This document shows positions 1 to 64,000 of a stretch of 64,000 nt of DNA, piece after piece. Made by a program: the position numbers and the translations under genes. Position 1 is the stretch's first letter, and each line of letters opens with the position of its first letter. The stretch comes from Forficula auricularia (taxonomy: Eukaryota > Arthropoda > Insecta > Dermaptera > Forficulidae): contig JALMQS010000089.1 in the NCBI GenBank assembly GCA_024734495.1, positions 3,545,445 to 3,609,444 of the forward strand. The letters run 5' to 3'. The notes under the pieces were generated by a model. It was not told the origin of the DNA and searched no databases. It saw only the letters and a program-made list of their open reading frames with translations.

Positions 1-215
1 CGCTAGTTGAAAATTGGTGTATTTTTTCTGTTTCCGCAAATCCTAAAAACTCGCACTGTTTTTGATTTTTTCCCAATTTGACCATGAAAAAGCACTTTTT
101 CGACAAATACCATTCTATCCATTTTTAAACTAGATTAAATTTGATACACTTCAAACAAAGTTTCATTTTAATTGGTTAATGGAAACCCGTGCCGCAATGA
201 GGTTGAATTTTTTTG

Positions 216-560
216 CAAAAAATTGCAGTTTTTTATAAAATGAAAACCACTCATCCTAGAAACTTGATTTCTATCTCATTCTCTAGGAAATTTTGTTGAC
301 TTGAACCTTTACTTGGACCACTTTTTTGTTAAAACTCTTAGATTAATAGATATTAAGCATTTTCCATGACAGGAAATGATCCGTTTTTTCAAAAAATTGC
401 AGTTTTTCATTCATAAAATGAAAACCACTCATCCTAGAAACTTGATTTCTGTCTCATTCTCTAGGGAATTTTGTTGACTTGAACGTTTACTTGGACCACT
501 TTTTTTATAAAACTCTTAGATTTTTAGATATCCACCATTTTCCATGACACTTTTGAAGAT
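216..560. repeat. Two-unit tandem repeat, period about 178 bp
   Basis: A block beginning near AAAATTGCAGTTTTT and running through CATCCTAGAAACTTGATTT to TTTTCCATGACA occurs twice in a row, offset by about 178 bp, with a few substitutions and small indels. The two units look like a local duplication or the start of a satellite whose remainder lies left of the window. No coding potential is visible. Confidence 0.8.
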
Positions 561-1732
561 TTCGATTAAATGTAGGAAATTTTATGAACTTATTTCATTT
601 TGGAAAGGAAGGTTATTTACGAAAAGTTGATAGTTTTCGAGTTATAAGCAAAAAGCCGCCAAAAAATGAGATTTTTTTACTTTTTTTTTTTTGCATTTTT
701 GACAATGTTTCGTTACGAAATTTTGTTAGCAAACCTCAGATTCGGATTCAGCACACCAAAAAACATATAGGATCAAGAAATCAAAACTACCCCAAAACTT
801 TCCCGCGAAGGGCCCTTTAGAGAACAATTTAACTGGACCAAAAAGGTACTTCAAGAAATTAAAAAAGAACATAATCTTATACTCAATGCAGAGTAATTGC
901 AAGGTTATTGTTCTTCGATTAATTATGACGGAATATGCTTATGTTAAAGCGCTCAAAGCTTCTATGAAATAAATAAATATTATAAGTGAATTAAATAACT
1001 AGGTTTTTATTTTCATGTAGATTCTTATTTTAAATTTTGGTCGGCCCTCAAAAATATTAATAGCCCAGGCCACGTATAAGTTTTTTTTAGATAATGCATA
1101 TTAAAATTTAATAATCTTTTATCAGCGGGCCGGGTGAAATCCCTTTTAAAAATTAATTCATACTTTCTTTCTCTTCTTTCGTTATCCATGACCTTTCCAT
1201 TTGATATTCTCTAATTAATTACTACTACTAATAATAATACTATTATTTAATAAAAATAAAATGCGAATTTGATTGAATAAAAAAACAAAATAAATCTTAT
1301 TTTATGAATAGCTTGTCTGTAGTTCTATCTCTCATAAAACACGGGTTTTCAAGTAATTAATTAGAGTTAACGTATTTACAATCGTGTTGGCAACCTGTTT
1401 CCCTAAGAAGAGAAGGGAGCAAGGCACGCACAAGTGGATTCGGTTATATTCTTTTAAATCTTTAATAGAAATCTTCCATTTTCTTATCTCCTCTCCTGGA
1501 GATTTCATTCCTCAGCTGGAAGCATTGGTACATATTCAGCAGCGCCCTGGAGCAAGTAAAATCAGTGGGCACCCTTGGTTTTATTTATTTAATTAACAGC
1601 TTCCTTTTTAATAATAAATTGTCTTAGAAAAAACATAATATGTAAAGCTTCTCGGAAAAGATCTGTCGAAATTTGTTTTGAACATTTAATTTAGAAATCA
1701 TATATTTTTAAACGTTCAATATTACTCTAGAT
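561..1732. other. AT-rich non-coding stretch, nothing recognised
   Basis: Mostly A/T runs with short open frames that show no domain, no splice context and no codon bias. A short GC-richer patch near 1384-1570 has an open frame of 70 codons that I could not relate to any family. No repeat boundaries were seen. Confidence 0.5.
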
Positions 1733-2281
1733 CAGTGGTTCCCAGCCTGGGAGCGATTTGGGTTATCAAGGGGGCGATAAATAAGTGAGGGGCGATTGGG
1801 TGGCGAAGAGTATTCTAAGGGGCGAGATTAAAATAGTAACTGTACAGTAGAAGTTGCCGGGTAAAATAAAACAATAACAAATTTTTCAAACTTTCATTTA
1901 TTTTTTCAAACTTTAACTTAGCCCAGTAAATAGAGGGGCTTCAGCTTACATTAATTGAGGGAAAAGATTTTTTTAGGTATGGTGTGGGTATGCGAAATCT
2001 AAGTTTCCGACCTCGAAAATGTGCGGGACAACTTTTGGTGGCCTAAAAACTTCGAAAATACATTTTAATTTTTTTTTTATTTTATTAAAGAGTGACCGGA
2101 TAAAACTGATTTGGTTGTTTTTATATACGGTAATAAAATTGTTTAAAATAATAAAACTGATTTATTATTTACACTTTACTTCATATTAAAATTAGGCATA
2201 CTCTGAAAATGAAAAGGGGGCGATAGGTGTTAGTCAACATCCAGAAAGGGGCGATGGGCCACAAAAGGTTGGGAACCACTG
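1733..2281. mobile_element. Non-autonomous hAT element (MITE-like)
   Basis: The ends are inverted: the left starts CAGTGGTTCCCAGCCTGGG and the right, read on the other strand, starts CAGTGGTTCCCAACCTTT. The flanking 8-mers CTCTAGAT (1725-1732) and ATCTAGAT (2282-2289) differ at one base, fitting the 8-bp target duplication of hAT elements. The interior carries GGGGGCGAT-like G-rich patches and no transposase frame, so it is a deletion derivative moved in trans. Confidence 0.85.
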
Positions 2282-2321
2282 ATCTAGATCAATACTTTCC
2301 CTTATCTTTACTACCTCATCT

Positions 2322-2821
2322 CAGGGCCGGATTTAGAATCTATGGGCCCCTAGGCTGGACCTGTGGCGCGGGCCCTACCGAGGAAAATAATTTTTTAACC
2401 TATAAAAACCGCATTTTCAGCAATTATCCAATTAAAAACTTAAAAATAAACGTGCATGACTCTTTAATGAAACCTTGTTAATATAAATATATTAAAAAAA
2501 GACTTACAACCACCAAGGCTGTAACTTGATTTATGTTAAACAATACAAACCCCCAAAATACAATAAGTTTTCAACTGTAAAGCATAGAGGACAATTCAGC
2601 AAAAACCCCAATGATACAGATGAATTAACGTGGTCCACAGCAGGACGAAACGAAGAATATAAAAAAAAAATAGTCCCTTTGTGGTGCTTAAATCCGGCTC
2701 TGGCTGTAGTACATTTAAGTATGTATGACACTTGCTCACTTGGACAATTTTTTTGGGGGCCCCAAAAATAGTGGGGGGCCTAAGCTATAGCTTGTTTAGC
2801 TTATATGTAAATCCTGCACTG
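2322..2821. mobile_element. Second non-autonomous hAT element with perfect TSD
   Basis: The ends CAGGGCCGGATTTA and, on the opposite strand, CAGTGCAGGATTTA form the inverted termini. The element is flanked by identical 8-bp copies of CCTCATCT at 2314-2321 and 2822-2829, diagnostic of hAT insertion. GGGGGCCC-rich patches lie just inside both ends. The perfect duplication suggests it is younger than its neighbour at 1733, from which it is separated by only 40 bp. Short open frames inside show no transposase. Confidence 0.9.
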
Positions 2822-2935
2822 CCTCATCTTACACAATACTCATCAACAGGATATAGAAAGAGGAACTTTAGAGAAGTAAAAGATATGAATTAAATAGATG
2901 AGCAGTTGCGTCAAATCAAAATAAATTAGATACTA

Positions 2936-3180
2936 ACCGAACAAAGGCATTCACCAATTCGTTTTCCCTATGACTTCTAGAGACTGGAAATGACTTCTCC
3001 AGTTCGTCTTGCCGAAGACATTATAACCTTCAGTCTTTCAAGACCCGCATCCAGATATACCAGCAACTCCGACCAAATCCCTGAATTCTTTACTTTTTTT
3101 CATGATCCAGGGTTCACCCAGGACTACAGAGGTTGTATCTTTTTACTGCAACATGTTTTTTTATCAATATCATTATAAAA
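2936..3180 (+). pseudogene. Jockey-like LINE 3' fragment
   Basis: The reading frame holds decayed versions of the LINE C-terminal phrase seen intact at 3929-4522 on the minus strand (ANSF, TSRDW, LQSFKTRI), followed by a 3' tail of catgat-ccaggg type and a terminal TATCATTATAAAAAA. Stops and frameshifts break the frame. It is a 5'-truncated insertion, as is usual for LINEs. Confidence 0.6.
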
Positions 3181-3829
3181 AATGAGTGATGACCTTATGA
3201 GGATGATGGGAAAAATTTCGATTTCTTTAATTGAATTTTTAATAAGCTCTTTTATAGGATAGATTTTTCTCTTATGTTTTCCCCCCTCTCTGTAATCAGT
3301 TGATTTATTTCTGTGATAAAATGTTTGATGCAGATTAAGGGAGAGGATAAAATACGATGTTGTATATATTTTTTTAATACTTTGTTTCTTCTTTTTTTAT
3401 GTTCAAAGTTGAAACTCATCAAAAGTAAATGGTCCCGGGGCGATGGTCTCGACGTGAAGGCTCATCATCTGCTCGGATAGAGACATCAGCGGTAGACACA
3501 GCGCCTTTCAAAAGGAACAGGAAGAAAGAGAAAGAACAACACATCACGAGCAGAGAGAGAGAGCAAGTCCGGCACTGTTATTTGCTAACAACCAAACAAC
3601 TTGTTGTTATGATACAACCACTTTGCAATTTTAATGCATTTCCATATTATTATAAATATATGAGTAGCCCCGTCATATCTACGAGATATTTATGCCGATC
3701 TATTAAATAACTAAATACTAGTCTACCAAAGTACCTATGTAATAAAGATTTATTTTGACATAAACCAGTTGGACCGGGAACGCCGTTCCGGAAAATAGTT
3801 GTCTTAGATATTCTACATTTCAGTAACAA
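3181..3829. other. Unassigned stretch with a GC-richer patch
   Basis: Between two LINE pieces. At about 3425-3560 the base composition becomes less AT-rich and contains a 93-codon open frame rich in R, K, S and E, which could be a LINE 5' UTR or an unrelated fragment. No domain, splice signal or repeat end supports calling it a gene. Confidence 0.4.
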
Positions 3830-4660
3830 ATTTTTTTTTATGATAATGATGAGAGAAGGAGTTACACCAAAAAGGTGCAACCCCTAAAGGCTTGGGTTGG
3901 CCCCTCCATCGTGAAAAGAAAAAGAATTTTATGGGTTGGGCGGGGGTCGAAGGTATCTGTGGATACGGGTCTTAAATAGCTGAAGGTTATAAGTCGCGGG
4001 AAAGATGGTGGCAGGGAGCGAGTTCCAGTCTCTGGAAGTCATAGGGACAAAAGAGTTGGCGAAAGCGCTTGTTCGACTTTTAACCAATTTGACAGCGAAG
4101 GGGTGCTGAGCGTTTGAAAACCGCGTGTTTCTCGCAAAGAGGACATTAGGGGGGATAATTGATTTCAACTCGACTGAACAGATACCGTGATAGTATCTGT
4201 AGTACAGGGAAAGGGCAGAAACGGTTCTTCGGTGAGCCAGGGAGTCGAGTGAGTTGGTTAGAGCCGGGTCTCCTATTAGTTTAATTGCTCGCTTCTGAAA
4301 TGCATCCAGTGTAGCAAGAGAATGCTTGGAGGCACCCCTCCACAGATGAGAGCCATATTCGAGACAGGGACGAATTTGAGCCTTATACAGTATAAGAAGT
4401 TGACTGGGAATATAACAGCGTCTAGACCTAAATAGGAGACCTAGCTTGCGGACTGCAGCTTTAGCACTGGTTGAGATATGGTCATTCCATGAAAGGTCAG
4501 ACCCTAGAGTTACGCCTAGCATTGAAATTTTATCCCTGAATTCTAGTGAGTTTGAGTCGAATGATATGTTTGGGAGGTTTCTGTCGACGCGCCTAGAAAT
4601 AAGGCAACACTGAGTTTTCCCTGCATTCCCGCACTCAGTTTTTACATTTCTAGCTTTCTA
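3830..4660 (-). pseudogene. Jockey-like LINE, 3' third with reverse-transcriptase C-terminus
   Basis: Open frame on the minus strand from about 4650 to 3929. From MLGVTLGSDLSWNDH it contains the run typical of the RT thumb and C-terminal region of jockey-type LINEs: LYKAQIRPCLEYGSHLWRG, LDAFQKRAIKLIGDP, HRRTVSALSLYYRYYHG, and the terminal SRDWNSLPATIFP..LFKTRIHRYL. The frame is open upstream of that Met as far as a TAG, so the element is 5'-truncated. After the stop a roughly 90-bp 3' UTR ends in CATTATCATAAAAAAAA, the same tail as the copy at 54648-55238. This is the best preserved of at least six related fragments in the window. Its frame is intact but it lacks the endonuclease and most of the RT, so it cannot move by itself. 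Confidence 0.85.
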
Positions 4661-5392
4661 GTAGTCCACAGATTATGTGTATATAGGTATATAAATAAAT
4701 TCCTTATAATTATTTTTTTAATTAAATAACAATTTATAGAGTTTTTAATCAATTAAATGAATAATAAATTATAATTTTTTACATAAAATAATGTATACAT
4801 TGTATTTGAGGCTTCGATTTCGGAGATTACTTCCCCACCATCGACTGTACTTGATCTTCTAGCTTGCGATAATATTTTTAGTAAGTGTTTTTTAATAAGA
4901 GGAATTTCTATCAATTAAATTGGCAAATTCTAATATATAACAATATTTGGTATAACATATTAGTGGGTTTTAAAATTAAAAACCAATTAATAAATAAAAG
5001 ATAATTGAAAAAAATGTAAACAAACTTTTTTATTGAGATTTTAATCTATCAATAATTACTTTAATTAAGAAATGATCAATTAAGATGAAATTTGTCGAGG
5101 TCCAAACCTAGCCAGATTGTTTTCTCATCCTTAAAACTTGTTAATAGAGTTAAAAACGGCTCTACCGATTTCATCAAAATCGGTAGAGCCGTTTTCAAAA
5201 TAGAACTAAGATACAAATATATATATAAACAAACAATTTTTGCTCGTTTAATAAGAGTAGATAGATAGATAGATATAACACACATTTTCATTTTGGCAAA
5301 ATACATTAATTTAAGAAGTGAACAGAAAATAAAAATATAACAGACATTACAAAAATACATAATAAAAGAAGTAAAATAATACAGGTCATAAT
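4661..5392. other. AT-rich stretch with a perfect 19-bp hairpin
   Basis: Next to the LINE break, 4640-4690 resembles the CTTCTAGTGACCCACAGATT segment of the dispersed family at 33408-34575 and 51893-52680. At 5153-5195 the arms AAAACGGCTCTACCGATTT and AAATCGGTAGAGCCGTTTT are exact inverted copies around a 5-nt loop. A TAGA microsatellite is at about 5254-5275. No gene is seen. Confidence 0.55.
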
Positions 5393-5735
5393 TTTTTTAA
5401 AAATTATTCGGATGCAAGAAGATGGATAGGGGTTGAAGTTATCTGAAGATGAGGGTTTTGAAAAACTAAAGGCTATTGTCGCCGGAAAGGCAAACGAGGG
5501 AAGAGCGTTCCAGACTCTAGAAGTCAGGAATAAACGAAATGGCAAATGCGTTGTTGGGTTATTATCTAATTAAACCGAAAAAGGATGTTAAATGTTTGAA
5601 AATCGTGTATTTCGTCCCTGACTCGAATATGGCTTCCATCCAAGCATTCTCTAATCACCCTGGATGCAATTGGAGATCCAGCATTGACTAGCGTTCTCGA
5701 TTCTTTGGCCCATCATGAATCCGTTTCTGCCTTGT
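5393..5735 (-). pseudogene. Jockey-like LINE 3' fragment, decayed
   Basis: The minus-strand translation contains SRVWNALPSFAFPATIAF, matching the WNSLPATIFPATY terminal motif of the LINE at 3929-4522. The plus-strand text near 5640-5720 still shows an inverted piece of the same region (CACCCTGGATGCAATTGGAG). Several frameshifts are present. Confidence 0.65.
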
Positions 5736-5855
5736 TTATAGATACATAATTATTACCATGGCGTTTAAAATAAATATTTCCACCAAAAGCCTTATTTGCA
5801 CCAATTGCACTATTTTCAGATTGAACACACCTTCGCGGTTAAAATACTTTCAACC

Positions 5856-6655
5856 CAGCGGTCGGGGAACTGGGGTAAATTACCCCAAATGTGGTAACAA
5901 TGAAACTATCGGGGGTAATAAGGATATTTTTTTAAATTTTCTATTTTATAAACTATTATAGTATTTTAGCTTGAATTATTTTAATGTTATAATTTTTATT
6001 TACTTACAGATAGTTTTCATGTAAATTCCAATTAATTCAATAAATAATATACATTTATAAAACTATAGATTTGAGCATCTTTTTTTTGAAAATAGTTTGA
6101 ATGTTTTTTAAAAAATCAGCTCGGGTACAGATTAACCAATGTTTTTTAAAAGAGAAAGAATTCAATCTTTAGGACAAATTCTAAGATTTTAGTAGAAATA
6201 TTATTAAATTTCGATATCAGAGGGGATTCATCCCCTCAGGAGTCGACCTGAGAACTAACATGCTTTCCGGACAGACAGTCAATCAGCTCACAACCTCGAG
6301 ACCAAAAACCTCTCGCCGATAGTAATTTTTTAATTTCAAGTTTGAATCTTATTTAGTTTACGAGTACAATGCTCTGGTAGACTGAAGGACATTGTAGTTA
6401 CACTGTTAAAAAAATGTAAATTTACTATATGTTTTTACAGTGAGCATGTTAGTTCTCAGGTTCGACTCCTGAGGGGATGAATCCCCTCTGAAATCGCAAT
6501 TTAATGATATTTCTACTAAAATCTTAGAATTTGTCCTAAAGATTGAATTCTTTCTCTTTTAATATACATTTATCTTGCTTTTCAGAATGTAGGGGTAACA
6601 GCGACCTACGCAAAAATATTTTGGGGTAATGGCTAAAAAAGTTCCCCGACCTCTG
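5856..6655. mobile_element. hAT-like element with a nested foldback
   Basis: The left end is CAGCGGTCGGGGAACT and the right end on the opposite strand is CAGAGGTCGGGGAACTT. Both continue into TACCCC-containing sequence. Flanks TTTCAACC and TTCTAACC match at 6 of 8 positions, compatible with an old hAT target duplication. No transposase frame is present. A 416-bp palindromic repeat at 6147-6562 occupies the middle. Confidence 0.7.
6147..6562. repeat. Foldback repeat with a pol III B-box-like core
   Basis: The arms (about 6147-6265 and 6443-6562) are near-perfect inverted copies around a spacer of about 177 bp. The right arm contains GGTTCGACTCC at 6459-6469, an exact match to the GGTTCGANTCC consensus of the tRNA B box. 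The left arm has the same site with one base lost. It lies inside the hAT-like element at 5856-6655. No convincing A box was found, so a tRNA-derived SINE origin is inference. Confidence 0.7.
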
Positions 6656-6895
6656 TTCTAACCTAATAAACGCATTTGCCAACTCGTTTGTAACTATCCC
6701 TTCTAGAGAGTGGAACTCTCTACCATCTTTCTGTAATATTGAAGCCTTCTATCTTTCAAGACACGCATCCACAGGGTCAACTCCGACCTAATACTTGAAA
6801 TTGAATCTGCTTCTTCTCTTCAGGATGCAAGGGGCCACTCTGGACTTCAGAGGTTGCAGTTTTTTTGGTGCGATATCTTCTTGCATCGGTATCAT
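6656..6895 (+). pseudogene. Jockey-like LINE 3' fragment
   Basis: The frame reads NAFANSFVTIPSREWNSLPS, then a decayed LSRHAS phrase, a 3' UTR with GGATGCAAGGGGCCACTCTG and a terminal GTATCATTAAAAAAA. This aligns with the C-terminus and tail of the minus-strand LINE at 3830-4660. It is 5'-truncated and interrupted by stops. Confidence 0.65.
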
Positions 6896-6964
6896 TAAAA
6901 AAATATGATTAATAGTCAAAAACTTGATGATCCAGTAATTAATGGCTTTTAATGACAAATTGTT

Positions 6965-7318
6965 ATGAAAGTAATGGAAGGCAGCCCAAGAATAGTGAAG
7001 AAAGAATAAATTTTCACATATCCAAATAAGGTGTTTTTATTGGACTGATATTCTTTTCTTTTTTTTCTCCTTTCCTTTTAAACCAAGGATTCTTCCCTCC
7101 TTCTTCAGGGTTTCAAAGGGTCAATGAAGGAAACAAACAAGATGCTTCCTTCTTCTCTCCTCCAGCAGTGTTTGAAATTTTTTTTCTTCTTCCTTAGCAG
7201 AAGCATTAAAATATAATTATTTTTTTCCCTTAATTAATTATTTTTTCCCCTAATTAATTTTTTTTTCTTTCTTCACTACCCTTGAGCTGCCTTCCATTAC
7301 TTTCAGCTGAAAATTCTA
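6965..7318. repeat. Decayed member of the ribozyme-bearing palindrome family
   Basis: The outer ends AATGGAAGGCAGCC and GGCTGCCTTCCATTA are inverted copies and are shared with the element at 36018-36400. The middle keeps the CTGAAGAAGGAGGG half of the hairpin on the minus strand (near 7095-7108), but the GAAACGTC half is lost and replaced by TTGGTTT. It is therefore a sibling of the 36-kb element in which the hammerhead core is broken. Confidence 0.7.
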
Positions 7319-7557
7319 CCAGTCCGTCTCTCTATAAAGAGAAAGTTATTTCAAATATACAAATTGTTATCTTTGCCAAATGATATGTTGGTTTGCTCAA
7401 AATAATCTTGTCTACCTGTTGATATCTAACTATCCTTTTCTTTTTTTTACTTTCTGTCATTCATCATAAACTTTGCCGAAGGCTCTGATGGTACGCTGTA
7501 AATAAACTCTCTTTAACTTAATATCTTTTAAAACAAAAAGCGTAAAATAACTTAGTA
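7319..7557. other. Short unassigned AT-rich spacer
   Basis: The first bases (ACCAGTCCGTCTCTCT) also follow the related element at 36405-36435, so the repeated unit may extend slightly beyond the palindrome. Nothing else is recognised. Confidence 0.4.
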
Positions 7558-8279
7558 TTAAGGTAGTTGTTCCTCCAAATGCGTTTTCTTAGGATTTTTC
7601 TGAAATTTATACAGATTATTTAAATACTTCTGCATCGATTGGTGGCAAACACGAAATTTATGAACAATAGTTCCCGAGATTTTAAATTTCAAAAATCGAG
7701 TTTTTTCAGGTTCTTTAACATTGCACTATAGGATATCGAGACATACATATTTAATTATAATTAAGAACTCCTTCTTATCATTTTTATAAAAAACAAAACA
7801 ACATTAAACATTAACCAATACATATTTTAAGACAATTTGATTCATAGTTACAACAGAGTTTCTGAGATAATAAGGAATAAATAATGAAGAAATATATAAA
7901 AAAAATTGAGCACTAAAAACAATTTGGCAACAGCGCATTTATTTAACCAGCTAAAGATGTATAAAGCGCCCATGCGCTAGAATTTTTTCAAAATTATAAT
8001 TTTTATAAGGTGTTACGTAGGCTTTGACTACATTTGTTAAAAAAGTAACAAAAAAGATTTTTATAGAAATTTAAAATGTATTTTATCTGTCATTTTAATA
8101 TAAAAATATTCAATCTCTTACAAAGGTGCCAAATTTGTCAAACGAGCACGGGATTGGCTAGAATTGGTACATAAACAGCAAAGAAGTTTTGGGCTTATAA
8201 ACTATGAATCCTTATTGTCTTTTTCTATATACTCTAGCATTAACTTTTTGCTAGTATTGTAGCGAAACAACTACCTTAA
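7558..8279 (-). mobile_element. TTAA-target DNA element, family 1 copy 1
   Basis: Bounded by TTAA on both sides with inverted termini TTAAGGTAGTTGTT. The minus strand corresponds to the orientation of the other copies at 25917, 46950 and 57816. A TTAA duplication is characteristic of piggyBac and Kolobok superfamilies. No transposase frame survives. The interior shows shared phrases such as AGCCAATCCCGTGCTCGTTT and ATCGATTGGTGGCAAA. The termini are closely kept while the interior has drifted. Confidence 0.85.
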
Positions 8280-9635
8280 CTCTATGAATGCCTTCTTTAC
8301 TTATATCAAATTATCTTTCTCTGCTGGTTTACTCAAAATAAATCTCTTCTCTAGCTTCTTTTATTTCTCTGTCAAATCATAATCTTGGTAGAAGACCTTT
8401 CTGATTTACCTAAAATAAACAGGTCTATTATTTGATATCTACTTTATGCTATCATTTACTACTCTCCAAATATATATATATAAATATAACAAGTGAGTCT
8501 ATCTCATCATTACCATTATACATAAAAAAATTATGGGAAATAAGATTGGGGATGAAAGAAAAAATATAACATCAACTTTTTGAGATTAATTGAAGTAGAT
8601 TTTAATTTGTAATATTTAAGCCAATACATACGTAATTAAATATTCGTTACAACAAATATAATTATTTGGAAGATCTACCATTTTTATTTCTAAGTTATAT
8701 TATTATGTTAGAATTATTTATACATAATTATTATACTATAATAGGCACCAAAAATAAACATTCAGTTATGGTGATTATATGTAATATATAATTTATTGTT
8801 TGGTAGAGAATATAATAATATAAAAAAACATATGAAGAGATTATCTAAATGGAGCTTCTTTTTTCTTTTGATTATAAAAGTTTGAATTCTTAATGGAAAA
8901 ATAAAAATGCTAAACTGGAATATAGGAAAAAATAATATATTCTAGATAATACTATAATTAAAAGATTAAAATAAAATTAGTAATATATGAAAAATAATGA
9001 AATTTTACATTAAGTTTTACATACGTCTTTAGTAATAAAAGAAAGTATAAGAATACATTTAAGTAAGTAGTATTTTTTTAATAGTTCCATTTATATAATT
9101 AATTTTATCAGTTTATATTTATTTATAACATATATACGGTATTAAACGTAATAAGAAAATTTTCTGGTACGTTTGATACCTTACTAAAGGAATTTCTGAT
9201 TGTTATTATTAAAAGAGTGTATCTAATTTTTATAATAAAACAATCAAGAACATATTATAAATATATGTTATAAAAATAATATATGGTAATAAATCCTTCT
9301 CTTTTTACGATCTTCACAGCCTTTCCTTTAGCGACCATTTTTATTAAATCAACAAAAAAACGCTCTTATATAATATACACAAAGATCAAAAAAAGAACGA
9401 TTACAAATTTTATAAAACATCTAAACTTTGATTTAAACGGTACTTGAATTAAAGGGAGGTTCATGAAGTGTCTACTGCGCATTAAAATAGATTCATAGCC
9501 TTAATTCCTTCCCCTTATGATCCCCCGTCGGCCGAATTATACGGTTTCGGTTCAACACGACCAAAGGAATGATGAAAAAAAAACTTCCATTCAAACCACA
9601 CTAATTTAGTGTAACACGGTCACAAAATTGTAAAA
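8280..9635. other. AT-rich stretch, nothing recognised
   Basis: Long A/T-rich sequence with no frame above about 50 codons of interest, no inverted ends and no family shared with other parts of the window that I could find. Confidence 0.5.
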
Positions 9636-9636
9636 T

Positions 9637-9980
9637 GTACAAACCATAGAGTAATATAGAGTGAAGGCTACATAAGGAGCCAATGTATTTTAGCGTATAC
9701 GAGTTACAGAGCTCTCTGGCGAGACCAGGGCGAAACCATTGGGTAATAAAATGGCGGAATCCGCTCTCTTCGGGGCAAATTTTGGTGACATTATCAAGAG
9801 TAAAAAATGTATATATATATATATAAAGGGTATGTATCTTTTATCTATGACAAAGGCTTTGAATGTTCTATGATCTTTGGATAGTTTCTTAAGAACAAAG
9901 AGTTTTCGCCCTGCAGTCGCTAGAGATCGCTTTTTCGATATACGGTAGCCTTCCACTCTATATTACTGTATGGTACAAAC
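9637..9980. mobile_element. Short TIR element with an internal open frame
   Basis: Termini of about 35 bp are inverted copies sharing AGTAATATAGAGTG and GAAGGCTAC. On the minus strand an 88-codon frame crosses most of the element (9690-9956). Its end, SAILLPNGFALVSPESSVTR, is GC-richer than the surroundings and could be captured coding sequence, but I recognise no family. No convincing target duplication was seen. Confidence 0.55.
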
Positions 9981-11309
9981 TAGATGTGGATTCGAAATGC
10001 ATGATTTCAATTTACATTATTGGTGAAAGAATATACCGTGTAAATCAAGGGTTAGGTGTAAAAAAATGAGTTTAAAATTTAAAAATAGAAATAAATGATA
10101 TATGTACTTTCACTTACATATTATATTCTAAATGAAAATAATAATGTATATATAATTATTAAACCAATCAAATGAAAAAAATTATTTTTCGATTAATGGA
10201 AAACATTAAATTATTTTGAGAATTATAAAATAGAAATTTAAAAAATGTATCATCAATGTGATAATGAATTGAAATACAAAATAAAACACATTCAAAAAAC
10301 AAAACATATAAGACTTTTTAACTTCCAAATGAGATTAATCGATTTCAAAATGAGAATAATCAGTTTCATAATAGATTAATTTCATTTTGTAATTGGAATT
10401 TTAAATTGAAATGGTATTTTTATAATTTTTTTTTTTATTTGTTTTAATTTTTATTTTGTCATTATTGCTCTTTTCTCATTTTTTTTTTTTTTTTTTTTTT
10501 TTTGAGGGTGTTTTTTGGAATTTAACATGAGAATTTTACTAATGGACGTTAATTTCGAATATTTATTACTTTTTTTTATCATTTATTTAGTAATTGTGAA
10601 GAATTCTATTATTTTTGGTGGATTAGATTAATAAACTAATAAAGGAAAATTAATAAAAAAAATAATAATAATAACGATAACTTAGTTTTTATACAATCTC
10701 TGTTCAGTCTATGTTAATACAAATAAAGAGGGTTGTCCAACATTCGGCCCGGAAAATATAGTAGGGCTATAAATTAAGAAAATACATAGGGTTATAATAC
10801 TTGGTTTATTACATCAATAATAAATTTATATAAGGAACGTTTTATTATTAATAAAATATTTTTAAAAAGATTATTTAAAAATATATCTATAATAGGTATT
10901 TATAAGTACATTCCGGTTCAAACTAATAGAGTTATGTGTTGGACTTTAGTGGGATTAAACCATCCCCGGAGGCACAAATAAAGAAACATTGAGGCGATCT
11001 TTTACGGGGATCAAAAACATTTTTCCGCATAAGAAAGTTTGTTTATTTTTTTAATGTGAGGGTGTTAATTTAGATTGAACTATTAATTGCTGTCACCCAT
11101 ATCGTGATTTTCCCCAATAACTTTTTATTTAGGTTCTAAAAGCAATTGTTGCACTGAGTGTAAAAAAGAATGCACTAAATCGCTCAACAGAAAATTACAT
11201 AAGATTGAATTAAAACCCTGTCATTTTTAAATAAAAATTCGAAATTTTCCCTTTAGATCTAACTCATTTAATATAAAATTTTTGACAAATTAACTTTTAA
11301 ACGTTAGTT
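9981..11309. other. AT-rich stretch with a long poly-T tract
   Basis: A run of about 25 T lies at 10479-10503, possibly the A-tail of an old minus-strand retroposon. Short inverted phrases near 10320-10400 (AGATTAATCGATTTC and relatives) resemble those near 14330-14450. No gene is seen. Confidence 0.5.
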
Positions 11310-11429
11310 GTAATTTTTCTTAAAGCAATTTGAGCCGCGAAAGTTAAATAATGGAATCTATAATTTTTTATGTTAATTCTACATATTTAGAAAATTATTT
11401 TATTATTTTTTCAAAAGGAAAAATGAATT

Positions 11430-11505
11430 GAGCACCCGACGGGATTCGAACCAGTGTATCTCTCCTTTAGCCGAAGAGCGCCTTTGCCAACTAGGTCACG
11501 GATGA
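11430..11505 (-). other. tRNA-like sequence (SINE head or tRNA pseudogene)
   Basis: The A-box region TGACCTAGTTGG fits TRGYNNARNNGG. The B box GGTTCGAATCC is an exact consensus match. A D-stem GCCT/AGGC-like helix, an anticodon arm CTCTT/AGGAG with a 7-nt loop, and a T-stem ending CCCGT can be drawn. The acceptor stem has one mismatch at the first pair. The loop lacks U at position 33, so it is more likely a pol III-transcribed SINE head than a functional tRNA. Confidence 0.6.
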
Positions 11506-11543
11506 AAAATGAGATTCAATCTAAAGAGCATTCCTGGTGGAGA

Positions 11544-11620
11544 TCATTCGTGGCCTAGTTGGCAAAGGCGCTCTTCGGCCAAAGAGAGAGAGACATGGGT
11601 TTGAATCCCGTCGGGTGCTC
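11544..11620 (+). other. Mirror copy of the tRNA-like sequence
   Basis: The A-box region TGGCCTAGTTGG is intact. The B box is GGTTTGAATCC, one change from consensus. The anticodon loop is one base shorter than in the partner at 11430-11505. It diverges outward from that partner and ends GGGTGCTC followed by AATTCATTTTT. Confidence 0.55.
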
Positions 11621-11735
11621 AATTCATTTTTCCTTTTCAAAAAATAATAAAATAATTTTCTAAATATGTAGAATTAACATAAGAAATTATTGATTACACT
11701 ATTTAACTTTCGCGACTCAAATTGCTTTAATATAA

Positions 11736-12652
11736 AATTCTTTATCGTATATAAGATAAGCTTTAATATGCATTTTTTTTTATAACCTCAAGTTGAATTA
11801 GAATGTACTTAAAATTTGAATTTTTAGTGAAATCACACATAATTAATTATAATTATTTATTGAACAAGAACAAATAATACAATACAAAGTATGAGCAGCC
11901 ACTCCCATGTTCAGTTAACCTAGAATGTACTTCTTTATATTTATATATAGAAAATTTTTTATTTAACTAAATAAATAAAATTTTCTTAAGGTGGGAGTTC
12001 GTCATTCAAGCGAGTCCCATTTGGTAAATAGATCCGGACCAGTTGGACACCCCTTTTGTACTTAGTAAAAAAAAATGTAAAAAAAGAAAAAAAATGTTAA
12101 ATTAACAATTACTATTCTGTTAAAGTGATGACTTGTTTTTATTTTAATTTTTATTAATTTAACTAAGATGACTTGGAAAATGATTATGAAAAAGGTCATT
12201 CATTGGAAAAATTTTAAAACAAATTGGGCACGCGGCGTCCTGTGATTCAGATGTGGTTTCACTTCTAGAACAAAATGAGGAATGGTGGGATAGAACAATG
12301 AAGTAGTAGTAGATTGTAAGTGAAAGTTAAGTTTTGTTGTCAACAATTTTAATGAAAAAATTTTAAATTCTGGAAAAAAATAGATACAATTTTTTTTTAG
12401 AAACCAAAAATAGCAAAACTCATAGGCCTGGAATCAAAAAAAAAAAAGAAAAAAAAAATTTTGAATTAAACACTTAATAATAATATTAACCAAAACTGTA
12501 CTGTACTCCTTCTGGCCGATCCTAACTTAAGTTTCAAGTTACATTGTTCTGCCAGTTACTCCATTGCTAACAGCTAGGCATGGGTATCCTCAGAGGGGAC
12601 CAAAGGGGCATTTGTCCATCTTTGGAAAATTTTAGAAACAAGTAAACTCAAT
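11736..12652. other. Unassigned stretch
   Basis: AT-rich, with a slightly GC-richer part at 12010-12060 (GGTAAATAGATCCGGACC). No inverted ends or coding frames with domains. The short phrase AATCCTAACTTAAGTT near 12520 has no partner that I noticed. Confidence 0.45.
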
Positions 12653-13480
12653 GGGTGAACCGTGATTGGAATTAGGTGTACACCGTCTTTGGAATTTTTT
12701 GGAATTACTTTGGAATTCATTAGATAACACAGGTCGACAAAAATTTGTACCCGTAAACCTAACAATGGATTCCAGTAGATTTTATAAGCTGATTTTCATG
12801 CAATTTCTCATTTTTTTACAACAGGTCAGAGTTTCGAGATATTATCGGTCAAAACGACGAAAAAGGCCATTTTGACCCATTTTCGAGTCCCATCATATAT
12901 TAAACAGCAATATTTGAAATCAAAATATTTTGTTGACCTAATAGAAAACAGCTTCCTCTTTGATTTTCAAATTACTACTTGATTTTAGCTCAATTAGAAC
13001 TCGAGTTATAACTAAAAAACTAAAACTACTTGATTATAAAGGATAATAAACATAGATAAAATCATATGGTCTTAGTTTTTGAGATACAACGGGAGTTCTA
13101 ATTGAGTTACAAACAAGTGGTAATTTGAAAATCAAAGAGGAAACTGTTTTTAATTACGTCAACAAAATCTTGTGATTTCAAATATTGCTGTCTAATATCT
13201 AATGGGACTCGAAAATAGATCAAAATGGCCTTTTTCTCGTTTATTATTATTATATCCTCTACAAAAGATTACTTTATATGGAATATGGTTATTTTTCCTT
13301 TATTTTTTTTTTTTTTTTTTTTGATGCACAATGAATAGAAAAATCATGAAATAAATTTTTGGACAAGGAAAATAATATTTTTTGTCGACCTGTGTAATCT
13401 ATTGTTATCTATTGTCTTCTACTTGGAAATGAAAGTGGAAGTGGAAGTAGGTGTACACGATTTTAGGTCGCGTATCACCC
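12653..13480. mobile_element. MITE split by a nested insertion
   Basis: The left half GGGTGAACCG..TTGGAATTCATTAGATA and the right half ATCTATTGTCTTCTACTTGG..GGTCGCG together equal the intact 124-bp element at 60167-60290. An element at 12727-13395 separates the halves. The intact copy therefore shows the uninterrupted sequence and defines the insertion point. Confidence 0.85.
12727..13395. mobile_element. Foldback DNA element nested in a MITE
   Basis: Termini ACACAGGTCGACAAAAA and TTTTTGTCGACCTGTGT are inverted copies. The interior is also largely palindromic (GACTCGAAAATAG / TTTTCGAGTC, TTTGATTTTCAAATTACTA / AGTGGTAATTTGAAAATCAA). A lone related end, TTTTTGTCGGCCTGTGT, occurs at about 46610-46630. 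No transposase frame is visible. Confidence 0.8.
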
Positions 13481-13664
13481 CTCGAGTAAACTATTATACA
13501 TTATTCATGTATTTTGAATTCATGCAATACTGTATTCTATAATTAATTGGAATCAAATAAGTATATAAATAAATTTTTATTTTCAAGAGGAAATCAATGA
13601 ATTTTTGATTCAAATAAAAATTTACCTATATTATATATATAATTTTATTTGGTAGATACTATAA

Positions 13665-13692
13665 TTTCGAAGGCTTTAGTTTATCTTCAGTC
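13665..13692 (-). repeat. Decayed hammerhead-like hairpin
   Basis: Minus strand reads CTGAAGAT, then a weak loop, then CCTTCGAAATTATAGTA. The invariant CTGANGA and GAAA elements are kept but stem II no longer pairs well. It resembles the copies at 49538 and 49749, which share CCTTCGAAACTATAG. Confidence 0.5.
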
Positions 13693-13789
13693 TTTCTTAA
13701 AAATATTATATTTGATTTCTGTGCATGAGTACCTCATGGAGTTGTTCACTCACAAAATAACATTTAACATTCTTCTTCTTTAAGTGCCA

Positions 13790-14057
13790 TATCAGGTCTC
13801 CCTGACGTTTTGGCTCCTCTCCACATATACTTGTGCTGAGTTTGTTTAGTTGTTTTTACACAGATATATATACGGGACCTACTTTTTAACGCCCGTTCCG
13901 ATCGGCTAGTTTGGAGAGGTTACGAGGCAAGTATACTCTTGGTAGGTTGCCATTGCTTTCCAAGAGGAGTGGACTGCAAATATCTGCCGAGACTCGGTCT
14001 CGAACCTGCGTATTTCAGGCCAGCGGCCCGACACTCTAACCACTGAGACACAGTGGC
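13790..14057 (-). mobile_element. tRNA-derived SINE
   Basis: On the minus strand, from 14057, the sequence opens with GGCCACTGTGTCTCAGTGGT (A-box region TGTCTCAGTGG) and has B box GGTTCGAGACC near 14000, about 40 bp downstream, the spacing of a pol III internal promoter. A non-tRNA body follows with GAAAGCAATGGCAACCTACC and GGGCGTTAAAAAGTAGG. The tail boundary near 13790 is estimated. Confidence 0.65.
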
Positions 14058-15598
14058 CTCAACATTATAAAATTTATATTTTAAAATCTGAATGAACCAC
14101 TCAATATTTATTAGCATGAATGAAAATGAAAATCAAGCCTTAGAAAATATAGTCACTTTTAAATAAAATTATCATACATACATATATATATATACAGTAT
14201 ATTCTAATTTAATATATATGTTTATTGGTATCAAGCAAAAGACACCCTCATTGATATCCAATTGAAAATTGACAAATTTGTTACTTTCGGTAAGAAAATC
14301 TTTTATTATTTTCAAAATAGGAATAAAAACAATACATATTTCATTTTTCCCCCATTGGGAATAATCAATATCAAAATAAAATTAATTGATATCAAAATGA
14401 GAATAGTATTGTTTTTATTCCCATTTTGGTATTGATTAGTCTCAATTTGAAGTTGAAAATATATACATAGCTGTAAATAAAAAAATTAAAGAAAAATTTA
14501 TTGATGTAATTTATTGACTCCAAGCTTTGTCTTTGGAAAATTTTCTGAGAACGCTCATAGATTTTAAATGTTAAGACATTTTTGACACAGACAAACAATT
14601 TCTGTTCTAAATTTCATTCGAGGTGAATTTGTACAGTTTAACAAAATTTGAAACAGTTAGATATTGGCTAGAAGAAATTCAGTAATGTTTTGGTTCAAAT
14701 CAGTTGACGGAAAGTACTCTTATTACTTCATGCGTTTTTCAATTTTTCGCCATTTTTTCAAAAAAGACTCAAATTAATCTGATTTGTTTGCCTAATATCA
14801 ATGTTCTTTGATGTGTATAAAATCTAGAAATCATGTTGAAAAATTTATACACATTAAAGAACATTTAATAGTAAGTCAACAAATTAAATTAATTAAAGTA
14901 GATTTTGAGAAATATAATACTTGGTAAACAAAGACATAGAGTTTTTGAGAAAAAAGCGAAAAACTAATTTGAAGGGGAAAAATTTTGAAAAATGATTTCT
15001 AAGGGATATTGTCTGAGAAATTCATGTGGTACACACAGAATATGTTTTACTTTTTTAGTGCACGAGTTCTGTCACGTTGGACCATTCATGATGAAATTAC
15101 AAAACGTGTCAAAATTTTCTAGTTCTATTCTAGACTAGTGTATAAGATTAATCGATAGTTTCAATTTCTAGAGAAAATTTTTTCATATAATATAACTTTT
15201 ATCCCCTAAAGATTAAAATGCCCTTCAAAAGTAGCAAATAAATATAATTATTAGACATTTTTTATTAAATTTCTAAAGAGCTTTCGTCTCGTCGAACCTA
15301 AATGCCAAATCACAATCCGGGTTATTGGTTAACTTTGAGATGAAGGATTGTTGATATATATTCTATATTCTAGCAGTTAACAAATTTCAGTGAAATGCTC
15401 TACAGTTTCATCGTACCTAATAATTCCCTGGAGAGTGAAATAAATTTTACAATGAAGATGCAAAGCAGTTAAACTGAAATTTCCGAGCGGGTCTTATATA
15501 TAAAAAAGAGCTTCGATTCAAATGTTAGCGAATAGGTGGGAATTTAGCACTTTAAGTCTTTTTTAAAAAAATTAAATAACATTATATAGATATACATA
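14058..15598. other. AT-rich stretch with several small foldbacks
   Basis: Inverted pairs include GAATAAAAACAATAC (about 14321) with GTATTGTTTTTATTCC (about 14407), and AACATTG-rich arms around 14755-14890 (CAATGTTCTTTGATGTGTATA with TATACACATTAAAGAACATT). No ends with target duplications or coding content could be fixed. Confidence 0.5.
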
Positions 15599-16529
15599 TA
15601 GGGTGATTCACGGTCCATGGCACGTTAGACGTTTATGGAAAACGGAACGCAGGATTTTTCTGAAAATTTAGCATCATTGCGACGTTTCGGCTTCCATCGA
15701 AAAGTCGTAGGAACTTTATTTTTTTTAAATGGTACAAAATAAATAATTTCATAAGAACTTCGTTTGAATAATCAATATTTGCGGTCAATTTGGGAGATTT
15801 TTTTGAACACCGTCAATAAACTATTTATAATTTTCTTATAAATAGTCAACAAACTGACATATACTTGATATTTTCATGGTTAGTTAAAATTAAATTCATT
15901 AAAATGTAATTTTTCACGAAAAAGCGGCTTTATTAAGAAAACTTGATGTTTTAGGCTTAGAGACATGATATATCATCTTAAAGCAATTTTCTTCGTCCTT
16001 CAATTTATTGGGTAATTTACAGGGGGTCTCATTTGAAAAAACGAACTTTTGACCCCTTTTATGAATACCGGAAATAATAGTAATCTTAACAAGCCCTGTA
16101 TAATATGGAGTTGATTTTTTGTCGTAAATTAAATACTTTGGGTGTGTCTAAACTACCACCAAAATATAAACTTTCCATGAATTGAGAGTACTAATTTATT
16201 TAACTTTAATTAGGGCCATGTTTTGGACCATATTTAACACAAATTATTTTTTATCTCGAAAACCGATAGAGATAGGTATATGATAATATTAACAAAAAAG
16301 TATTTTAATAAAAGGGCGGTTCTAGAAACGTGTCAATATACGGGGTGTTCCATTTAAAAAAATAAAGTTGCTAAAACCCTTCGATGGAAGCCGAAACGTC
16401 GCAATGCTGAAAATATTTTAGATCGATAGAACAGGTAAGAAAAAATGTAAGATGCTAAATTTTCAGAAAAATCCTGCGTTCCGCCTTCCATAAACGTCCA
16501 ACGTGCCATCGACCGTGAATCACCCTGTA
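15599..16529. mobile_element. Long-TIR element of Tc1/mariner type
   Basis: Left terminus GGGTGATTCACGGTCCATGG and right terminus, opposite strand, GGGTGATTCACGGTCGATGG, each preceded by TA. The inverted homology extends about 120 bp, through CGGAACGCAGGATTTTTCTG and CGACGTTTCGGCTTCCATCG. TA flanks suit the Tc1/mariner group. No transposase frame is left in the middle. Confidence 0.8.
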
Positions 16530-16608
16530 TATATAGTTTCATCAAGCAAAAGATTTTGATTTGAAGTTCTCTTTATATATAGCAACAGTTAAAAAATTCA
16601 AGTCAAAG

Positions 16609-17330
16609 TAGGGGAGACCGGGGCAAGTTTTCCACTTTTTATAATTTTATTTTTGTATTTTTTATTTTTATCTAAACAGGATATCATTGCATTCCCTTTA
16701 CCTTTATCTACAAACTAGCACAATTATTTTTCAAAAAAAATTATATAGTTTTTGACAGCAAATGGTTAAGTCTGATTATGTGAAGTTGGAAAATCTGCCC
16801 CGTATGGAGGGCAAATTTTCCAGCATACTAAAAATATACGTGGGCAAATTTTCCAACTATACTGTAAGTGGCAAAACACAGGTAATAAATCTTGCTTGTT
16901 ACTTAATATGTATTTTTTATTGTAAACTAAAAAGGCTAATAATAGAACATGCCCCGTATGTTTTTGGAAAACTTGCCCCGTCGCCATTTTGGAACTTTGA
17001 CACTACCCACACGAGTAGCTGTATAAATTGTTTGCAAAACAAACGCATATCTATGTTAAGAAAGAAACCCTTTTTAAGTACATGCAATGTCAAAACAAAA
17101 GTTTATTGCTAGTACATTTATTTTAAGTTTAAATAAAAAACTGAAAATTTACTCATCGTTGAAAAAATTAAGGAAACAGCTTTGCCTACGATGTGACAGC
17201 AACTACTCAACTAAAACTTTCGTAGATAATGGGTGCTGTGTTGCTACTTCAGCCAGTTGGCCCGCCTGGGTTATTTAGCTGCGTATTTAAAAACTAAAGC
17301 GAGTTGGAAAACGTGTCCAGTTCTCCCATA
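16609..17330. mobile_element. TIR element with GGGGAGACC ends
   Basis: The left end GGGGAGACCGGGGCAAGTTT and the right end on the other strand GGGAGAACTGGACACGTTTT are imperfect inverted copies, each next to TA. Inside, GGGCAAATTTTCCA-like phrases recur in both orientations. The open frames here (116, 73 and 63 codons) overlap these repeats and show no domain, so I do not call a gene. Confidence 0.65.
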
Positions 17331-17747
17331 CTAAGTAAGTTCATCGTAAAAATTTACTGGAAAGTGAAATAAAAGCCAAGCACTTGGAGTGAAATTTCTT
17401 ACTAGTTCGATATATTAAGAGAGTTTCGTCTTAAAGATTAGCCAATCAATTATGGTCTTTTTTAAATTAAATAATTTTTTTTGGATTTAGGTATATTTCT
17501 TTATATAAAGTGAATATGTATGTATGTATATTTACTTGCATCAAGCAACCGAGTTTGATATGATTTTCTCTTACAAAATTTTAACCTATTTTTATAATTT
17601 CTACACGGACGTCCAACCTGAAATCTCCAGTTCAGACAATATCTTTTCAAAACTATTTGAATATTTCTACACTAGCACTAAGAATAGAAGATAAATTATA
17701 ATGAATGAAATAAATTCGATAAAAGAAATGGATGAATGTCACGAAAT
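17331..17747. other. 3' flank of the TAX1BP1-like gene
   Basis: Downstream (minus strand) of the last recognised exon. I see no plus-strand TTTATT directly downstream that would mark a clear AATAAA poly(A) signal for the minus strand, which leaves open that the gene continues by splicing. Confidence 0.4.
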
Positions 17748-18065
17748 CTAATACCTTTCTGGTAAGGGTACGGGCGAATCCATCAAATTAGTAATCCTTC
17801 TCTGTTGCTCTTCGGTGGCCCCAATGGAATTGAAAGGGGAGATGGACGTCTGGGATTGTTCATCAGTCGATGCAACGGATGTAGTTCTAGCCGAAGAACC
17901 TGACGATTTTTTCAATTTCAGTTTCTCCATTCGCTTGGCAAGGCGTTGTTTCTCCAACAATAACGATTGATATTCATCTGATGATTGTTTTAATCGAGCG
18001 CTCAATATGGCAACCCTCTCGTCAGAATTAGTACTTTCATTTAGAGAATCGCATGCAGTAGCAAA
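17748..18065 (-). CDS. Exon 14: end of coiled coil and Ser/Thr-rich tail
   Basis: Acceptor TTGATTTTAG. Encodes FATACDSLNESTNSDERVAI, a helix through LEKQRLAKRMEKLKLKKS, then the disordered SSARTTSVASTDEQSQTSIS tail, ending LPERY and TAG. The last codons read GAAAG^GTATTAG, which matches the AG^GT pattern of the other donors, so the exon may end at 17755 in phase 2 and splice to a zinc-finger exon not visible here. Confidence 0.82.
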   Translation of the reverse strand, partial: FATACDSLNESTNSDERVAILSARLKQSSDEYQSLLLEKQRLAKRMEKLKLKKSSGSSARTTSVASTDEQSQTSISPFNSIGATEEQQRRITNLMDSPVPLPERY

Positions 18066-21000
18066 CTAAAATCAATTAATTAACCATTAAAATACTTAAA
18101 ATATAATTTAATAATAATGTAATATAATTAAATTTAAAACTTTATGGCCGATTACACCAAACAAACTTGAACTAAGGTAGTAATTAAATAAACAAAGTAA
18201 AACAATTTTTTAGAAACTTTTTAAAATATAAAATACTAGGTAGATTTCACATAAATAAAAGATCAGATGCTTGTTTAGCATGACTCTATATATATTTCGG
18301 GGTATAAGCCAATCTTCAGTTTACAAAGGACAGTGTCTGTCTGATCTTTTATTTATTTATGTGAAACCTATCTAGTATTTTATTTTAAATATTAAAAAGT
18401 TTCAAAATTTTCTTTACTTTATTTTATTAGAAAGACGGACTGATAAGCGAAATAAGTAGGTTATAATGAAAGGCAGTCCATAAATTATTCAATACCCTGA
18501 AGAAGGAGAAAAAGTCTCCGAAATGTCGGAATTTGAATAAAATTTAAATAATTTATGGACTGCCTTTCATTATAACTACATATTTTATTTAAAATGTTTC
18601 ACCGAAAACTCACACCATTCTCCCTTAATTAAATAAACCTCAAATCAACTTTTACGATAAATTCTATTTCAACATTGATACATTTCTAGATGGATATCTT
18701 ACACTTAATGATAAAAAAGTATTGTTTATTTTTGACTAGACAAAAAAAATTTATTTTTACCAAAATTATTAGCTAATTAAAATTTTAATACGATTTTTGA
18801 TTTAGGTGAAAATAAATACAATTTGTAAATTTCAAGTTTGTGTTTTAGTTAGTTACGAATTACAAAGAACATTAATTGGAATATTTTTCTTTGTGGCTAG
18901 TTATTGGGTACTAAAAAAAGATTAACATCATTATTTCAAGTTAGAAAAAATATATAAGTTCAGATATTATTTTCACTCAATATTTGACAAAAATCACCTA
19001 CATTTGATTCGCGATTGAATCAAATGTAGGAAATATTCGATTAAAAAAAAAGAGTAAAAAAAGGAAAGGATATCATTGTTTTAATAGTGATCGACATATG
19101 GTGTAATATACTATATATTACTTATTACGAGGAGTTTAAGTTTAAATATTGCCTGAGGAAGCAGAAAAATATACTACGAAACGTAGCAACATTTTGAAAA
19201 TTTAACTTCTAATTTTATTTCAAGTCCAAGTAGCTAATAACCAGCCATAAAGATAAATATTCATCATGGACGATAACAAAATCAATTCATTAGTGGGAAT
19301 GCACGAAAGGCACTTTGGCATATTATAAACTTCTCCAGCCCAAAAATATTTCGACAAATTCGCCATAGGGGTCAGTTGCATACGGGCTTGATGGCCCGGA
19401 ATGCACTTAGTTATAAATAAAATTATTAAACTTAAAAATATATATAATCGATCAAGATATAGCATTATATGATATTTTGATTATTTATGTCCATCGATTA
19501 AATTAATAAGTTGTTGTTGGGAAATAAGGACAATAGCTTATGGAAATAATTTTTATTTTTTGCCAACGTTTCGTCAACTTTGTTGACTTCCTCAGGAGCT
19601 CAAACAAATTAACTTCTTTGCATTTTTGTCATTCTATCAATATTTATTCTTAGCAAACACATAAGGCCAGTCATCGAACAGATTGAAAATATTTTCCTAC
19701 TTAAATCTTAAAATATATTTCTTTATATATTTGAAGATTTAAATAGGAAAATATTCTCAATCTGTTCGATGACTGGCCTTACATGTGATAAGAATGAATA
19801 TTGATAGAATGACAAATATGCAAAGAAGTTAATTTGTCTATTGTCCTTATTTCCCTACAACAACTTATTAATTATAAAGATTGTTAGATAAAATTAAAAT
19901 GAAAGAATAAATCAAATATATCAACAAATATTTATTTAAAATGCACCTCAGATAAATTTTGCATCGTTTTTAGTTGCGCTGTCGTAGCTTCAATAGATTT
20001 AGTAATATCTTGAGCAGATTCTTTAGCCATGGATATTTCTTCTTCTAATTGTTTGATTTTGGCATCCCAGACCTAAAAAAGACAAGTTATTTTTTAGTAT
20101 TGAAACTTTGATCAGATGTGGATTTTAAGGGATAGATAGATGGCGTATAAAGAAAATTAATTAAAATACAATGGGATTCAAGGGTTTTTGGGGATCAATG
20201 GAACAGCACAACCATGGCCGACAGACCGCATGTACTCCATCAGTGAATAGAAAATATCTCAAGTTTCATTGGTAATAAAGTTCGAGCGTATTTGTAGATT
20301 TAGTCGCTAGATCAGGCATGTCCAAACTTTTCGAAGGCGGGCCATATTTTTATTAATAAACACCTCGTGGGCCAAATGTTAAATATATTTAATGAAAATA
20401 TTAAATAACAACAGACATTAGTGATTGAATAATTTTGCTATATAGATATATATTAAAGGTATACAAAAAATGTAATAATCTTATAAAGTAAAAAAACTTT
20501 ATTTAAAATTGTAAACTGAAATAATAGAATTTTTGATATTAGATTTGATACGACAAACAAATAATTGTAATATTATATTTTGTTATAAAAAATAAGAAAC
20601 ATTTAGTGTGTGTTAGTTAGTATTTAAACAAAAACTATAAATATACAAAAAATATAAATATTAAGTCAATTATTATATAGTAATTAAGTAATGGAGAGGG
20701 ATTCAGCCAATGGGCAGCCTCTGCTGAATAAAAAACTCCCGATTATAGAAAACGTTTCGGCTTCAATTAAATAATGCCATCATCAGTTCCTAAGAGCTGA
20801 AAAAGCGATAGAGCACACATGTAAAATTACAATAAAAATTTTTTACAAAAAAATCCAAACTTGTTAATTACAAAATTATATCTTACAGTATTAGCGACAC
20901 AATTAATTTTATAAATAAATTGTCCGCAGGCAGAGTTGTTGTGGATTTTATCATAATATATACAAAATTATATGAATTACAAAATGGTACATAAATCTTG

Positions 21001-24000
21001 GTGTGCTCTCACTTGATATGGGCAACGTCTCAAGTACAAATATAGCAAATTTCAATTTCATTCAATTAATAATAATAATAATTATGAGGACATTGATCTA
21101 ATTAGGATCACTGACCCCTCACAAACATCTCTTAATTAAAAGATTTCTCAAAATAATTAACAAACATTAAGAATAACCAAAATTCGAATTCTAAATGACA
21201 ATATATAAAAATAAAAATAAAAAATAATATAAATTTTTTCTTTCTCTACCTTTTTTACAATTCTTTCGCCCCTTTCTCAATGTTTATTGTCAGTGATCCT
21301 AATTAGATCAATGTCCTCATAATCATTATTATTATTAATTGAATGAAATTGAAATTTGCTACATTTGTACTTGAGACGTTGCCCATATCAAGTGAGAGCA
21401 CACCAAGATTTATGTACCATTTTGTAATTCATATAATTTTGTATATATTATGATAAAATCCACAACAACTCTGCCTGCGGACAATTTATTTATAAAATTA
21501 ATTGTGTCGCTAATACTATAAGATATAATTTTGTAATTAACAAGTTTGGATTTTTTGTAAAAATTTTTATTGTAATTTTATATGTGTGCTCTATCGCTTT
21601 TTTCAGCTCTTAGGAACTGATGATGGCATTATTTAATTAAAGCCGAAACGTTTTCTATAATTCGGGAGTTTTTATTCAGCAGAGGCTACCCATTGGCTGA
21701 ATCCCTCTCCATTACTTAATTATATACATATACAGCCATCAAATTGTATCAACATTATTATATTGGTTTACATTTACAAATAGCAATATCTATTATTATA
21801 ATTATAATTTAAAGCGTGAAATTTCATGTCTTGAATTAAATCTAAGGCTCAGACAAAGCTGTGGGTCCGAGTGGTATAATGTTTTCTCACCGCCAGGTTC
21901 GCTGTCATCAGTGATCCCCCACCAGTGGCGCACAGTTACCCCTTGTCGCGCGGAACTAATGTATGTGAACTTGGCGATAAATGCATTATTTTAATATATA
22001 TTACTAGCTGACGACCGGGCCTTTCGGCCTGGCGTCCTACTTCGGCGGGGAGCGTCTCGTTCATACCAATTTAATAATTGAAATTTAAAATCTTACTGTA
22101 AGTATCGAAAGAATGTGCTGGATGAAATTGATTCAAAAATAAGGAAGAATAAGGAAAGATTTATTTAACACATTGCCTAAGCACGATCACTATCTGACCA
22201 ATCAGAATCGTTCTAATAATTTAACGCTTTGGCATTGGCTATGCACTGGCCAATCAGATCGTTTCCACATACATATATATCCACATGCTTGTTCTATTTT
22301 ATATATATAGATATGATAGATGATGATAGATAGATAGATAGATAATAATAAAGAGAGCGGGAATTCAAATCACTCATTTGAAAATATATATTTCATATAA
22401 AAGGAGTCTCATTAAACATACTTTTTCAATTGACACTGTTTTTATAAGATATACAGCAATACTTTTGGCTGAACAGAAAATAAGATGCCCTCATTTTTTT
22501 TCTTCACTGAAATACAAGAGTCCAAGGTGCTTTTTTCACTATTATTTATATCCGACGATTGGCTGTTCGGTTTTCAATGTGTGTTTGAATAGGAAAAATG
22601 GGAGCCCCAAACACACCCCGCCCGACGATTGGCTGGTTCGGTTTTCAATGTGTGTTTGATTAGAAAAAAAAATGGGAGCCCGAAACACACCCCGCCCGGA
22701 CTAAACTTTCGGAGGTTCGGTTAATAAGTATTCAGTTCGGCTGACGCCAACCGAACCGTCTAAAAACCAGCCCGAAAAGGAGCTATACGAACCCAACCGA
22801 ACTGAATATATATTAACCGAACCGGAGTCGTTTGCACATATTCGGTTCTATTACGTGGTTTGATTTAATAAAAATATTGTAAATAATATTAATAATTACA
22901 TTAATATTGATCTACTGCACTTTTTATTAAAAACCGATTAGACGGAATCAAATTATATTTTAAAATCCCCGGGTTAATATTCGTTGAGTGCTGCACTCTA
23001 GGAGCGCTCGAATAACTAAATAGGGGAGGAAGAGGTGAGCAGAGTGGGGGAACCCTTTTGACAGCGAAATTGACGCTTGAAAAAGGGGACTCACAAGTTT
23101 GCTTTTACCAAATCTAATTGTAAATAAATTATTAAAAAATCTCGATGATGTGGAGGGCCGTATGAAAGCATCATGCGGGCCGGACTTGGCCCGAGGGCCG
23201 TATTTTGGAAATGCTTGCACTAGAGAGTAGTCGTAGCTAATTCCATAGTCTAAACAAAGTTTTCTGCCTTCTGCTCGTTTTGTGGCCCACAGATAGCCAG
23301 TCTGTGTAGAAATGTGCTATATTTTCGTTATTAATGCTTTTAGAGGCTAAATCTAACACTACGCCACAGTGTTTATTAAAAATGAGGCTTGAAGAGATAG
23401 TCTATTTCCGCTGTCTTTATGTCTAGTAAAAAAGAATTAATCTACAAATGAATACTTTACCATTAGTTCTCCTTTAAGGTTGTCTTCTAATTCTAAGTTT
23501 TTAATCATTTCAGTTGAAATTTTTTCAATTATTTCTTCTGTCTGATTTAATTCATTCATATTCTTCAATAAAATTTCATCTTGTTCTTCCTAGAAACAAA
23601 TTATTTTTTTTAATTAATAAATTGAAAAAAAAATTGAAAGCTTTATCAAAACTTGTACGCTCTTTGAAAATTTTGTCAGCGAACGTTTTGAGCTGAAAAA
23701 GTGAAACTTAGCAGAAAGATGTAGCTTTTTATTACAAAATTGTTTGCCAAATTTCAGCTATAATGGTTCAAGAGTGATATAAATATAAAGGTTCTAATTT
23801 TTTTTTCTATTTTTCATCCGAAATTTGATTTGGCAATATCTACTGAGAGGGGTTATTTGCTTTATATTCAAAAAATTCTCCAAGCAAATGTTTAAAAAAT
23901 AATTTCAGGAATTTTTGAAATTGGACCCTAAACTTCTAAGGGGCGTAAAAATTGACAAAATGTATTGATTTTTGATTAGGCAATATCAATTACTATTTTT

Positions 24001-27000
24001 ATTTGATTCTAAATACGGGAATTATCCTAATTATAATTATATAATTTATTAAACTGATCTTGTAGAAGGTACATTGTGCATGCAACTTAACATTAATTGA
24101 TATAGACTGATTTGTGTTACAATATTATCAAATTTTTTATTCATAAATTGTATATAATTCCTATATACTGCTTTTATATTTCGTTTTAAATTTTGTCTTA
24201 AAAGGCATCCTTTGTTTATTTATACAATTTTGTTGTTGTATGTTCTAAATAATTTATATGTTTTTGCCTAGACATTTATTATTGAACTTTTGTTTCCTAA
24301 TAATGTTTATTATTTTTAAATTGAAAGGTTTTTTTAGTCACAAGACAATAATTTAGTTAATTATTATTATTTATTTTATTGATTCGTGAATTATTGTCTT
24401 TTAGTTTGTGACTAAAAAACCCTTTCAATTTAAAAATAATTTAAAAAATTAAGTCACTTAACTTCTGGAAGAATCTTATAAAAAATAATGCTTATGTTAT
24501 TATTTATCTTTTCCCCTTGCATTATTATCTTTGTCATTTTTAGTTAAATTTTATTTTTTTCTCTTTTTTACTGTTGATATACATTTAATGATTTTGTAAA
24601 AAAAGGGTGTGACTGTCGGTTAAATAAATAAATCAATTAAGAAGGCTAAGATATCTACTTTGCTTTTTGTCTAATAAAAAATTCTAAATACGTACAAATC
24701 TATAAAAAGTAATTTAAGGATGTTTTGAAATTCGCCCCTTAAGGAGGTTCTTTCGCGACAATCCACACAAAAAGTTTTAGCCTCGTAACCATTCTATAAA
24801 TATGAACGGAACTAAAATTTTAGGTTATGTTTTTTTAACGTGACTATAGCACTCACACTACGAAATCTCTATATGGATACACACATACTTGCCGGATCGT
24901 TTCCATCCATTGTGCTTATATCCCCTCCACTAAAAATAATCGCCCAAATATGTTTTTTTTTTGTTTTTTATCAAAACTACGTGGTAAATAATTTCTATTT
25001 TTTTTTTTAAGTTACTCCGAATTAATTATTTTAACAAATATTAGTCTTTCATCAAGATGGTGAAAGTCCTTCAATTAAAAAAAATAAAACAATTATCATA
25101 TCCCCACCTACCCTGTGTAAAAAATGTCATTTTTAATTGCAATTATTTCATGTTTGGTGTGGTAAATCGTATTCAAATTTTAACAGTATGTGTATTATGC
25201 TTTTAATGACTTATATTCCAAGTTTTAAAGACTTCTTGAATTTTTGCATTTGTGAAAGAACTACTTTAACTACCCAAAATGAGGATGAGGAGAAAAATTA
25301 TAATTCCTAGTGCCAAATTAATTGAGAACATGTTTTGTTTTTTTGTCTTTGCTACTTTAATAATTTACTAAGTGAAAAAATCATTTTATATACTTGTTTG
25401 GGTTCAGAGCATTTTGTTTGTTGAGGTAATCAATTTTGGACACGTAATAATTAAATCCCAGACAACCAAGCTGAGAAGGCATGCACATAACATCTAGTCC
25501 TATATAAAGAATTATAATAGGAAACTCAATTAACCGTAAATCTCTATTTACCTGTTGCTCACGTGTCATATTAACGTGTAACACAGTATCTTGTATATCT
25601 TTTAGTTTTTGATTGATGCAATTGCTAACTTGTGTACGTGTATCATAAGTAGCTTCTAATTTTGTACGGTCTTCCGACACTTTGTTGAGCTTATCAACAA
25701 TTTCTCGTCGTGATTTCGAAGCCAACACACGAGTCTCATGGATTTTGGTAATCAAATCGTGGGTGTTGGAGTGTTTTAGTGTCATTTCTGTGATGTCCGC
25801 ATTGATACGATAAAATATTTGATTCAGAGTTGGACCATCCGATTGAGAGTCTTTGTGCTGTAAAAATAAAAAAAGATATAAAAATATTAGTTACTTACTC
25901 AAATACTAATGGACTCTTAAGGTAGTTGTTTCGCGACAATATTAGCAAAAAGTTATATAGAACAGATAATAAGGATTCATAATTCATAAGCCCAAAACTT
26001 TTTGCTGTTTATGTACCACTACTAGCCAATCCCGTGCTCGTTTGACAAATCTGGCAACACTGTCTGAGCTTGTATATATTTTATCATAGAAATGTCAGAT
26101 AAAGTACATTATAAATGAAGATTTGTAAAACAAAAAGTTCTTAATAAGCGATTGAAAGTTGTTGCGACAATGGCTGAAGCGGAAAAAAGTTAAAAAAGTA
26201 CTAAAGTTAACCCACTTTTTAGATTAAATAAATGCTTTGTTGTCAGCTTGTTTTTAGTGTAAATTTTTCATTATTTATTCATTATTATCTCAGAAACTGT
26301 GTTGTAACTATGAATTAAAATATTCTTAAAAAATGTATTAGTTATTGTTTTAATGTTGGTTTAGTTTTTTATAACAATGGTAAGAAGGGTTTCTTAATTA
26401 TAATTAAATATGTATTTAAACTTTCCGATATCCCGTATAGTGCAATGTATAAGAGTCTGAAAAACTCGTATCTTTGGAATTTAATATCTCCGGAACTATA
26501 TTGTTCATAAATTTTGTTTTGTCACCAATCGATGCAGAAGTATTTAAATAATAATCTATCTAAATTTCAAAAAAATCCTAAGAAAATTCATATGGTGAAA
26601 CAACTGAAGATGAAGGCAAGGCCATCAAAATCATAGGGTGTTTCAAGTGAATAAAATTATATATAAAAAGTGTTTATTTAAACACGATGGAACATGAAAT
26701 TGTAACAAAAGATAAATTAGATAAAGGTGTTTTTTTAATTATTTATTGGTGTTGAAAGAGTTCTCGTAAGGAAAAAGAAGGCCGTTGATAAACCAAATTC
26801 TTATTGTCCTTAGCAATATTTATTTTCAAAACTAGAAGACAAGTTTTTTCCTTTAAAATATGAATTATAATCATTGCGAGATGTGAAACAAAGCTATATT
26901 AGCATAGCTAAAGATTTTGAGGTAATTATTATAATATATAAAATTCTTTGCCCGATACACTCACTCACTCACTCATCATCAAAACATCCAGAACCACTGG

Positions 27001-30000
27001 ACATAGAATACATCTATGACATAGGGGCTCACTAAGAAAGCATTTTTTCGAAATTCGACCCCTAAGGGGGTCAAAGGGGGCAAAGTGTGTTTTCACTGAT
27101 TATGCGATATCTCTTAAGGACGATAAAATATCTACTTACTTTTTACTTATAAAAATACTAAATTAAAATATCTAAAAACTAATTTCAGGATTTTTTTGAA
27201 ATTCGACCCCTAAAGGGGTCAAAAGGGGCAAAATATCTTTGCAATGTGTTTACACTAATTATGCATTGTCAATTAAGAAAGATAAGATATCTACTTGATT
27301 TTTACTTAATAAAATTCTAAATACAAATATCTAAAAAGTAATTTCTGGATTTTGTGAAATTCGACTCCCAACTATCCAAAATGTTAGTGGGGGCAAAAAT
27401 TAAAACTCTCTCCTATCTTGATCAAATTTTGTCGAGTTATTCTTTATTACTTTAAGAAACTATTCCTGTAAAAATCAAATATCAAAATTGACTGTATGGG
27501 GGCGAAGAGGGGGGGGGGGGGGCAAATTATAGAAATTTTTAGCTTTTTAGTACATTTACTCTTTAGAAACTGTGGATTATTTATTTGCAAATATCTAAAA
27601 AATAATTTCAAGATTTTTTTGTAATCCGACCCCCGCCCCCCTCAACTATCCAAAATGTGAGTGGGGGAAAAATTAAAACTCTCAGATCTTGATCAAATTT
27701 TGTAAAGTTATTCTTTATTACTTTAAGAAACTATTCCTGTAAAAATCAACTATCAAAATTGACTGTATGGGGGCGAAAGAGGGGGCAAAGTATAGAAATT
27801 TTTAGCTTTTTTGTACATTTACTCTTTAGAAAACTGAGAGTTATTTATTTGCAAATATCTAAAAAATAATTTAAACCTCCCAAAATGTGAGTGGGGGCTC
27901 AGTTTTCTAAAGAGTAAAAATCAATAGCCAAAATGAGTGCATGGGGGTGAAAGAGGGGTCAAAATATTACCAATATATATTACAGACCTAATAATCACAT
28001 TCCGAGACGCCGCCCGCCAGAGCCACCTGCCTGGAGGGCCGAGCTGTAGAGGGCGTGCCGAGGGCACGCCTGGAGCAGCTCGTTATTATAATAAAAGAAA
28101 AAGACTATGTTGGTCGAGCTTGGGAAAAGGCCGAGACTGAGAGTGTTCACTCTAATTAAAAGTCTTCAGTACATAACTTATCTTTCTTTTCTCGTTTTGT
28201 TCCTGAACTAGTCTACTTAAGTCTTTTTTCTTTATAATAAGAATTACACTCATTGTTATGCCATGATTTACATGCCTTAAAGGAACCTATCATATCATAC
28301 CTTTAAGAATAGTCTAATTGTTATTATAAAAGAAAGAGACTTTAGTGGACGAGATTACTTTAATTAAAAATTTGTATATTGAGTAAATACCGCTCTTTCT
28401 TCTAGATTTCATAGTTGAAGCGAGAATCATTTAAACTAAACGATTTCCACATCAAAATGCATGGAATGAAAAGTGTTTGGCTGAACACTGATTGATTCAA
28501 GCTGCTTCTAGAATTCAATATTAACAATGTTTTAGAAATAAGAGCAGGTAAATGTATAGTCAATTATAATCATTATAACTATTTTGTACTTTCTCTGCTG
28601 GTGGTCTAACCCAAACAAATCTTCCAAATCCCCCAATTAAAAATGATATGCTTTTTTTAATTTTTACAGTAAGAATTAACTTAGAATCGATTTTTTTTTT
28701 AAATATAATTTGTTGAATTTTGAAAATATTAAATATGAAAATAGTTTTCAAAACTGTCTCCTAGTTTTGAAAATAAATATTGCTAAGGAATTTGGTTTAC
28801 CAACGGCCTTCTTTTTCCTTACGAGAACAAAAGATAAAATTTAAATTAAAACTTTTTTATTCGAAAGATTATGGTATTAAAATTTGAAAATGATTTCGGA
28901 CACCACAGCTTTTTCTTACGGAGTGTTGTAGAGTAGAGAAGTTGGAAATTGAGCCGTTGTTTTATCGAAAAATTGTGTTCAAAGATAAGGCTCATTTTTG
29001 GCTTGTCAGTTTTGTTGACAAATAAAAGTGCCGTATAAGGAGTTATGGGGTAAGGTCAAACCAAAGACTCCATTGCATCATCCAAAAAAGAGCACCGTTT
29101 GGAGTGGTTTCGTACTAGTGGACTTTATTTCTCAAAAATGAGGCCGGAGCTCAGGTTACCCTCAACAGAGAGCGTTACTGTACGATAAAAAATTATTTTT
29201 TTTCAAATAAGAATGACATTGACTGGGGCTGCGCAAGCCCAGTAAAAAATATAAATACAACTTGATTGAAAAATAATAATTAATATACACTTATATTATT
29301 TATACATAGTATTTGTATTTAGATAAATTTCAATGAATTTATAATAACTTTTAAGGAGATAGGTGTTGGTTCTAGGCGAAACATTTTAATATAATAATAA
29401 AACTTGAGCAAGATGCGAGCTAGGTTTCACAAAAAAAGAAATAAAACAAAATTGAGTTTTGAATTCGAATATATTTTGGGGGTGAGCCCATCAGGAGTGT
29501 ATAAATTGACTTGTCACGATTGTGGTGCTTTTTATATAGGGCAGACCTGCAGCTCATTCAAAACACGTTACTCTGAGCATGTAAGAGCTCTTAATCGTCT
29601 CAATAGATCCGATAACATTAATTTAAATTCGACCTCAGTCTTCGCAATTCACTTACATGAACCCAATCATTCAACCTCTAATAATAACCCTATCCCCATT
29701 CATTTCGAAAGAAAAGGGCTTAATTATATATATTATATTAGTAAATTAAATTGGATCTCTTAGAATCCACTGAAATTAAAATAGCTCTCTCAAAAAATTA
29801 AAATATTTTAAATAACCAATTAGAAATGTATAAAAATACAATTATTGATTATATATTATAATAAATTAACTAAGCATTCCTTCTATTGTTCGCACATTGA
29901 ATATTGATATTAGGGTAATTGTACCCTTTCAGGTACTTTCCCATTCCTTCTTATAATAGCAGATATAGTTTCCCATCAGCTGGTTAAAAACTCAATTGTT

Positions 30001-33000
30001 CCATTTGTTGAAAATAGTAATTCTTAGTACACTTTCTCCTCTTCCCCCTACCTTACCCTCACCACACACATTTCAAAAAAATTTTTTTTCAATTTATAAT
30101 CATTTTCTCTGACTCCTGAAGATGGGCTCACTCCCGAAATATATCGAATTCAAAAGTCAAGTTTGATTTATTTCTTTTTGTGTGAAACCTACCTCGCATC
30201 TTGCCCAAGTTTTATTATTATATTTCAATGAATTTAATTTTCAACCTTATTTTCAAATGCCGATAGATGGTTATTCCTCGACTGTTAAATGAGAATCGAT
30301 CATTATTTTTGAATTAAAGTCAACATGAACTGCAAATTGCAAGTGATATCTGATTAATAATAAAGGAATAAGCATATTAATATTTCAAATGAATTTGGAT
30401 AAAGTTTAGCAACGATCCGTTGCAGTTTATTATTTTTATAGACCTTGTATTTATTCAATAAATTATTATATATACAACTCAGATTATTCGTGTCCGTTTT
30501 AAAGTTTTTAGTGAAAACCACACTAACGTTAATAATTTTAATTTACAAATTATTAAATTTTAATTTTTGATACTACAATCTAAGTATAAGCTTTGAATAA
30601 ATCTCAACTCTTTTGAGATTTTCGCCAATAAAAAGTTATAAATAAATAATAAAATAAAAATTATAACATAGATGAAATTCAAAACCTCACCTCTTTGATT
30701 ATTTTCTTCAAATTAGCTTGTTCTTTAGTTAACTCGCAATTCAATTTATTTAAGTCGTCTATTTCTACTACATTTTCAGCAAGTTTTTGCTTCAAAGTTT
30801 CGGTTTCTTTGGTTAACTCTGCGTTTAATCTTTGAAAGTGAGACAATTTTGCACACGACACATCGTTGATTTTGTTAGAGTGGGACAAATCTACACTCAA
30901 CTCTTCGTTGATTTTTTTAGAGTGGGACAAATCTGCACTCAATGTATCTCTCTCTTCAATCAAATTATCATTCGTTTCCTTCAACATGCCCACAATTGTT
31001 TGCAATTTTTCAACATCTTTAACCTTTCGCGTCAATTGTTCTATCTCTTCGGATTTTTGTAAATTTGTAGCCATTTCGTGATCTCGCTTAGATGTCAACT
31101 CTTGATTAGAAGCTTGTAAAATTTCAATTTGCTTTTCGCTACTTTCAAGTTGTTCAATTTTACTTTTCAGTTCTTTTTTTTGCGTAACAATTATCTTGTT
31201 AAATTCTTGTACCTAAAACAAAGAATATTTTTTTTAGACAAAAATTTAGTGTTTCTAAGTGAATGTTAGAAGAAGAGGAATTTACAAAAAAGAATAAAAA
31301 TAGAAATTATAGTAATATCTAAAGAGACTAAGTTCTTGAAGGCTAAGTTTAAGGAATATAGGGATACAAATAAGGGAAGAGGAGATGCCACCAAAACAAC
31401 ATAGAAAATAACATTTATATTTAAAAAAAAAAAAAACATGCTTCTAAAAAGTACAAAATAATGTAATACTTAAGGAGGTTCTTTCGCGACAATGCACACA
31501 AAAAGTTTTAGCCTCGTAACCACTCTATAAATATGGACGGTGTTAAATTTTTAGGTTGTTTTTTTAACGTGACTGTACATTTTACGCTAGTACTTTCTAT
31601 TTATGAATGGATCGTTTCCAAGCCATTGATATTTTATCCCCTCCACTAAAAATAATCGCCCAAATATGTTTTTTTTTTATCAAAACTACGTGGTAAATAA
31701 TTTCAATTTTTTTTTAACTTACTCCGAATATATTATTCTAACAAATATTAGTTTTTCATCAAGATGGTGTAAGTCCTTCAATGAAAAAAAAAAATAAAAT
31801 AATGATCATTTTCCCACCCTTTACCATACGTAAAAAATTTCATTTTTTATTGCAATTATTTCATGTTTGGTGTGGTAAATCGTCTTCAAATTTTGCCCGT
31901 GTGTTTATTATGCTTTTAATGACTAATATTCCAAGTTTCGAAGACTTCTTCAATTTTTGCATTTGTGAAAGAACTACCTTAATCAAAAAGTGAGGGGCGC
32001 AGAAACTTTTAATTAATTTCGTCAAAGTGCCCTCGGCTTTTTGATTAAATATTACATTATTTTGTACTTTTTAGAAGCATGTTTTTTAGTTTTTAGATTT
32101 TTTAAATATAATTTATTTTTTTACTTTTTAGTCTCAATTATTTTTATGAAGAAAAGTTTGCGGAATTTAACAGAACGAAAGTCACATTGATAGATATATA
32201 CAAGTGAAACTAATATAAGAAAGCTATGTTAAGATTTGCCGATGACATTGCCCTTCTAGGAAGCAACAAAAAAGAATTAGAGGACGCTCTGAAAGGAATT
32301 AACCAAATCCTAATAGAAGAAATCAAAATGAAAATAAACAAGAATAAAACCAAGGGCTTAGTTTGTACAAAAAAAAAACGAGACAGGAATGCATCAAAAT
32401 TATCCAAGAAAATCTAGGAGTTAAGGAATTCCGCTAGGTAGGAAGTAATATAACATGGAATGGGAGGAGCGAAAGCGAAATTAAATCAAGAATTGCCCAA
32501 GCAAAAATGGGGTTTAATTCAAAACAAAAACTACTATGCTCCTCCTCAATCAGCTTAGAAAACAGGAAACTGCTATTGAAGACATATGTATGGAGCATAG
32601 CCATGTACGGCTGTGAAACCTGGACAATTAGAGAAGAGGAGAGAAAGAGATTAGAGGCTTTCGAAATGTGGTGCTACAGAAGAATGATGAATATCAAATG
32701 GATGGATAAAATTATAAATGAAGAAGTTCTTGGAAGAATCGGAGAAAAGAAGAACCTTGTGGAAGAGTCTGAAGAAGAGAAGAGGTCAGATTATGGGGCA
32801 CACACTGAGACATGGGGGACTGCTTAGGGATATCTTGGAGGGGGAGGTGGGAAAGACCCAGATTAGAATATTTCAACCAAATAATTGGGGATATGGGATG
32901 CCAGACATTTAGAGAGGTCAAATAGCTGGCGGGGGACAGAGCCGAGTGGAGACGTGTGGTTGCGTCAAACTAGTCTTAGGACTGTATACTCAATGATGAT

Positions 33001-36000
33001 GAAGCTAATATAATATGTAATAAAATATAAACTTGAAATTTACAAATTGTATGTATTATTTTCCCCGAAATCATATATTTTATTTAAATTTTAATCAAAC
33101 GATTATTATGGGGAGGGTCGAATTTTTTGTGAAAGAGAAAAATCAAAAAAATATTTTTTTATCATAGGGAGACCGACACCTGTAAAGAATTAGGCTAATT
33201 TTTTTAAATTTATTTCGTCGATCGTGTGAAAAAGCCCTAAAGTGGCAAATTTTGGGTAAATTTTGTACCTGTCGGTGTTTAGAAATAGCTTGTTTTTTTT
33301 GTTTTTGTTTTTTTTTTTATATTATTTATTGGCATCGGGCACAAACAAAAACTTGAGTTAAAATTATGAAAAAATTTCACAATTCTCTCATTCTCTTCTC
33401 ATCAATCTATATATATAAAATTAAGGTTTTGTCTGTACATTGCTCCAAATCACGCCAAATTTGGGTTGCAGACGTTTCAAGCAAAGTTATGAACGAAAAC
33501 ACCCTCAACAAAATTCCTGTCTGTCTGTCTGTATGTCTGTTTCAGTGGTTTCCGCGAAAATTTGCTGACGATTCACGTCAAAACGGCTAAAGGGATTATT
33601 ATGAAATTTCATATTTAAATCAGATGTCTTCTAACTTACGTTTTTAGCTATATAACGTTTTGATATTTTGACCCCAAAAGGGGGTTTGGGGGGGGCGCAC
33701 GAATGAAAATTATCAAATAACTCCTAAACTATTAACTCTACGGCAAATTTTATAATGAGGAAAGTTGTAGGGGATGTGATTTCTGAAAACTTTTGTTTAA
33801 AAAAATTCCACCAAAAAAAACCACCCAAGGGGGGGGGGTGAAAAAAATGTAATTCTTGCCCTTGGAGCAAACTCAACCAAATTTTGTATACATAAATAAT
33901 CTGTGGGTCACTAGAGAGCTAAAAATGCAAAAGCTAACCATCCGAAATGGGGGGGGGAGGGTCAAAAAATGAAAATTCTTGCTCTTGGACCATACTCAAC
34001 CACATTTTGTATACATAATCTGTGGGTCACTAAAAGGCTAGAAATGCAAAAACTGGGTGCGGAGGGTGGGTGCGGCGGTTGAGTGATGGTGCGGGGGTGG
34101 GTTAGGGCATGGGGTGCGCGGGGTGGAATGGAGGTAGAGTGAGGGAGTAAGGCGCAGGGGGTGGAGCGGGGGGTCCAGGGGGCTAGGCAGGGGGTGGAGG
34201 GCACGGGGGTGCGGGGTGGTGGTTCAGGTGAGGGTCCAGTGGCGTAGCGGGGTGGTACGGCGTGGGGTCCGAGGTGGGTGGAGTCCAGGATGGTGGTGTG
34301 GGAGCGGAGGTTGGGCACGGGTGCATGGTCCGGGGGTGAGGGTGCTGGGTGGCAGTGAGGTGGGAGGTTGGGGTCCGAGGTCGATGGGGTGCGGGATGGA
34401 GTGTTGGGGTGGTGAAGTGGGGGCGGGGGTTGGGCATTGGTGCATAGTGCGGGGTTAGGGGGTGCTGGGTGGGTTTTGGGGGGTGTGAGGGTGGGGTTCG
34501 TGGGTTGGAGGTCTAGGAGACGTAGCCCCTGGTTAGCAAGAGGGCCACCGAAGGCGGGCCTTGCAGCTAGTGACAAATAAAAACAAATTTGATATTTATA
34601 TGGAACCCTCGACAGGTGATCCGACTCGCACTTTCGCCTGTTTATTGTTTCATAGGTTTTTCTGATTCAGTACTCATTCTCATTAATTATTAGATTATTA
34701 CTAAAGATTGTTTTTCTAGAAATGCATATATTTTAATAAAATTATTAAGAATGAAAATTGAAATTTTTAATTTATTTTTTTAATATAAAAAATCTATATA
34801 AGTATATAAAAAATATGTAAACAGTTACCTTGGCTTTATTGGGATCAAGCCATGCTTCAAAGATACTAGTCGAAGGCAAATCGGGATTAATCATTTTACG
34901 TAATTCTTCGCATTTCATCCTCATGCTTTCCACTTCCCTTTTCAATAGCATATTACAATCTACTAATTCTAAAAATTATATTAAATGTTAATATTTTGTA
35001 ATAAATGTAGGTATATATTATATATAATATTAGTTTCATTCGTGGTAGATGTTGCAAATATTTTAGGTCTTTTTGCAAAGTAATGTAAATGGGAAAAAAA
35101 CAATTTTCCTCAAAAAAATTAAATAAACTGATGTTGTTTTTTTAAATGTTTTGGGGAAATTTTATGATATTATACAAAAAGATCCAGAACATGTTCGGAA
35201 TGTTACGACGAAAGAAGCTATTATTATATAGGGTATTATATAGGGTGGGTGCAGAAAGAAATTCATTTTTGAAAATAGAAAGAAAACAAAACTCTTATAT
35301 TTAAAAGCGTTCAATCTTATACAATATAAAGGTTATTAAATGTAATTTTAGTTTTTGAAAATTAAATCATCAAGATGACGTCCTTGGCTGTTGCAATACT
35401 CTACCAAACGGGCACGAAAATTTTGAACAACTTTTAAGAGTTTGTTTTGAAATGGCTTCCAGACTTCTTTTTATGGGGACACCTTAAAAGGAAGGGTATA
35501 CGCTAATAATCCGACAACATTGATGCAATTGAAGCCGAATATTCAACAAGAAATGGAAGCCATTTCAAAAGAAACTCCTACTAAAGTTTTTCAAAATTTT
35601 CGTGCCCGTTTGGAAGTGTTGCAACAGCCAAGGACGTCATCTTGATGATTTAATTTTCAAAAACTAAAATTAAATTTAATAAACTTTATATTGTATAAGA
35701 TTAAACGCTTTTAAATACAAGAGTTTTGTTTTCTTTCCATTTTCAAAAATGAATTTCTTTCTGGACCACCCTATATAATTAGTCTATAAAATAAAATAAA
35801 TAATAAAAAAATAGTTTTTGAATTACCTTCCTTCTGACTCTCGAGAGATGAAATATGAGATTCCATACTGGTATTATCTGTTACAGCCTAAATAAAAAAA
35901 AAATGTCATGTTAATATACTATAATATTCTTGCTTGTGCCATATTAGGAAATAAATACAATTATATTAGAAAACAATCATTAAAACCTTTCTTGAACATA

Positions 36001-39000
36001 ATATATTTATAATTGAATGTAATGGAAGGCAGCCCAGAGGTAGTGAGGAAAGAAAAAATCAACACATATCAAATAAGTTGTAATTTATTGGAATCCTTCC
36101 TCCTTTCCTTTCAAACCGACGTTTCGGAGGATTTTTCCCTCCTTCTTCAGGGTTTCAAAGGGTCAATGAATGAAACAAATAAAATGTTTCCTTCTTCTCT
36201 CCACAGTAGTGTTCAAAAACTTTCTTCTTTTTTAACAAAGGCATAGAAAAACAATTTTTTTTCCTCTTTTTCTTACCCTGAAGAAGGAGGGAAAAATCCT
36301 CCGAAACGTCGGTTTGAAGGGAAAGGATTCCAATAAATTACACCTTATTTGATATGTGTTAATTTTTTCTTTCCTCACTACCCCTGGGCTGCCTTCCATT
36401 ACATTCAATTAAAATTTCTACCAGTCGGTCTCTCTCCAGAGAAAATTTCGTTGCAAAAAAATAATATAGTTAGTTTTATAAAATAATTGTATTTATCACT
36501 TCTGATATACATGTAAGCTTTTAAAAAGAAATCAAATACCTTTTGTAATTTCACTGAAACATTTTGTAATTCAGTCATGGTCAGTTTTTTGTCTTCTGCC
36601 ATTATAATATTCATTTGCTCTAACTGTTCTAATTCCTCTTTCAAAAGTTTTTCCCTGCCGCCTAGGATAATTTCAATAGATTCTGTACTCTAATAAAAAA
36701 AAAGAAAACATTTTGTTAAAATGATAATACATACATCTGTCCGTTCCAGCTACTCGTATATTAAAATTTAATAAAAATTACAATTTATATTCATTAATAT
36801 TTTTTTTTAATTTAAAAATGTAGTAATATTTATAATTTTTAATTAAAATAATTGATAGTAATCGTGCAGTATTTTTCAAAAGATCCCAATAATGATCAAA
36901 AAAATTTTGATCGAAAAAAATTGAGCATACCCATAGTGTTAAGGTCTTCAAAAATGGCTTATATTGTAAACGTAAACATGATAAAAAATTATATTATTGT
37001 TTTTTTTTTCTATTCTTTTATTGGCCTCGGGAACATAGATGCCCATTTAGCCAGCCGAAAGTATTCGTTCATATTTCTCCAAATTCGCCAGCCCTCAAAT
37101 GCTGATCCCTAAGGCGGGCCGCTCGGGGGGGACAGTAGGGCAAGCAGAGCATCCCTCTGCAACCGGCCAAAGTGCATCGCGAATGGCCGACGAATATAGA
37201 GCAATAAAAGAACGTACTTGTTCATAAGTCCCTTCAATGAGGGATAAAACAGAAGACTTGTATTTATTTATTTATTTAGATAATTTTACGGACTAGTAGT
37301 CCACTTACAAAATTAACAAATTACCTAGTCTAACACCTTTAGAAAAATTAATATATAACAAAAATTGACTATGCGATTGAATACTAAAACAATAAATTTT
37401 TTATAAGCTATATATTTATATAAAAATGCGAATAAATAAATTAATAAATTATATTATAAGAGATAGTAATTTTTTTTAAAAAATGTCAAGAGTAATCATC
37501 AAGTATGAGGTTCTAATTTCACTCAAAATTTAATCAGCTTTTTAACTCAATATAAAACAAGTAAATATGAATTAATGTTTTGATATTGTTTGGTTTATGG
37601 GCTGCTAGTTTGGTAATTCATGCAAAAACAAACTTTATTTTGTCAAGATAATTATTATCTCTTAAAATATCATATTTTTGATGTTCCCTCTATTTTATGC
37701 TTTTTTGAGTGCCTTAACGTCGATATTCCGCTCAATTTCTTTCATCAAAATAGTATTACCCGTAGTTTTAAAAAACACCACTTGTCCTGCACGTTTACAA
37801 GACACCTAATCTTCGATTTACATGGTACAAGAAATGCATGGTGTCGGTTTAATACCGTTTCAAAAAAGTGGGAAAACATAATTTACATCAGTGGTTCTTA
37901 ACCTCTTACCACTCGCGAACCTCTAAATAATTTAGGTTTTTCGGCCTCTTAGTTTCTACTAGTATTATTGATAAAAATTAGCAAGGGCGTCATCGGTGAA
38001 TAACAAACATATTCTTCCAACTTACGTTGTTTCACGATCATACTATATTCATTTTACTCATGGTTACTGCGATGTTGGTGTACTTGTTGGAGACCTTTAC
38101 ATAAATCTGTTTTTGTTGGAATGCCAAAATAGCGATGTCATTTGAACCAGTGATGTTGGTGTTGATGGCCTTGGCATCCTTGTGTCTTTTGAGGAAAACC
38201 AACCCTCCATGACTCTTATGAAGGAGAAAAGTTGTTTTCGTCGATAACTGTCTGTCAATAGATTCACAGTGAATTCTCGCCTTCTATATTATTTAGATTT
38301 TAGCCATATCGTGGTTTTCACCAAATAAGCTTTATTTTAAAAGAGTGCAGAAGATATATATAAAAATCTAGTTCATTTTTATTGTTTTCTGAGGCCCATT
38401 GAAATCCGAGTTAACAACCACTGATTTACACGGTTCTAGTTCAGTTTAACAAGGACAGAGAATTGCAAATTTTCAATGTGAAATAACGATTCGAAATGCA
38501 TAATCACAAGATACTTTTGGTGAACCAATCTAACAATTAAATCGAGGGTTAGGTGTACTTCGTCATAATGAGTATGGTGTAGCACAAATAAAGTAGAGAT
38601 CAATTCTTTACTCCTGCGGCTATTCTCTTCTGCTTGCATATTGGAAATTTTTAAAAGTAATTCATCAATCTTTTCATCTTTAGCTGCGATCTCTTTATTT
38701 TTTTCAATTAGCTGATTGTTCAAATCCTTAAAAAAAGAACAATTATAATTTGCATTAAATCAAATTATTTGATAGTTGAGCTTTAAGGCCAGTTTCTGCA
38801 TAGAATTTTCTGTTCTCTGCTCTGGAATCGCAACATAACATGTTACTTTACAAAGGAATGTTTCCTTACCACCATAGTGCGACCAGGTCCCAACCATGTC
38901 TAAAATTGCTTCGAGAGAGATTCATGACCGGATAATGGCTATTTCCGGAAACAATTGGATCGACACGATTGATGCGTCAGAAACAAGAGGCATAGCCGGA

Positions 39001-42000
39001 GCGCTATCGGCAGACAACCGGTTATGTGGAAATGTAAGCGACAAGACAATCTCACTATAATACTGTATTTAACATAATCCGACCATACAGGGACTCAAAA
39101 ATAAGTGTTTTGGAAACTTGGGCTCTTGACCAATAAGAATAATGAGGAGTTATTTTTTATTGGTTCTGAGGTCAAGCCGCCATTAAGTTTCCAAGAGCAC
39201 TTATTTTTGAGTCCCTGTATGGTCAGATTATGTTAAATACAGGACTATAAGAGACACGACATGGTTTTGAGACGCTGAGACACAGTCGCCTATGAGGAAA
39301 CTGGCCTTTAGTGAATGATTTGAAAGGTTTTTTGGGTTAGACCACAACACAAATGAGAAAATATGTTAATTAATTTTCGATTAAGGAGATATGATCATTG
39401 TAGAAATTGATATATTATTTATCTTGATTTCGAGAAAAAAATTGTTCCTCAAATTGATTAAAGTAAATAAATAAAAAACTATTTTTACCAATTTAATTAT
39501 AAATATTGTTATATAAGTTTTCATAATAATACATTTGATAATTTATTAATAAAGAGAAATCATAGGTTGTCCTCTGTTTCTTCTAAAAAGATCATTTTAT
39601 AAAAATTATAGGGAACAAACGAAATGTGATTCTTGATAAATATTGAAAATTAAAAAAAAAATCAGGAAAAAAGAAAAATTTAAAAACAGCAGAACTGGGA
39701 CTTCTGGTCGAGTCGATAAATATTCTGTAATTTACGTTTATGAGTAAGTATTACTACAAACAGACCATCCAATAATTTTTTGGGCTCTGTAGATAACAAA
39801 TCACGAATATTTGTTTTATATATTTTTGAAACCTTAATTAACAATTTCTACCATAATCATATCACTTTAAGGGCCAGTTGTATGTAGGTTTGTAAAGTCT
39901 TTGTTAAAGTTAACAAGGAGTGAAACCTTGTGCCCGGCAGGATGGGAAATCAGATGAAAGTGCATGTCATCTGATTGGTCATACGGCCGGGCACAAGGTG
40001 AATTCTAAGGTTTTACTCTTTGTTAACTTTAACAAAGACTTTACAAACCGACATACAACTGGCCCTAAATACATAGTTTCGAATTTTGGCCTTTAATTCT
40101 GGAGCAGTGTTCAAGTGTTAATAAATGTAGCGAGAATTAATTAAATAAGCGTGTTAGAGTACCGAAATGCTTGGGATAAGATGTGATTGACAAAGATGTT
40201 TCAAATCCCGTACATGGCGCATTAAACTACATGATCTGAGGTTAAATTAAATCTAAATACGAGGGTTATTAATGACATTGGGAACTTTTGTTAAGTTGCC
40301 TATTCTGTTTACGTTATGAGCAAAGAGTAGCTAGTTTGGTAAAAACACACCTTAGGAGGGCGCAGCAACAGCCAACAATTTATCAAAGGATGTTCCTGGA
40401 TTAAGCGATACAGTCCTGATTCTATGTATTGTATTGTAAATTATTTTCCCTTTAATCGAAGTAAAATAATCTTTCTATTAGAAAAATATAGTTGAAAAAT
40501 AATAAATATTTGGTAGCCCAACCATGATTTAATTAAAGTTAACGATTTACAATCTTTATTTATTTATGCACCTTAGACTCGAACCCAAGCTCTAAAATCT
40601 CTTCCCTTTTCTTGAATGATTCAGGGGTCAATATAGGCCTATAGAAGCTGGTACTGAGTAGAAGACTTTCTCGCATCAATATCCACCATAGTTTAGCCCG
40701 TAAAGTGTCATTTAGGAAACCATGCATAAAAGGTTGGTCAAAATTTGATCTCAATTGCATAAGTAGTTTTAGAGTAAAAGCGTTAAAAAGAAACAAACAA
40801 ACATACAAACATTTCCTATTAAAAATAATAATATAGATTTTTTCCCATTTAACCCATCTTGCGAGCAATTTTGGTGGAAAACGAGCAAATTTTTTTCCTG
40901 TTAAATGACAAAATATCCTTCATATGAACAAATCATTTGTGTTGGTTTGATTAATTCTCGCCTCACCCACCAATACTTGAGTAATAGTAGTTGAAACGTT
41001 ATTTATTATAAAAAATATGATTTCCAAGCATAAAAACATTTCAAATCAAAGTTATTTAAAAATAAAATAGATTTCAAATGTTTTTTTTTTATTTATTCAT
41101 TTTTTATTACCGTATTTTCCGTCAACTTCTTTGAAACTTTACTAATTTCTGATTGCCATTTTGAATTCACAATATCAAAATCACTTTGCAATTTTTTTAG
41201 ATTAGTTTGTAGTTGTTCTTGAGCTTGCTCATTCTTTTCCTTCTCTTGCAAAAGCTTTAAATAAAAAGAATATTTTGATCATAAAATGCGAATCTAAATG
41301 ATCAAATTGAAAGAGTGATTTAATATTAGTACAAACATTTTTTTGTAATATGAGTGTATGATATTTAACCAAGTGAAGTTTTGATTTTTGTGGATTAAAG
41401 GAATATTTATATAAACCACACCGTAGTAAATTTTTAACTTATTTATTGATAATACAAAAAATAATATAAGGCGTTTTGATTGTAGAATTGACGAATCAAA
41501 ACGATATAATTTTTTATTATATTATTTGCAATTTTATCAATAAATATCTTTAAAAATTACTGTGATTTAAATAAAAATTCCTTGTATTATTACTGTGAAA
41601 ATATTTTATTTTATTTACGATAGATATTATTGTAAATTTTATTTTTAACACCCCCTAGCTTTAAAACATGGGCAATGTGTTGAACCCTCATGTTTGTGTT
41701 TGTGTTTCTGTGTTTGTTTGTATGTATGTATGTATAATTCTTAAACAGCTGGTCTGATTTTGATAGTTTTTTTGTAAAGAGAAGTTTTCTATGCAAAATT
41801 CTTACGAATATCTTTATAAATAGAATTTTTGTGTTAATTAAAATTATGAATATATATATATTAAAATTTTCGAAATATATTTTAAAACACCCAAAAGAAA
41901 CAATGTGTCGTTTTGTTGTTTGTTTTGTTTTCTTAATGACCTATTCGACTATAGTCAGGTGATCTGAGCTTGTGCATTTGAAATTTCTATTAAAAAACAT

Positions 42001-45000
42001 TCAAGTGCATGTTCAGTTCACTGAATAAAGTGCAGGTCGAATAGGCTATTAAATAGTTTTTATTAATTCATTTAAAAATGCTGAAATAAAAATTCAATTA
42101 AGAATGTAAAAATTATAGTAAAATTTTTAAAATGTAATTATCCAATACAACCGGAATCAGGGTGAAATAGGAAAAAATGTTCACCAAGTAAAATTTTATA
42201 GATATGAAAGTATTCGTCTTTCGGCTTGTATTGAGTAATTACAATTTAAAAATTATTTTGCCCGGCAGGCAGAATTATTAAATTCACTCGAAAATTTTCC
42301 ATTTTTTTTACCTTATCGTATTTGGAAATGTCTAAAATCTGAAATAAATCATTTTCAAGAATGATTTTTTTTTTGGCTGTCTTGAATGAATTTGGTATAC
42401 TTCAATTAGGGAATTGAACCCAAGTCTCAAGACTAGGCCACAGCTTCCAACTAGTTCCAAAACAAAATTTTTTAATAATAAATGTATTTCAGTTTTTATC
42501 TTCCAAATAGAAAGATATTGATTTAAATTTTAATTCATTAGGAAAAGATAAGAAATGTAAACAGAATCGTAAATTAAGATAGTGGCAAAATTCAAAATAA
42601 TCAATTAATAAAATTACGTAGTGTCTATTATATTTAATTTATTGCAATAGAAAAGGATTATATGGTTCAAGTTACTATATCAAAACCGATAGAATTTGTT
42701 TTATTTCATTGAAAAAAAATGACTTTACCATTAAAGTGGCAAAAATCAGTGTTGGCCAACGAAGAATAACAAACATTATAATTTTTTCTCTTTTTTTAAT
42801 TCTCATGGAGGGGGGAAAGTTGTTGATGACCGATATATGTCATTTGATGTCACAGAATGAATTAGAATTTATAGTCAGTATTTAACAAAGTATAGCAACA
42901 CGATTCATTTTCGATTAGTCGAGACGAGACCATCAAGTTTCTAAGAGCTCTTATTTACCAGTATGGCCAGGCTATGTTAAATATAGTAAATAGATTAGCA
43001 TTGAATTAGCCCCACCTTATTAATTCTCTGAATTGAATAAGATATCATCCATATGGTGATTTTCGCTATGTCTTAAGGACGTTCCCTAATAAAACGAATT
43101 TCTTGCAATCCTTTTAAAACTTTGAATACACATATTTATAAGTGTCCTTTATACGTAGAAATTTTTTTCAATAGTCCTTGCGGCACTAAATTTGTAAATA
43201 TTGACCATTGAAATTTGCATATTTAACATACGAATCCCGATTGATGTTAAAGCGACTGTTTCATTAAATTACAATCGTAATTTTCCTGAAATTATTTTGA
43301 AAAACAGAGAATCATTAACTGAAGATATAACAAATATTTTTCTGTTAAAATAATTGTATCAAGAGGTATTCGTTTTGTATGAAAAATGTTAAAAGTTAAA
43401 GGTACTTTTGATGGTTTTCATTTTTTCTCTCATGGCATGGCAAGTGAGAGATGGCGACTTGGCAATGTCGCATTAAAATTACTCAATTTTTCCTTATCTA
43501 AAAAACTTCTGCAGCTGGTGCATTTGAGATTTTTAGCTAATTCTCTCAACCTAACTATACTGTTCTCATCTGGAATTTCCCATTGAGCTGTTTGATGATG
43601 TGTTTTTTTTATTCTTTGTCTTTTAGCGTCGGTAAGAATGTAATGTTGCCTGCGGGGCAAGAGCGAACTGCATCTGAGCTATATTAGGGAATGTCCTTAA
43701 ATAAAATCTCATCGTATACATGTGAATGCCTATTTTTACCGAGCATAAAAAACCATACGAATCGCATATCGTATTATCGGATGATCAGTTCGTGAATCTA
43801 GATTAAGGCGTTCTAAAATAAACATTTTAATAAGGATTTACCTATACAATTTTAACTTGAAATTGGGATTAAACAATTTCAAAATGGAAAATTAGTGATA
43901 TTAAAATCTTATCGGTTGTTCGTAAAGGAAATATAAATAAGTTCATAGCAGAGCAAAGTTTACATTTGATATTACGAATTAAGGGTAAAGAAAAAATATT
44001 TTGAGTGAATTCAATACTCGGACAACCGGCGATAGTAGATAGTAATTTTTATTAAAGATTGGATAAAGAATCGTAACTCAGTTAGCTTACAGTGGCAAGT
44101 TTGTTTTCCAAAAAAGAACCATGGGATCGGATTTCAGTAATGCCTTCCGGTAATTCTATCTCGCAGAGTTCTGTATCAGTTGGGGTTCTAAATTGAAATG
44201 AAACGCTGGTTCCGCAGATGTTATAATCTCTGTTTATATAACAAAATTGGTAATATTTTGACGTATCCTTTGGTAAAGTATTTGCTGAAAGAGAAGATTT
44301 ATTTTTATTTTATTATAATTATAACCCTAAGTAAAAAAAATAAATAAACTAGATAGAGAAGTGAAAATACCTTTAAATACAACATGAAGATAAGTGCTTT
44401 CAGCTCCAGTTGGCATGGGTGCCAATTCAGATGTGAGCTCTTCATTTACATGACTCCATCCAACTTTGAATAAAGAAATACGATCGCCGGGGGCAGGAGT
44501 AACTGCACTTGTCAAAGAATATCTGCAGAAAATATCCGCATCCGTTAAATAGGGACTCACGACGTCATAAAACACCACCTAAAATAGAGATGTATGGTAT
44601 AGAATTAAACTTTATTTACGGAAGAATAGATCGACTTTTCTAAGTAAAATGCTATTGGTCTAAGATCCCGGCTTAGGTCGACCTTCACCTATCAAGTTTC
44701 CTAATGATATTAATATTTTAATAATATAATGTATTAATAAACAAAACTTGATAGGGTCGACATCCAATTTACCTGCATAGGTATTTTTAATAAAAAAATT
44801 AGAGTTGTTAATTTTATTACATAAATGTAGTAATCGAGTTTCAGGATAAATTTATTACCAAACGAGAGTAAAATATGTATATATAAAATGCCAAAGCCAT
44901 CTTTTTCCCTGCATAAGTCCAGGTAGATAGGGTATCAACAGGTAACTTCGGATTAGTATTTTGTAGTTATAGTTACCTTTATTGTTATATATTAAAATGT

Positions 45001-48000
45001 AGATAATTAAAAAAATAAAAAAAATAAAAAAAAATAAATCTAATAAATTAAATAAAATAGCTATGCAGGGAAATTGGATGTCGACCCTATCAAGTTTATT
45101 AATACATTATATTATCAAAATATTAATTTCATTAGGAAAGTCGATAGGTGAAGAAGGTTGACCTAAGTCGGGATCTTGTACTATAAAAAAATCTCAAATT
45201 GCCTGGATATTACTTTTTTAATCGCATCACCATTAACAGCAGTAAAATTACGAAAAAAAATTTATTGCTTAGATGCATATTCTGTATCGTTATTGTTGTT
45301 ATTACTATTACTGTTTGGAGTGTAATAACCCATCTTGTTTAAAAAATACCAGTATTACTTCAAATGTTTCAGTCTTTTGTATTTTCTGCTCTATGAGGCG
45401 ACTCGCCTGAGAGCATCATTAAATAAATAAATTAATTAATAATGACATGGTGGAATCGAGTTTAAATTAAAAATATCCACCAATTTCCATCAAATACTGG
45501 AGGAATAAACATTATAGAATAATTTTTTGAAGTTTGGACTATTATACTAGTATCCATTGATGAAGGCGTGGATAAGGAATTGAATTAAAATCAAAAATAG
45601 CGAGCGATTCCAGTCTATGTCCTGGTCTAATATTGGAGGAATACATATTTATAAAATTTCGGCTATTATAATTAATGAAGAACCAATGGTGAAGATAAAA
45701 AAAATGGATTTAATGAAGAACAAAAAAATATCGAAAAAGAAAAGTATCAAAATGGGATTATTGAAGAAAATTAAGAAGAAAAATAAAGACAAATTCAAAG
45801 TTTCGGTTTTTAGAAGTACCCATTGATAAATCAGGGAACTTCTTTATAACCGACAATTCCAGGTGATTTTTTTACTTTCACTTATTGCATTATCATTATA
45901 TGATAATTGATGATATATGTGAAAGTTTTAAATTCTTCAAAACCAATATTGATCTCAGATAAGTAATTAATATCTAAACAAAAATAGGGAAAATTGTATG
46001 TTCAAAAAAATAATTTTTAAGAAAAAAATAAAACAGACTTCAAAAAACGAAATGGAACAAATAAAGGTATAAAATAATTATTATCTTATTTAGTTACAAC
46101 CAAACGACGAAATATTAACATGAAATTACTTTTTGAAGTCGGTGCCAAACATATACCTTTTATGAATCGCACTCGACGGATCTTACTTAGTACGTTTGGA
46201 GGGTATGCTCGCTTATAGGTATAGTTTGTTTGGTGCCGACTTCAAAAAGTAATTTCATGTTAATATTTCGTCGTTTAGTTGTAACTAAATAAGATAATAA
46301 TTATTTTATACCTTTTAGTGTATTTTATTTGTTGCATTTAATTTTTTGAAGTCGGTTTTATTTTTCTTAAAAATTATTTTTATTTTTCTCTTTTTAGTGA
46401 TGTTATTAATAGTGATTAAATCATCAGAACTTGACCAAATTAATATGGCACCATCCCTAAGATATCACTTTTCCAATAAAAAAGAATCATCGAAATCGGT
46501 TCATAAACAAAGAAGTTAGGCCTAAACAAACCTAACAAAAAAGGTCTAATACCTATGAAAAAAAAATGGGACCAATCGGAAGCTAGACTGGACTAGGACA
46601 AGGAAAAAAATTTTTGTCGGCCTGTGTTATAAAAACGGCGAACAATAGAGATGCCGTTTTAACCTTGAAAAAAATGTTAGTAATGCAGTAATGCATTTAA
46701 TTTTGTATAATTCTATAATTTTCCAATATATTTCAAAGATGATTTTTCAGTTGAGCCTAGTACTCATATAAGTAGTCACACACATGAGAATACAATTTTG
46801 TTACATTTTACATTCCGTTTTTGAGGATATTTAAGTGTGTGTGTGTGTGAGTTAGAGTGAGTGGTTAAAGCGTAAAAGTAATATACCTATTCGTAGTTGT
46901 ATACAAATATATATCTACATTTATTTAAAGTAAGTAGCATTCAATTTATTTAAGGTAGTTGTTTCGCGACAATACTAGCAAAAAGTTAATGCTAGAATAT
47001 ATAGAACAGGCAATAAGGATTCATAATTCATAAGCCCAAAACTTTTTACTGCTTATGTACCACTACTAGCCAATCCCGTGCTCGTTTGACAAATCTGGCA
47101 ACATTATCCGAGCTTGAATATTTTTATCATAGAAATGACAGCTAAAATACATTATAAAGGTAGATTTATTAAACAAAAAGTTCTTAATAAACGATTAAAA
47201 GCTGTTGCGACAATGGTTGAAGCGAAAAAAAGTATCAAAGTTAATCCACTTTTTAGGTTAAATATATGCGTTGTTGCCATCTTGTTTTTAGAGTAAATTT
47301 TCCATTATACATTTTTCATTATTATCTCAAAAACTGTGTTCTATCAATTAAAATTTTCTTAAAAAATGTATTAGTTATTGTTTAATGTTGGTTTAGTTTT
47401 TTATAACAATGGTAAGAAGAGTTTCTTAATTATAATTAAATATGTATGTATGTAAACTTTCCAATATCCCGTATAGTGAAATGTATAACCCTGAAAAACA
47501 ATATCTTTAGAATTTAATATCTCCGGAACTATATTGTTCATAAATTTCGTTTTGCCACCAATCGATGCAAATTAATTAAATAATAATCTGTCTAAATTTC
47601 ATAAAAATCCTAAGAAAACCCCTATGGCGAAACAACTACCTTAAATAATTTTTATTACTTAAAACTTACAATGTATTATTATGAAGGAAAAAGAATACTG
47701 TGTCGTTTTTTTTTATGAAAATGATGAGAGAATATATTTTCTAATTTGTTTGTATGTAATTTTAAATTAGTTAAAAGTTAATTTGATTTTTTTTATTGTA
47801 ATAAAAAATATATGATGGGGGGGGCGCCATTTTATCATTTCGCACAGGGCGATGTAATATCACGCTATGGCTTTGTTCTTAAACAAAAGAAATATTAATT
47901 ATGAGCAGGATTCAAAATATATATTTCGGGTGACTAGATAATGTGACCATATGGGACCATATGCTGTCCACACCGAGAGCAAAAATGTCCCGCTTTTGCA

Positions 48001-51000
48001 AACAGACCAGATTTATATACACTGAGAAAAAAATGTGAATTTATAGAAAAATCATAAAAGATCTTTTTTGTAGTGGCTCAATTCCCTACAAAAGTCAGTT
48101 CTGATCTTATCGATAACTTAATTCATTCATGATCATGAGTTATAAAATTCCAAATTTAAAAGTTTTTTTTTTAAGTTATTTAAACGTGAAATAGAAAATC
48201 GCCAAACAAAGTCTATTAGATCATTTAAAATAAAGAAATAGATTAACTGTAGTAAGAATATTTAGTTATCCCAAATAAATTTTTCACGCCTAAACCACTG
48301 AACGGATTTTTATGAAATAGGCTACTTTTTTTAGCGAATATAAAACTGAAGGGGGTGAAATCTGAAATAGGGTTTGAAAGTTTGTATGAGGAACCAATTA
48401 TTTCTCAAGTTAAGGATATAAAAATTCATCATAATTATACTTTTGATAAGAAATAAAGAATATTTCTGCTTTTAAGTACCAGCTATTCTTAGTTTGGGGT
48501 CAAATGGTCGTGTGTGAATTGTCCGAAAATTATTTTTATAAATTTTTTTTTTATTTATATACAAAATTCCGTAAGCGTCCAGCTCTGACATAAAAAAAAA
48601 ATTGGTCACGTTACGACTAGATTATATTGAGAAGTTTACATTGAGGGACTAAATAAATATTTTATATATGTTTCACAAAGAAAAGAAATATAGATTATGG
48701 GCAAGAGTCAATATATATTTCGGGCAAAGAGTCCATCTTGAGGAGTTTACATTGAAGGATTAAATATAAAATATAAACTCCTGAAGATGGATGGGCTCGT
48801 CGTCCGAAATAGATGTCGAGTCTTGATCACACGACCAATAAATATTTCTTTTATTTGTGAAACCTACCTAGTAATCTAATTTTAATTTCATCAAAAGCGT
48901 TAAAAATGGCCTATTTATCGAAAAAGTCTATTTTTTGTAATTATGATATATTCTAAACTATGGAAATGATAATTTGTTGTTTGTTGCAAATTGAGAAGTT
49001 TGCAAAACAATTCCGATGGTACAAAGAAAGGGATGAATTTCTAACGGGTCTTTAGTGGGGCGAGTGAGAAAAGGTCTCTGGTGGAGTTTTTTTGTCTAAA
49101 AGGGCTTTAGAAAATGGCGATGACAAAGCACTTTGCTCAAGGTCAAAACAGGAAAGGGAGTTTATAATAGAAGGTGGCATTTTTCCTTTCAGAGGACTTA
49201 GAAAAATAGCAAACGAAAGCAAGGTTAAAAGACAAAGGGACTCTAATAATATAATATAGCAAAATTAAATAAAATATTGTTTTTTTTATAATTATAAAAT
49301 ATTATTGAATCGCAATTAGTAATTTTGTTTTAAATAAGCTTGGAGGAAAAAGTGAATATTCGATAAGCATATAGGTACATATTATGTATTTAATTGAAAA
49401 TCTTTTCTTTTGCCGAGAGTAGCAGAGTTGTTGATTCACAAGAGAAAGAAACAAAGAGGTTGCCCTCTGCTTGATACAAATAAACATACACACATATATA
49501 TCGAAATAATATATATCTGTACATATATTATTTATTTGAGACTATAGTTTCGAAGGCCTGGCTCCCATCATCAGTCTTTTTAATTATAAATATTATTTTT
49601 CGTGGATTCAGTATCGCGTGGATATTGAAAATTTCTTCCCTTTCTCTTTTTTTCTTTCTTTCTCAGCTGAGAAAGAGGGAGAAAGGGAAGAAATTTTCAA
49701 TATCCACGCTGATACTGAATCCATAAAAACTAGTATTTATAATTAAAAAGACTGATGATGGGGGGCCAAGCCTTCGAAACTATAGTCTCAAACAATAAAA
49801 ATAATATATATACAGATATATAATTTCGATATATATGTGTGTATGTTTATTTGCATCAACCAGAGGACAACCTCTTTGTTTCTCTTTGTGGACATATTAT
49901 GTATATTCAGTAGTGGGTTTATTAGGCCTAGGTCCGTGAGGCCCGGGGCAAAAAGGGAGAGATAATTCAAATTAAAAATTGATTTGGATTTGTTTTATTA
50001 TAAATGGATGGAAAGTTTTTAGTAAATTTTATTGTCTATCGAGGCTAAATTAGTGCAAGAAATTGATTACGGCGATATAATCGACGTTTTCGCTCAAACC
50101 AAAGCTAGAAAGAAGAAATTGATCTCATAAGTTGATTAAAAAAATGTATTTACTATTTATTACGAAAAATTATATTTGAATTAGTAACTTATATTAGAAA
50201 TTATTTTTGAAAAATTTATGTAAACCAATAAACAGTTATATTTTTGAACCGTAAGTTCTGAAGATACAGAAGCAAAAATCTGATCAGTTCTTTGTAAAAT
50301 TGCAATCACTTTGGCACCAAAACAAACTTTCTATGAACTTGCGTTCTCGAACTATTGAAATACCGGAACAGACAGAAAGGAAAATTATGCTTGAAAAAGA
50401 TTTTTTTTCCTTTGTGTCTTGTTCCGGTATTTACAATAGTTCGAGATGCAAGCTCATAGAAAGTTTGTATAGTTCATGAAGTTTGTTTGCGTGCCAAAAT
50501 AATTGTAATTTCACAAAGAACTGATCAGATTTTTGGACTCTCTATCTTCAGAACAAAGAAATAGAAGTCCGCCGGGAACGCTTATACTGGTCCAATGATT
50601 CAGAATCAATTAATTTTCTACGATAATTTAGTTATAAGTGCTTTATCTCTGTGTGTTAGCTGATAATAATAAGAGTAGGCGGCAGATTATAAGTGATTCA
50701 ACTATTTGCGCAGCTTGGGCCAGAGTCCCCGGCTCGAATGTGGTCAACCAGACCCCGTTTAAAAATATAATTGGATTCCTAATTAATAATAAATATTTTA
50801 TCAACCAAAAGATGAATTATATGCATTTCTTATAAAGTAAATTAGTAATAATAATAATTAAGGAAAAATTTGTATTAATGATGCAATTTTCCTTGTTTGT
50901 ATTAATAGAAAAGAATATAAATTGAAGAAAAAAGAATATATATTATTGATTAGGAATATATATAATAATAGTAAAGAATAAATAAAAGGTAAAAAAGTTA

Positions 51001-51237
51001 AAAAAAAGAATACCCAAAGGATGTTGTTTTTAAATGTGATAATTTAATTACCTTGGCGTATTGGCTAGACATAAGCGCATCTTCGAAAATAAATTTTGAA
51101 TTGTTTGAAGTATTATTCATGGATGAAGCTTCTTCATCTTCAAAGGAATTCAATTCGTCTTGTATTGTTTGTTCATCGATTATACTAAATTCGTCCGAGC
51201 CATCGGAAAAATTATCACTTGATTCTCTCTCTGCCAT
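17748..51237 (-). CDS. TAX1BP1/CALCOCO-like autophagy receptor, 14 visible exons
   Basis: Minus-strand split gene whose exons join into about 874 codons: 51237-51052, 44578-44371, 44284-44091, 42338-42312, 41254-41111, 38726-38612, 36689-36540, 35887-35827, 34968-34829, 31212-30691, 25857-25552, 23589-23461, 20072-19947 and 18065-17748. Phases agree at every junction except exon 6 to 7. Order of domains: acidic N-terminus (residues 1-62) with FSII flanked by acids, SKICH domain (63 to about 170; FKVGWSHVNEEL, YYQFCY and FQFRTP are family hallmarks), then a coiled coil to about 820 and a Ser/Thr-rich tail. In this family SKICH proteins act as selective-autophagy and innate-immune adaptors in the cytosol. 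TAX1BP1-type zinc fingers are not found. The start is firm because TAA lies in frame two codons before ATG, with context ACAATGG. The choice between TAX1BP1, CALCOCO1 and NDP52 orthology cannot be made here. Confidence 0.88.
18190..18425. repeat. Palindromic Penelope-type terminal repeat
   Basis: The arms TACTAGGTAGATTTCACATA and TATGTGAAACCTATCTAGTA are inverted, and the homology extends outward through AAACTTTTTAAA-like text. It shares GTGAAACCTAYC with the Penelope copy at 29404-30215 and with 48860. A hammerhead-like hairpin lies in the left part on the minus strand (18288-18319). Confidence 0.75.
18461..18576. repeat. Short palindrome with a hammerhead-like core
   Basis: Arms ATAATGAAAGGCAGTCCATA and TATGGACTGCCTTTCATTAT are inverted copies. 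Ends resemble AATGGAAGGCAGCC of the elements at 6965 and 36018. The middle holds the plus-strand hairpin at 18493-18530, so this is a minimal member of the same family. Confidence 0.8.
18493..18530 (+). ncRNA. Hammerhead ribozyme-like motif
   Basis: CTGAAGA, one A, stem II GGAG/CTCC with loop AAAAAGT, then GAA-ATGT-C and GGA. Stem I can pair CC with GG. Stem III has one change (ATGT for ACGT) that weakens self-pairing. Confidence 0.5.
19149..19189 (+). ncRNA. Hammerhead ribozyme-like motif with pairing stem I
   Basis: TTGC, CTGAGGA, A, stem II GCAG/CTAC with one C-A mismatch, then GAA-ACGT-A and GCAA. TTGC and GCAA pair fully as stem I. ACGT is self-complementary, so stem III would form between two transcripts or two copies. 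The cleavage triplet would be GTA. Similar to but not palindromic with the neighbour at 19561. Confidence 0.55.
19220..19502. other. Intron sequence, unassigned
   Basis: Part of intron 13. An 81-codon minus-strand frame at 19220-19465 has no domain, runs through AT-rich sequence and is not flanked by splice sites in a compatible phase, so it is not taken as an exon. Confidence 0.4.
19503..19869. repeat. Palindromic repeat with a hammerhead-like core in one arm
   Basis: Arms ATAAGTTGTTGTTGGGAAAT and ATTTCCCTACAACAACTTAT are inverted, as are CCAGTCATCGAACAGATTGA and TCAATCTGTTCGATGACTGG. Only the left arm holds the ribozyme-like hairpin, so the right arm is a deleted copy. Confidence 0.8.
19561..19601 (-). 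ncRNA. Hammerhead ribozyme-like motif, perfect 6-bp stem II
   Basis: Minus strand: CTGAGGA, A, GTCAAC-AAA-GTTGAC, then GAA-ACGT-T and GGC. Stem II is 6 perfect pairs with a 3-nt loop. Stem III ACGT is self-complementary. Stem I pairing is weak (C-G, then a U-G wobble). Cleavage triplet GTT. Confidence 0.55.
19947..20072 (-). CDS. Exon 13: coiled coil
   Basis: 42 codons, phase 0 on both sides, acceptor CTTTTTTAG and donor TCTGAG^GTGCAT. Encodes VWDAKIKQLEEEISMAKESA, then TTAQLKTMQNLSE. Its downstream intron (18066-19946) holds two ribozyme-type palindromes. Confidence 0.87.
20745..20791 (-). ncRNA. Hammerhead ribozyme-like motif, left arm
   Basis: Minus strand: GGAA, CTGATGA, T, stem II GGC/GCC with a 14-nt loop, then GAA-ACGT-T and TTCT. 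Stem I GGAA/TTCT gives four pairs (one G-U). Stem III ACGT is self-complementary. Triplet GTT. Confidence 0.6.
21613..21656 (+). ncRNA. Hammerhead ribozyme-like motif, right arm
   Basis: Plus strand equivalent of the left-arm motif: GGAA, CTGATGA, T, GGC..GCC, GAA-ACGT-T, TTCT. All invariant core bases are kept in both arms although one loop base differs (ATTGAA versus ATTAAA). Confidence 0.6.
21850..22020 (+). other. GC-richer patch with possible SINE-like boxes
   Basis: Contains GGTCCGAGTGG and, some 40 bp on, CAGGTTCGCTGTC, weakly like A and B boxes of pol III promoters. It then runs into TTACTAGCTGACGACCGGGC, a phrase reminiscent of dispersed insect repeats. Too degenerate for a firm call. 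Confidence 0.3.
22552..22697. repeat. Two-unit tandem repeat, period about 70 bp
   Basis: The unit CGACGATTGGCTG..TTCGGTTTTCAATGTGTG..GGGAGCC..AAACACACCCCGCC occurs twice in succession with small differences. Downstream, 22700-22850 is rich in CCGAAC/GTTCGG words in both orientations. Confidence 0.8.
23461..23589 (-). CDS. Exon 12: coiled coil
   Basis: 43 codons, phase 0 on both sides, acceptor GTTTCTAG and donor CTAATG^GTAAAG. Encodes EEQDEILLKNMNELNQTEEI and an acidic/Lys-rich continuation ending KGELM. Confidence 0.87.
23700..24301. other. Intron sequence, unassigned
   Basis: AT-rich. Parts near 23880-23960 and 24650-24740 (AATTTCAGGA, TTTTTGAAATT..GACCCC) resemble the phrases repeated at 27050-27370. 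No gene or complete element is seen. Confidence 0.4.
24302..24441. repeat. Foldback MITE
   Basis: Arms TTTTTAAATTGAAAGG, TTTTTAGTCAC and AGACAATAATT recur inverted as AATTATTGTCT, GTGACTAAAAA and CCTTTCAATTTAAAAA, around a short AT spacer. No target duplication could be fixed. Confidence 0.75.
24739..25269 (+). mobile_element. TTAA-target DNA element, family 2 copy 1
   Basis: Bounded by TTAA. Left end TTAAGGAGGTTCTTTCGCGA, right end GTGAAAGAACTACTTTAA. It shares the body (CACAAAAAGTTTTAGCCTCG, TCATCAAGATGGTG) with the copy at 31470-31982. The termini resemble family 1 (TTAAGGTAGTTGTTTCGC), so both are probably moved by the same kind of transposase. Confidence 0.85.
25552..25857 (-). CDS. Exon 11: coiled coil
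   Basis: 102 codons, phase 0 on both sides, acceptor TTTTTACAG and donor CAACAG^GTAAAT. Starts HKDSQSDGPTLNQIFYRINA and ends LHVNMTREQQ, with heptads of basic and acidic residues between (ASKSRREIVDKLNKVSEDR). Confidence 0.9.
25917..26607 (+). mobile_element. TTAA-target DNA element, family 1 copy 2
   Basis: Left end TTAAGGTAGTTGTTTCGCGA. The right end GGTGAAACAACT is followed by GAAG instead of ACCTTAA, so the right terminus is truncated or mutated. Interior matches copies at 46950 and 57816, including AGCCAATCCCGTGCTCGTTT. Confidence 0.85.
27050..27375. repeat. Degenerate direct repeats with GACCCC words
   Basis: Phrases of the type TTTCAGGATTTTTTTGAAAT, TCGACCCCTAAGGGGGTCAA and GGGGCAAA recur every 130-180 bp at least three times. 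The GACCCCTTA/TAAGGGGTC part is itself an inverted repeat. Similar phrases at 23880-23960 and 24715-24740 show that the family is dispersed. Confidence 0.65.
27376..27950. repeat. Tandem repeat, period about 274 bp, with a poly-G run
   Basis: The block CCAAAATGTTAGTGGGGGCA..CAAAATTGACTGTATGGGGG..TTTACTCTTTAGAAACTG occurs at 27376 and 27650 with a partial third start at 27890. The first unit contains an uninterrupted G run at about 27511-27523, a site prone to slippage. Confidence 0.8.
28955..29215 (+). pseudogene. Mariner/Tc1-type transposase fragment
   Basis: Across stops and shifts the plus strand reads KDKAHFWLVSFVDK, then CRIRSYGVR, KRAPFGVV and FLKNEAGAQVTLN, matching the order of the DEAHF..L.G.VNKQN..R, TVW.G and FFEN..G..VTVN blocks of IS630/Tc1-mariner transposases. 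The catalytic aspartate position is already altered (KDKAH). Non-functional. Confidence 0.65.
29404..29815 (+). pseudogene. Penelope-like GIY-YIG endonuclease domain
   Basis: The open frame to 29763 has a first part of about 27 codons that merely reads through the terminal repeat. The real domain starts SGVYKLTCHDCGAFYIGQTC, with the GIY-like GVY, YIG, the C..C pair typical of Penelope endonucleases, and the conserved R and H in FKTRYSEH. FAIHLHEPNHS follows. Near the end the frame slips by one base: LDLLESTEIKIALS continues in another frame to about 29810. In intact elements this domain, fused C-terminal to a reverse transcriptase, nicks target DNA. It is cut off from any RT here. Confidence 0.85.
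30111..30150 (+). ncRNA. Hammerhead ribozyme-like motif beside the Penelope fragment
   Basis: CTGAAGA, T, stem II GGG/CCC with loop CTCACT, then GAA-ATATAT-C and GA. ATATAT is self-complementary, fitting an intermolecular stem III, and C gives an ATC-type triplet. Stem I is only two sure pairs. A broken inverted copy lies at 29472-29500 (CTGATGGGCTCACCCCC on the minus strand). Confidence 0.55.
30691..31212 (-). CDS. Exon 10: longest coiled-coil exon with 14-residue repeats
   Basis: 174 codons, phase 0 on both sides, acceptor TTGTTTTAG and donor AAAGAG^GTGAGG. Rich in E, K, Q, L and S. Residues about 502-543 hold three 14-residue units, starting DLSHSKKINEEL, DLSHSNKINDVS and KLSHFQRLNAEL, two heptads each, probably from a 42-bp internal duplication. 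Ends KEQANLKKIIKE. Confidence 0.92.
31438..32085. repeat. Inverted repeat enclosing a TTAA element
   Basis: CATGCTTCTAAAAAGTACAA and AATAATGTAATA (31438-31469) recur inverted at 32051-32085 (TATTACATTATT, TTGTACTTTTTAGAAGCATG). The TTAA element at 31470-31982 begins exactly where the left arm stops, so it inserted at or near the centre of a small palindrome. Confidence 0.75.
31470..31982 (+). mobile_element. TTAA-target DNA element, family 2 copy 2
   Basis: TTAA on both sides, left end TTAAGGAGGTTCTTTCGCGA, right end GTGAAAGAACTACCTTAA. The interior is close to 24739-25269. A 70-codon frame at 31781-31993 ends in the terminus and has no domain. Confidence 0.87.
32220..33000 (+). pseudogene. 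LINE reverse-transcriptase remnant with FADD box
   Basis: Frame pieces in order: LRFADDIALLGSNKKELEDA (catalytic F-A-D-D with the following palm region), KMKINKNKTKGLVC, then after a frameshift LLLKTYVWSIAMYGCETWTI and AFEMWCYRRMMNIKWMDKI, then in another frame KKRRGQIMGHTLRHGGLL, ending REV..LAGDRAEWRRVV in broken form. This is the RT thumb and C-terminal segment of a non-LTR retrotransposon distinct from the jockey-like family in this window. At least two shifts disable it. Confidence 0.85.
33001..33407. other. Intron sequence, unassigned
   Basis: AT-rich, with T runs near 33290-33320. No open frame with a domain and no repeat end seen. Confidence 0.4.
33408..34575 (+). mobile_element. Dispersed repeat, copy 1, with an expanded G-rich tract
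   Basis: Starts after an AT microsatellite with AAGGTTTTGTCTGTACATTG and has CTGTCTGTCTGT, GGGATTATTATGAAATTTCA, and two or more units ending CACTAGAGAGCTAAAAATGC. It ends GGCGGGCCTTGCAGCTAGT. The same sequence runs inverted at 51893-52680. No frame resembles a transposase; the pattern is typical of dispersed arthropod repeats whose autonomous partner is unknown to me. Confidence 0.75.
34050..34535. repeat. Strand-biased G-rich tract, about 500 bp
   Basis: The plus strand is made almost entirely of GGGTG, GGGG and GGTCC words with hardly any C runs. A unit starting GGGGTCCGAGG and including GGGTGCTGGGTGG appears at 34264 and about 34370, so the tract grew by imperfect tandem duplication. The matching segment in the other copy (51905-52035) is only about 130 bp. 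Open frames of 70-200 codons here arise from lack of A/T and are not genes. Confidence 0.8.
34829..34968 (-). CDS. Exon 9: coiled coil
   Basis: 140 nt, phase 1 in and phase 0 out. Acceptor ATTTTTAG, donor CCAAG^GTAACT. Encodes LVDCNMLLKREVESMRMKCE, then ELRKMINPDLPSTSIFEAW. The Pro/Ser-rich NPDLPSTS break interrupts the helix before the next, longest exon. Confidence 0.87.
35241..35774. mobile_element. Mariner-type foldback with transposase end in both arms
   Basis: Termini TAGGGTGGGTGCAGAAAGAA and, opposite strand, TAGGGTGGTCCAGAAAGAA, flanked by TA. Arms of about 230 bp are inverted. The right arm, plus strand, reads PDFFLWGHLKGRVYANN and EMEAISKETPTKVFQNFRAR, then stop, the C-terminus of an IS630/Tc1-mariner transposase including the D of PDFFLWG. 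The left arm holds the inverted copy. It is an element in which one end duplicated in inverse orientation, deleting the rest. Confidence 0.87.
35827..35887 (-). CDS. Exon 8: coiled coil, short
   Basis: 61 nt, phase 0 in and phase 1 out. Acceptor TTATTTAG, donor GGAAG^GTAATT. Encodes AVTDNTSMESHISSLESQKE, with the last G completing a Glu codon in exon 9. A mariner-type foldback sits just downstream in the intron. Confidence 0.82.
36109..36159 (-). ncRNA. Best hammerhead ribozyme candidate in the window
   Basis: Minus strand: TTTGAAACC, CTGAAGA, A, stem II GGAGG/CCTCC with a 7-nt loop, then GAA-ACGT-C and GGTTTGAAA. Stem I gives five pairs (AAACC/GGTTT), one G-G mismatch and three more pairs. 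All invariant core bases are present and the triplet is GTC, the preferred hammerhead cleavage site. Stem III ACGT is self-complementary, implying action as a dimer or in tandem copies. An extra A separates CTGAAGA from stem II, as in all copies here. Confidence 0.68.
36273..36317 (+). ncRNA. Hammerhead ribozyme-like motif, right arm
   Basis: ACC, CTGAAGA, A, GGAGG..CCTCC, GAA-ACGT-C, GGT. Three stem I pairs, then divergence, because the right arm has lost the TTTGAA preceding ACC. Core and GTC triplet are intact. Confidence 0.62.
36540..36689 (-). CDS. Exon 7: coiled coil
   Basis: 50 codons, phase 0 on both sides, acceptor TTTTATTAG and donor CAAAAG^GTATTT. Encodes STESIEIILGGREKLLKEEL and continues EQLEQMNIIMAEDKKLTM. 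The acceptor side abuts only AT-rich intron, whereas the 3' intron holds the ribozyme-bearing palindrome at 36018-36400. Confidence 0.87.
36960..37640 (-). pseudogene. LINE 3'-end remnant
   Basis: TTTATTTATTTATTTA at about 37261-37277 is the (TAAA)n tail of a minus-strand LINE. GTAAGTGGACTACTAGTCCG, on that strand, precedes it. A GC-richer piece at 37080-37210 (GGCGGGCCGCTCG) may be a separate LINE fragment. No frame can be followed. Confidence 0.4.
37889..38423. mobile_element. Non-autonomous hAT element
   Basis: Ends CAGTGGTTCTTAACCTCTTA and, opposite strand, CAGTGGTTGTTAACTCGG. Flanking 8-mers ATTTACAT (37881-37888) and ATTTACAC (38424-38431) differ at one base. The ends are close to the hAT at 1733-2281 but the interior differs. 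No transposase frame. Confidence 0.87.
38612..38726 (-). CDS. Exon 6: coiled coil, awkward 3' junction
   Basis: Begins DLNNQLIEKNKEIAAKDEKI, phase 0 in, acceptor TTTTAAG. The only good donor, GTAAAG after CGCAGGA, ends the exon in phase 1, while exon 7 must be entered in phase 0. Ending one base earlier would keep frame but leaves no GT. An unseen small exon of length 3n+2, or a sequence error, would resolve it. Confidence 0.75.
38786..39307. mobile_element. PIF/Harbinger-type MITE with a nested palindrome
   Basis: Ends AGGCCAGTTTC and GAAACTGGCCT lie between TTA direct repeats (38783-38785 and 39308-39310), the 3-bp target duplication of PIF/Harbinger elements. The interior at 39063-39240 is another palindromic element. 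Confidence 0.75.
39063..39240. repeat. Palindromic MITE nested in the PIF element
   Basis: TATTTAACATAATCCGACCA and TGGTCAGATTATGTTAAATA form the ends; AGGGACTCAAAAATAAGTG pairs with CACTTATTTTTGAGTCCCT. A decayed relative is at 42930-42990 (GTATGGCCAGGCTATGTTAA). Confidence 0.8.
39871..40065. mobile_element. PIF/Harbinger-type MITE
   Basis: Ends GGGCCAGTTGTATGTAGGTT and AACCGACATACAACTGGCCC, continuing through TGTAAAGTCTTTGTTAAAGT for about 45 bp of inverted homology. It is flanked by TAA on both sides (39868-39870 and 40066-40068). A second inner inverted pair CCTTGTGCCCGGC / GCCGGGCACAAGG lies in the middle. Confidence 0.85.
40069..41110. other. Intron sequence, unassigned
   Basis: A 102-codon minus-strand frame at 40560-40868 runs over AAACAAACAAACATACAAAC-type repeat sequence and has no domain; it looks like the tail of a dispersed repeat and is not called. 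No exon signals in phase with exons 5 and 6 are seen. Confidence 0.4.
41111..41254 (-). CDS. Exon 5: coiled coil
   Basis: 48 codons, phase 0 on both sides, acceptor ATTTAAAG and donor AATACG^GTAATA. Encodes LLQEKEKNEQAQEQLQTNLK and a Q/K/E-rich continuation ending KKLTENT, with heptad spacing of leucines as in the CC1 region of the family. Confidence 0.85.
41280..42311. other. Intron sequence with simple repeats
   Basis: GTTT/GTAT microsatellite at about 41695-41732 and a short inverted repeat near 41930-42050 (AATGACCTATTCGACTATAG with CGAATAGGCTATTAA). No gene. Confidence 0.4.
42312..42338 (-). CDS. Exon 4: 27-nt microexon
   Basis: Encodes ILDISKYDK, phase 0 on both sides, acceptor TTATTTCAG and donor GATAAG^GTAAAA. 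It lies between exons that are themselves phase 0, so its inclusion or skipping keeps the frame. It is too short for ORF detection. The splice signals are good, but the assignment rests on them alone. Confidence 0.65.
42400..42450 (-). other. tRNA-like fragment
   Basis: On the minus strand GGTTCAATTCC, one change from the B-box consensus, follows GTGGCCTAGTCTTGAGACTT. No matching acceptor stem or A box of full quality was found. Possibly a SINE relic. Confidence 0.3.
43073..43700. mobile_element. TTAA-target DNA element, family 3 copy 1
   Basis: TTAA at both ends, termini TTAAGGACGTTCCCTAATA and, opposite strand, TTAAGGACATTCCCTAATA. The body matches 61692-62366. On the minus strand a 76-codon frame (43430-43660) includes VRLRELAKNLKCTSCRSFLD, a Cys pair kept in recognisable form in the other copy, possibly a transposase tail. 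The TTAAGGNNGTT start is shared with families 1 and 2. Confidence 0.87.
44091..44284 (-). CDS. Exon 3: second part of the SKICH domain
   Basis: 194 nt, phase 1 in and phase 0 out. Acceptor CTTTCAG, donor CCACT^GTAAGC. Encodes LPKDTSKYYQFCYINRDYNI, then GTSVSFQFRTP, which closes the SKICH fold. The rest (ELPEGITEIRSHGSFLENKL) leads into the coiled coil. The in-phase join with exon 2 creates an Ala codon. Confidence 0.93.
44371..44578 (-). CDS. Exon 2: first part of the SKICH domain
   Basis: 208 nt, phase 0 in and phase 1 out. Acceptor ATTTTAG, donor TAAAG^GTATTT. Encodes VVFYDVVSPYLTDADIFCRY, then GDRISLFKVGWSHVN, the conserved beta-strand with F-K-V-G-W seen across TAX1BP1, NDP52 and CALCOCO1. 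It follows a 6.5-kb first intron. Confidence 0.93.
44648..45182. repeat. Foldback element, about 535 bp
   Basis: Arms AGATCCCGGCTTAGGTCGAC and GACCTAAGTCGGGATCT are inverted, then TTGATAGGGTCGACATCCAA and its inverse, around an AT-rich spacer. It lies in intron 1. No hammerhead core, no coding frame, and no sure target duplication. Confidence 0.8.
45183..46017. other. Intron 1 sequence, unassigned
   Basis: AT-rich. A 69-codon Lys-rich frame at 45617-45826 reflects A-rich composition (KKMDLMKNKKISKKK) rather than a gene. Confidence 0.4.
46018..46620 (-). mobile_element. Dispersed element with palindromic end, copy 1
   Basis: 46018-46372 is a palindrome (GACTTCAAAAA..GTAATTTCATGTTAATATTT inverted around a spacer of about 80 bp with CGACGGATCTTACTTAGTAC). 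It continues into a single-copy part with TGGCACCATCCCTAAG and GGGACCAATCGGAAGCTAGA. The same arrangement, inverted, is at 59318-60030, giving two dispersed copies of one element. Confidence 0.8.
46950..47644 (+). mobile_element. TTAA-target DNA element, family 1 copy 3 (best preserved)
   Basis: TTAA on both sides and inverted ends TTAAGGTAGTTGTTTCGC / TTAAGGTAGTTGTTTCGC on the opposite strand. It holds a 60-codon open frame (47114-47296) starting MNIFIIEMTAKIHYKGRF whose relatives in the other copies are interrupted. No known domain. Confidence 0.9.
47645..48640. other. Intron 1 sequence with a half repeat
   Basis: Near 47885-47935 the phrase AAAGAAATATTAATTATGAG..ATATATTTCGGG is the left part of the Penelope-type repeat seen at 48640-48900. 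The rest is AT-rich and unassigned. Confidence 0.45.
48640..48900. repeat. Penelope-type palindromic terminal repeat
   Basis: Arms around AAGAAATATAGATTATGGGC and its rough inverse AATAAATATTTCTTTT, ending TTTGTGAAACCTACCTAGTA, which is shared with 18358 and 30182. A plus-strand hammerhead-like core is at 48775-48820; the minus-strand partner at 48700-48745 reads CTCAAGA instead of CTGAAGA, so it is dead. Confidence 0.75.
48775..48820 (+). ncRNA. Hammerhead-like motif, partly decayed
   Basis: CTGAAGA, T, GGA..TCC, then GAAATAGATGTC. Core bases are kept, but the would-be stem III is no longer self-complementary. Confidence 0.4.
49538..49577 (-). ncRNA. Hammerhead-like motif, left arm
   Basis: Minus strand: CTGATGA, T, GGGAGCCAGGCCTTC as a loose stem II, then GAA-ACTATAGT-C. 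ACTATAGT is an 8-nt self-complementary stem III, the longest seen here. Confidence 0.5.
49749..49790 (+). ncRNA. Hammerhead-like motif, right arm
   Basis: CTGATGA, T, GGGGGGCCAAGCCTTC, then GAA-ACTATAGT-C with triplet GTC. Stem II pairs less regularly than in the 36-kb copies, using G-U pairs. Stem I is two pairs (AG with UC on the outer side). Confidence 0.52.
50247..50560. repeat. Foldback element
   Basis: GTTCTGAAGATA at the left and TATCTTCAGAAC at the right are inverted ends. CTGATCAGTTCTTTGT, CATAGAAAGTTTG-type and GTTCCGGTATTT-type blocks pair across a short centre near 50400. The ends begin CTGAAGA but no GAAA partner exists, so this is not counted as a ribozyme. Confidence 0.8.
51052..51237 (-). 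CDS. Exon 1: start codon, acidic N-terminus with LIR-like motif
   Basis: 62 codons, phase 0 at the end, donor CCAAG^GTAATT. The text begins MAERESSDNFSDGSDEFSII. F17-S-I-I20 preceded by D-E fits the W/F/Y-x-x-L/I/V LC3-interacting pattern. The acidic stretch (DELNSFEDEE) continues to the SKICH start. TAA is in frame just upstream of the ATG. Confidence 0.88.
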
Positions 51238-51892
51238 TGTTTATGTGTCGTTTCTTTCAAAAGATCAGGGTTTTTGCATCAAATTAAAAAAAACTAAAAA
51301 AAAATATATTAGATAAACTTTAGAAGATAATATTAATGTAAACAATAATATTATTTTTAAAAGTAGAGATAATTTACTTGGGAAAAGATGTTAGATTGTG
51401 CGATATTGAGAAATGACGAGAATTGGTCTCTGTGGGAGAAGAGACAATGAATGTAGAAAATGAAGAGAAAGCGGATGAAAACGTTTCTGCCTTTAGGGAA
51501 ATCTAAAAATTACTAAAATAAATAATAAATATATAAAGATCAATTTAATCTCAAGCAAGCAATTGATTAAATAATAATAATATTATTTTATTTCATTTAT
51601 TTAGAAGACTTATAATTTTTTATTTTATAAAATTTCGAGAGCGGTCAATTTTAAAGCAGAAGCGCCAAAGATAAAAAGGCACAGTGAAATATCTGGCATA
51701 ACTTAAACATATTTACATCACACTAATTTATTTAAAAAAATTTTAAATGTAATTAAATGATAATAGTTGCAGCACCGAAATGATACAACACCTATATGTC
51801 GTGACAGCAGTAGAGTAGCAGGGGGGACACTTGCCCCGGGCGGTACTTTGATAGGGGCGGCAGATTTTAGAATAAAATAAAAACTAGATGCA
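51238..51892. other. Upstream region of the TAX1BP1-like gene
   Basis: Must contain the 5' UTR and promoter on the minus strand unless a further 5' exon exists. AT-rich with no clear TATA or initiator that I could single out. The phrase GAGAAGAGACAATGAATG near 51435 is on the opposite strand and not informative. Confidence 0.35.
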
Positions 51893-52658
51893 AGGCCCGC
51901 CTTCAGCGGCCCTCTTGTTAGCCCCCTGGATCCCCGCTCCCATCCACCACCACCCCCGAAACCCACCCAGCACCCCCAACCCCGCAACATGCACCCGTGG
52001 CCAACCACCATACCACCCCCATTACGTCCCTGGATCAACATTTTGGGAGGTTAGTTTTTGCATTTCTAGCCTTCTAGTGACCCACAGATTATTTATACAA
52101 AATTTGGTTGAGTTTGGTCCAAGAGCAAGAATTTTCATTTTGTGACCCTCACCCCCAATTTGGGTGGTTAATTTTGCATTTCTAGCTCTCTAGAGGCCCA
52201 CAGATTATGTATACAAAATTTGGTTGAGTTTGCCCCAAGGGCAAGAATTTACATTCCCCCCCCCCCCCCCCTCCTTGGGTGAGTTTTTTTAAACAAAAGT
52301 TGTCAGAAATCACATCCCCTACAATTTTGCTCATAATAAAATTTGCCGTAGATTTAATAGAGTTTAGGAGTAATTTGATAATTTTTATTCAGTGCGCCCC
52401 CCCCCAACCCCTTTTAGGGTCAAAATATCAAAACGTTATATAGCTATAAAAGTAAGTTAGAAGACATCTGATCCAAATATGAAATTTCATAATAATCCCT
52501 TCAGCCGTTTTTACGTGAATCGTGAGCAACTTTTTGCGGAAACCACGAAAACATACAGACAGACAGGAATTTTGTTGAGGGTGTTTTCGTTCATAACTTT
52601 GCTTGGAACGTGTGCAACCAAAATTTGGCGTGATTTGGAGCAATGTACAGACAAAACC

Positions 52659-52680
<22 letters not shown>
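51893..52680 (-). mobile_element. Dispersed repeat, copy 2, short G-rich tract
   Basis: Inverted relative to 33408-34575. On the minus strand it starts AAGGTTTTGTCTGTACATTG, passes CTGTCTGTCTGTATG and AAACGGCTGAAGGGATTATT, and ends GGCGGGCCTTGCATCTAGT. The C run on the plus strand at about 52255-52271 is a slippage site. A further scrap of the family is at 55433-55510. Confidence 0.75.
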
Positions 52681-52698
<18 letters not shown>

Positions 52699-53430
52699 TT
52701 ATTTATTTATTATAACATTGTATCTGTAGGGCCATTTAGCCCCTTTATTGTACAATTTTAGACCAAAATATTTACAAAAAAATTAATTAATATAATACAA
52801 GAAAAAAACAAAAAATCAAAGGAAAGATACATACTAAATATATGAAACAAAAATAAAAAAATACAAAATATATAGAAGGAGAGGGAGAAAAAAATTACAA
52901 TATATAGGATATAAAAACAAAACAAAAATTACAATATATAGGATATGAAAACAGAAACAAAAAAATTACAATATATAGGATATAAAGCAAAAAAAAAAAT
53001 TACAATAAATAGGATATAAAACAAAAAAATAAAAACAAAAATATATTAGGCTAGGTGCCTGAGTAGTTCTGCTTCGAATACTTCTGGGCGCCCAATCTTC
53101 CTCAAGTTGAGTGGCAGTGCGTTCCAAACCTTGGTCGCCGTGACCTCAAATGAGTCCGCCATCATTTTGCTTCTGTGTGGCGGACAGACCAGAGCGCGCG
53201 CACGTGTTGACGGGCCACAGGCCAGGGTTCGACATAGGTAGTCCGGCGCACGTCCAAGAGGACCCCGTACACAAACTTAGCATACCTATACTTCCGGAAG
53301 GCAACGAAGTTCATCCCCAAAATTCTAGTCGCATACTCCAGTTACGCTTGCTCTGGGCTCAGTTGGTAAACGTACTAGCACAAGCATTTAAAGCAACCGA
53401 AAGACATCGGCTGCTTCTGCTGTCTAGGTT
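52681..53430 (-). pseudogene. LINE 3' end, second non-LTR family
   Basis: On the minus strand YATRILGMNFVAFRKYRYAK and VYGVLLDVRRTTYVEPWPVA lead, across a frameshift, to ATKVWNALPLNLRKIGRPEV and ELLRHLA, the C-terminus of a jockey/CR1-type RT protein. The 3' region contains a four-unit AT-rich minisatellite, and the tail is TAAATAAATAAATA at 52694-52710. 5'-truncated. Confidence 0.75.
52880..53040. repeat. AT-rich minisatellite, unit about 40 bp
   Basis: ATTACAATATATAGGATATA followed by A-rich spacers of varying length recurs four times. It lies within the 3' part of the LINE at 52681-53430. Confidence 0.75.
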
Positions 53431-53489
53431 ATATAGAGTATAAAAAGGTTTATAACTTCGAGCTTATGAGCGCGTCTTTAAGATAAATT

Positions 53490-53725
53490 AATTAGAAAAG
53501 TGGCGGACCACTTCATTAGTCAATACGTGTATAACCCCATGACTTCAAGAAACTGGATCTCTCTCCAAACCTTCAAAACCCGAGTGCATAAACACCTACG
53601 CCTCCACCCTTTCACTTAATCAACTTTTCCTTCTCTTCGGTAATGCAAGGGTCTTTCGAGATCCATAGGGGCTGCTACTTTACTAACGCGCCCCTTCTTG
53701 CATTCGATTGCATTAAAAAAAAAAA
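53490..53725 (+). pseudogene. Jockey-like LINE 3' fragment
   Basis: ADHFISQYVYNPMTSRNWIS and LQTFKTRVHKHLRLHP match the C-terminal phrase of the LINE at 3929-4522. The 3' UTR has GCAAGGGTCTTTCGAGATCC and ends GCATTAAAAAAAAAA. Confidence 0.7.
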
Positions 53726-54375
53726 TTAAGATCAACAATGCGCTTATTGGATGATTTGCGACTATTTTCGTGTTTGGTGTACTTTCGCATAGACCATAGA
53801 GCCATAGAGTATATTATGCATAGAGGATTGAATTTTCAGTCATTTCAATAATTTTTTTATGATTTTCAACAAATAATAAATATCCTTAAATTTATATTTA
53901 AATTCAATATTAAATATCCTTAAAGTAATTATATCGTTTTTGGATAATAACTTGCGGGAGGGGGGAGTGGATTTAGGGTGCGAGGGAGTAAATGAAAGTG
54001 TAATTCCAGCACTACGGAACCATGCGGGAGGGAGTGTACTTAAGGAGCGAGGGGGTAAATGAAAATTATGTTCAAGGGGAATTGGGCTTTATTGAAATTA
54101 AAGGGTTTGAATTAATGTTTGTTTTTAGTTTATCCAATGCGAAGCATGGGTAAAGTATTGTAATTTTTATTGATTTGACTTACTAGTATGTATATAATTT
54201 TAAAAAGCTACTACAGTAAATAGGGGAGAGAGAGAACTGTAAATATTACAACCGTTTGTATAACCCAATTTTGTCATCTACTTATCTGTTGCGTGACCAA
54301 AATAAATATTATATATAATAGGGCGCCATGGAAAAATTTTAATTGATAAAAGGCGCCGCGACTCGGAAAAAGTTT
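53726..54375. other. Unassigned stretch ending in a hAT terminus
   Basis: Two rough copies of TGCGGGAGGG..GCGAGGG..GTAAATGAAA lie at 53950-54065. Near 54355-54395 the sequence AGTTTGGGAACCCCTG is the right terminus of a hAT-type element (opposite strand CAGGGGTTCCCAAACT) whose left end I could not find. Confidence 0.45.
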
Positions 54376-54647
54376 GGGAACCCCTGCTCTAAATAATGAT
54401 AAAATAGATGAGGTCGATAAAAAGTCAAGAAACTTTTGAAGGGATCGAGGGGCCAATTTTTGGCGACCCGTCTATTATTTCTGAATTGCATCCAAGGATC
54501 CAAGGTAGCAAGAGAATGCTTGAAAGTCTCTATTCACAGATTAAAGCCATATTCAAGACAGAGGAGAATTTGAGGGTTAGTAGAGAGAGAGAGAATGCAA
54601 AGAATAGAAGAGAATGCAAAATACACCCCCATGAATTTTAAAACTTA

Positions 54648-55238
54648 CCATTTTCCTTTGTATGAGAGAATGATAAATACGAATATGATAGTCTTGCCAG
54701 AAACTCAATTCAGGGATAAAATTTCAATGCTAGGCGTCACACTAGGGTTTCAAAACTCTCCATTTTCCGTTGTATGAGAGAATGATAAATACAAATATGA
54801 TAGTCTTGCCAGAAACTCAATTCAGGGATAAAATTTCAATGCTAGGCGTCACACTCGGGTCTGACCTTTCTTAGAATGACCATATCTCAACTACTGCTAA
54901 AGCTGCAGCGCGCAAGCTTGATCCCCTATTTAGGTCTAGACGCCCAGTCAACTTCTTACACTGTATAGGGCTCAAATTCGTCCCTGTCTTCAATATGGCT
55001 CTCATCTCTGGAGAGGGGCCTCCAAGCATTCTATTGCCACACTGGATGCAATTCAGAAGCGAGCAATTAAACTAATAGGAGACCCCCTGGATCACCGAAG
55101 AAACGTTTCTGCCCTTTCCTGTACTACAGATACTATCATGGTGTCTGTTCAGTCAGAGTTGAAATCAATTATCTCCCCTAAAGCACTCTTTAAGAGAAAC
55201 ACGCGGTGTAACTCCTTCTCTCATCATTATCATAAAAA
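54648..55238 (+). pseudogene. Jockey-like LINE copy, internally deleted and locally duplicated
   Basis: Shares GGGATAAAATTTCAATGCTA, GCAATTAAACTAATAGGAGA and the 3' end CTTCTCTCATCATTATCATA with 3830-4660. The first 112 bp (CCATTTTCC to CACACT) are present twice in tandem (54648 and 54760). The RT frame has several shifts, and the segment before the 3' UTR is missing. Confidence 0.75.
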
Positions 55239-57815
55239 AATTCTATTAAATGTTTTTAAGTGAACAAATTGAGAACAAACAATTGAATACAGAATATGTT
55301 TATTTACGATTCTACGAGACTTGACTATTGAGTCTACGCTTTGGAGTTTATGTTGTCAAAAAATAAAATTTACTGAAACCATCTAGATTGTACGTTTTTG
55401 ATGAGATAAAATTGAAATCCAGGCCATTTGAGCAAACTCAACCAAATGTTTGTATAGATAATATCAGTGGGACCCCAGAAGTCTAAAAATGCAAAAACTG
55501 ACCCCCCCCTACATAATTATAAATAATTTTGAAGGGTCAGGTTGTATGGTAAAGTTAAGTGGATGGCCACAGCCACATCAGAACACGTCAGTTTTTTTTT
55601 TAAATCGTTGAAATAATTTTTTGAGAGAAAAAAAAATAAAAATAAAAACCACCTCAACCCTCAATTTCAGAATTTTCACCCGAACAACCAATAATGAAAA
55701 GAATAACATAAACAATTTGTCATATTTGTTAAGCAGAACGTAATAAATAAAAAACAAACAATTGAATAAACAATATCCTTATTTGCGTATTTTCAAAAAT
55801 CCCTGAAAATATTGCAATAATATAAATTTACTGGCCAAGAAGTTTCGGGTGAAACAATCATTTTTAATGACAATATGCAAAAACGTTCCGATACCTAAAG
55901 TAGTTCTGGACTCGTTTTTAAGAGCTGGGGAAAGTGTATTCATCGATTGGGAGTCACTCAGTCATTTTAACCCCCCTCCACGCCCCTTAATTTTGGGTCG
56001 ATATGCACCAAAATCTAATCAGCTCTTAATCTCAATGGACCAAAACTGCGTGTGAAATTTTGTTTCGATATTCCCACTAGTTTTTGAGCTAGCTCGTCCA
56101 GAAAAATTTGGTAACACACAGGCTAACAGACAACTATAGAAACTAGACTAACAGACATTTTGACAAAACAATTGTTATCTCGAAAAATATAATTTTTTCA
56201 ATGTTCACTTATTAGAGCTTTTTTGTAGACCGAAATGCCATGGTTTCGCTCAATTTTTTTAATCAAAATACTTCCTACCGTTTTTGAGATATTTCGAAAA
56301 AAAGAAGGAAAAAAACACTTTTTTCATGCACTATTACAATACTTGACTATACCCTGCATGGTAAAGTAAAAAAATTCACGGCTTGCTTGATTTCGGTAAG
56401 AAGCTATCTTTTCCAGGTCGGGAGTGATGAAATTTCAATTTTTTTGAATATGTCTATAAAAGTATATAAATGTTATCTAAAAATATGCCTCCTAAAAGCC
56501 AGGAGCCTTCACAAACATGTCACCTTTGCCTATGTCCATGTCAGAATGTCACAGACCTACAAAATTTGAAACTTAATCAAGGTATTACCAGTGACGGTAA
56601 ATCTTTGGTCAAAATCGAGATTCCTCTTTACTTCAAATATAGTCCATTTTAGGGTTCGATCAAAAATAAAACGCGACTCTATGTTAATGTCTGTGTTCGT
56701 CTGAAGCTCGTAAAATGAATAAATATAAATTTATTTTATTATATACACATAAATAATACTATACTTTTATCATGTATTTTTAAAATAAATACTATACTTT
56801 TATCATGTATTTTTTTAAAATAAATTTATAATTGTTTATTATATTAAATGAATAGAGTTCTTTATTAAAAAAACAATGTAAAATTTTACTAATTAGCAGG
56901 TTTCTGGCGAAATTGTCCCTTTTTCAATGGAAAAATTGCAAACTGTTTTGCTTTATTTTATATTTTCTATTAATATTTTTCCAATCTCAAAACTTTAAAT
57001 AAAGAATGAAATTCAGAAAAAAGATTAATTTTGGAAATGATCGAAATTTTTATTTAATAAAAGGCCAGATATGATGGGGTTTTTCAGAAATTTTAAGAAA
57101 AATATTTTTATTTCTAACCAAGTTATATCTATATACAAGACAATGTCTAGAATTAAATTTTTCAAAATATTTATGATTAGTTAAGTTAGAAATATATAAA
57201 TTCAGATTTTATTTTCACTTAATATTTGACAAAAATCACTCCATTCGATTCGCGATCGAATCAAATACAGAAACTTATGATTATTTATGATTAGTTGCTT
57301 TATAATTCTTTCATAAGGCACTACATTTCCCAATTTTACCATTATTAAAGGGAAAATTTCTCACGAAACGTTTGATTAATATAAATTTTGATTTTTTTTA
57401 TAAATAATTATTAATTAAATTTATATATTAATCTATGAATATTATACATTTGCAACAAGCTAGATACTTCTTTGAATTGCTCTTTTAAAATCAATCTATA
57501 CCATATCAGCTTCAAATCGTGAGGAATCAATTTTAAAATGATACTAATCATGGCAGTAAAAGGGTTAAAATTTAATTCAAATTTGGAATTGAAATGAGTT
57601 CTTAATCATGTTTTCCCACCCTAACGTTCAAAAGGCCAATTCACTATAAATAAAGAGTTAAACCAATGCGGCCAAGTTAACTTTTAGATAATTTCCAAAT
57701 TTTCGTAATTCTTATCTATTCAGAGAATTATAAACCTTCTTTAAATAAAAACTTGTATTAGGGGTGATACTTTATTGTAGAAGAACAAACCATCTTTATA
57801 GCTTTGGGTTTAATT
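55239..57815. other. Intergenic AT-rich stretch
   Basis: Open frames at 55849-56055, 56387-56569 and 56470-56652 have no domains and overlap each other. 55433-55510 is a scrap of the 33408/51893 repeat. A short direct repeat TACTATACTTTTATCATGTA occurs at about 56757 and 56788. Phrases near 57190-57270 (CACTTAATATTTGACAAAAA) recur at 18972-18996 with an inverted GATTCGCGAT pair. Confidence 0.45.
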
Positions 57816-58821
57816 TTAAGCTAGTTGTTTCGCGACAATACTAGCAAAAGTTAATGCTAATAACAAGGGTCTTCAACCCGCGGCCCGCCAACAGCACTCT
57901 CAATAACGACTACAAAAAATAATTTTTAGAATTTTTTTTTTATAACATTAAATTTTAAAATTGAAGAAAATAAAGTTCTATGTGAGGGGAGCGTTTGCGC
58001 CCCCCGCTCGGACAATTCGATCGCGACACAATTCCGAGATCAAAAGTAGATCTTATATACCGGCGACCGCTCCCCCCAAATCAGAGGTCTGGATCCGCGC
58101 CTGGGTCCGGCCCGCTGTGCAGAAAAAAAAAATTTGGCCCTTGATTTGTAAAACGTTGAAGACCCCTTTGCTAGAGTATATAGAACAAACAATGAGAATT
58201 CATAAGCCCAAAACTGTTTACTGTTTATGTACCGATTCTAGCCAATCCCGTGCTCGTTTGACAAATCTGGCACCATTGTAAAAGATTGAATATTTTTATA
58301 CTAAAATGACAGATAAAATATATTTTAAAAGTTAAAAAATTTCTATAAAAATGGTTTTCTTATTTTTTAACCAATGTAATCAACGCCTACCTTATGAAAA
58401 TTATAATTTTGAAAAAATCTAGCGGATGCGCGCTTTATACATCTTTGGCTGGTTAAATAAATGCGATGTTGCCAAATTGTTTTTAGTGTAAATTTTTTTT
58501 ATACATTTTTCATTTTTTCAGAAACTGTGTTGTAACTATGAATCAAAATTGTCTTAAAATATGTATTGGTTATTGTTTAATGTTGGTTTAGTTTTTTATA
58601 AAAATGTTAAGAAGGGTTTCTTAATTATGTATGTAAATTTTCCGAAAATCCCGTATAGTGCAATGTATGAGTCTGAAAAACTCTATTTTTGAAATTTAAT
58701 ATCTCCGGATCTATATTGTTCATAAATTTGCCACCAATCGATGCAGAAGTTTTTAAATAATAAGCTGTCTAAATTTCAAAAAAATCCTAAGAAAACCCAT
58801 TTGGCGGAACAACTACCTTAA
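57816..58821 (+). mobile_element. TTAA-target DNA element, family 1 copy 4, interrupted
   Basis: Bounded by TTAA; ends TTAAGCTAGTTGTTTCGCGA and, opposite strand, TTAAGGTAGTTGTTCCGCC. The interior matches copies 1-3 except for a 307-bp insertion at 57864-58170. Confidence 0.85.
57864..58170. mobile_element. hAT element nested in the TTAA element
   Basis: Ends CAAGGGTCTTCAACCCGCGG and, opposite strand, CAAAGGGGTCTTCAACGTTT. GGCCCGC-rich patches lie inside both ends, as in hAT MITEs. The host sequence TTAATGCTAGAATATATAGAAC of the other copies shows the empty site. A degenerate 8-bp duplication (GCTAATAA / GCTAGAGT) is possible. Confidence 0.78.
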
Positions 58822-59317
58822 GGCCTTTATTAGTAAAAAAAATAGTTTCAGAAAAACAGGCATCATCAAGGTCTGAAGCATGTGGTTAATATTTTGATTC
58901 TCTTTACATTTTGTCTTTATATTATCGTTATATTGAGGTCTAAAAAGTAATAACAAATACATTATACGTTTGTGAATCTTCACTTGTAAAATTGAAACCA
59001 GATCTTTATAATTCTTGAGAAGAAAGGCAAATTAGCACAAACTGGATATTGTAGTTTATTTTCATAACTATAAATTTTTTATATAATTAAACTAGACACA
59101 ATTCTTTTTAATAAAGTTGAGGTTTTTTCTTTTTAAACATCTCATTATGACCGATTAGGTGAATCTTCTCAACATAATACTTAAATTATAGACTGAAACC
59201 GATTTTACTGATGAAGACCTTAAAATACGGTCTCATTCCTGATATCTCATTCTTATTCGGTTTATTCTTTTTCACAAGATTTTATTACTTTCTTCAGTTT
59301 TCTTACGTAGGGCCTGC
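58822..59317. other. Intergenic stretch with a broken ribozyme-like hairpin
   Basis: At 59218-59245 CTGATGA, A, GACC..GGTC keeps the first half and stem II of the hammerhead pattern, but GAAA is replaced by TCAT. Otherwise AT-rich and unassigned. Confidence 0.4.
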
Positions 59318-60030
59318 TTTTTAACCGACTTCAAAAAAGGAGAAGGTTCTCTATTCGACTGTTTTTTTTTTTTTTTTTTTTGTGCCTATGTTACCTCATA
59401 TCTCCGGCAATTTTCAACCGATTTTGAAATTTTTTTTTGCATTGGGTCCAGTCTAGCTTCCGATTGGTCCCATTTTTTTTTTCGTTTTTTTTCATTATAT
59501 TAGACCTTTTTTATTAGGTTTGTTTAGACCTAACCTCTTCTGTTTATGAACCGATTTCGATGGTTCTTTTTTTATCCGAAAGGTGGTGTCTTAGGGATGG
59601 TGTCATATTAATTTGGTCAAGTTCTGATGATATGATCACTATTAATATCATCACTAAAAAGAGAAAAATAAAAATAATTTTTAAGAAAAAAATAAAAACA
59701 GACTTCAAAAAATTAAATGCAACAAATAAAATACACTAAAAGGTATAAAATAATTATTATCTTATTTAGTTACAATTAAACGACGAAATATTAACATGAA
59801 ATTACTTTTTTAAGTCGGTGCCAATCGCACTCGACGGATCTTACTTAGTACGTTTGGCGGGTACGCTCGCTTATAGGTATAGTTTGTTTGGTACCGACTT
59901 CAAAAAGTAATTTCATGTTAATATTTCGTCGTTTAGTTGTAACTAAATAAGATAATAATTATTTTATACCTTTTAGTGTATTTTATTTGCTGCATTTAAT
60001 TTTTTGAAGTCGATTTTTTATTTTTTCTTA
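59318..60030 (+). mobile_element. Dispersed element with palindromic end, copy 2
   Basis: Starts AACCGACTTCAAAAAAGGAG, then a T run, AACCGATTTTGAAATT, TCCAGTCTAGCTTCCGATTG and TGAACCGATTTCGATGGTTC. The right half (59700-60020) is the same palindrome as at 46018-46372. Another end of the family is inverted at 63145-63175 (CTCCTCCTTTTTTTCAAGTC). Confidence 0.78.
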
Positions 60031-60166
60031 AAAATTATTTTTATTTCTTCTGAATGTTTTTCTTATGGGAAAAAATAGATTAAAAAACTGATTTTTATCG
60101 ATTGTTGTTTGATTGATTTGACCTGAGGACTCATTATCAAAGGGGGACACCTATATGAGCTCCCGA

Positions 60167-60290
60167 GGGGTGAACCGCGATTGGAATAAGGTGTAAACCG
60201 TCTTTGGAATTCATTAGATAATCTATTGTCTTCTACTTGGAAATGAAAGTGAAAGTAGGTGTACACGATTGTTAGGTCGCGGTTCACCCC
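60167..60290. mobile_element. Intact 124-bp MITE (empty-site reference)
   Basis: Ends GGGGTGAACCGCGATTGGAA and, opposite strand, GGGGTGAACCGCGACCTAAC. The centre ATTCATTAGATAATCTATTG is uninterrupted here, unlike the copy at 12653-13480. Confidence 0.85.
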
Positions 60291-60647
60291 ACGTGAACTC
60301 CTATTCACCAAATTTTGCTAAAAATTTCCCTTTAGCAAAAACTGGTTAATTAATAATTATAATTAACTATTTAATAACAGGCAAATATTTTAAAGACATC
60401 AAATTTCGTTACTCATATGGTCCAAGTTTTACAACTAATAATAATAATAATAAAAATTCAGTTATATATTATTTTCATAAAAAAAAATTTACATTAAGGC
60501 GAAAGTTGAAATTACAAACCAATAAGTTAGTAAAAATATTATTACTCTTGTTCTTTTATAGATTAAATTTTAGGTAATAATTATCCTAGTTTTGATTAAT
60601 GGCAGCCAAAAGCAATAAAACAACTTATAATTTGGATTATTTTATTG
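60291..60647. other. AT-rich spacer
   Basis: No frames or repeat ends of note apart from an AT microsatellite near 60650-60665. Confidence 0.4.
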
Positions 60648-61060
60648 TTAGTATATATATATATATGGGATTGACATTATGGAGGCAGCGGCAACTCAAC
60701 CTTCACAACGAAAACGTCCGTAACATGTCCCGCGTGAAGGATATGTTGGTACACGTCAACGAAGCCAAACACTTGTGGGCTGGCCATGTCATGAGAAGGA
60801 GGGATGATAAATGAAGAGACGCGTCACAACTATTGATACCCCGCCACGTTAAAAGACCCCTTGGCCGACCACCTAAACGCTAGGGTGACTCTTTGACTGA
60901 GCGGAACACCATCAGAGGGCCGGATACAAGACGCAGCGTTGTTAGGCATTGGACGACCCTAGCAAAGAATAGAGAAGGATGGCGCGCAAGTTGGGACTCG
61001 CGTGCACCAAACCGCCGCACTGAGGAACGAGTCGCCAAGTAAGTAACTAAGTAAGTAAGT
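60648..61060 (+). pseudogene. RTE-like LINE 3' end
   Basis: Contains LHNENVRNMSRVKDMLVHVN, then AKHLWAGHVMRRRDDK, KRPLGRPPKR, HWTTLAKNREGWRASW and a final EERVAK. This order (W-A-G-H-V-x-R, G-R-P, A-x-N-R-x-x-W) is the C-terminal tail of RTE-type reverse transcriptases. Stops after MRRRDDK and PPKR break it. It ends with TAAGTAAGTAAGT, the short tandem tail usual for RTE elements. Confidence 0.82.
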
Positions 61061-61295
61061 ATATAAAAATTCTGCTACTCTCGGCAAAAAACTTTCAATT
61101 TAAGTATATATATATATATATATATTTTTGCGTTTGGCTTCCCTAAATCAAATTCGGATAATTCCTAGATACAAACAGGGAGACAGGTCTATTCACTATA
61201 TCTTTAGATGTAATGTGCTTTAATATAGATGTAAAAAAAAATAATAATAATTACATTATTGTTTTACATTATTTATTAAATTTAAAAAATACAAA

Positions 61296-62675
<1,380 letters not shown>

Positions 62676-63039
62676 CTAAAATAAGAAATAAATCATAATT
62701 AGTAAAAAAATGTTAAGAACCGAGGAGAGGAATACAATACTTTCACATATATTTGAGATCATATAATATAAGTGAAAGTAAAAAAAAATCAATTTTTACA
62801 TAAAACCCAGCTATACATATAATAATAATTATCAAATTGGATTAAATATCTAGACATCTAGAGGATATTTTTAAAAATAGCAAACCTCTGATTTTATTTT
62901 TGATAATTTATTAGAAAAAAAAAAATACGAAATAGAAAATATCTCGATCCAAGTAAATTAAATTTTCGTTTTGTGACAAGATCATAGATAATTATTATTA
63001 ATAATAGAGCTTTTAAACTTTAATATAATTCTTGTATTC

Positions 63040-63112
63040 AATCATAATACGAAATTAGATATCTTCATATTAAAATCTCAGAAGACCGTCGTTTGTTATA
63101 ATCATTTAAAAA
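63040..63112 (-). ncRNA. Second U35-like box C/D copy
   Basis: In the upstream RPS11 intron. Box C-like ATGATTA (63105-63099), guide ACGACGGTCT (63092-63083), D' CTGA (63081-63078) and ATGAAGAT as C' (63068-63061). One extra T before the guide. The 3' box D is not evident, so this may be a non-functional copy. Confidence 0.55.
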
Positions 63113-63579
63113 TACAAGATTTATAAGTAGGTAATATGATAACCTCCTCCTTTTTTTCAAGTCGGTTAAAAATAAAGACTAGGTGTTATACTTATTATAA
63201 TCATGCATGGAGATATATAAATCCCAGATATAGAATTACTAAATTGAATAATTTTCTAATTAGGTTGGTATAATAAAAGAAACCAATAAGAATTAGAAAA
63301 TTAATTTAATCTGTGGGTTAAATCAGAAAAAATAAATATAAAATGTTTATTAAATATGTAGACGTTTCTGAAAAATTCTCTCTATTAGAATGTAGTTGCT
63401 TATTTGAAATAAGTACATATCTACATTCTTAAATTTTTTCTTTGATGAAGAGAGAATTTTTCCCGAATGGTTTAGATAATTAACGTTTTATAATTGCTAC
63501 TTTTATAAATAATTTATATCATAAATAATTATTATTAACAAGAGAGGGTTAGATAAACTTTAAAATACTTCTTGTATTC

Positions 63580-63650
63580 AATCATAATACGATATTAGAA
63601 ATCTTCATATTAAAATCTCAGAAGACCGTCGTTGTTATAATCATTTAAAA
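63580..63650 (-). ncRNA. Third U35-like box C/D copy
   Basis: Box C-like ATGATTA (63644-63638), guide ACGACGGTCT (63632-63623), D' CTGA (63621-63618) and C' ATGAAGAT. It belongs to a roughly 140-bp direct repeat shared with 63000-63125. Confidence 0.55.
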
Positions 63651-63682
63651 ATACAAGATTTAAAAGTAATAAAATAAATTAA

Positions 63683-63880
63683 TAAAGTAAGGGGTGTGTA
63701 GTTTCACAGTGAATGAAATAAAACTCAAGAGGTTTATACAAACTCAATATATTTCGGATTATTAGTTCATCTGATTTTAGTCCTGATGATGGACTAATAA
63801 TCCGAAATATATTGAGTTTGTATAAACCTTTTGAGTTTTATTCCATTCACTGTGAAACTACACACCCCTTACTTTATTAA
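63683..63880. repeat. Palindrome with a hammerhead-like core
   Basis: Ends GTGTGTAGTTTCACAGTGAA and TTCACTGTGAAACTACACAC are inverted, followed inward by TGAAATAAAACTCAA-type text. The flank ACATGTTTCACCTAAAACCT is shared with 18593-18615 (ATGTTTCACCGAAAACTC), linking it to the same family. Confidence 0.85.
63781..63820 (+). ncRNA. Hammerhead-like motif
   Basis: TC, CTGATGA, T, GGA..TCC, then GAA-ATATAT-T and GA. Core intact, stem III ATATAT self-complementary, triplet ATT. The left arm (minus strand, about 63745-63775) reads CAGATGA and is disabled. Confidence 0.5.
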
Positions 63881-64000
63881 TAACATGTTTCACCTAAAAC
63901 CTACACCACTTTCTCTAAGTAAAATTAATCAAATAAAGACTAGGTGTTATTTGAGAATATAGTATACTTATTATAATCATGCATGGGTTGGTATAGTAAA

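What the first reader, a model, noticed from the sequence alone, without database searches (positions are those of the whole stretch)
18288..63820. At least 14 hammerhead-ribozyme-like cores dispersed on both strands
The pattern CTGANGA - one nucleotide - stem II - GAAA recurs at 13665(-), 18288(-), 18493(+), 19149(+), 19561(-), 20745(-), 21613(+), 30111(+), 36109(-), 36273(+), 48775(+), 49538(-), 49749(+) and 63781(+), plus broken ones at 7095, 29472, 48700, 59218 and 63745. Position 7 varies (A, T or G) exactly where the hammerhead core allows any base, while C3-G5-A6-G8-A9 and G12-A13-A14 are kept. Stem II covaries between copies: GGAGG/CCTCC, GGC/GCC, GTCAAC/GTTGAC, GGG/CCC. That covariation supports selection on an RNA fold. 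A constant extra base after CTGANGA deviates from the textbook core. Established: hammerhead ribozymes occur in Penelope-like elements. Inference: this host carries an active or recently active family.
Basis: partly seen in the sequence, partly recalled or inferred. Interest (0 to 1): 0.9.

Follow-up and report, generated by a model that had tools for sequence, protein, structure and literature searches.

The report
Penelope-type hammerhead ribozymes in mirror-image repeats
This stretch of a (probably animal) genome carries ten or more copies of a hammerhead-shaped, predicted self-cutting RNA motif of the kind already known from Penelope jumping genes; many sit in mirror-image repeats that would likely fold up and hide the cutting site, and whether any copy still cuts is untested.

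Summary
All 14 cores listed as intact carry CTGANGA, one base, a stem II segment and GAAA. Ten pass a strict three-helix descriptor with exactly one inserted base; 2000 shuffles average 0.012, and the form without the insert gives none. Stems I and II co-vary across seven sequence families. Rfam lists no hammerhead. The extra A/U is not new: by my reading it stands in the published Anolis Penelope-like ribozyme, which cuts with its protein present, and a viroid ribozyme has one. One copy lies in a textbook Penelope-like insertion: 15-bp target duplication, tail, inverted pLTR, broken GIY-YIG endonuclease, 3' pLTR. No same-family head-to-tail pair lies within 3 kb. In units A and B, which fold as hammerheads alone (A nearly), the whole transcript is predicted to bury the core. 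'Active' is not supported; 'recently active' is possible. Half of eight head-to-head joints fall within 11 bases of C3 and none within 10 bases of the predicted cut. New members of a known kind.

The parts
36110..36158 (-). HHR copy, family B, unit B; stem I AAACC/GGTTT, stem II 6 bp, helix III ACGT, predicted H17 = C
   Evidence: local fold is stem I plus stem II with open core
36270..36318 (+). HHR copy, family B, unit B
7077..7116 (-). decayed HHR copy, family B (GAAA part missing)
   Evidence: (E 0.0017)
20743..20794 (-). HHR copy, family A, unit A
21609..21660 (+). HHR copy, family A, unit A
49532..49582 (-). HHR copy, family C, unit C; helix III ACTATAGT
49744..49795 (+). HHR copy, family C, unit C; helix III ACTATAGT
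13649..13698 (-). HHR relic, family C, stem II lost
30108..30153 (+). HHR copy, family D, in the 3' pLTR of the endonuclease-bearing insertion
48773..48825 (+). HHR copy, family D, unit E; one mismatch in helix III
63775..63821 (+). HHR copy at the centre of palindrome F (placed in family D by eye)
18283..18327 (-). HHR relic, family D, unit G; stems I and II weak
18489..18535 (+). HHR copy, family H, at the tip of palindrome H
19145..19193 (+). HHR copy, family J; one C-A mismatch in stem II
19557..19603 (-). HHR copy, family I
29327..29341 (+). left 15-bp direct repeat (likely target-site duplication) of unit D
29342..29381 (-). likely 'tail' extension on the inverted pLTR of unit D
   Evidence: tail as described in PMC3846280
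29382..29498 (-). inverted, 5'-truncated pLTR fragment with decayed HHR core
29497..29858 (+). GIY-YIG endonuclease fragment, frame 1 to 29721 and frame 3 from 29745 (frame-shifted)
30222..30236 (+). right 15-bp direct repeat (likely target-site duplication) of unit D
20676..21726 (.). unit A: head-to-head inverted pLTR pair, arms 97% identical over 442 bases
36007..36414 (.). unit B: head-to-head inverted pLTR pair
49447..49883 (.). unit C: head-to-head inverted pLTR pair
48667..48866 (.). unit E: palindrome around an HHR
63678..63881 (.). unit F: palindrome centred on the HHR core
18450..18585 (.). unit H: inverted arms flanking the HHR

Best explanation
The window holds ten strict copies (at least fifteen counting degraded ones) of a minimal type I hammerhead-ribozyme fold with one extra A or T after A9, which are likely remnants of Penelope-like retrotransposons and whose RNA would be predicted to cut itself at H17. 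Shown from sequence: the core; stems I and II with compensatory changes between families; a helix III reduced to a self-complementary ACGU, AUGU, AUAUAU or ACUAUAGU; one copy in the 3' pLTR of an insertion with a GIY-YIG endonuclease fragment, an inverted pLTR with a longer end, and 15-bp flanking direct repeats. Inferred: because a 4-nt ACGU cannot close a hairpin, cutting would need two copies to pair through helix III (a dimer), as the title of Lunse et al. 2017 and a review passage say of this class. Inferred: the palindromes arise when reverse transcription primed on both cut target strands gives two cDNAs that join head to head. Predicted by folding: in units A and B, which fold as hammerheads alone (A nearly), a transcript through the whole unit pairs sense with antisense and hides the core, so these copies would be off in cis. 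Inferred: in unit D the predicted cut lies about 76 nt inside the 3' end, between the likely reverse-transcription start and the body, so cutting would spoil the template; in six of eight units the homology of the two arms runs past that point, so those arms were copied from RNA intact there.
For: Strict three-helix descriptor: 10 hits with one inserted base, 0 with none, shuffle mean 0.012. Permutation over seven family representatives with the register re-chosen: stem I 23 of 28 pairs against 14.0 expected, 8 of 5040 permutations as high; 8 to 24 of 5040 over the eight settings tried. Stem II 26 of 28 against 18.4, p 0.0012; p from 0.0004 to 0.048 over two to five pairs counted. Alignment of seven copies from five families (A, B, H, I, J): 81% of cells paired against 57% shuffled, covariation 0.598 against 0.211, each with 0 of 500 shuffles as high, and every slid register lower. 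Both unit B copies fold locally into stem I plus stem II; unit A copies form stem II and an outer stem one base out of register. Anolis PAc RNA passes the same reading with an extra U, stem I 3 bp, helix III ACGT, C17; its paper reports protein-assisted cleavage. Unit D anatomy. Masking. Joints.
Against: No hammerhead family is among the Rfam matches, even in permissive mode on the window and two short stretches. Two of the five measures do not stand out: pairs changed on both sides 7 against 4.9 (40 of 500 shuffles as high) and further pair types 10 against 7.6 (61 of 500). A covariance model trained on families A, B, H, I, J lists family D copies only at E 1.2 and 3.1 and family C not at all up to E 5, so families C and D rest on the descriptor and shared anatomy. 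The copies in units C, D, E, F, G, I and J do not fold locally into the hammerhead as monomers, and H forms stem II but not stem I. The endonuclease scores below Pfam's cut-off (19.4 against 22.6) and no reverse transcriptase was sought. The 15-bp repeat is longer than the 8-10 bp duplications in the passages of PMC3846280. Cleavage was not tested. The joint count is small and post hoc. In PAc, ribozyme mutants did not change insertion in vitro.
Confidence: 0.85

Rival explanations
1. The motifs in this window are hammerhead-derived fossils: every copy here is dead, and the pairing records only what the parent elements once had. (This overlaps with the best explanation, which does not claim present activity.)
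For: Several copies are decayed (13690, 18319, 7108, and the left arms of D, E and F). The endonuclease fragment is frame-shifted. Palindromic context is predicted to bury the core in A, B and C.
Against: Ten copies keep all core positions and helices, and unit B copies fold correctly alone. Covariation between families points to selection on the fold in the parents.
Confidence: 0.35
2. The motif is a DNA-level signal (terminal inverted repeat or endonuclease site of a foldback element) and the hammerhead likeness is incidental.
For: Copies sit in palindromes.
Against: Stem I pairs bases on both sides of the motif that differ between families; in the strict descriptor only the one-base insert gives hits in more than one family; the same fold stands in the tested PAc RNA.
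Confidence: 0.03
3. The copies are metazoan retrozymes (small tandem non-autonomous repeats with hammerheads giving circular RNA).
For: Type I fold and AT-rich units of a few hundred bases without open frames of 120 codons.
Against: No same-family head-to-tail pair within 3 kb; helix III is minimal; one copy is tied to an endonuclease fragment and an inverted pLTR.
Confidence: 0.07

Closest known systems
Minimal hammerhead ribozymes of Penelope-like elements (Cervera & de la Pena 2014; Lunse et al. 2017); neither paper is held, known here through titles in reference lists and passages of PMC7761336 and PMC6155905
   Same: Type I, no or tiny helix III, dispersed and in pLTRs of Penelope-like elements
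   Different: I could not compare consensus sequences; the passages speak of copies in tandem, whereas here no same-family head-to-tail pair lies within 3 kb and many copies are in inverted pairs or palindromes
PAc (Poseidon, Anolis carolinensis) hammerhead, PMC11167929 (passages)
   Same: Core, extra U after A9, short stem II, ACGU helix III, C17, 3-bp stem I; the printed start codon AUG begins at A9
   Different: PAc heads an ORF; in the window 7 of 9 copies with an extra T keep ATG there, but no open frame of 120 codons or more runs from them, and families B, H, I and J have A instead
CChMVd plus-strand hammerhead with extra A10 (PMC3705267, passages)
   Same: Single extra base between A9 and stem II; A or U tolerated, C and G harmful
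   Different: A viroid ribozyme, with loop 1-loop 2 contacts mentioned in the passage
Canonical Penelope insertions in Adineta vaga, PMC3846280 (passages)
   Same: Inverted pLTR, optional tail on one of them, short target duplication, head-to-head palindromes
   Different: Ribozymes do not appear in the passages shown; duplications of 8-10 bp there, 15 bp here; window units are mostly inverted pLTRs without coding sequence

Membership tests
Hammerhead ribozyme, type I | Core C3-U-G-A-N-G-A9, G12-A-A14, A15.1-U16.1, H17 not G | tested here: met
   10 copies in strict form; 14 of 15 examined have CTGANGA and GAAA
Hammerhead ribozyme, type I | Stems I and II conserved by pairing, not sequence | tested here: met
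   (three of five measures)
Hammerhead ribozyme, type I | No insertion in the textbook core between A9 and stem II | tested here: not met
   one A or T in 15 of 15; precedented in PAc and CChMVd, so not disqualifying
Hammerhead ribozyme, type I | Matches Rfam hammerhead models | tested here: not met
   none listed
Hammerhead ribozyme, type I | Self-cleavage at H17 | not testable with these tools
   bench assay needed
Small dimer-type hammerheads of Penelope-like elements | Helix III minimal and self-complementary | tested here: met
   13 of 14 measurable copies, 48781 has one mismatch (the helix length was chosen by score, which favours this); background for a self-complementary AxxT tetramer at that place after GAAA is 176 of 1235
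Small dimer-type hammerheads of Penelope-like elements | Cleavage as dimers | not testable with these tools
   none
Penelope-like element (unit D) | GIY-YIG endonuclease | tested here: inconclusive
   Pfam E 0.0013, 19.4 bits under the 22.6 cut-off; of 7 homologues scanned 5 match at 19.2-22.0 bits and 2 give nothing
Penelope-like element (unit D) | Reverse transcriptase | not tested
   copy is 5'-truncated at the endonuclease; no RT query was run
Penelope-like element (unit D) | pLTR, inverted pLTR with tail, short target duplication | tested here: met
   a 14-mer is shared by chance in 15 of 20000 random place pairs
Metazoan retrozyme | Head-to-tail tandem units | tested here: not met
   0 same-family pairs within 3 kb

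The most novel reading that the evidence does not exclude
The Penelope-like hammerhead is an abort switch, not a maturation tool: it lies between the reverse-transcription start and the body of the element, so cutting destroys the template, and only RNA that stays uncut (lone monomers, or RNA masked by an inverted copy) is copied. The genome keeps the record: head-to-head joints gather at the ribozyme's 5' edge and none of those mapped falls at H17. Palindromic units that hide their own ribozyme can then spread as units; B and B' share the same centre.
Probability: 0.15. Interest if true: 0.65.

Novelty: new member of a known kind. Interest (0 to 1): 0.35.

Why it matters
A review passage calls the role of these Penelope-like hammerheads unknown and a mystery (PMC7761336). 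In this window the Rfam models list none of them, while a simple descriptor (one inserted base, self-complementary helix III, stem I check) finds ten at about one false hit per 80 shuffled windows of this size. The joints of head-to-head copies offer a genomic test of whether cut or uncut RNA is the template. If the pattern holds genome-wide, the ribozyme's place in the transposition cycle becomes testable from assemblies alone.

Tried and rejected
Rfam in permissive mode, whole window and two short stretches: no hammerhead among the listed matches; I take the many miRNA-type hits as reflections of the palindromes. Pattern scans of viral contigs with one inserted base (67 stretches) and none (66): over the 119 loci, the full descriptor gives 8 hits with one inserted base (three of them the same sequence), 4 with none and 1 with two; by my own rough estimate, not a call, that is what stem I pairing by chance would give, so I drew no relatives from them. 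Tighter patterns with fixed CC/GG stem I: 0 in viral contigs for each of three versions (one of them a control with a mismatched stem I), 1 in the prokaryote genomes, taken as chance. A covariance model from families A, B, H, I, J found its seven training copies and the 7077-7116 relic (E 0.0017); two family D copies reached E 1.2 and 3.1, family C did not appear up to E 5, and six other weak hits were listed; of these, those at 61935 and 43311 show no GAAA and lie in another repeat, and the other four were not examined. The 59218 site was rejected: no GAAA. PDB sequence search with homologue P0008: no match. tblastn of homologue P0002 in plasmids: none. The all-copy alignment split the extra base into gaps and was not used for counts. 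The first script for the helix table stopped with an error; repeated. A permissive alignment of inverted partners over-extended and was replaced by three stricter scorings. No paper search was made for the masking or joint pattern, so I do not claim that they are absent from print.
Full report
CHECK OF THE OBSERVATION. I listed every CTGANGA in the window on both strands and then read each listed copy with its flanks. All 14 cores listed as intact are there. Two more helices can be read. Stem I pairs the bases just before CTGANGA with those just after the predicted cleavage base H17: AAACC/GGTTT in 36150, GGAA/TTCT in 20786 and 21617, TTGC/GCAA in 19153, ACTC/GAGT in 48781. Helix III is reduced to a short self-complementary word between GAA and H17: ACGT in 36150, 36278, 20786, 21617, 19153 and 19595; ATGT in 18497; ATATAT in 30116 and 63783; ACTATAGT in 49574 and 49752. 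A strict descriptor asks for the core, three or more stem II pairs, a fully self-complementary helix III ending in U, H17 not G and two or more stem I pairs. It finds 10 copies with one base between A9 and stem II, none with zero bases, and two family-C copies again with two or three bases. With three or more stem I pairs 4 of the 10 remain, with four or more 3. Over 2000 dinucleotide shuffles the one-base form averages 0.012 with a maximum of 1.

COVARIATION. I grouped 15 copies into seven families (B: 36150, 36278, 7108; A: 20786, 21617; C: 49574, 49752, 13690; D: 30116, 48781, 63783, 18319; H: 18497; J: 19153; I: 19595). A, B and C rest on sequence matches; D rests on similar 3' ends read by eye, weakest for 63783. 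Swapping 3' arms among one representative per family, with the helix III length chosen afresh each time, stem I has 23 of 28 pairs against a mean of 14.0, reached by 8 of 5040 permutations; the eight settings tried give 8 to 24 of 5040. Stem II has 26 of 28 against 18.4, p 0.0012; over two to five pairs counted p runs from 0.048 to 0.0004. On an alignment of seven copies from families A, B, H, I and J, 81% of cells pair against 57% in shuffles, the covariation score is 0.598 against 0.211, and every slid register is lower; the counts of pairs changed on both sides (7 against 4.9) and of further pair types (10 against 7.6) do not stand out. Folded alone, the two B copies give stem I plus stem II with an open core. 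The A copies form stem II and an outer stem one base out of the register proposed here (stem I probability 0.17). H forms stem II but another outer pairing. The copies in C, D, E, F, G, I and J do not fold that way as monomers.

THE EXTRA BASE. It is A in 6 and T in 9 of 15 copies, never C or G; with seven families in AT-rich DNA that is not significant alone. It is not new. The methods of PMC11167929 print the template RNA of the Anolis element PAc. Run through the same code it reads CTGAGGA, extra U, stem II, GAA, ACGT, C, with a 3-bp stem I. [quoted passage not shown] In the window, 7 of the 9 copies with T read ATG from A9 on (not 13690 and 18319). A review passage on the viroid CChMVd (PMC3705267) describes an extra A between A9 and G10.1: it lowers the trans-cleaving rate moderately, changing it to U raises the rate 3-4-fold, changing it to C or G is very harmful.

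CARRIER. The copy at 30116 lies about 260 bases behind a GIY-YIG endonuclease fragment (29497-29721 in one frame, 29745-29858 in another). The Pfam score is just under the curated cut-off. The unit is bounded by identical 15-base words at 29327 and 30222; two 85-base stretches at that distance share a 14-mer in 15 of 20000 random trials. From the left it reads: direct repeat, a 40-base extension absent on the right, an inverted pLTR fragment, the truncated endonuclease, the 3' pLTR with the ribozyme, direct repeat. PMC3846280 (passages) describes this arrangement for Penelope: inverted pLTR, optional 31-bp tail on one of the inverted pLTRs, duplications of 8-10 bp, head-to-head palindromes. 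I infer a Penelope-like element, and from that, not from any call, a probably animal host; no reverse transcriptase was sought.

PALINDROMES. Three families have a minus copy followed by a plus copy, and none has a head-to-tail pair, within 3 kb. Units E, F, G and H are shorter palindromes around one ribozyme. PMC11167929 reports that the PAc protein cuts and extends both target strands and starts reverse transcription at two nearby internal sites that bound the tail. Two cDNAs joined head to head would give these units, and two start sites would give a tail on one side; this is inference. B and B' (around 7 kb) share the palindrome centre, so either the palindrome moved as a unit or the region was duplicated; B' has lost the second ribozyme.

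MASKING. In whole-unit transcripts of A, B and C, both strands, the core is paired with probability 1.00 and stems I and II have probability 0.00, because sense pairs with antisense. This changes the picture for B and A, which locally form stem II with probability 0.99-1.00; the C copies do not fold as hammerheads locally either. In D, E, F and G the core is partly paired (0.41-0.69) and the ribozyme stems are absent. H keeps stem II (0.87) and I keeps it in part (0.43), but stem I is at most 0.23 in any whole unit. This is a thermodynamic prediction, without co-transcriptional folding or protein.

JOINTS. Aligning each sense copy to its inverted partner under three scorings, homology starts, relative to C3, at -3 (B), -4 (D), -11 (E), +5 (F), +47 to +50 (H), +52 (G), -72 to -94 (C), and at the limit of the stretch or beyond, -260 (A). 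A relic at 26604, probably family C by eye, starts at about C3 inside another repeat. So 4 of 8 units, or 5 of 9 with the relic, join within 11 bases of C3, and none within 10 bases of H17 (+28 to +36). In 6 of 8 units (A to F) the shared arms run past H17. The interval was chosen after seeing the data and the E alignment is weak. If cut RNA had been the template, joints at H17 would be expected. In D, H17 lies about 76 bases inside the 3' end, so anything upstream was copied from RNA that was intact there.

LIMITS AND VERDICT. Activity cannot be shown here. The endonuclease is broken, genome-wide copies could not be searched, and the two founding papers on these ribozymes are not held; I know them by title and through review passages. 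The finding is a set of new members of a known kind, with a predicted masking effect and a joint pattern that deserve a genome-wide test.

Noticed in passing
11314-11736: Inverted arms (92%) with two tRNA-like matches on opposite strands (11430-11505 minus, tRNA-Ser-like; 11544-11619 plus); possibly a tRNA-derived short repeat.
   Followed up: no
3929-4657 minus; 54636-55085: A 242-codon open frame that looks by eye like a LINE-type reverse transcriptase end, with an inverted, partly tandem-duplicated relative at 54.6-55.1 kb; Pfam gave nothing.
   Followed up: partly
25954-26605, 46998-47637, 58170-58814 and inverted at 7899-8192: A dispersed repeat family in four places; the 25954 copy is interrupted at 26604 by what looks by eye like a family C ribozyme fragment starting at C3.
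   Followed up: partly
33405-34058 and 52053-52678: Inverted repeat blocks 18-19 kb apart, with an internal tandem of about 120 bp.
   Followed up: no
19604-19837: A palindrome of about 234 bp (89% identity) directly upstream of ribozyme I, not containing it.
   Followed up: no
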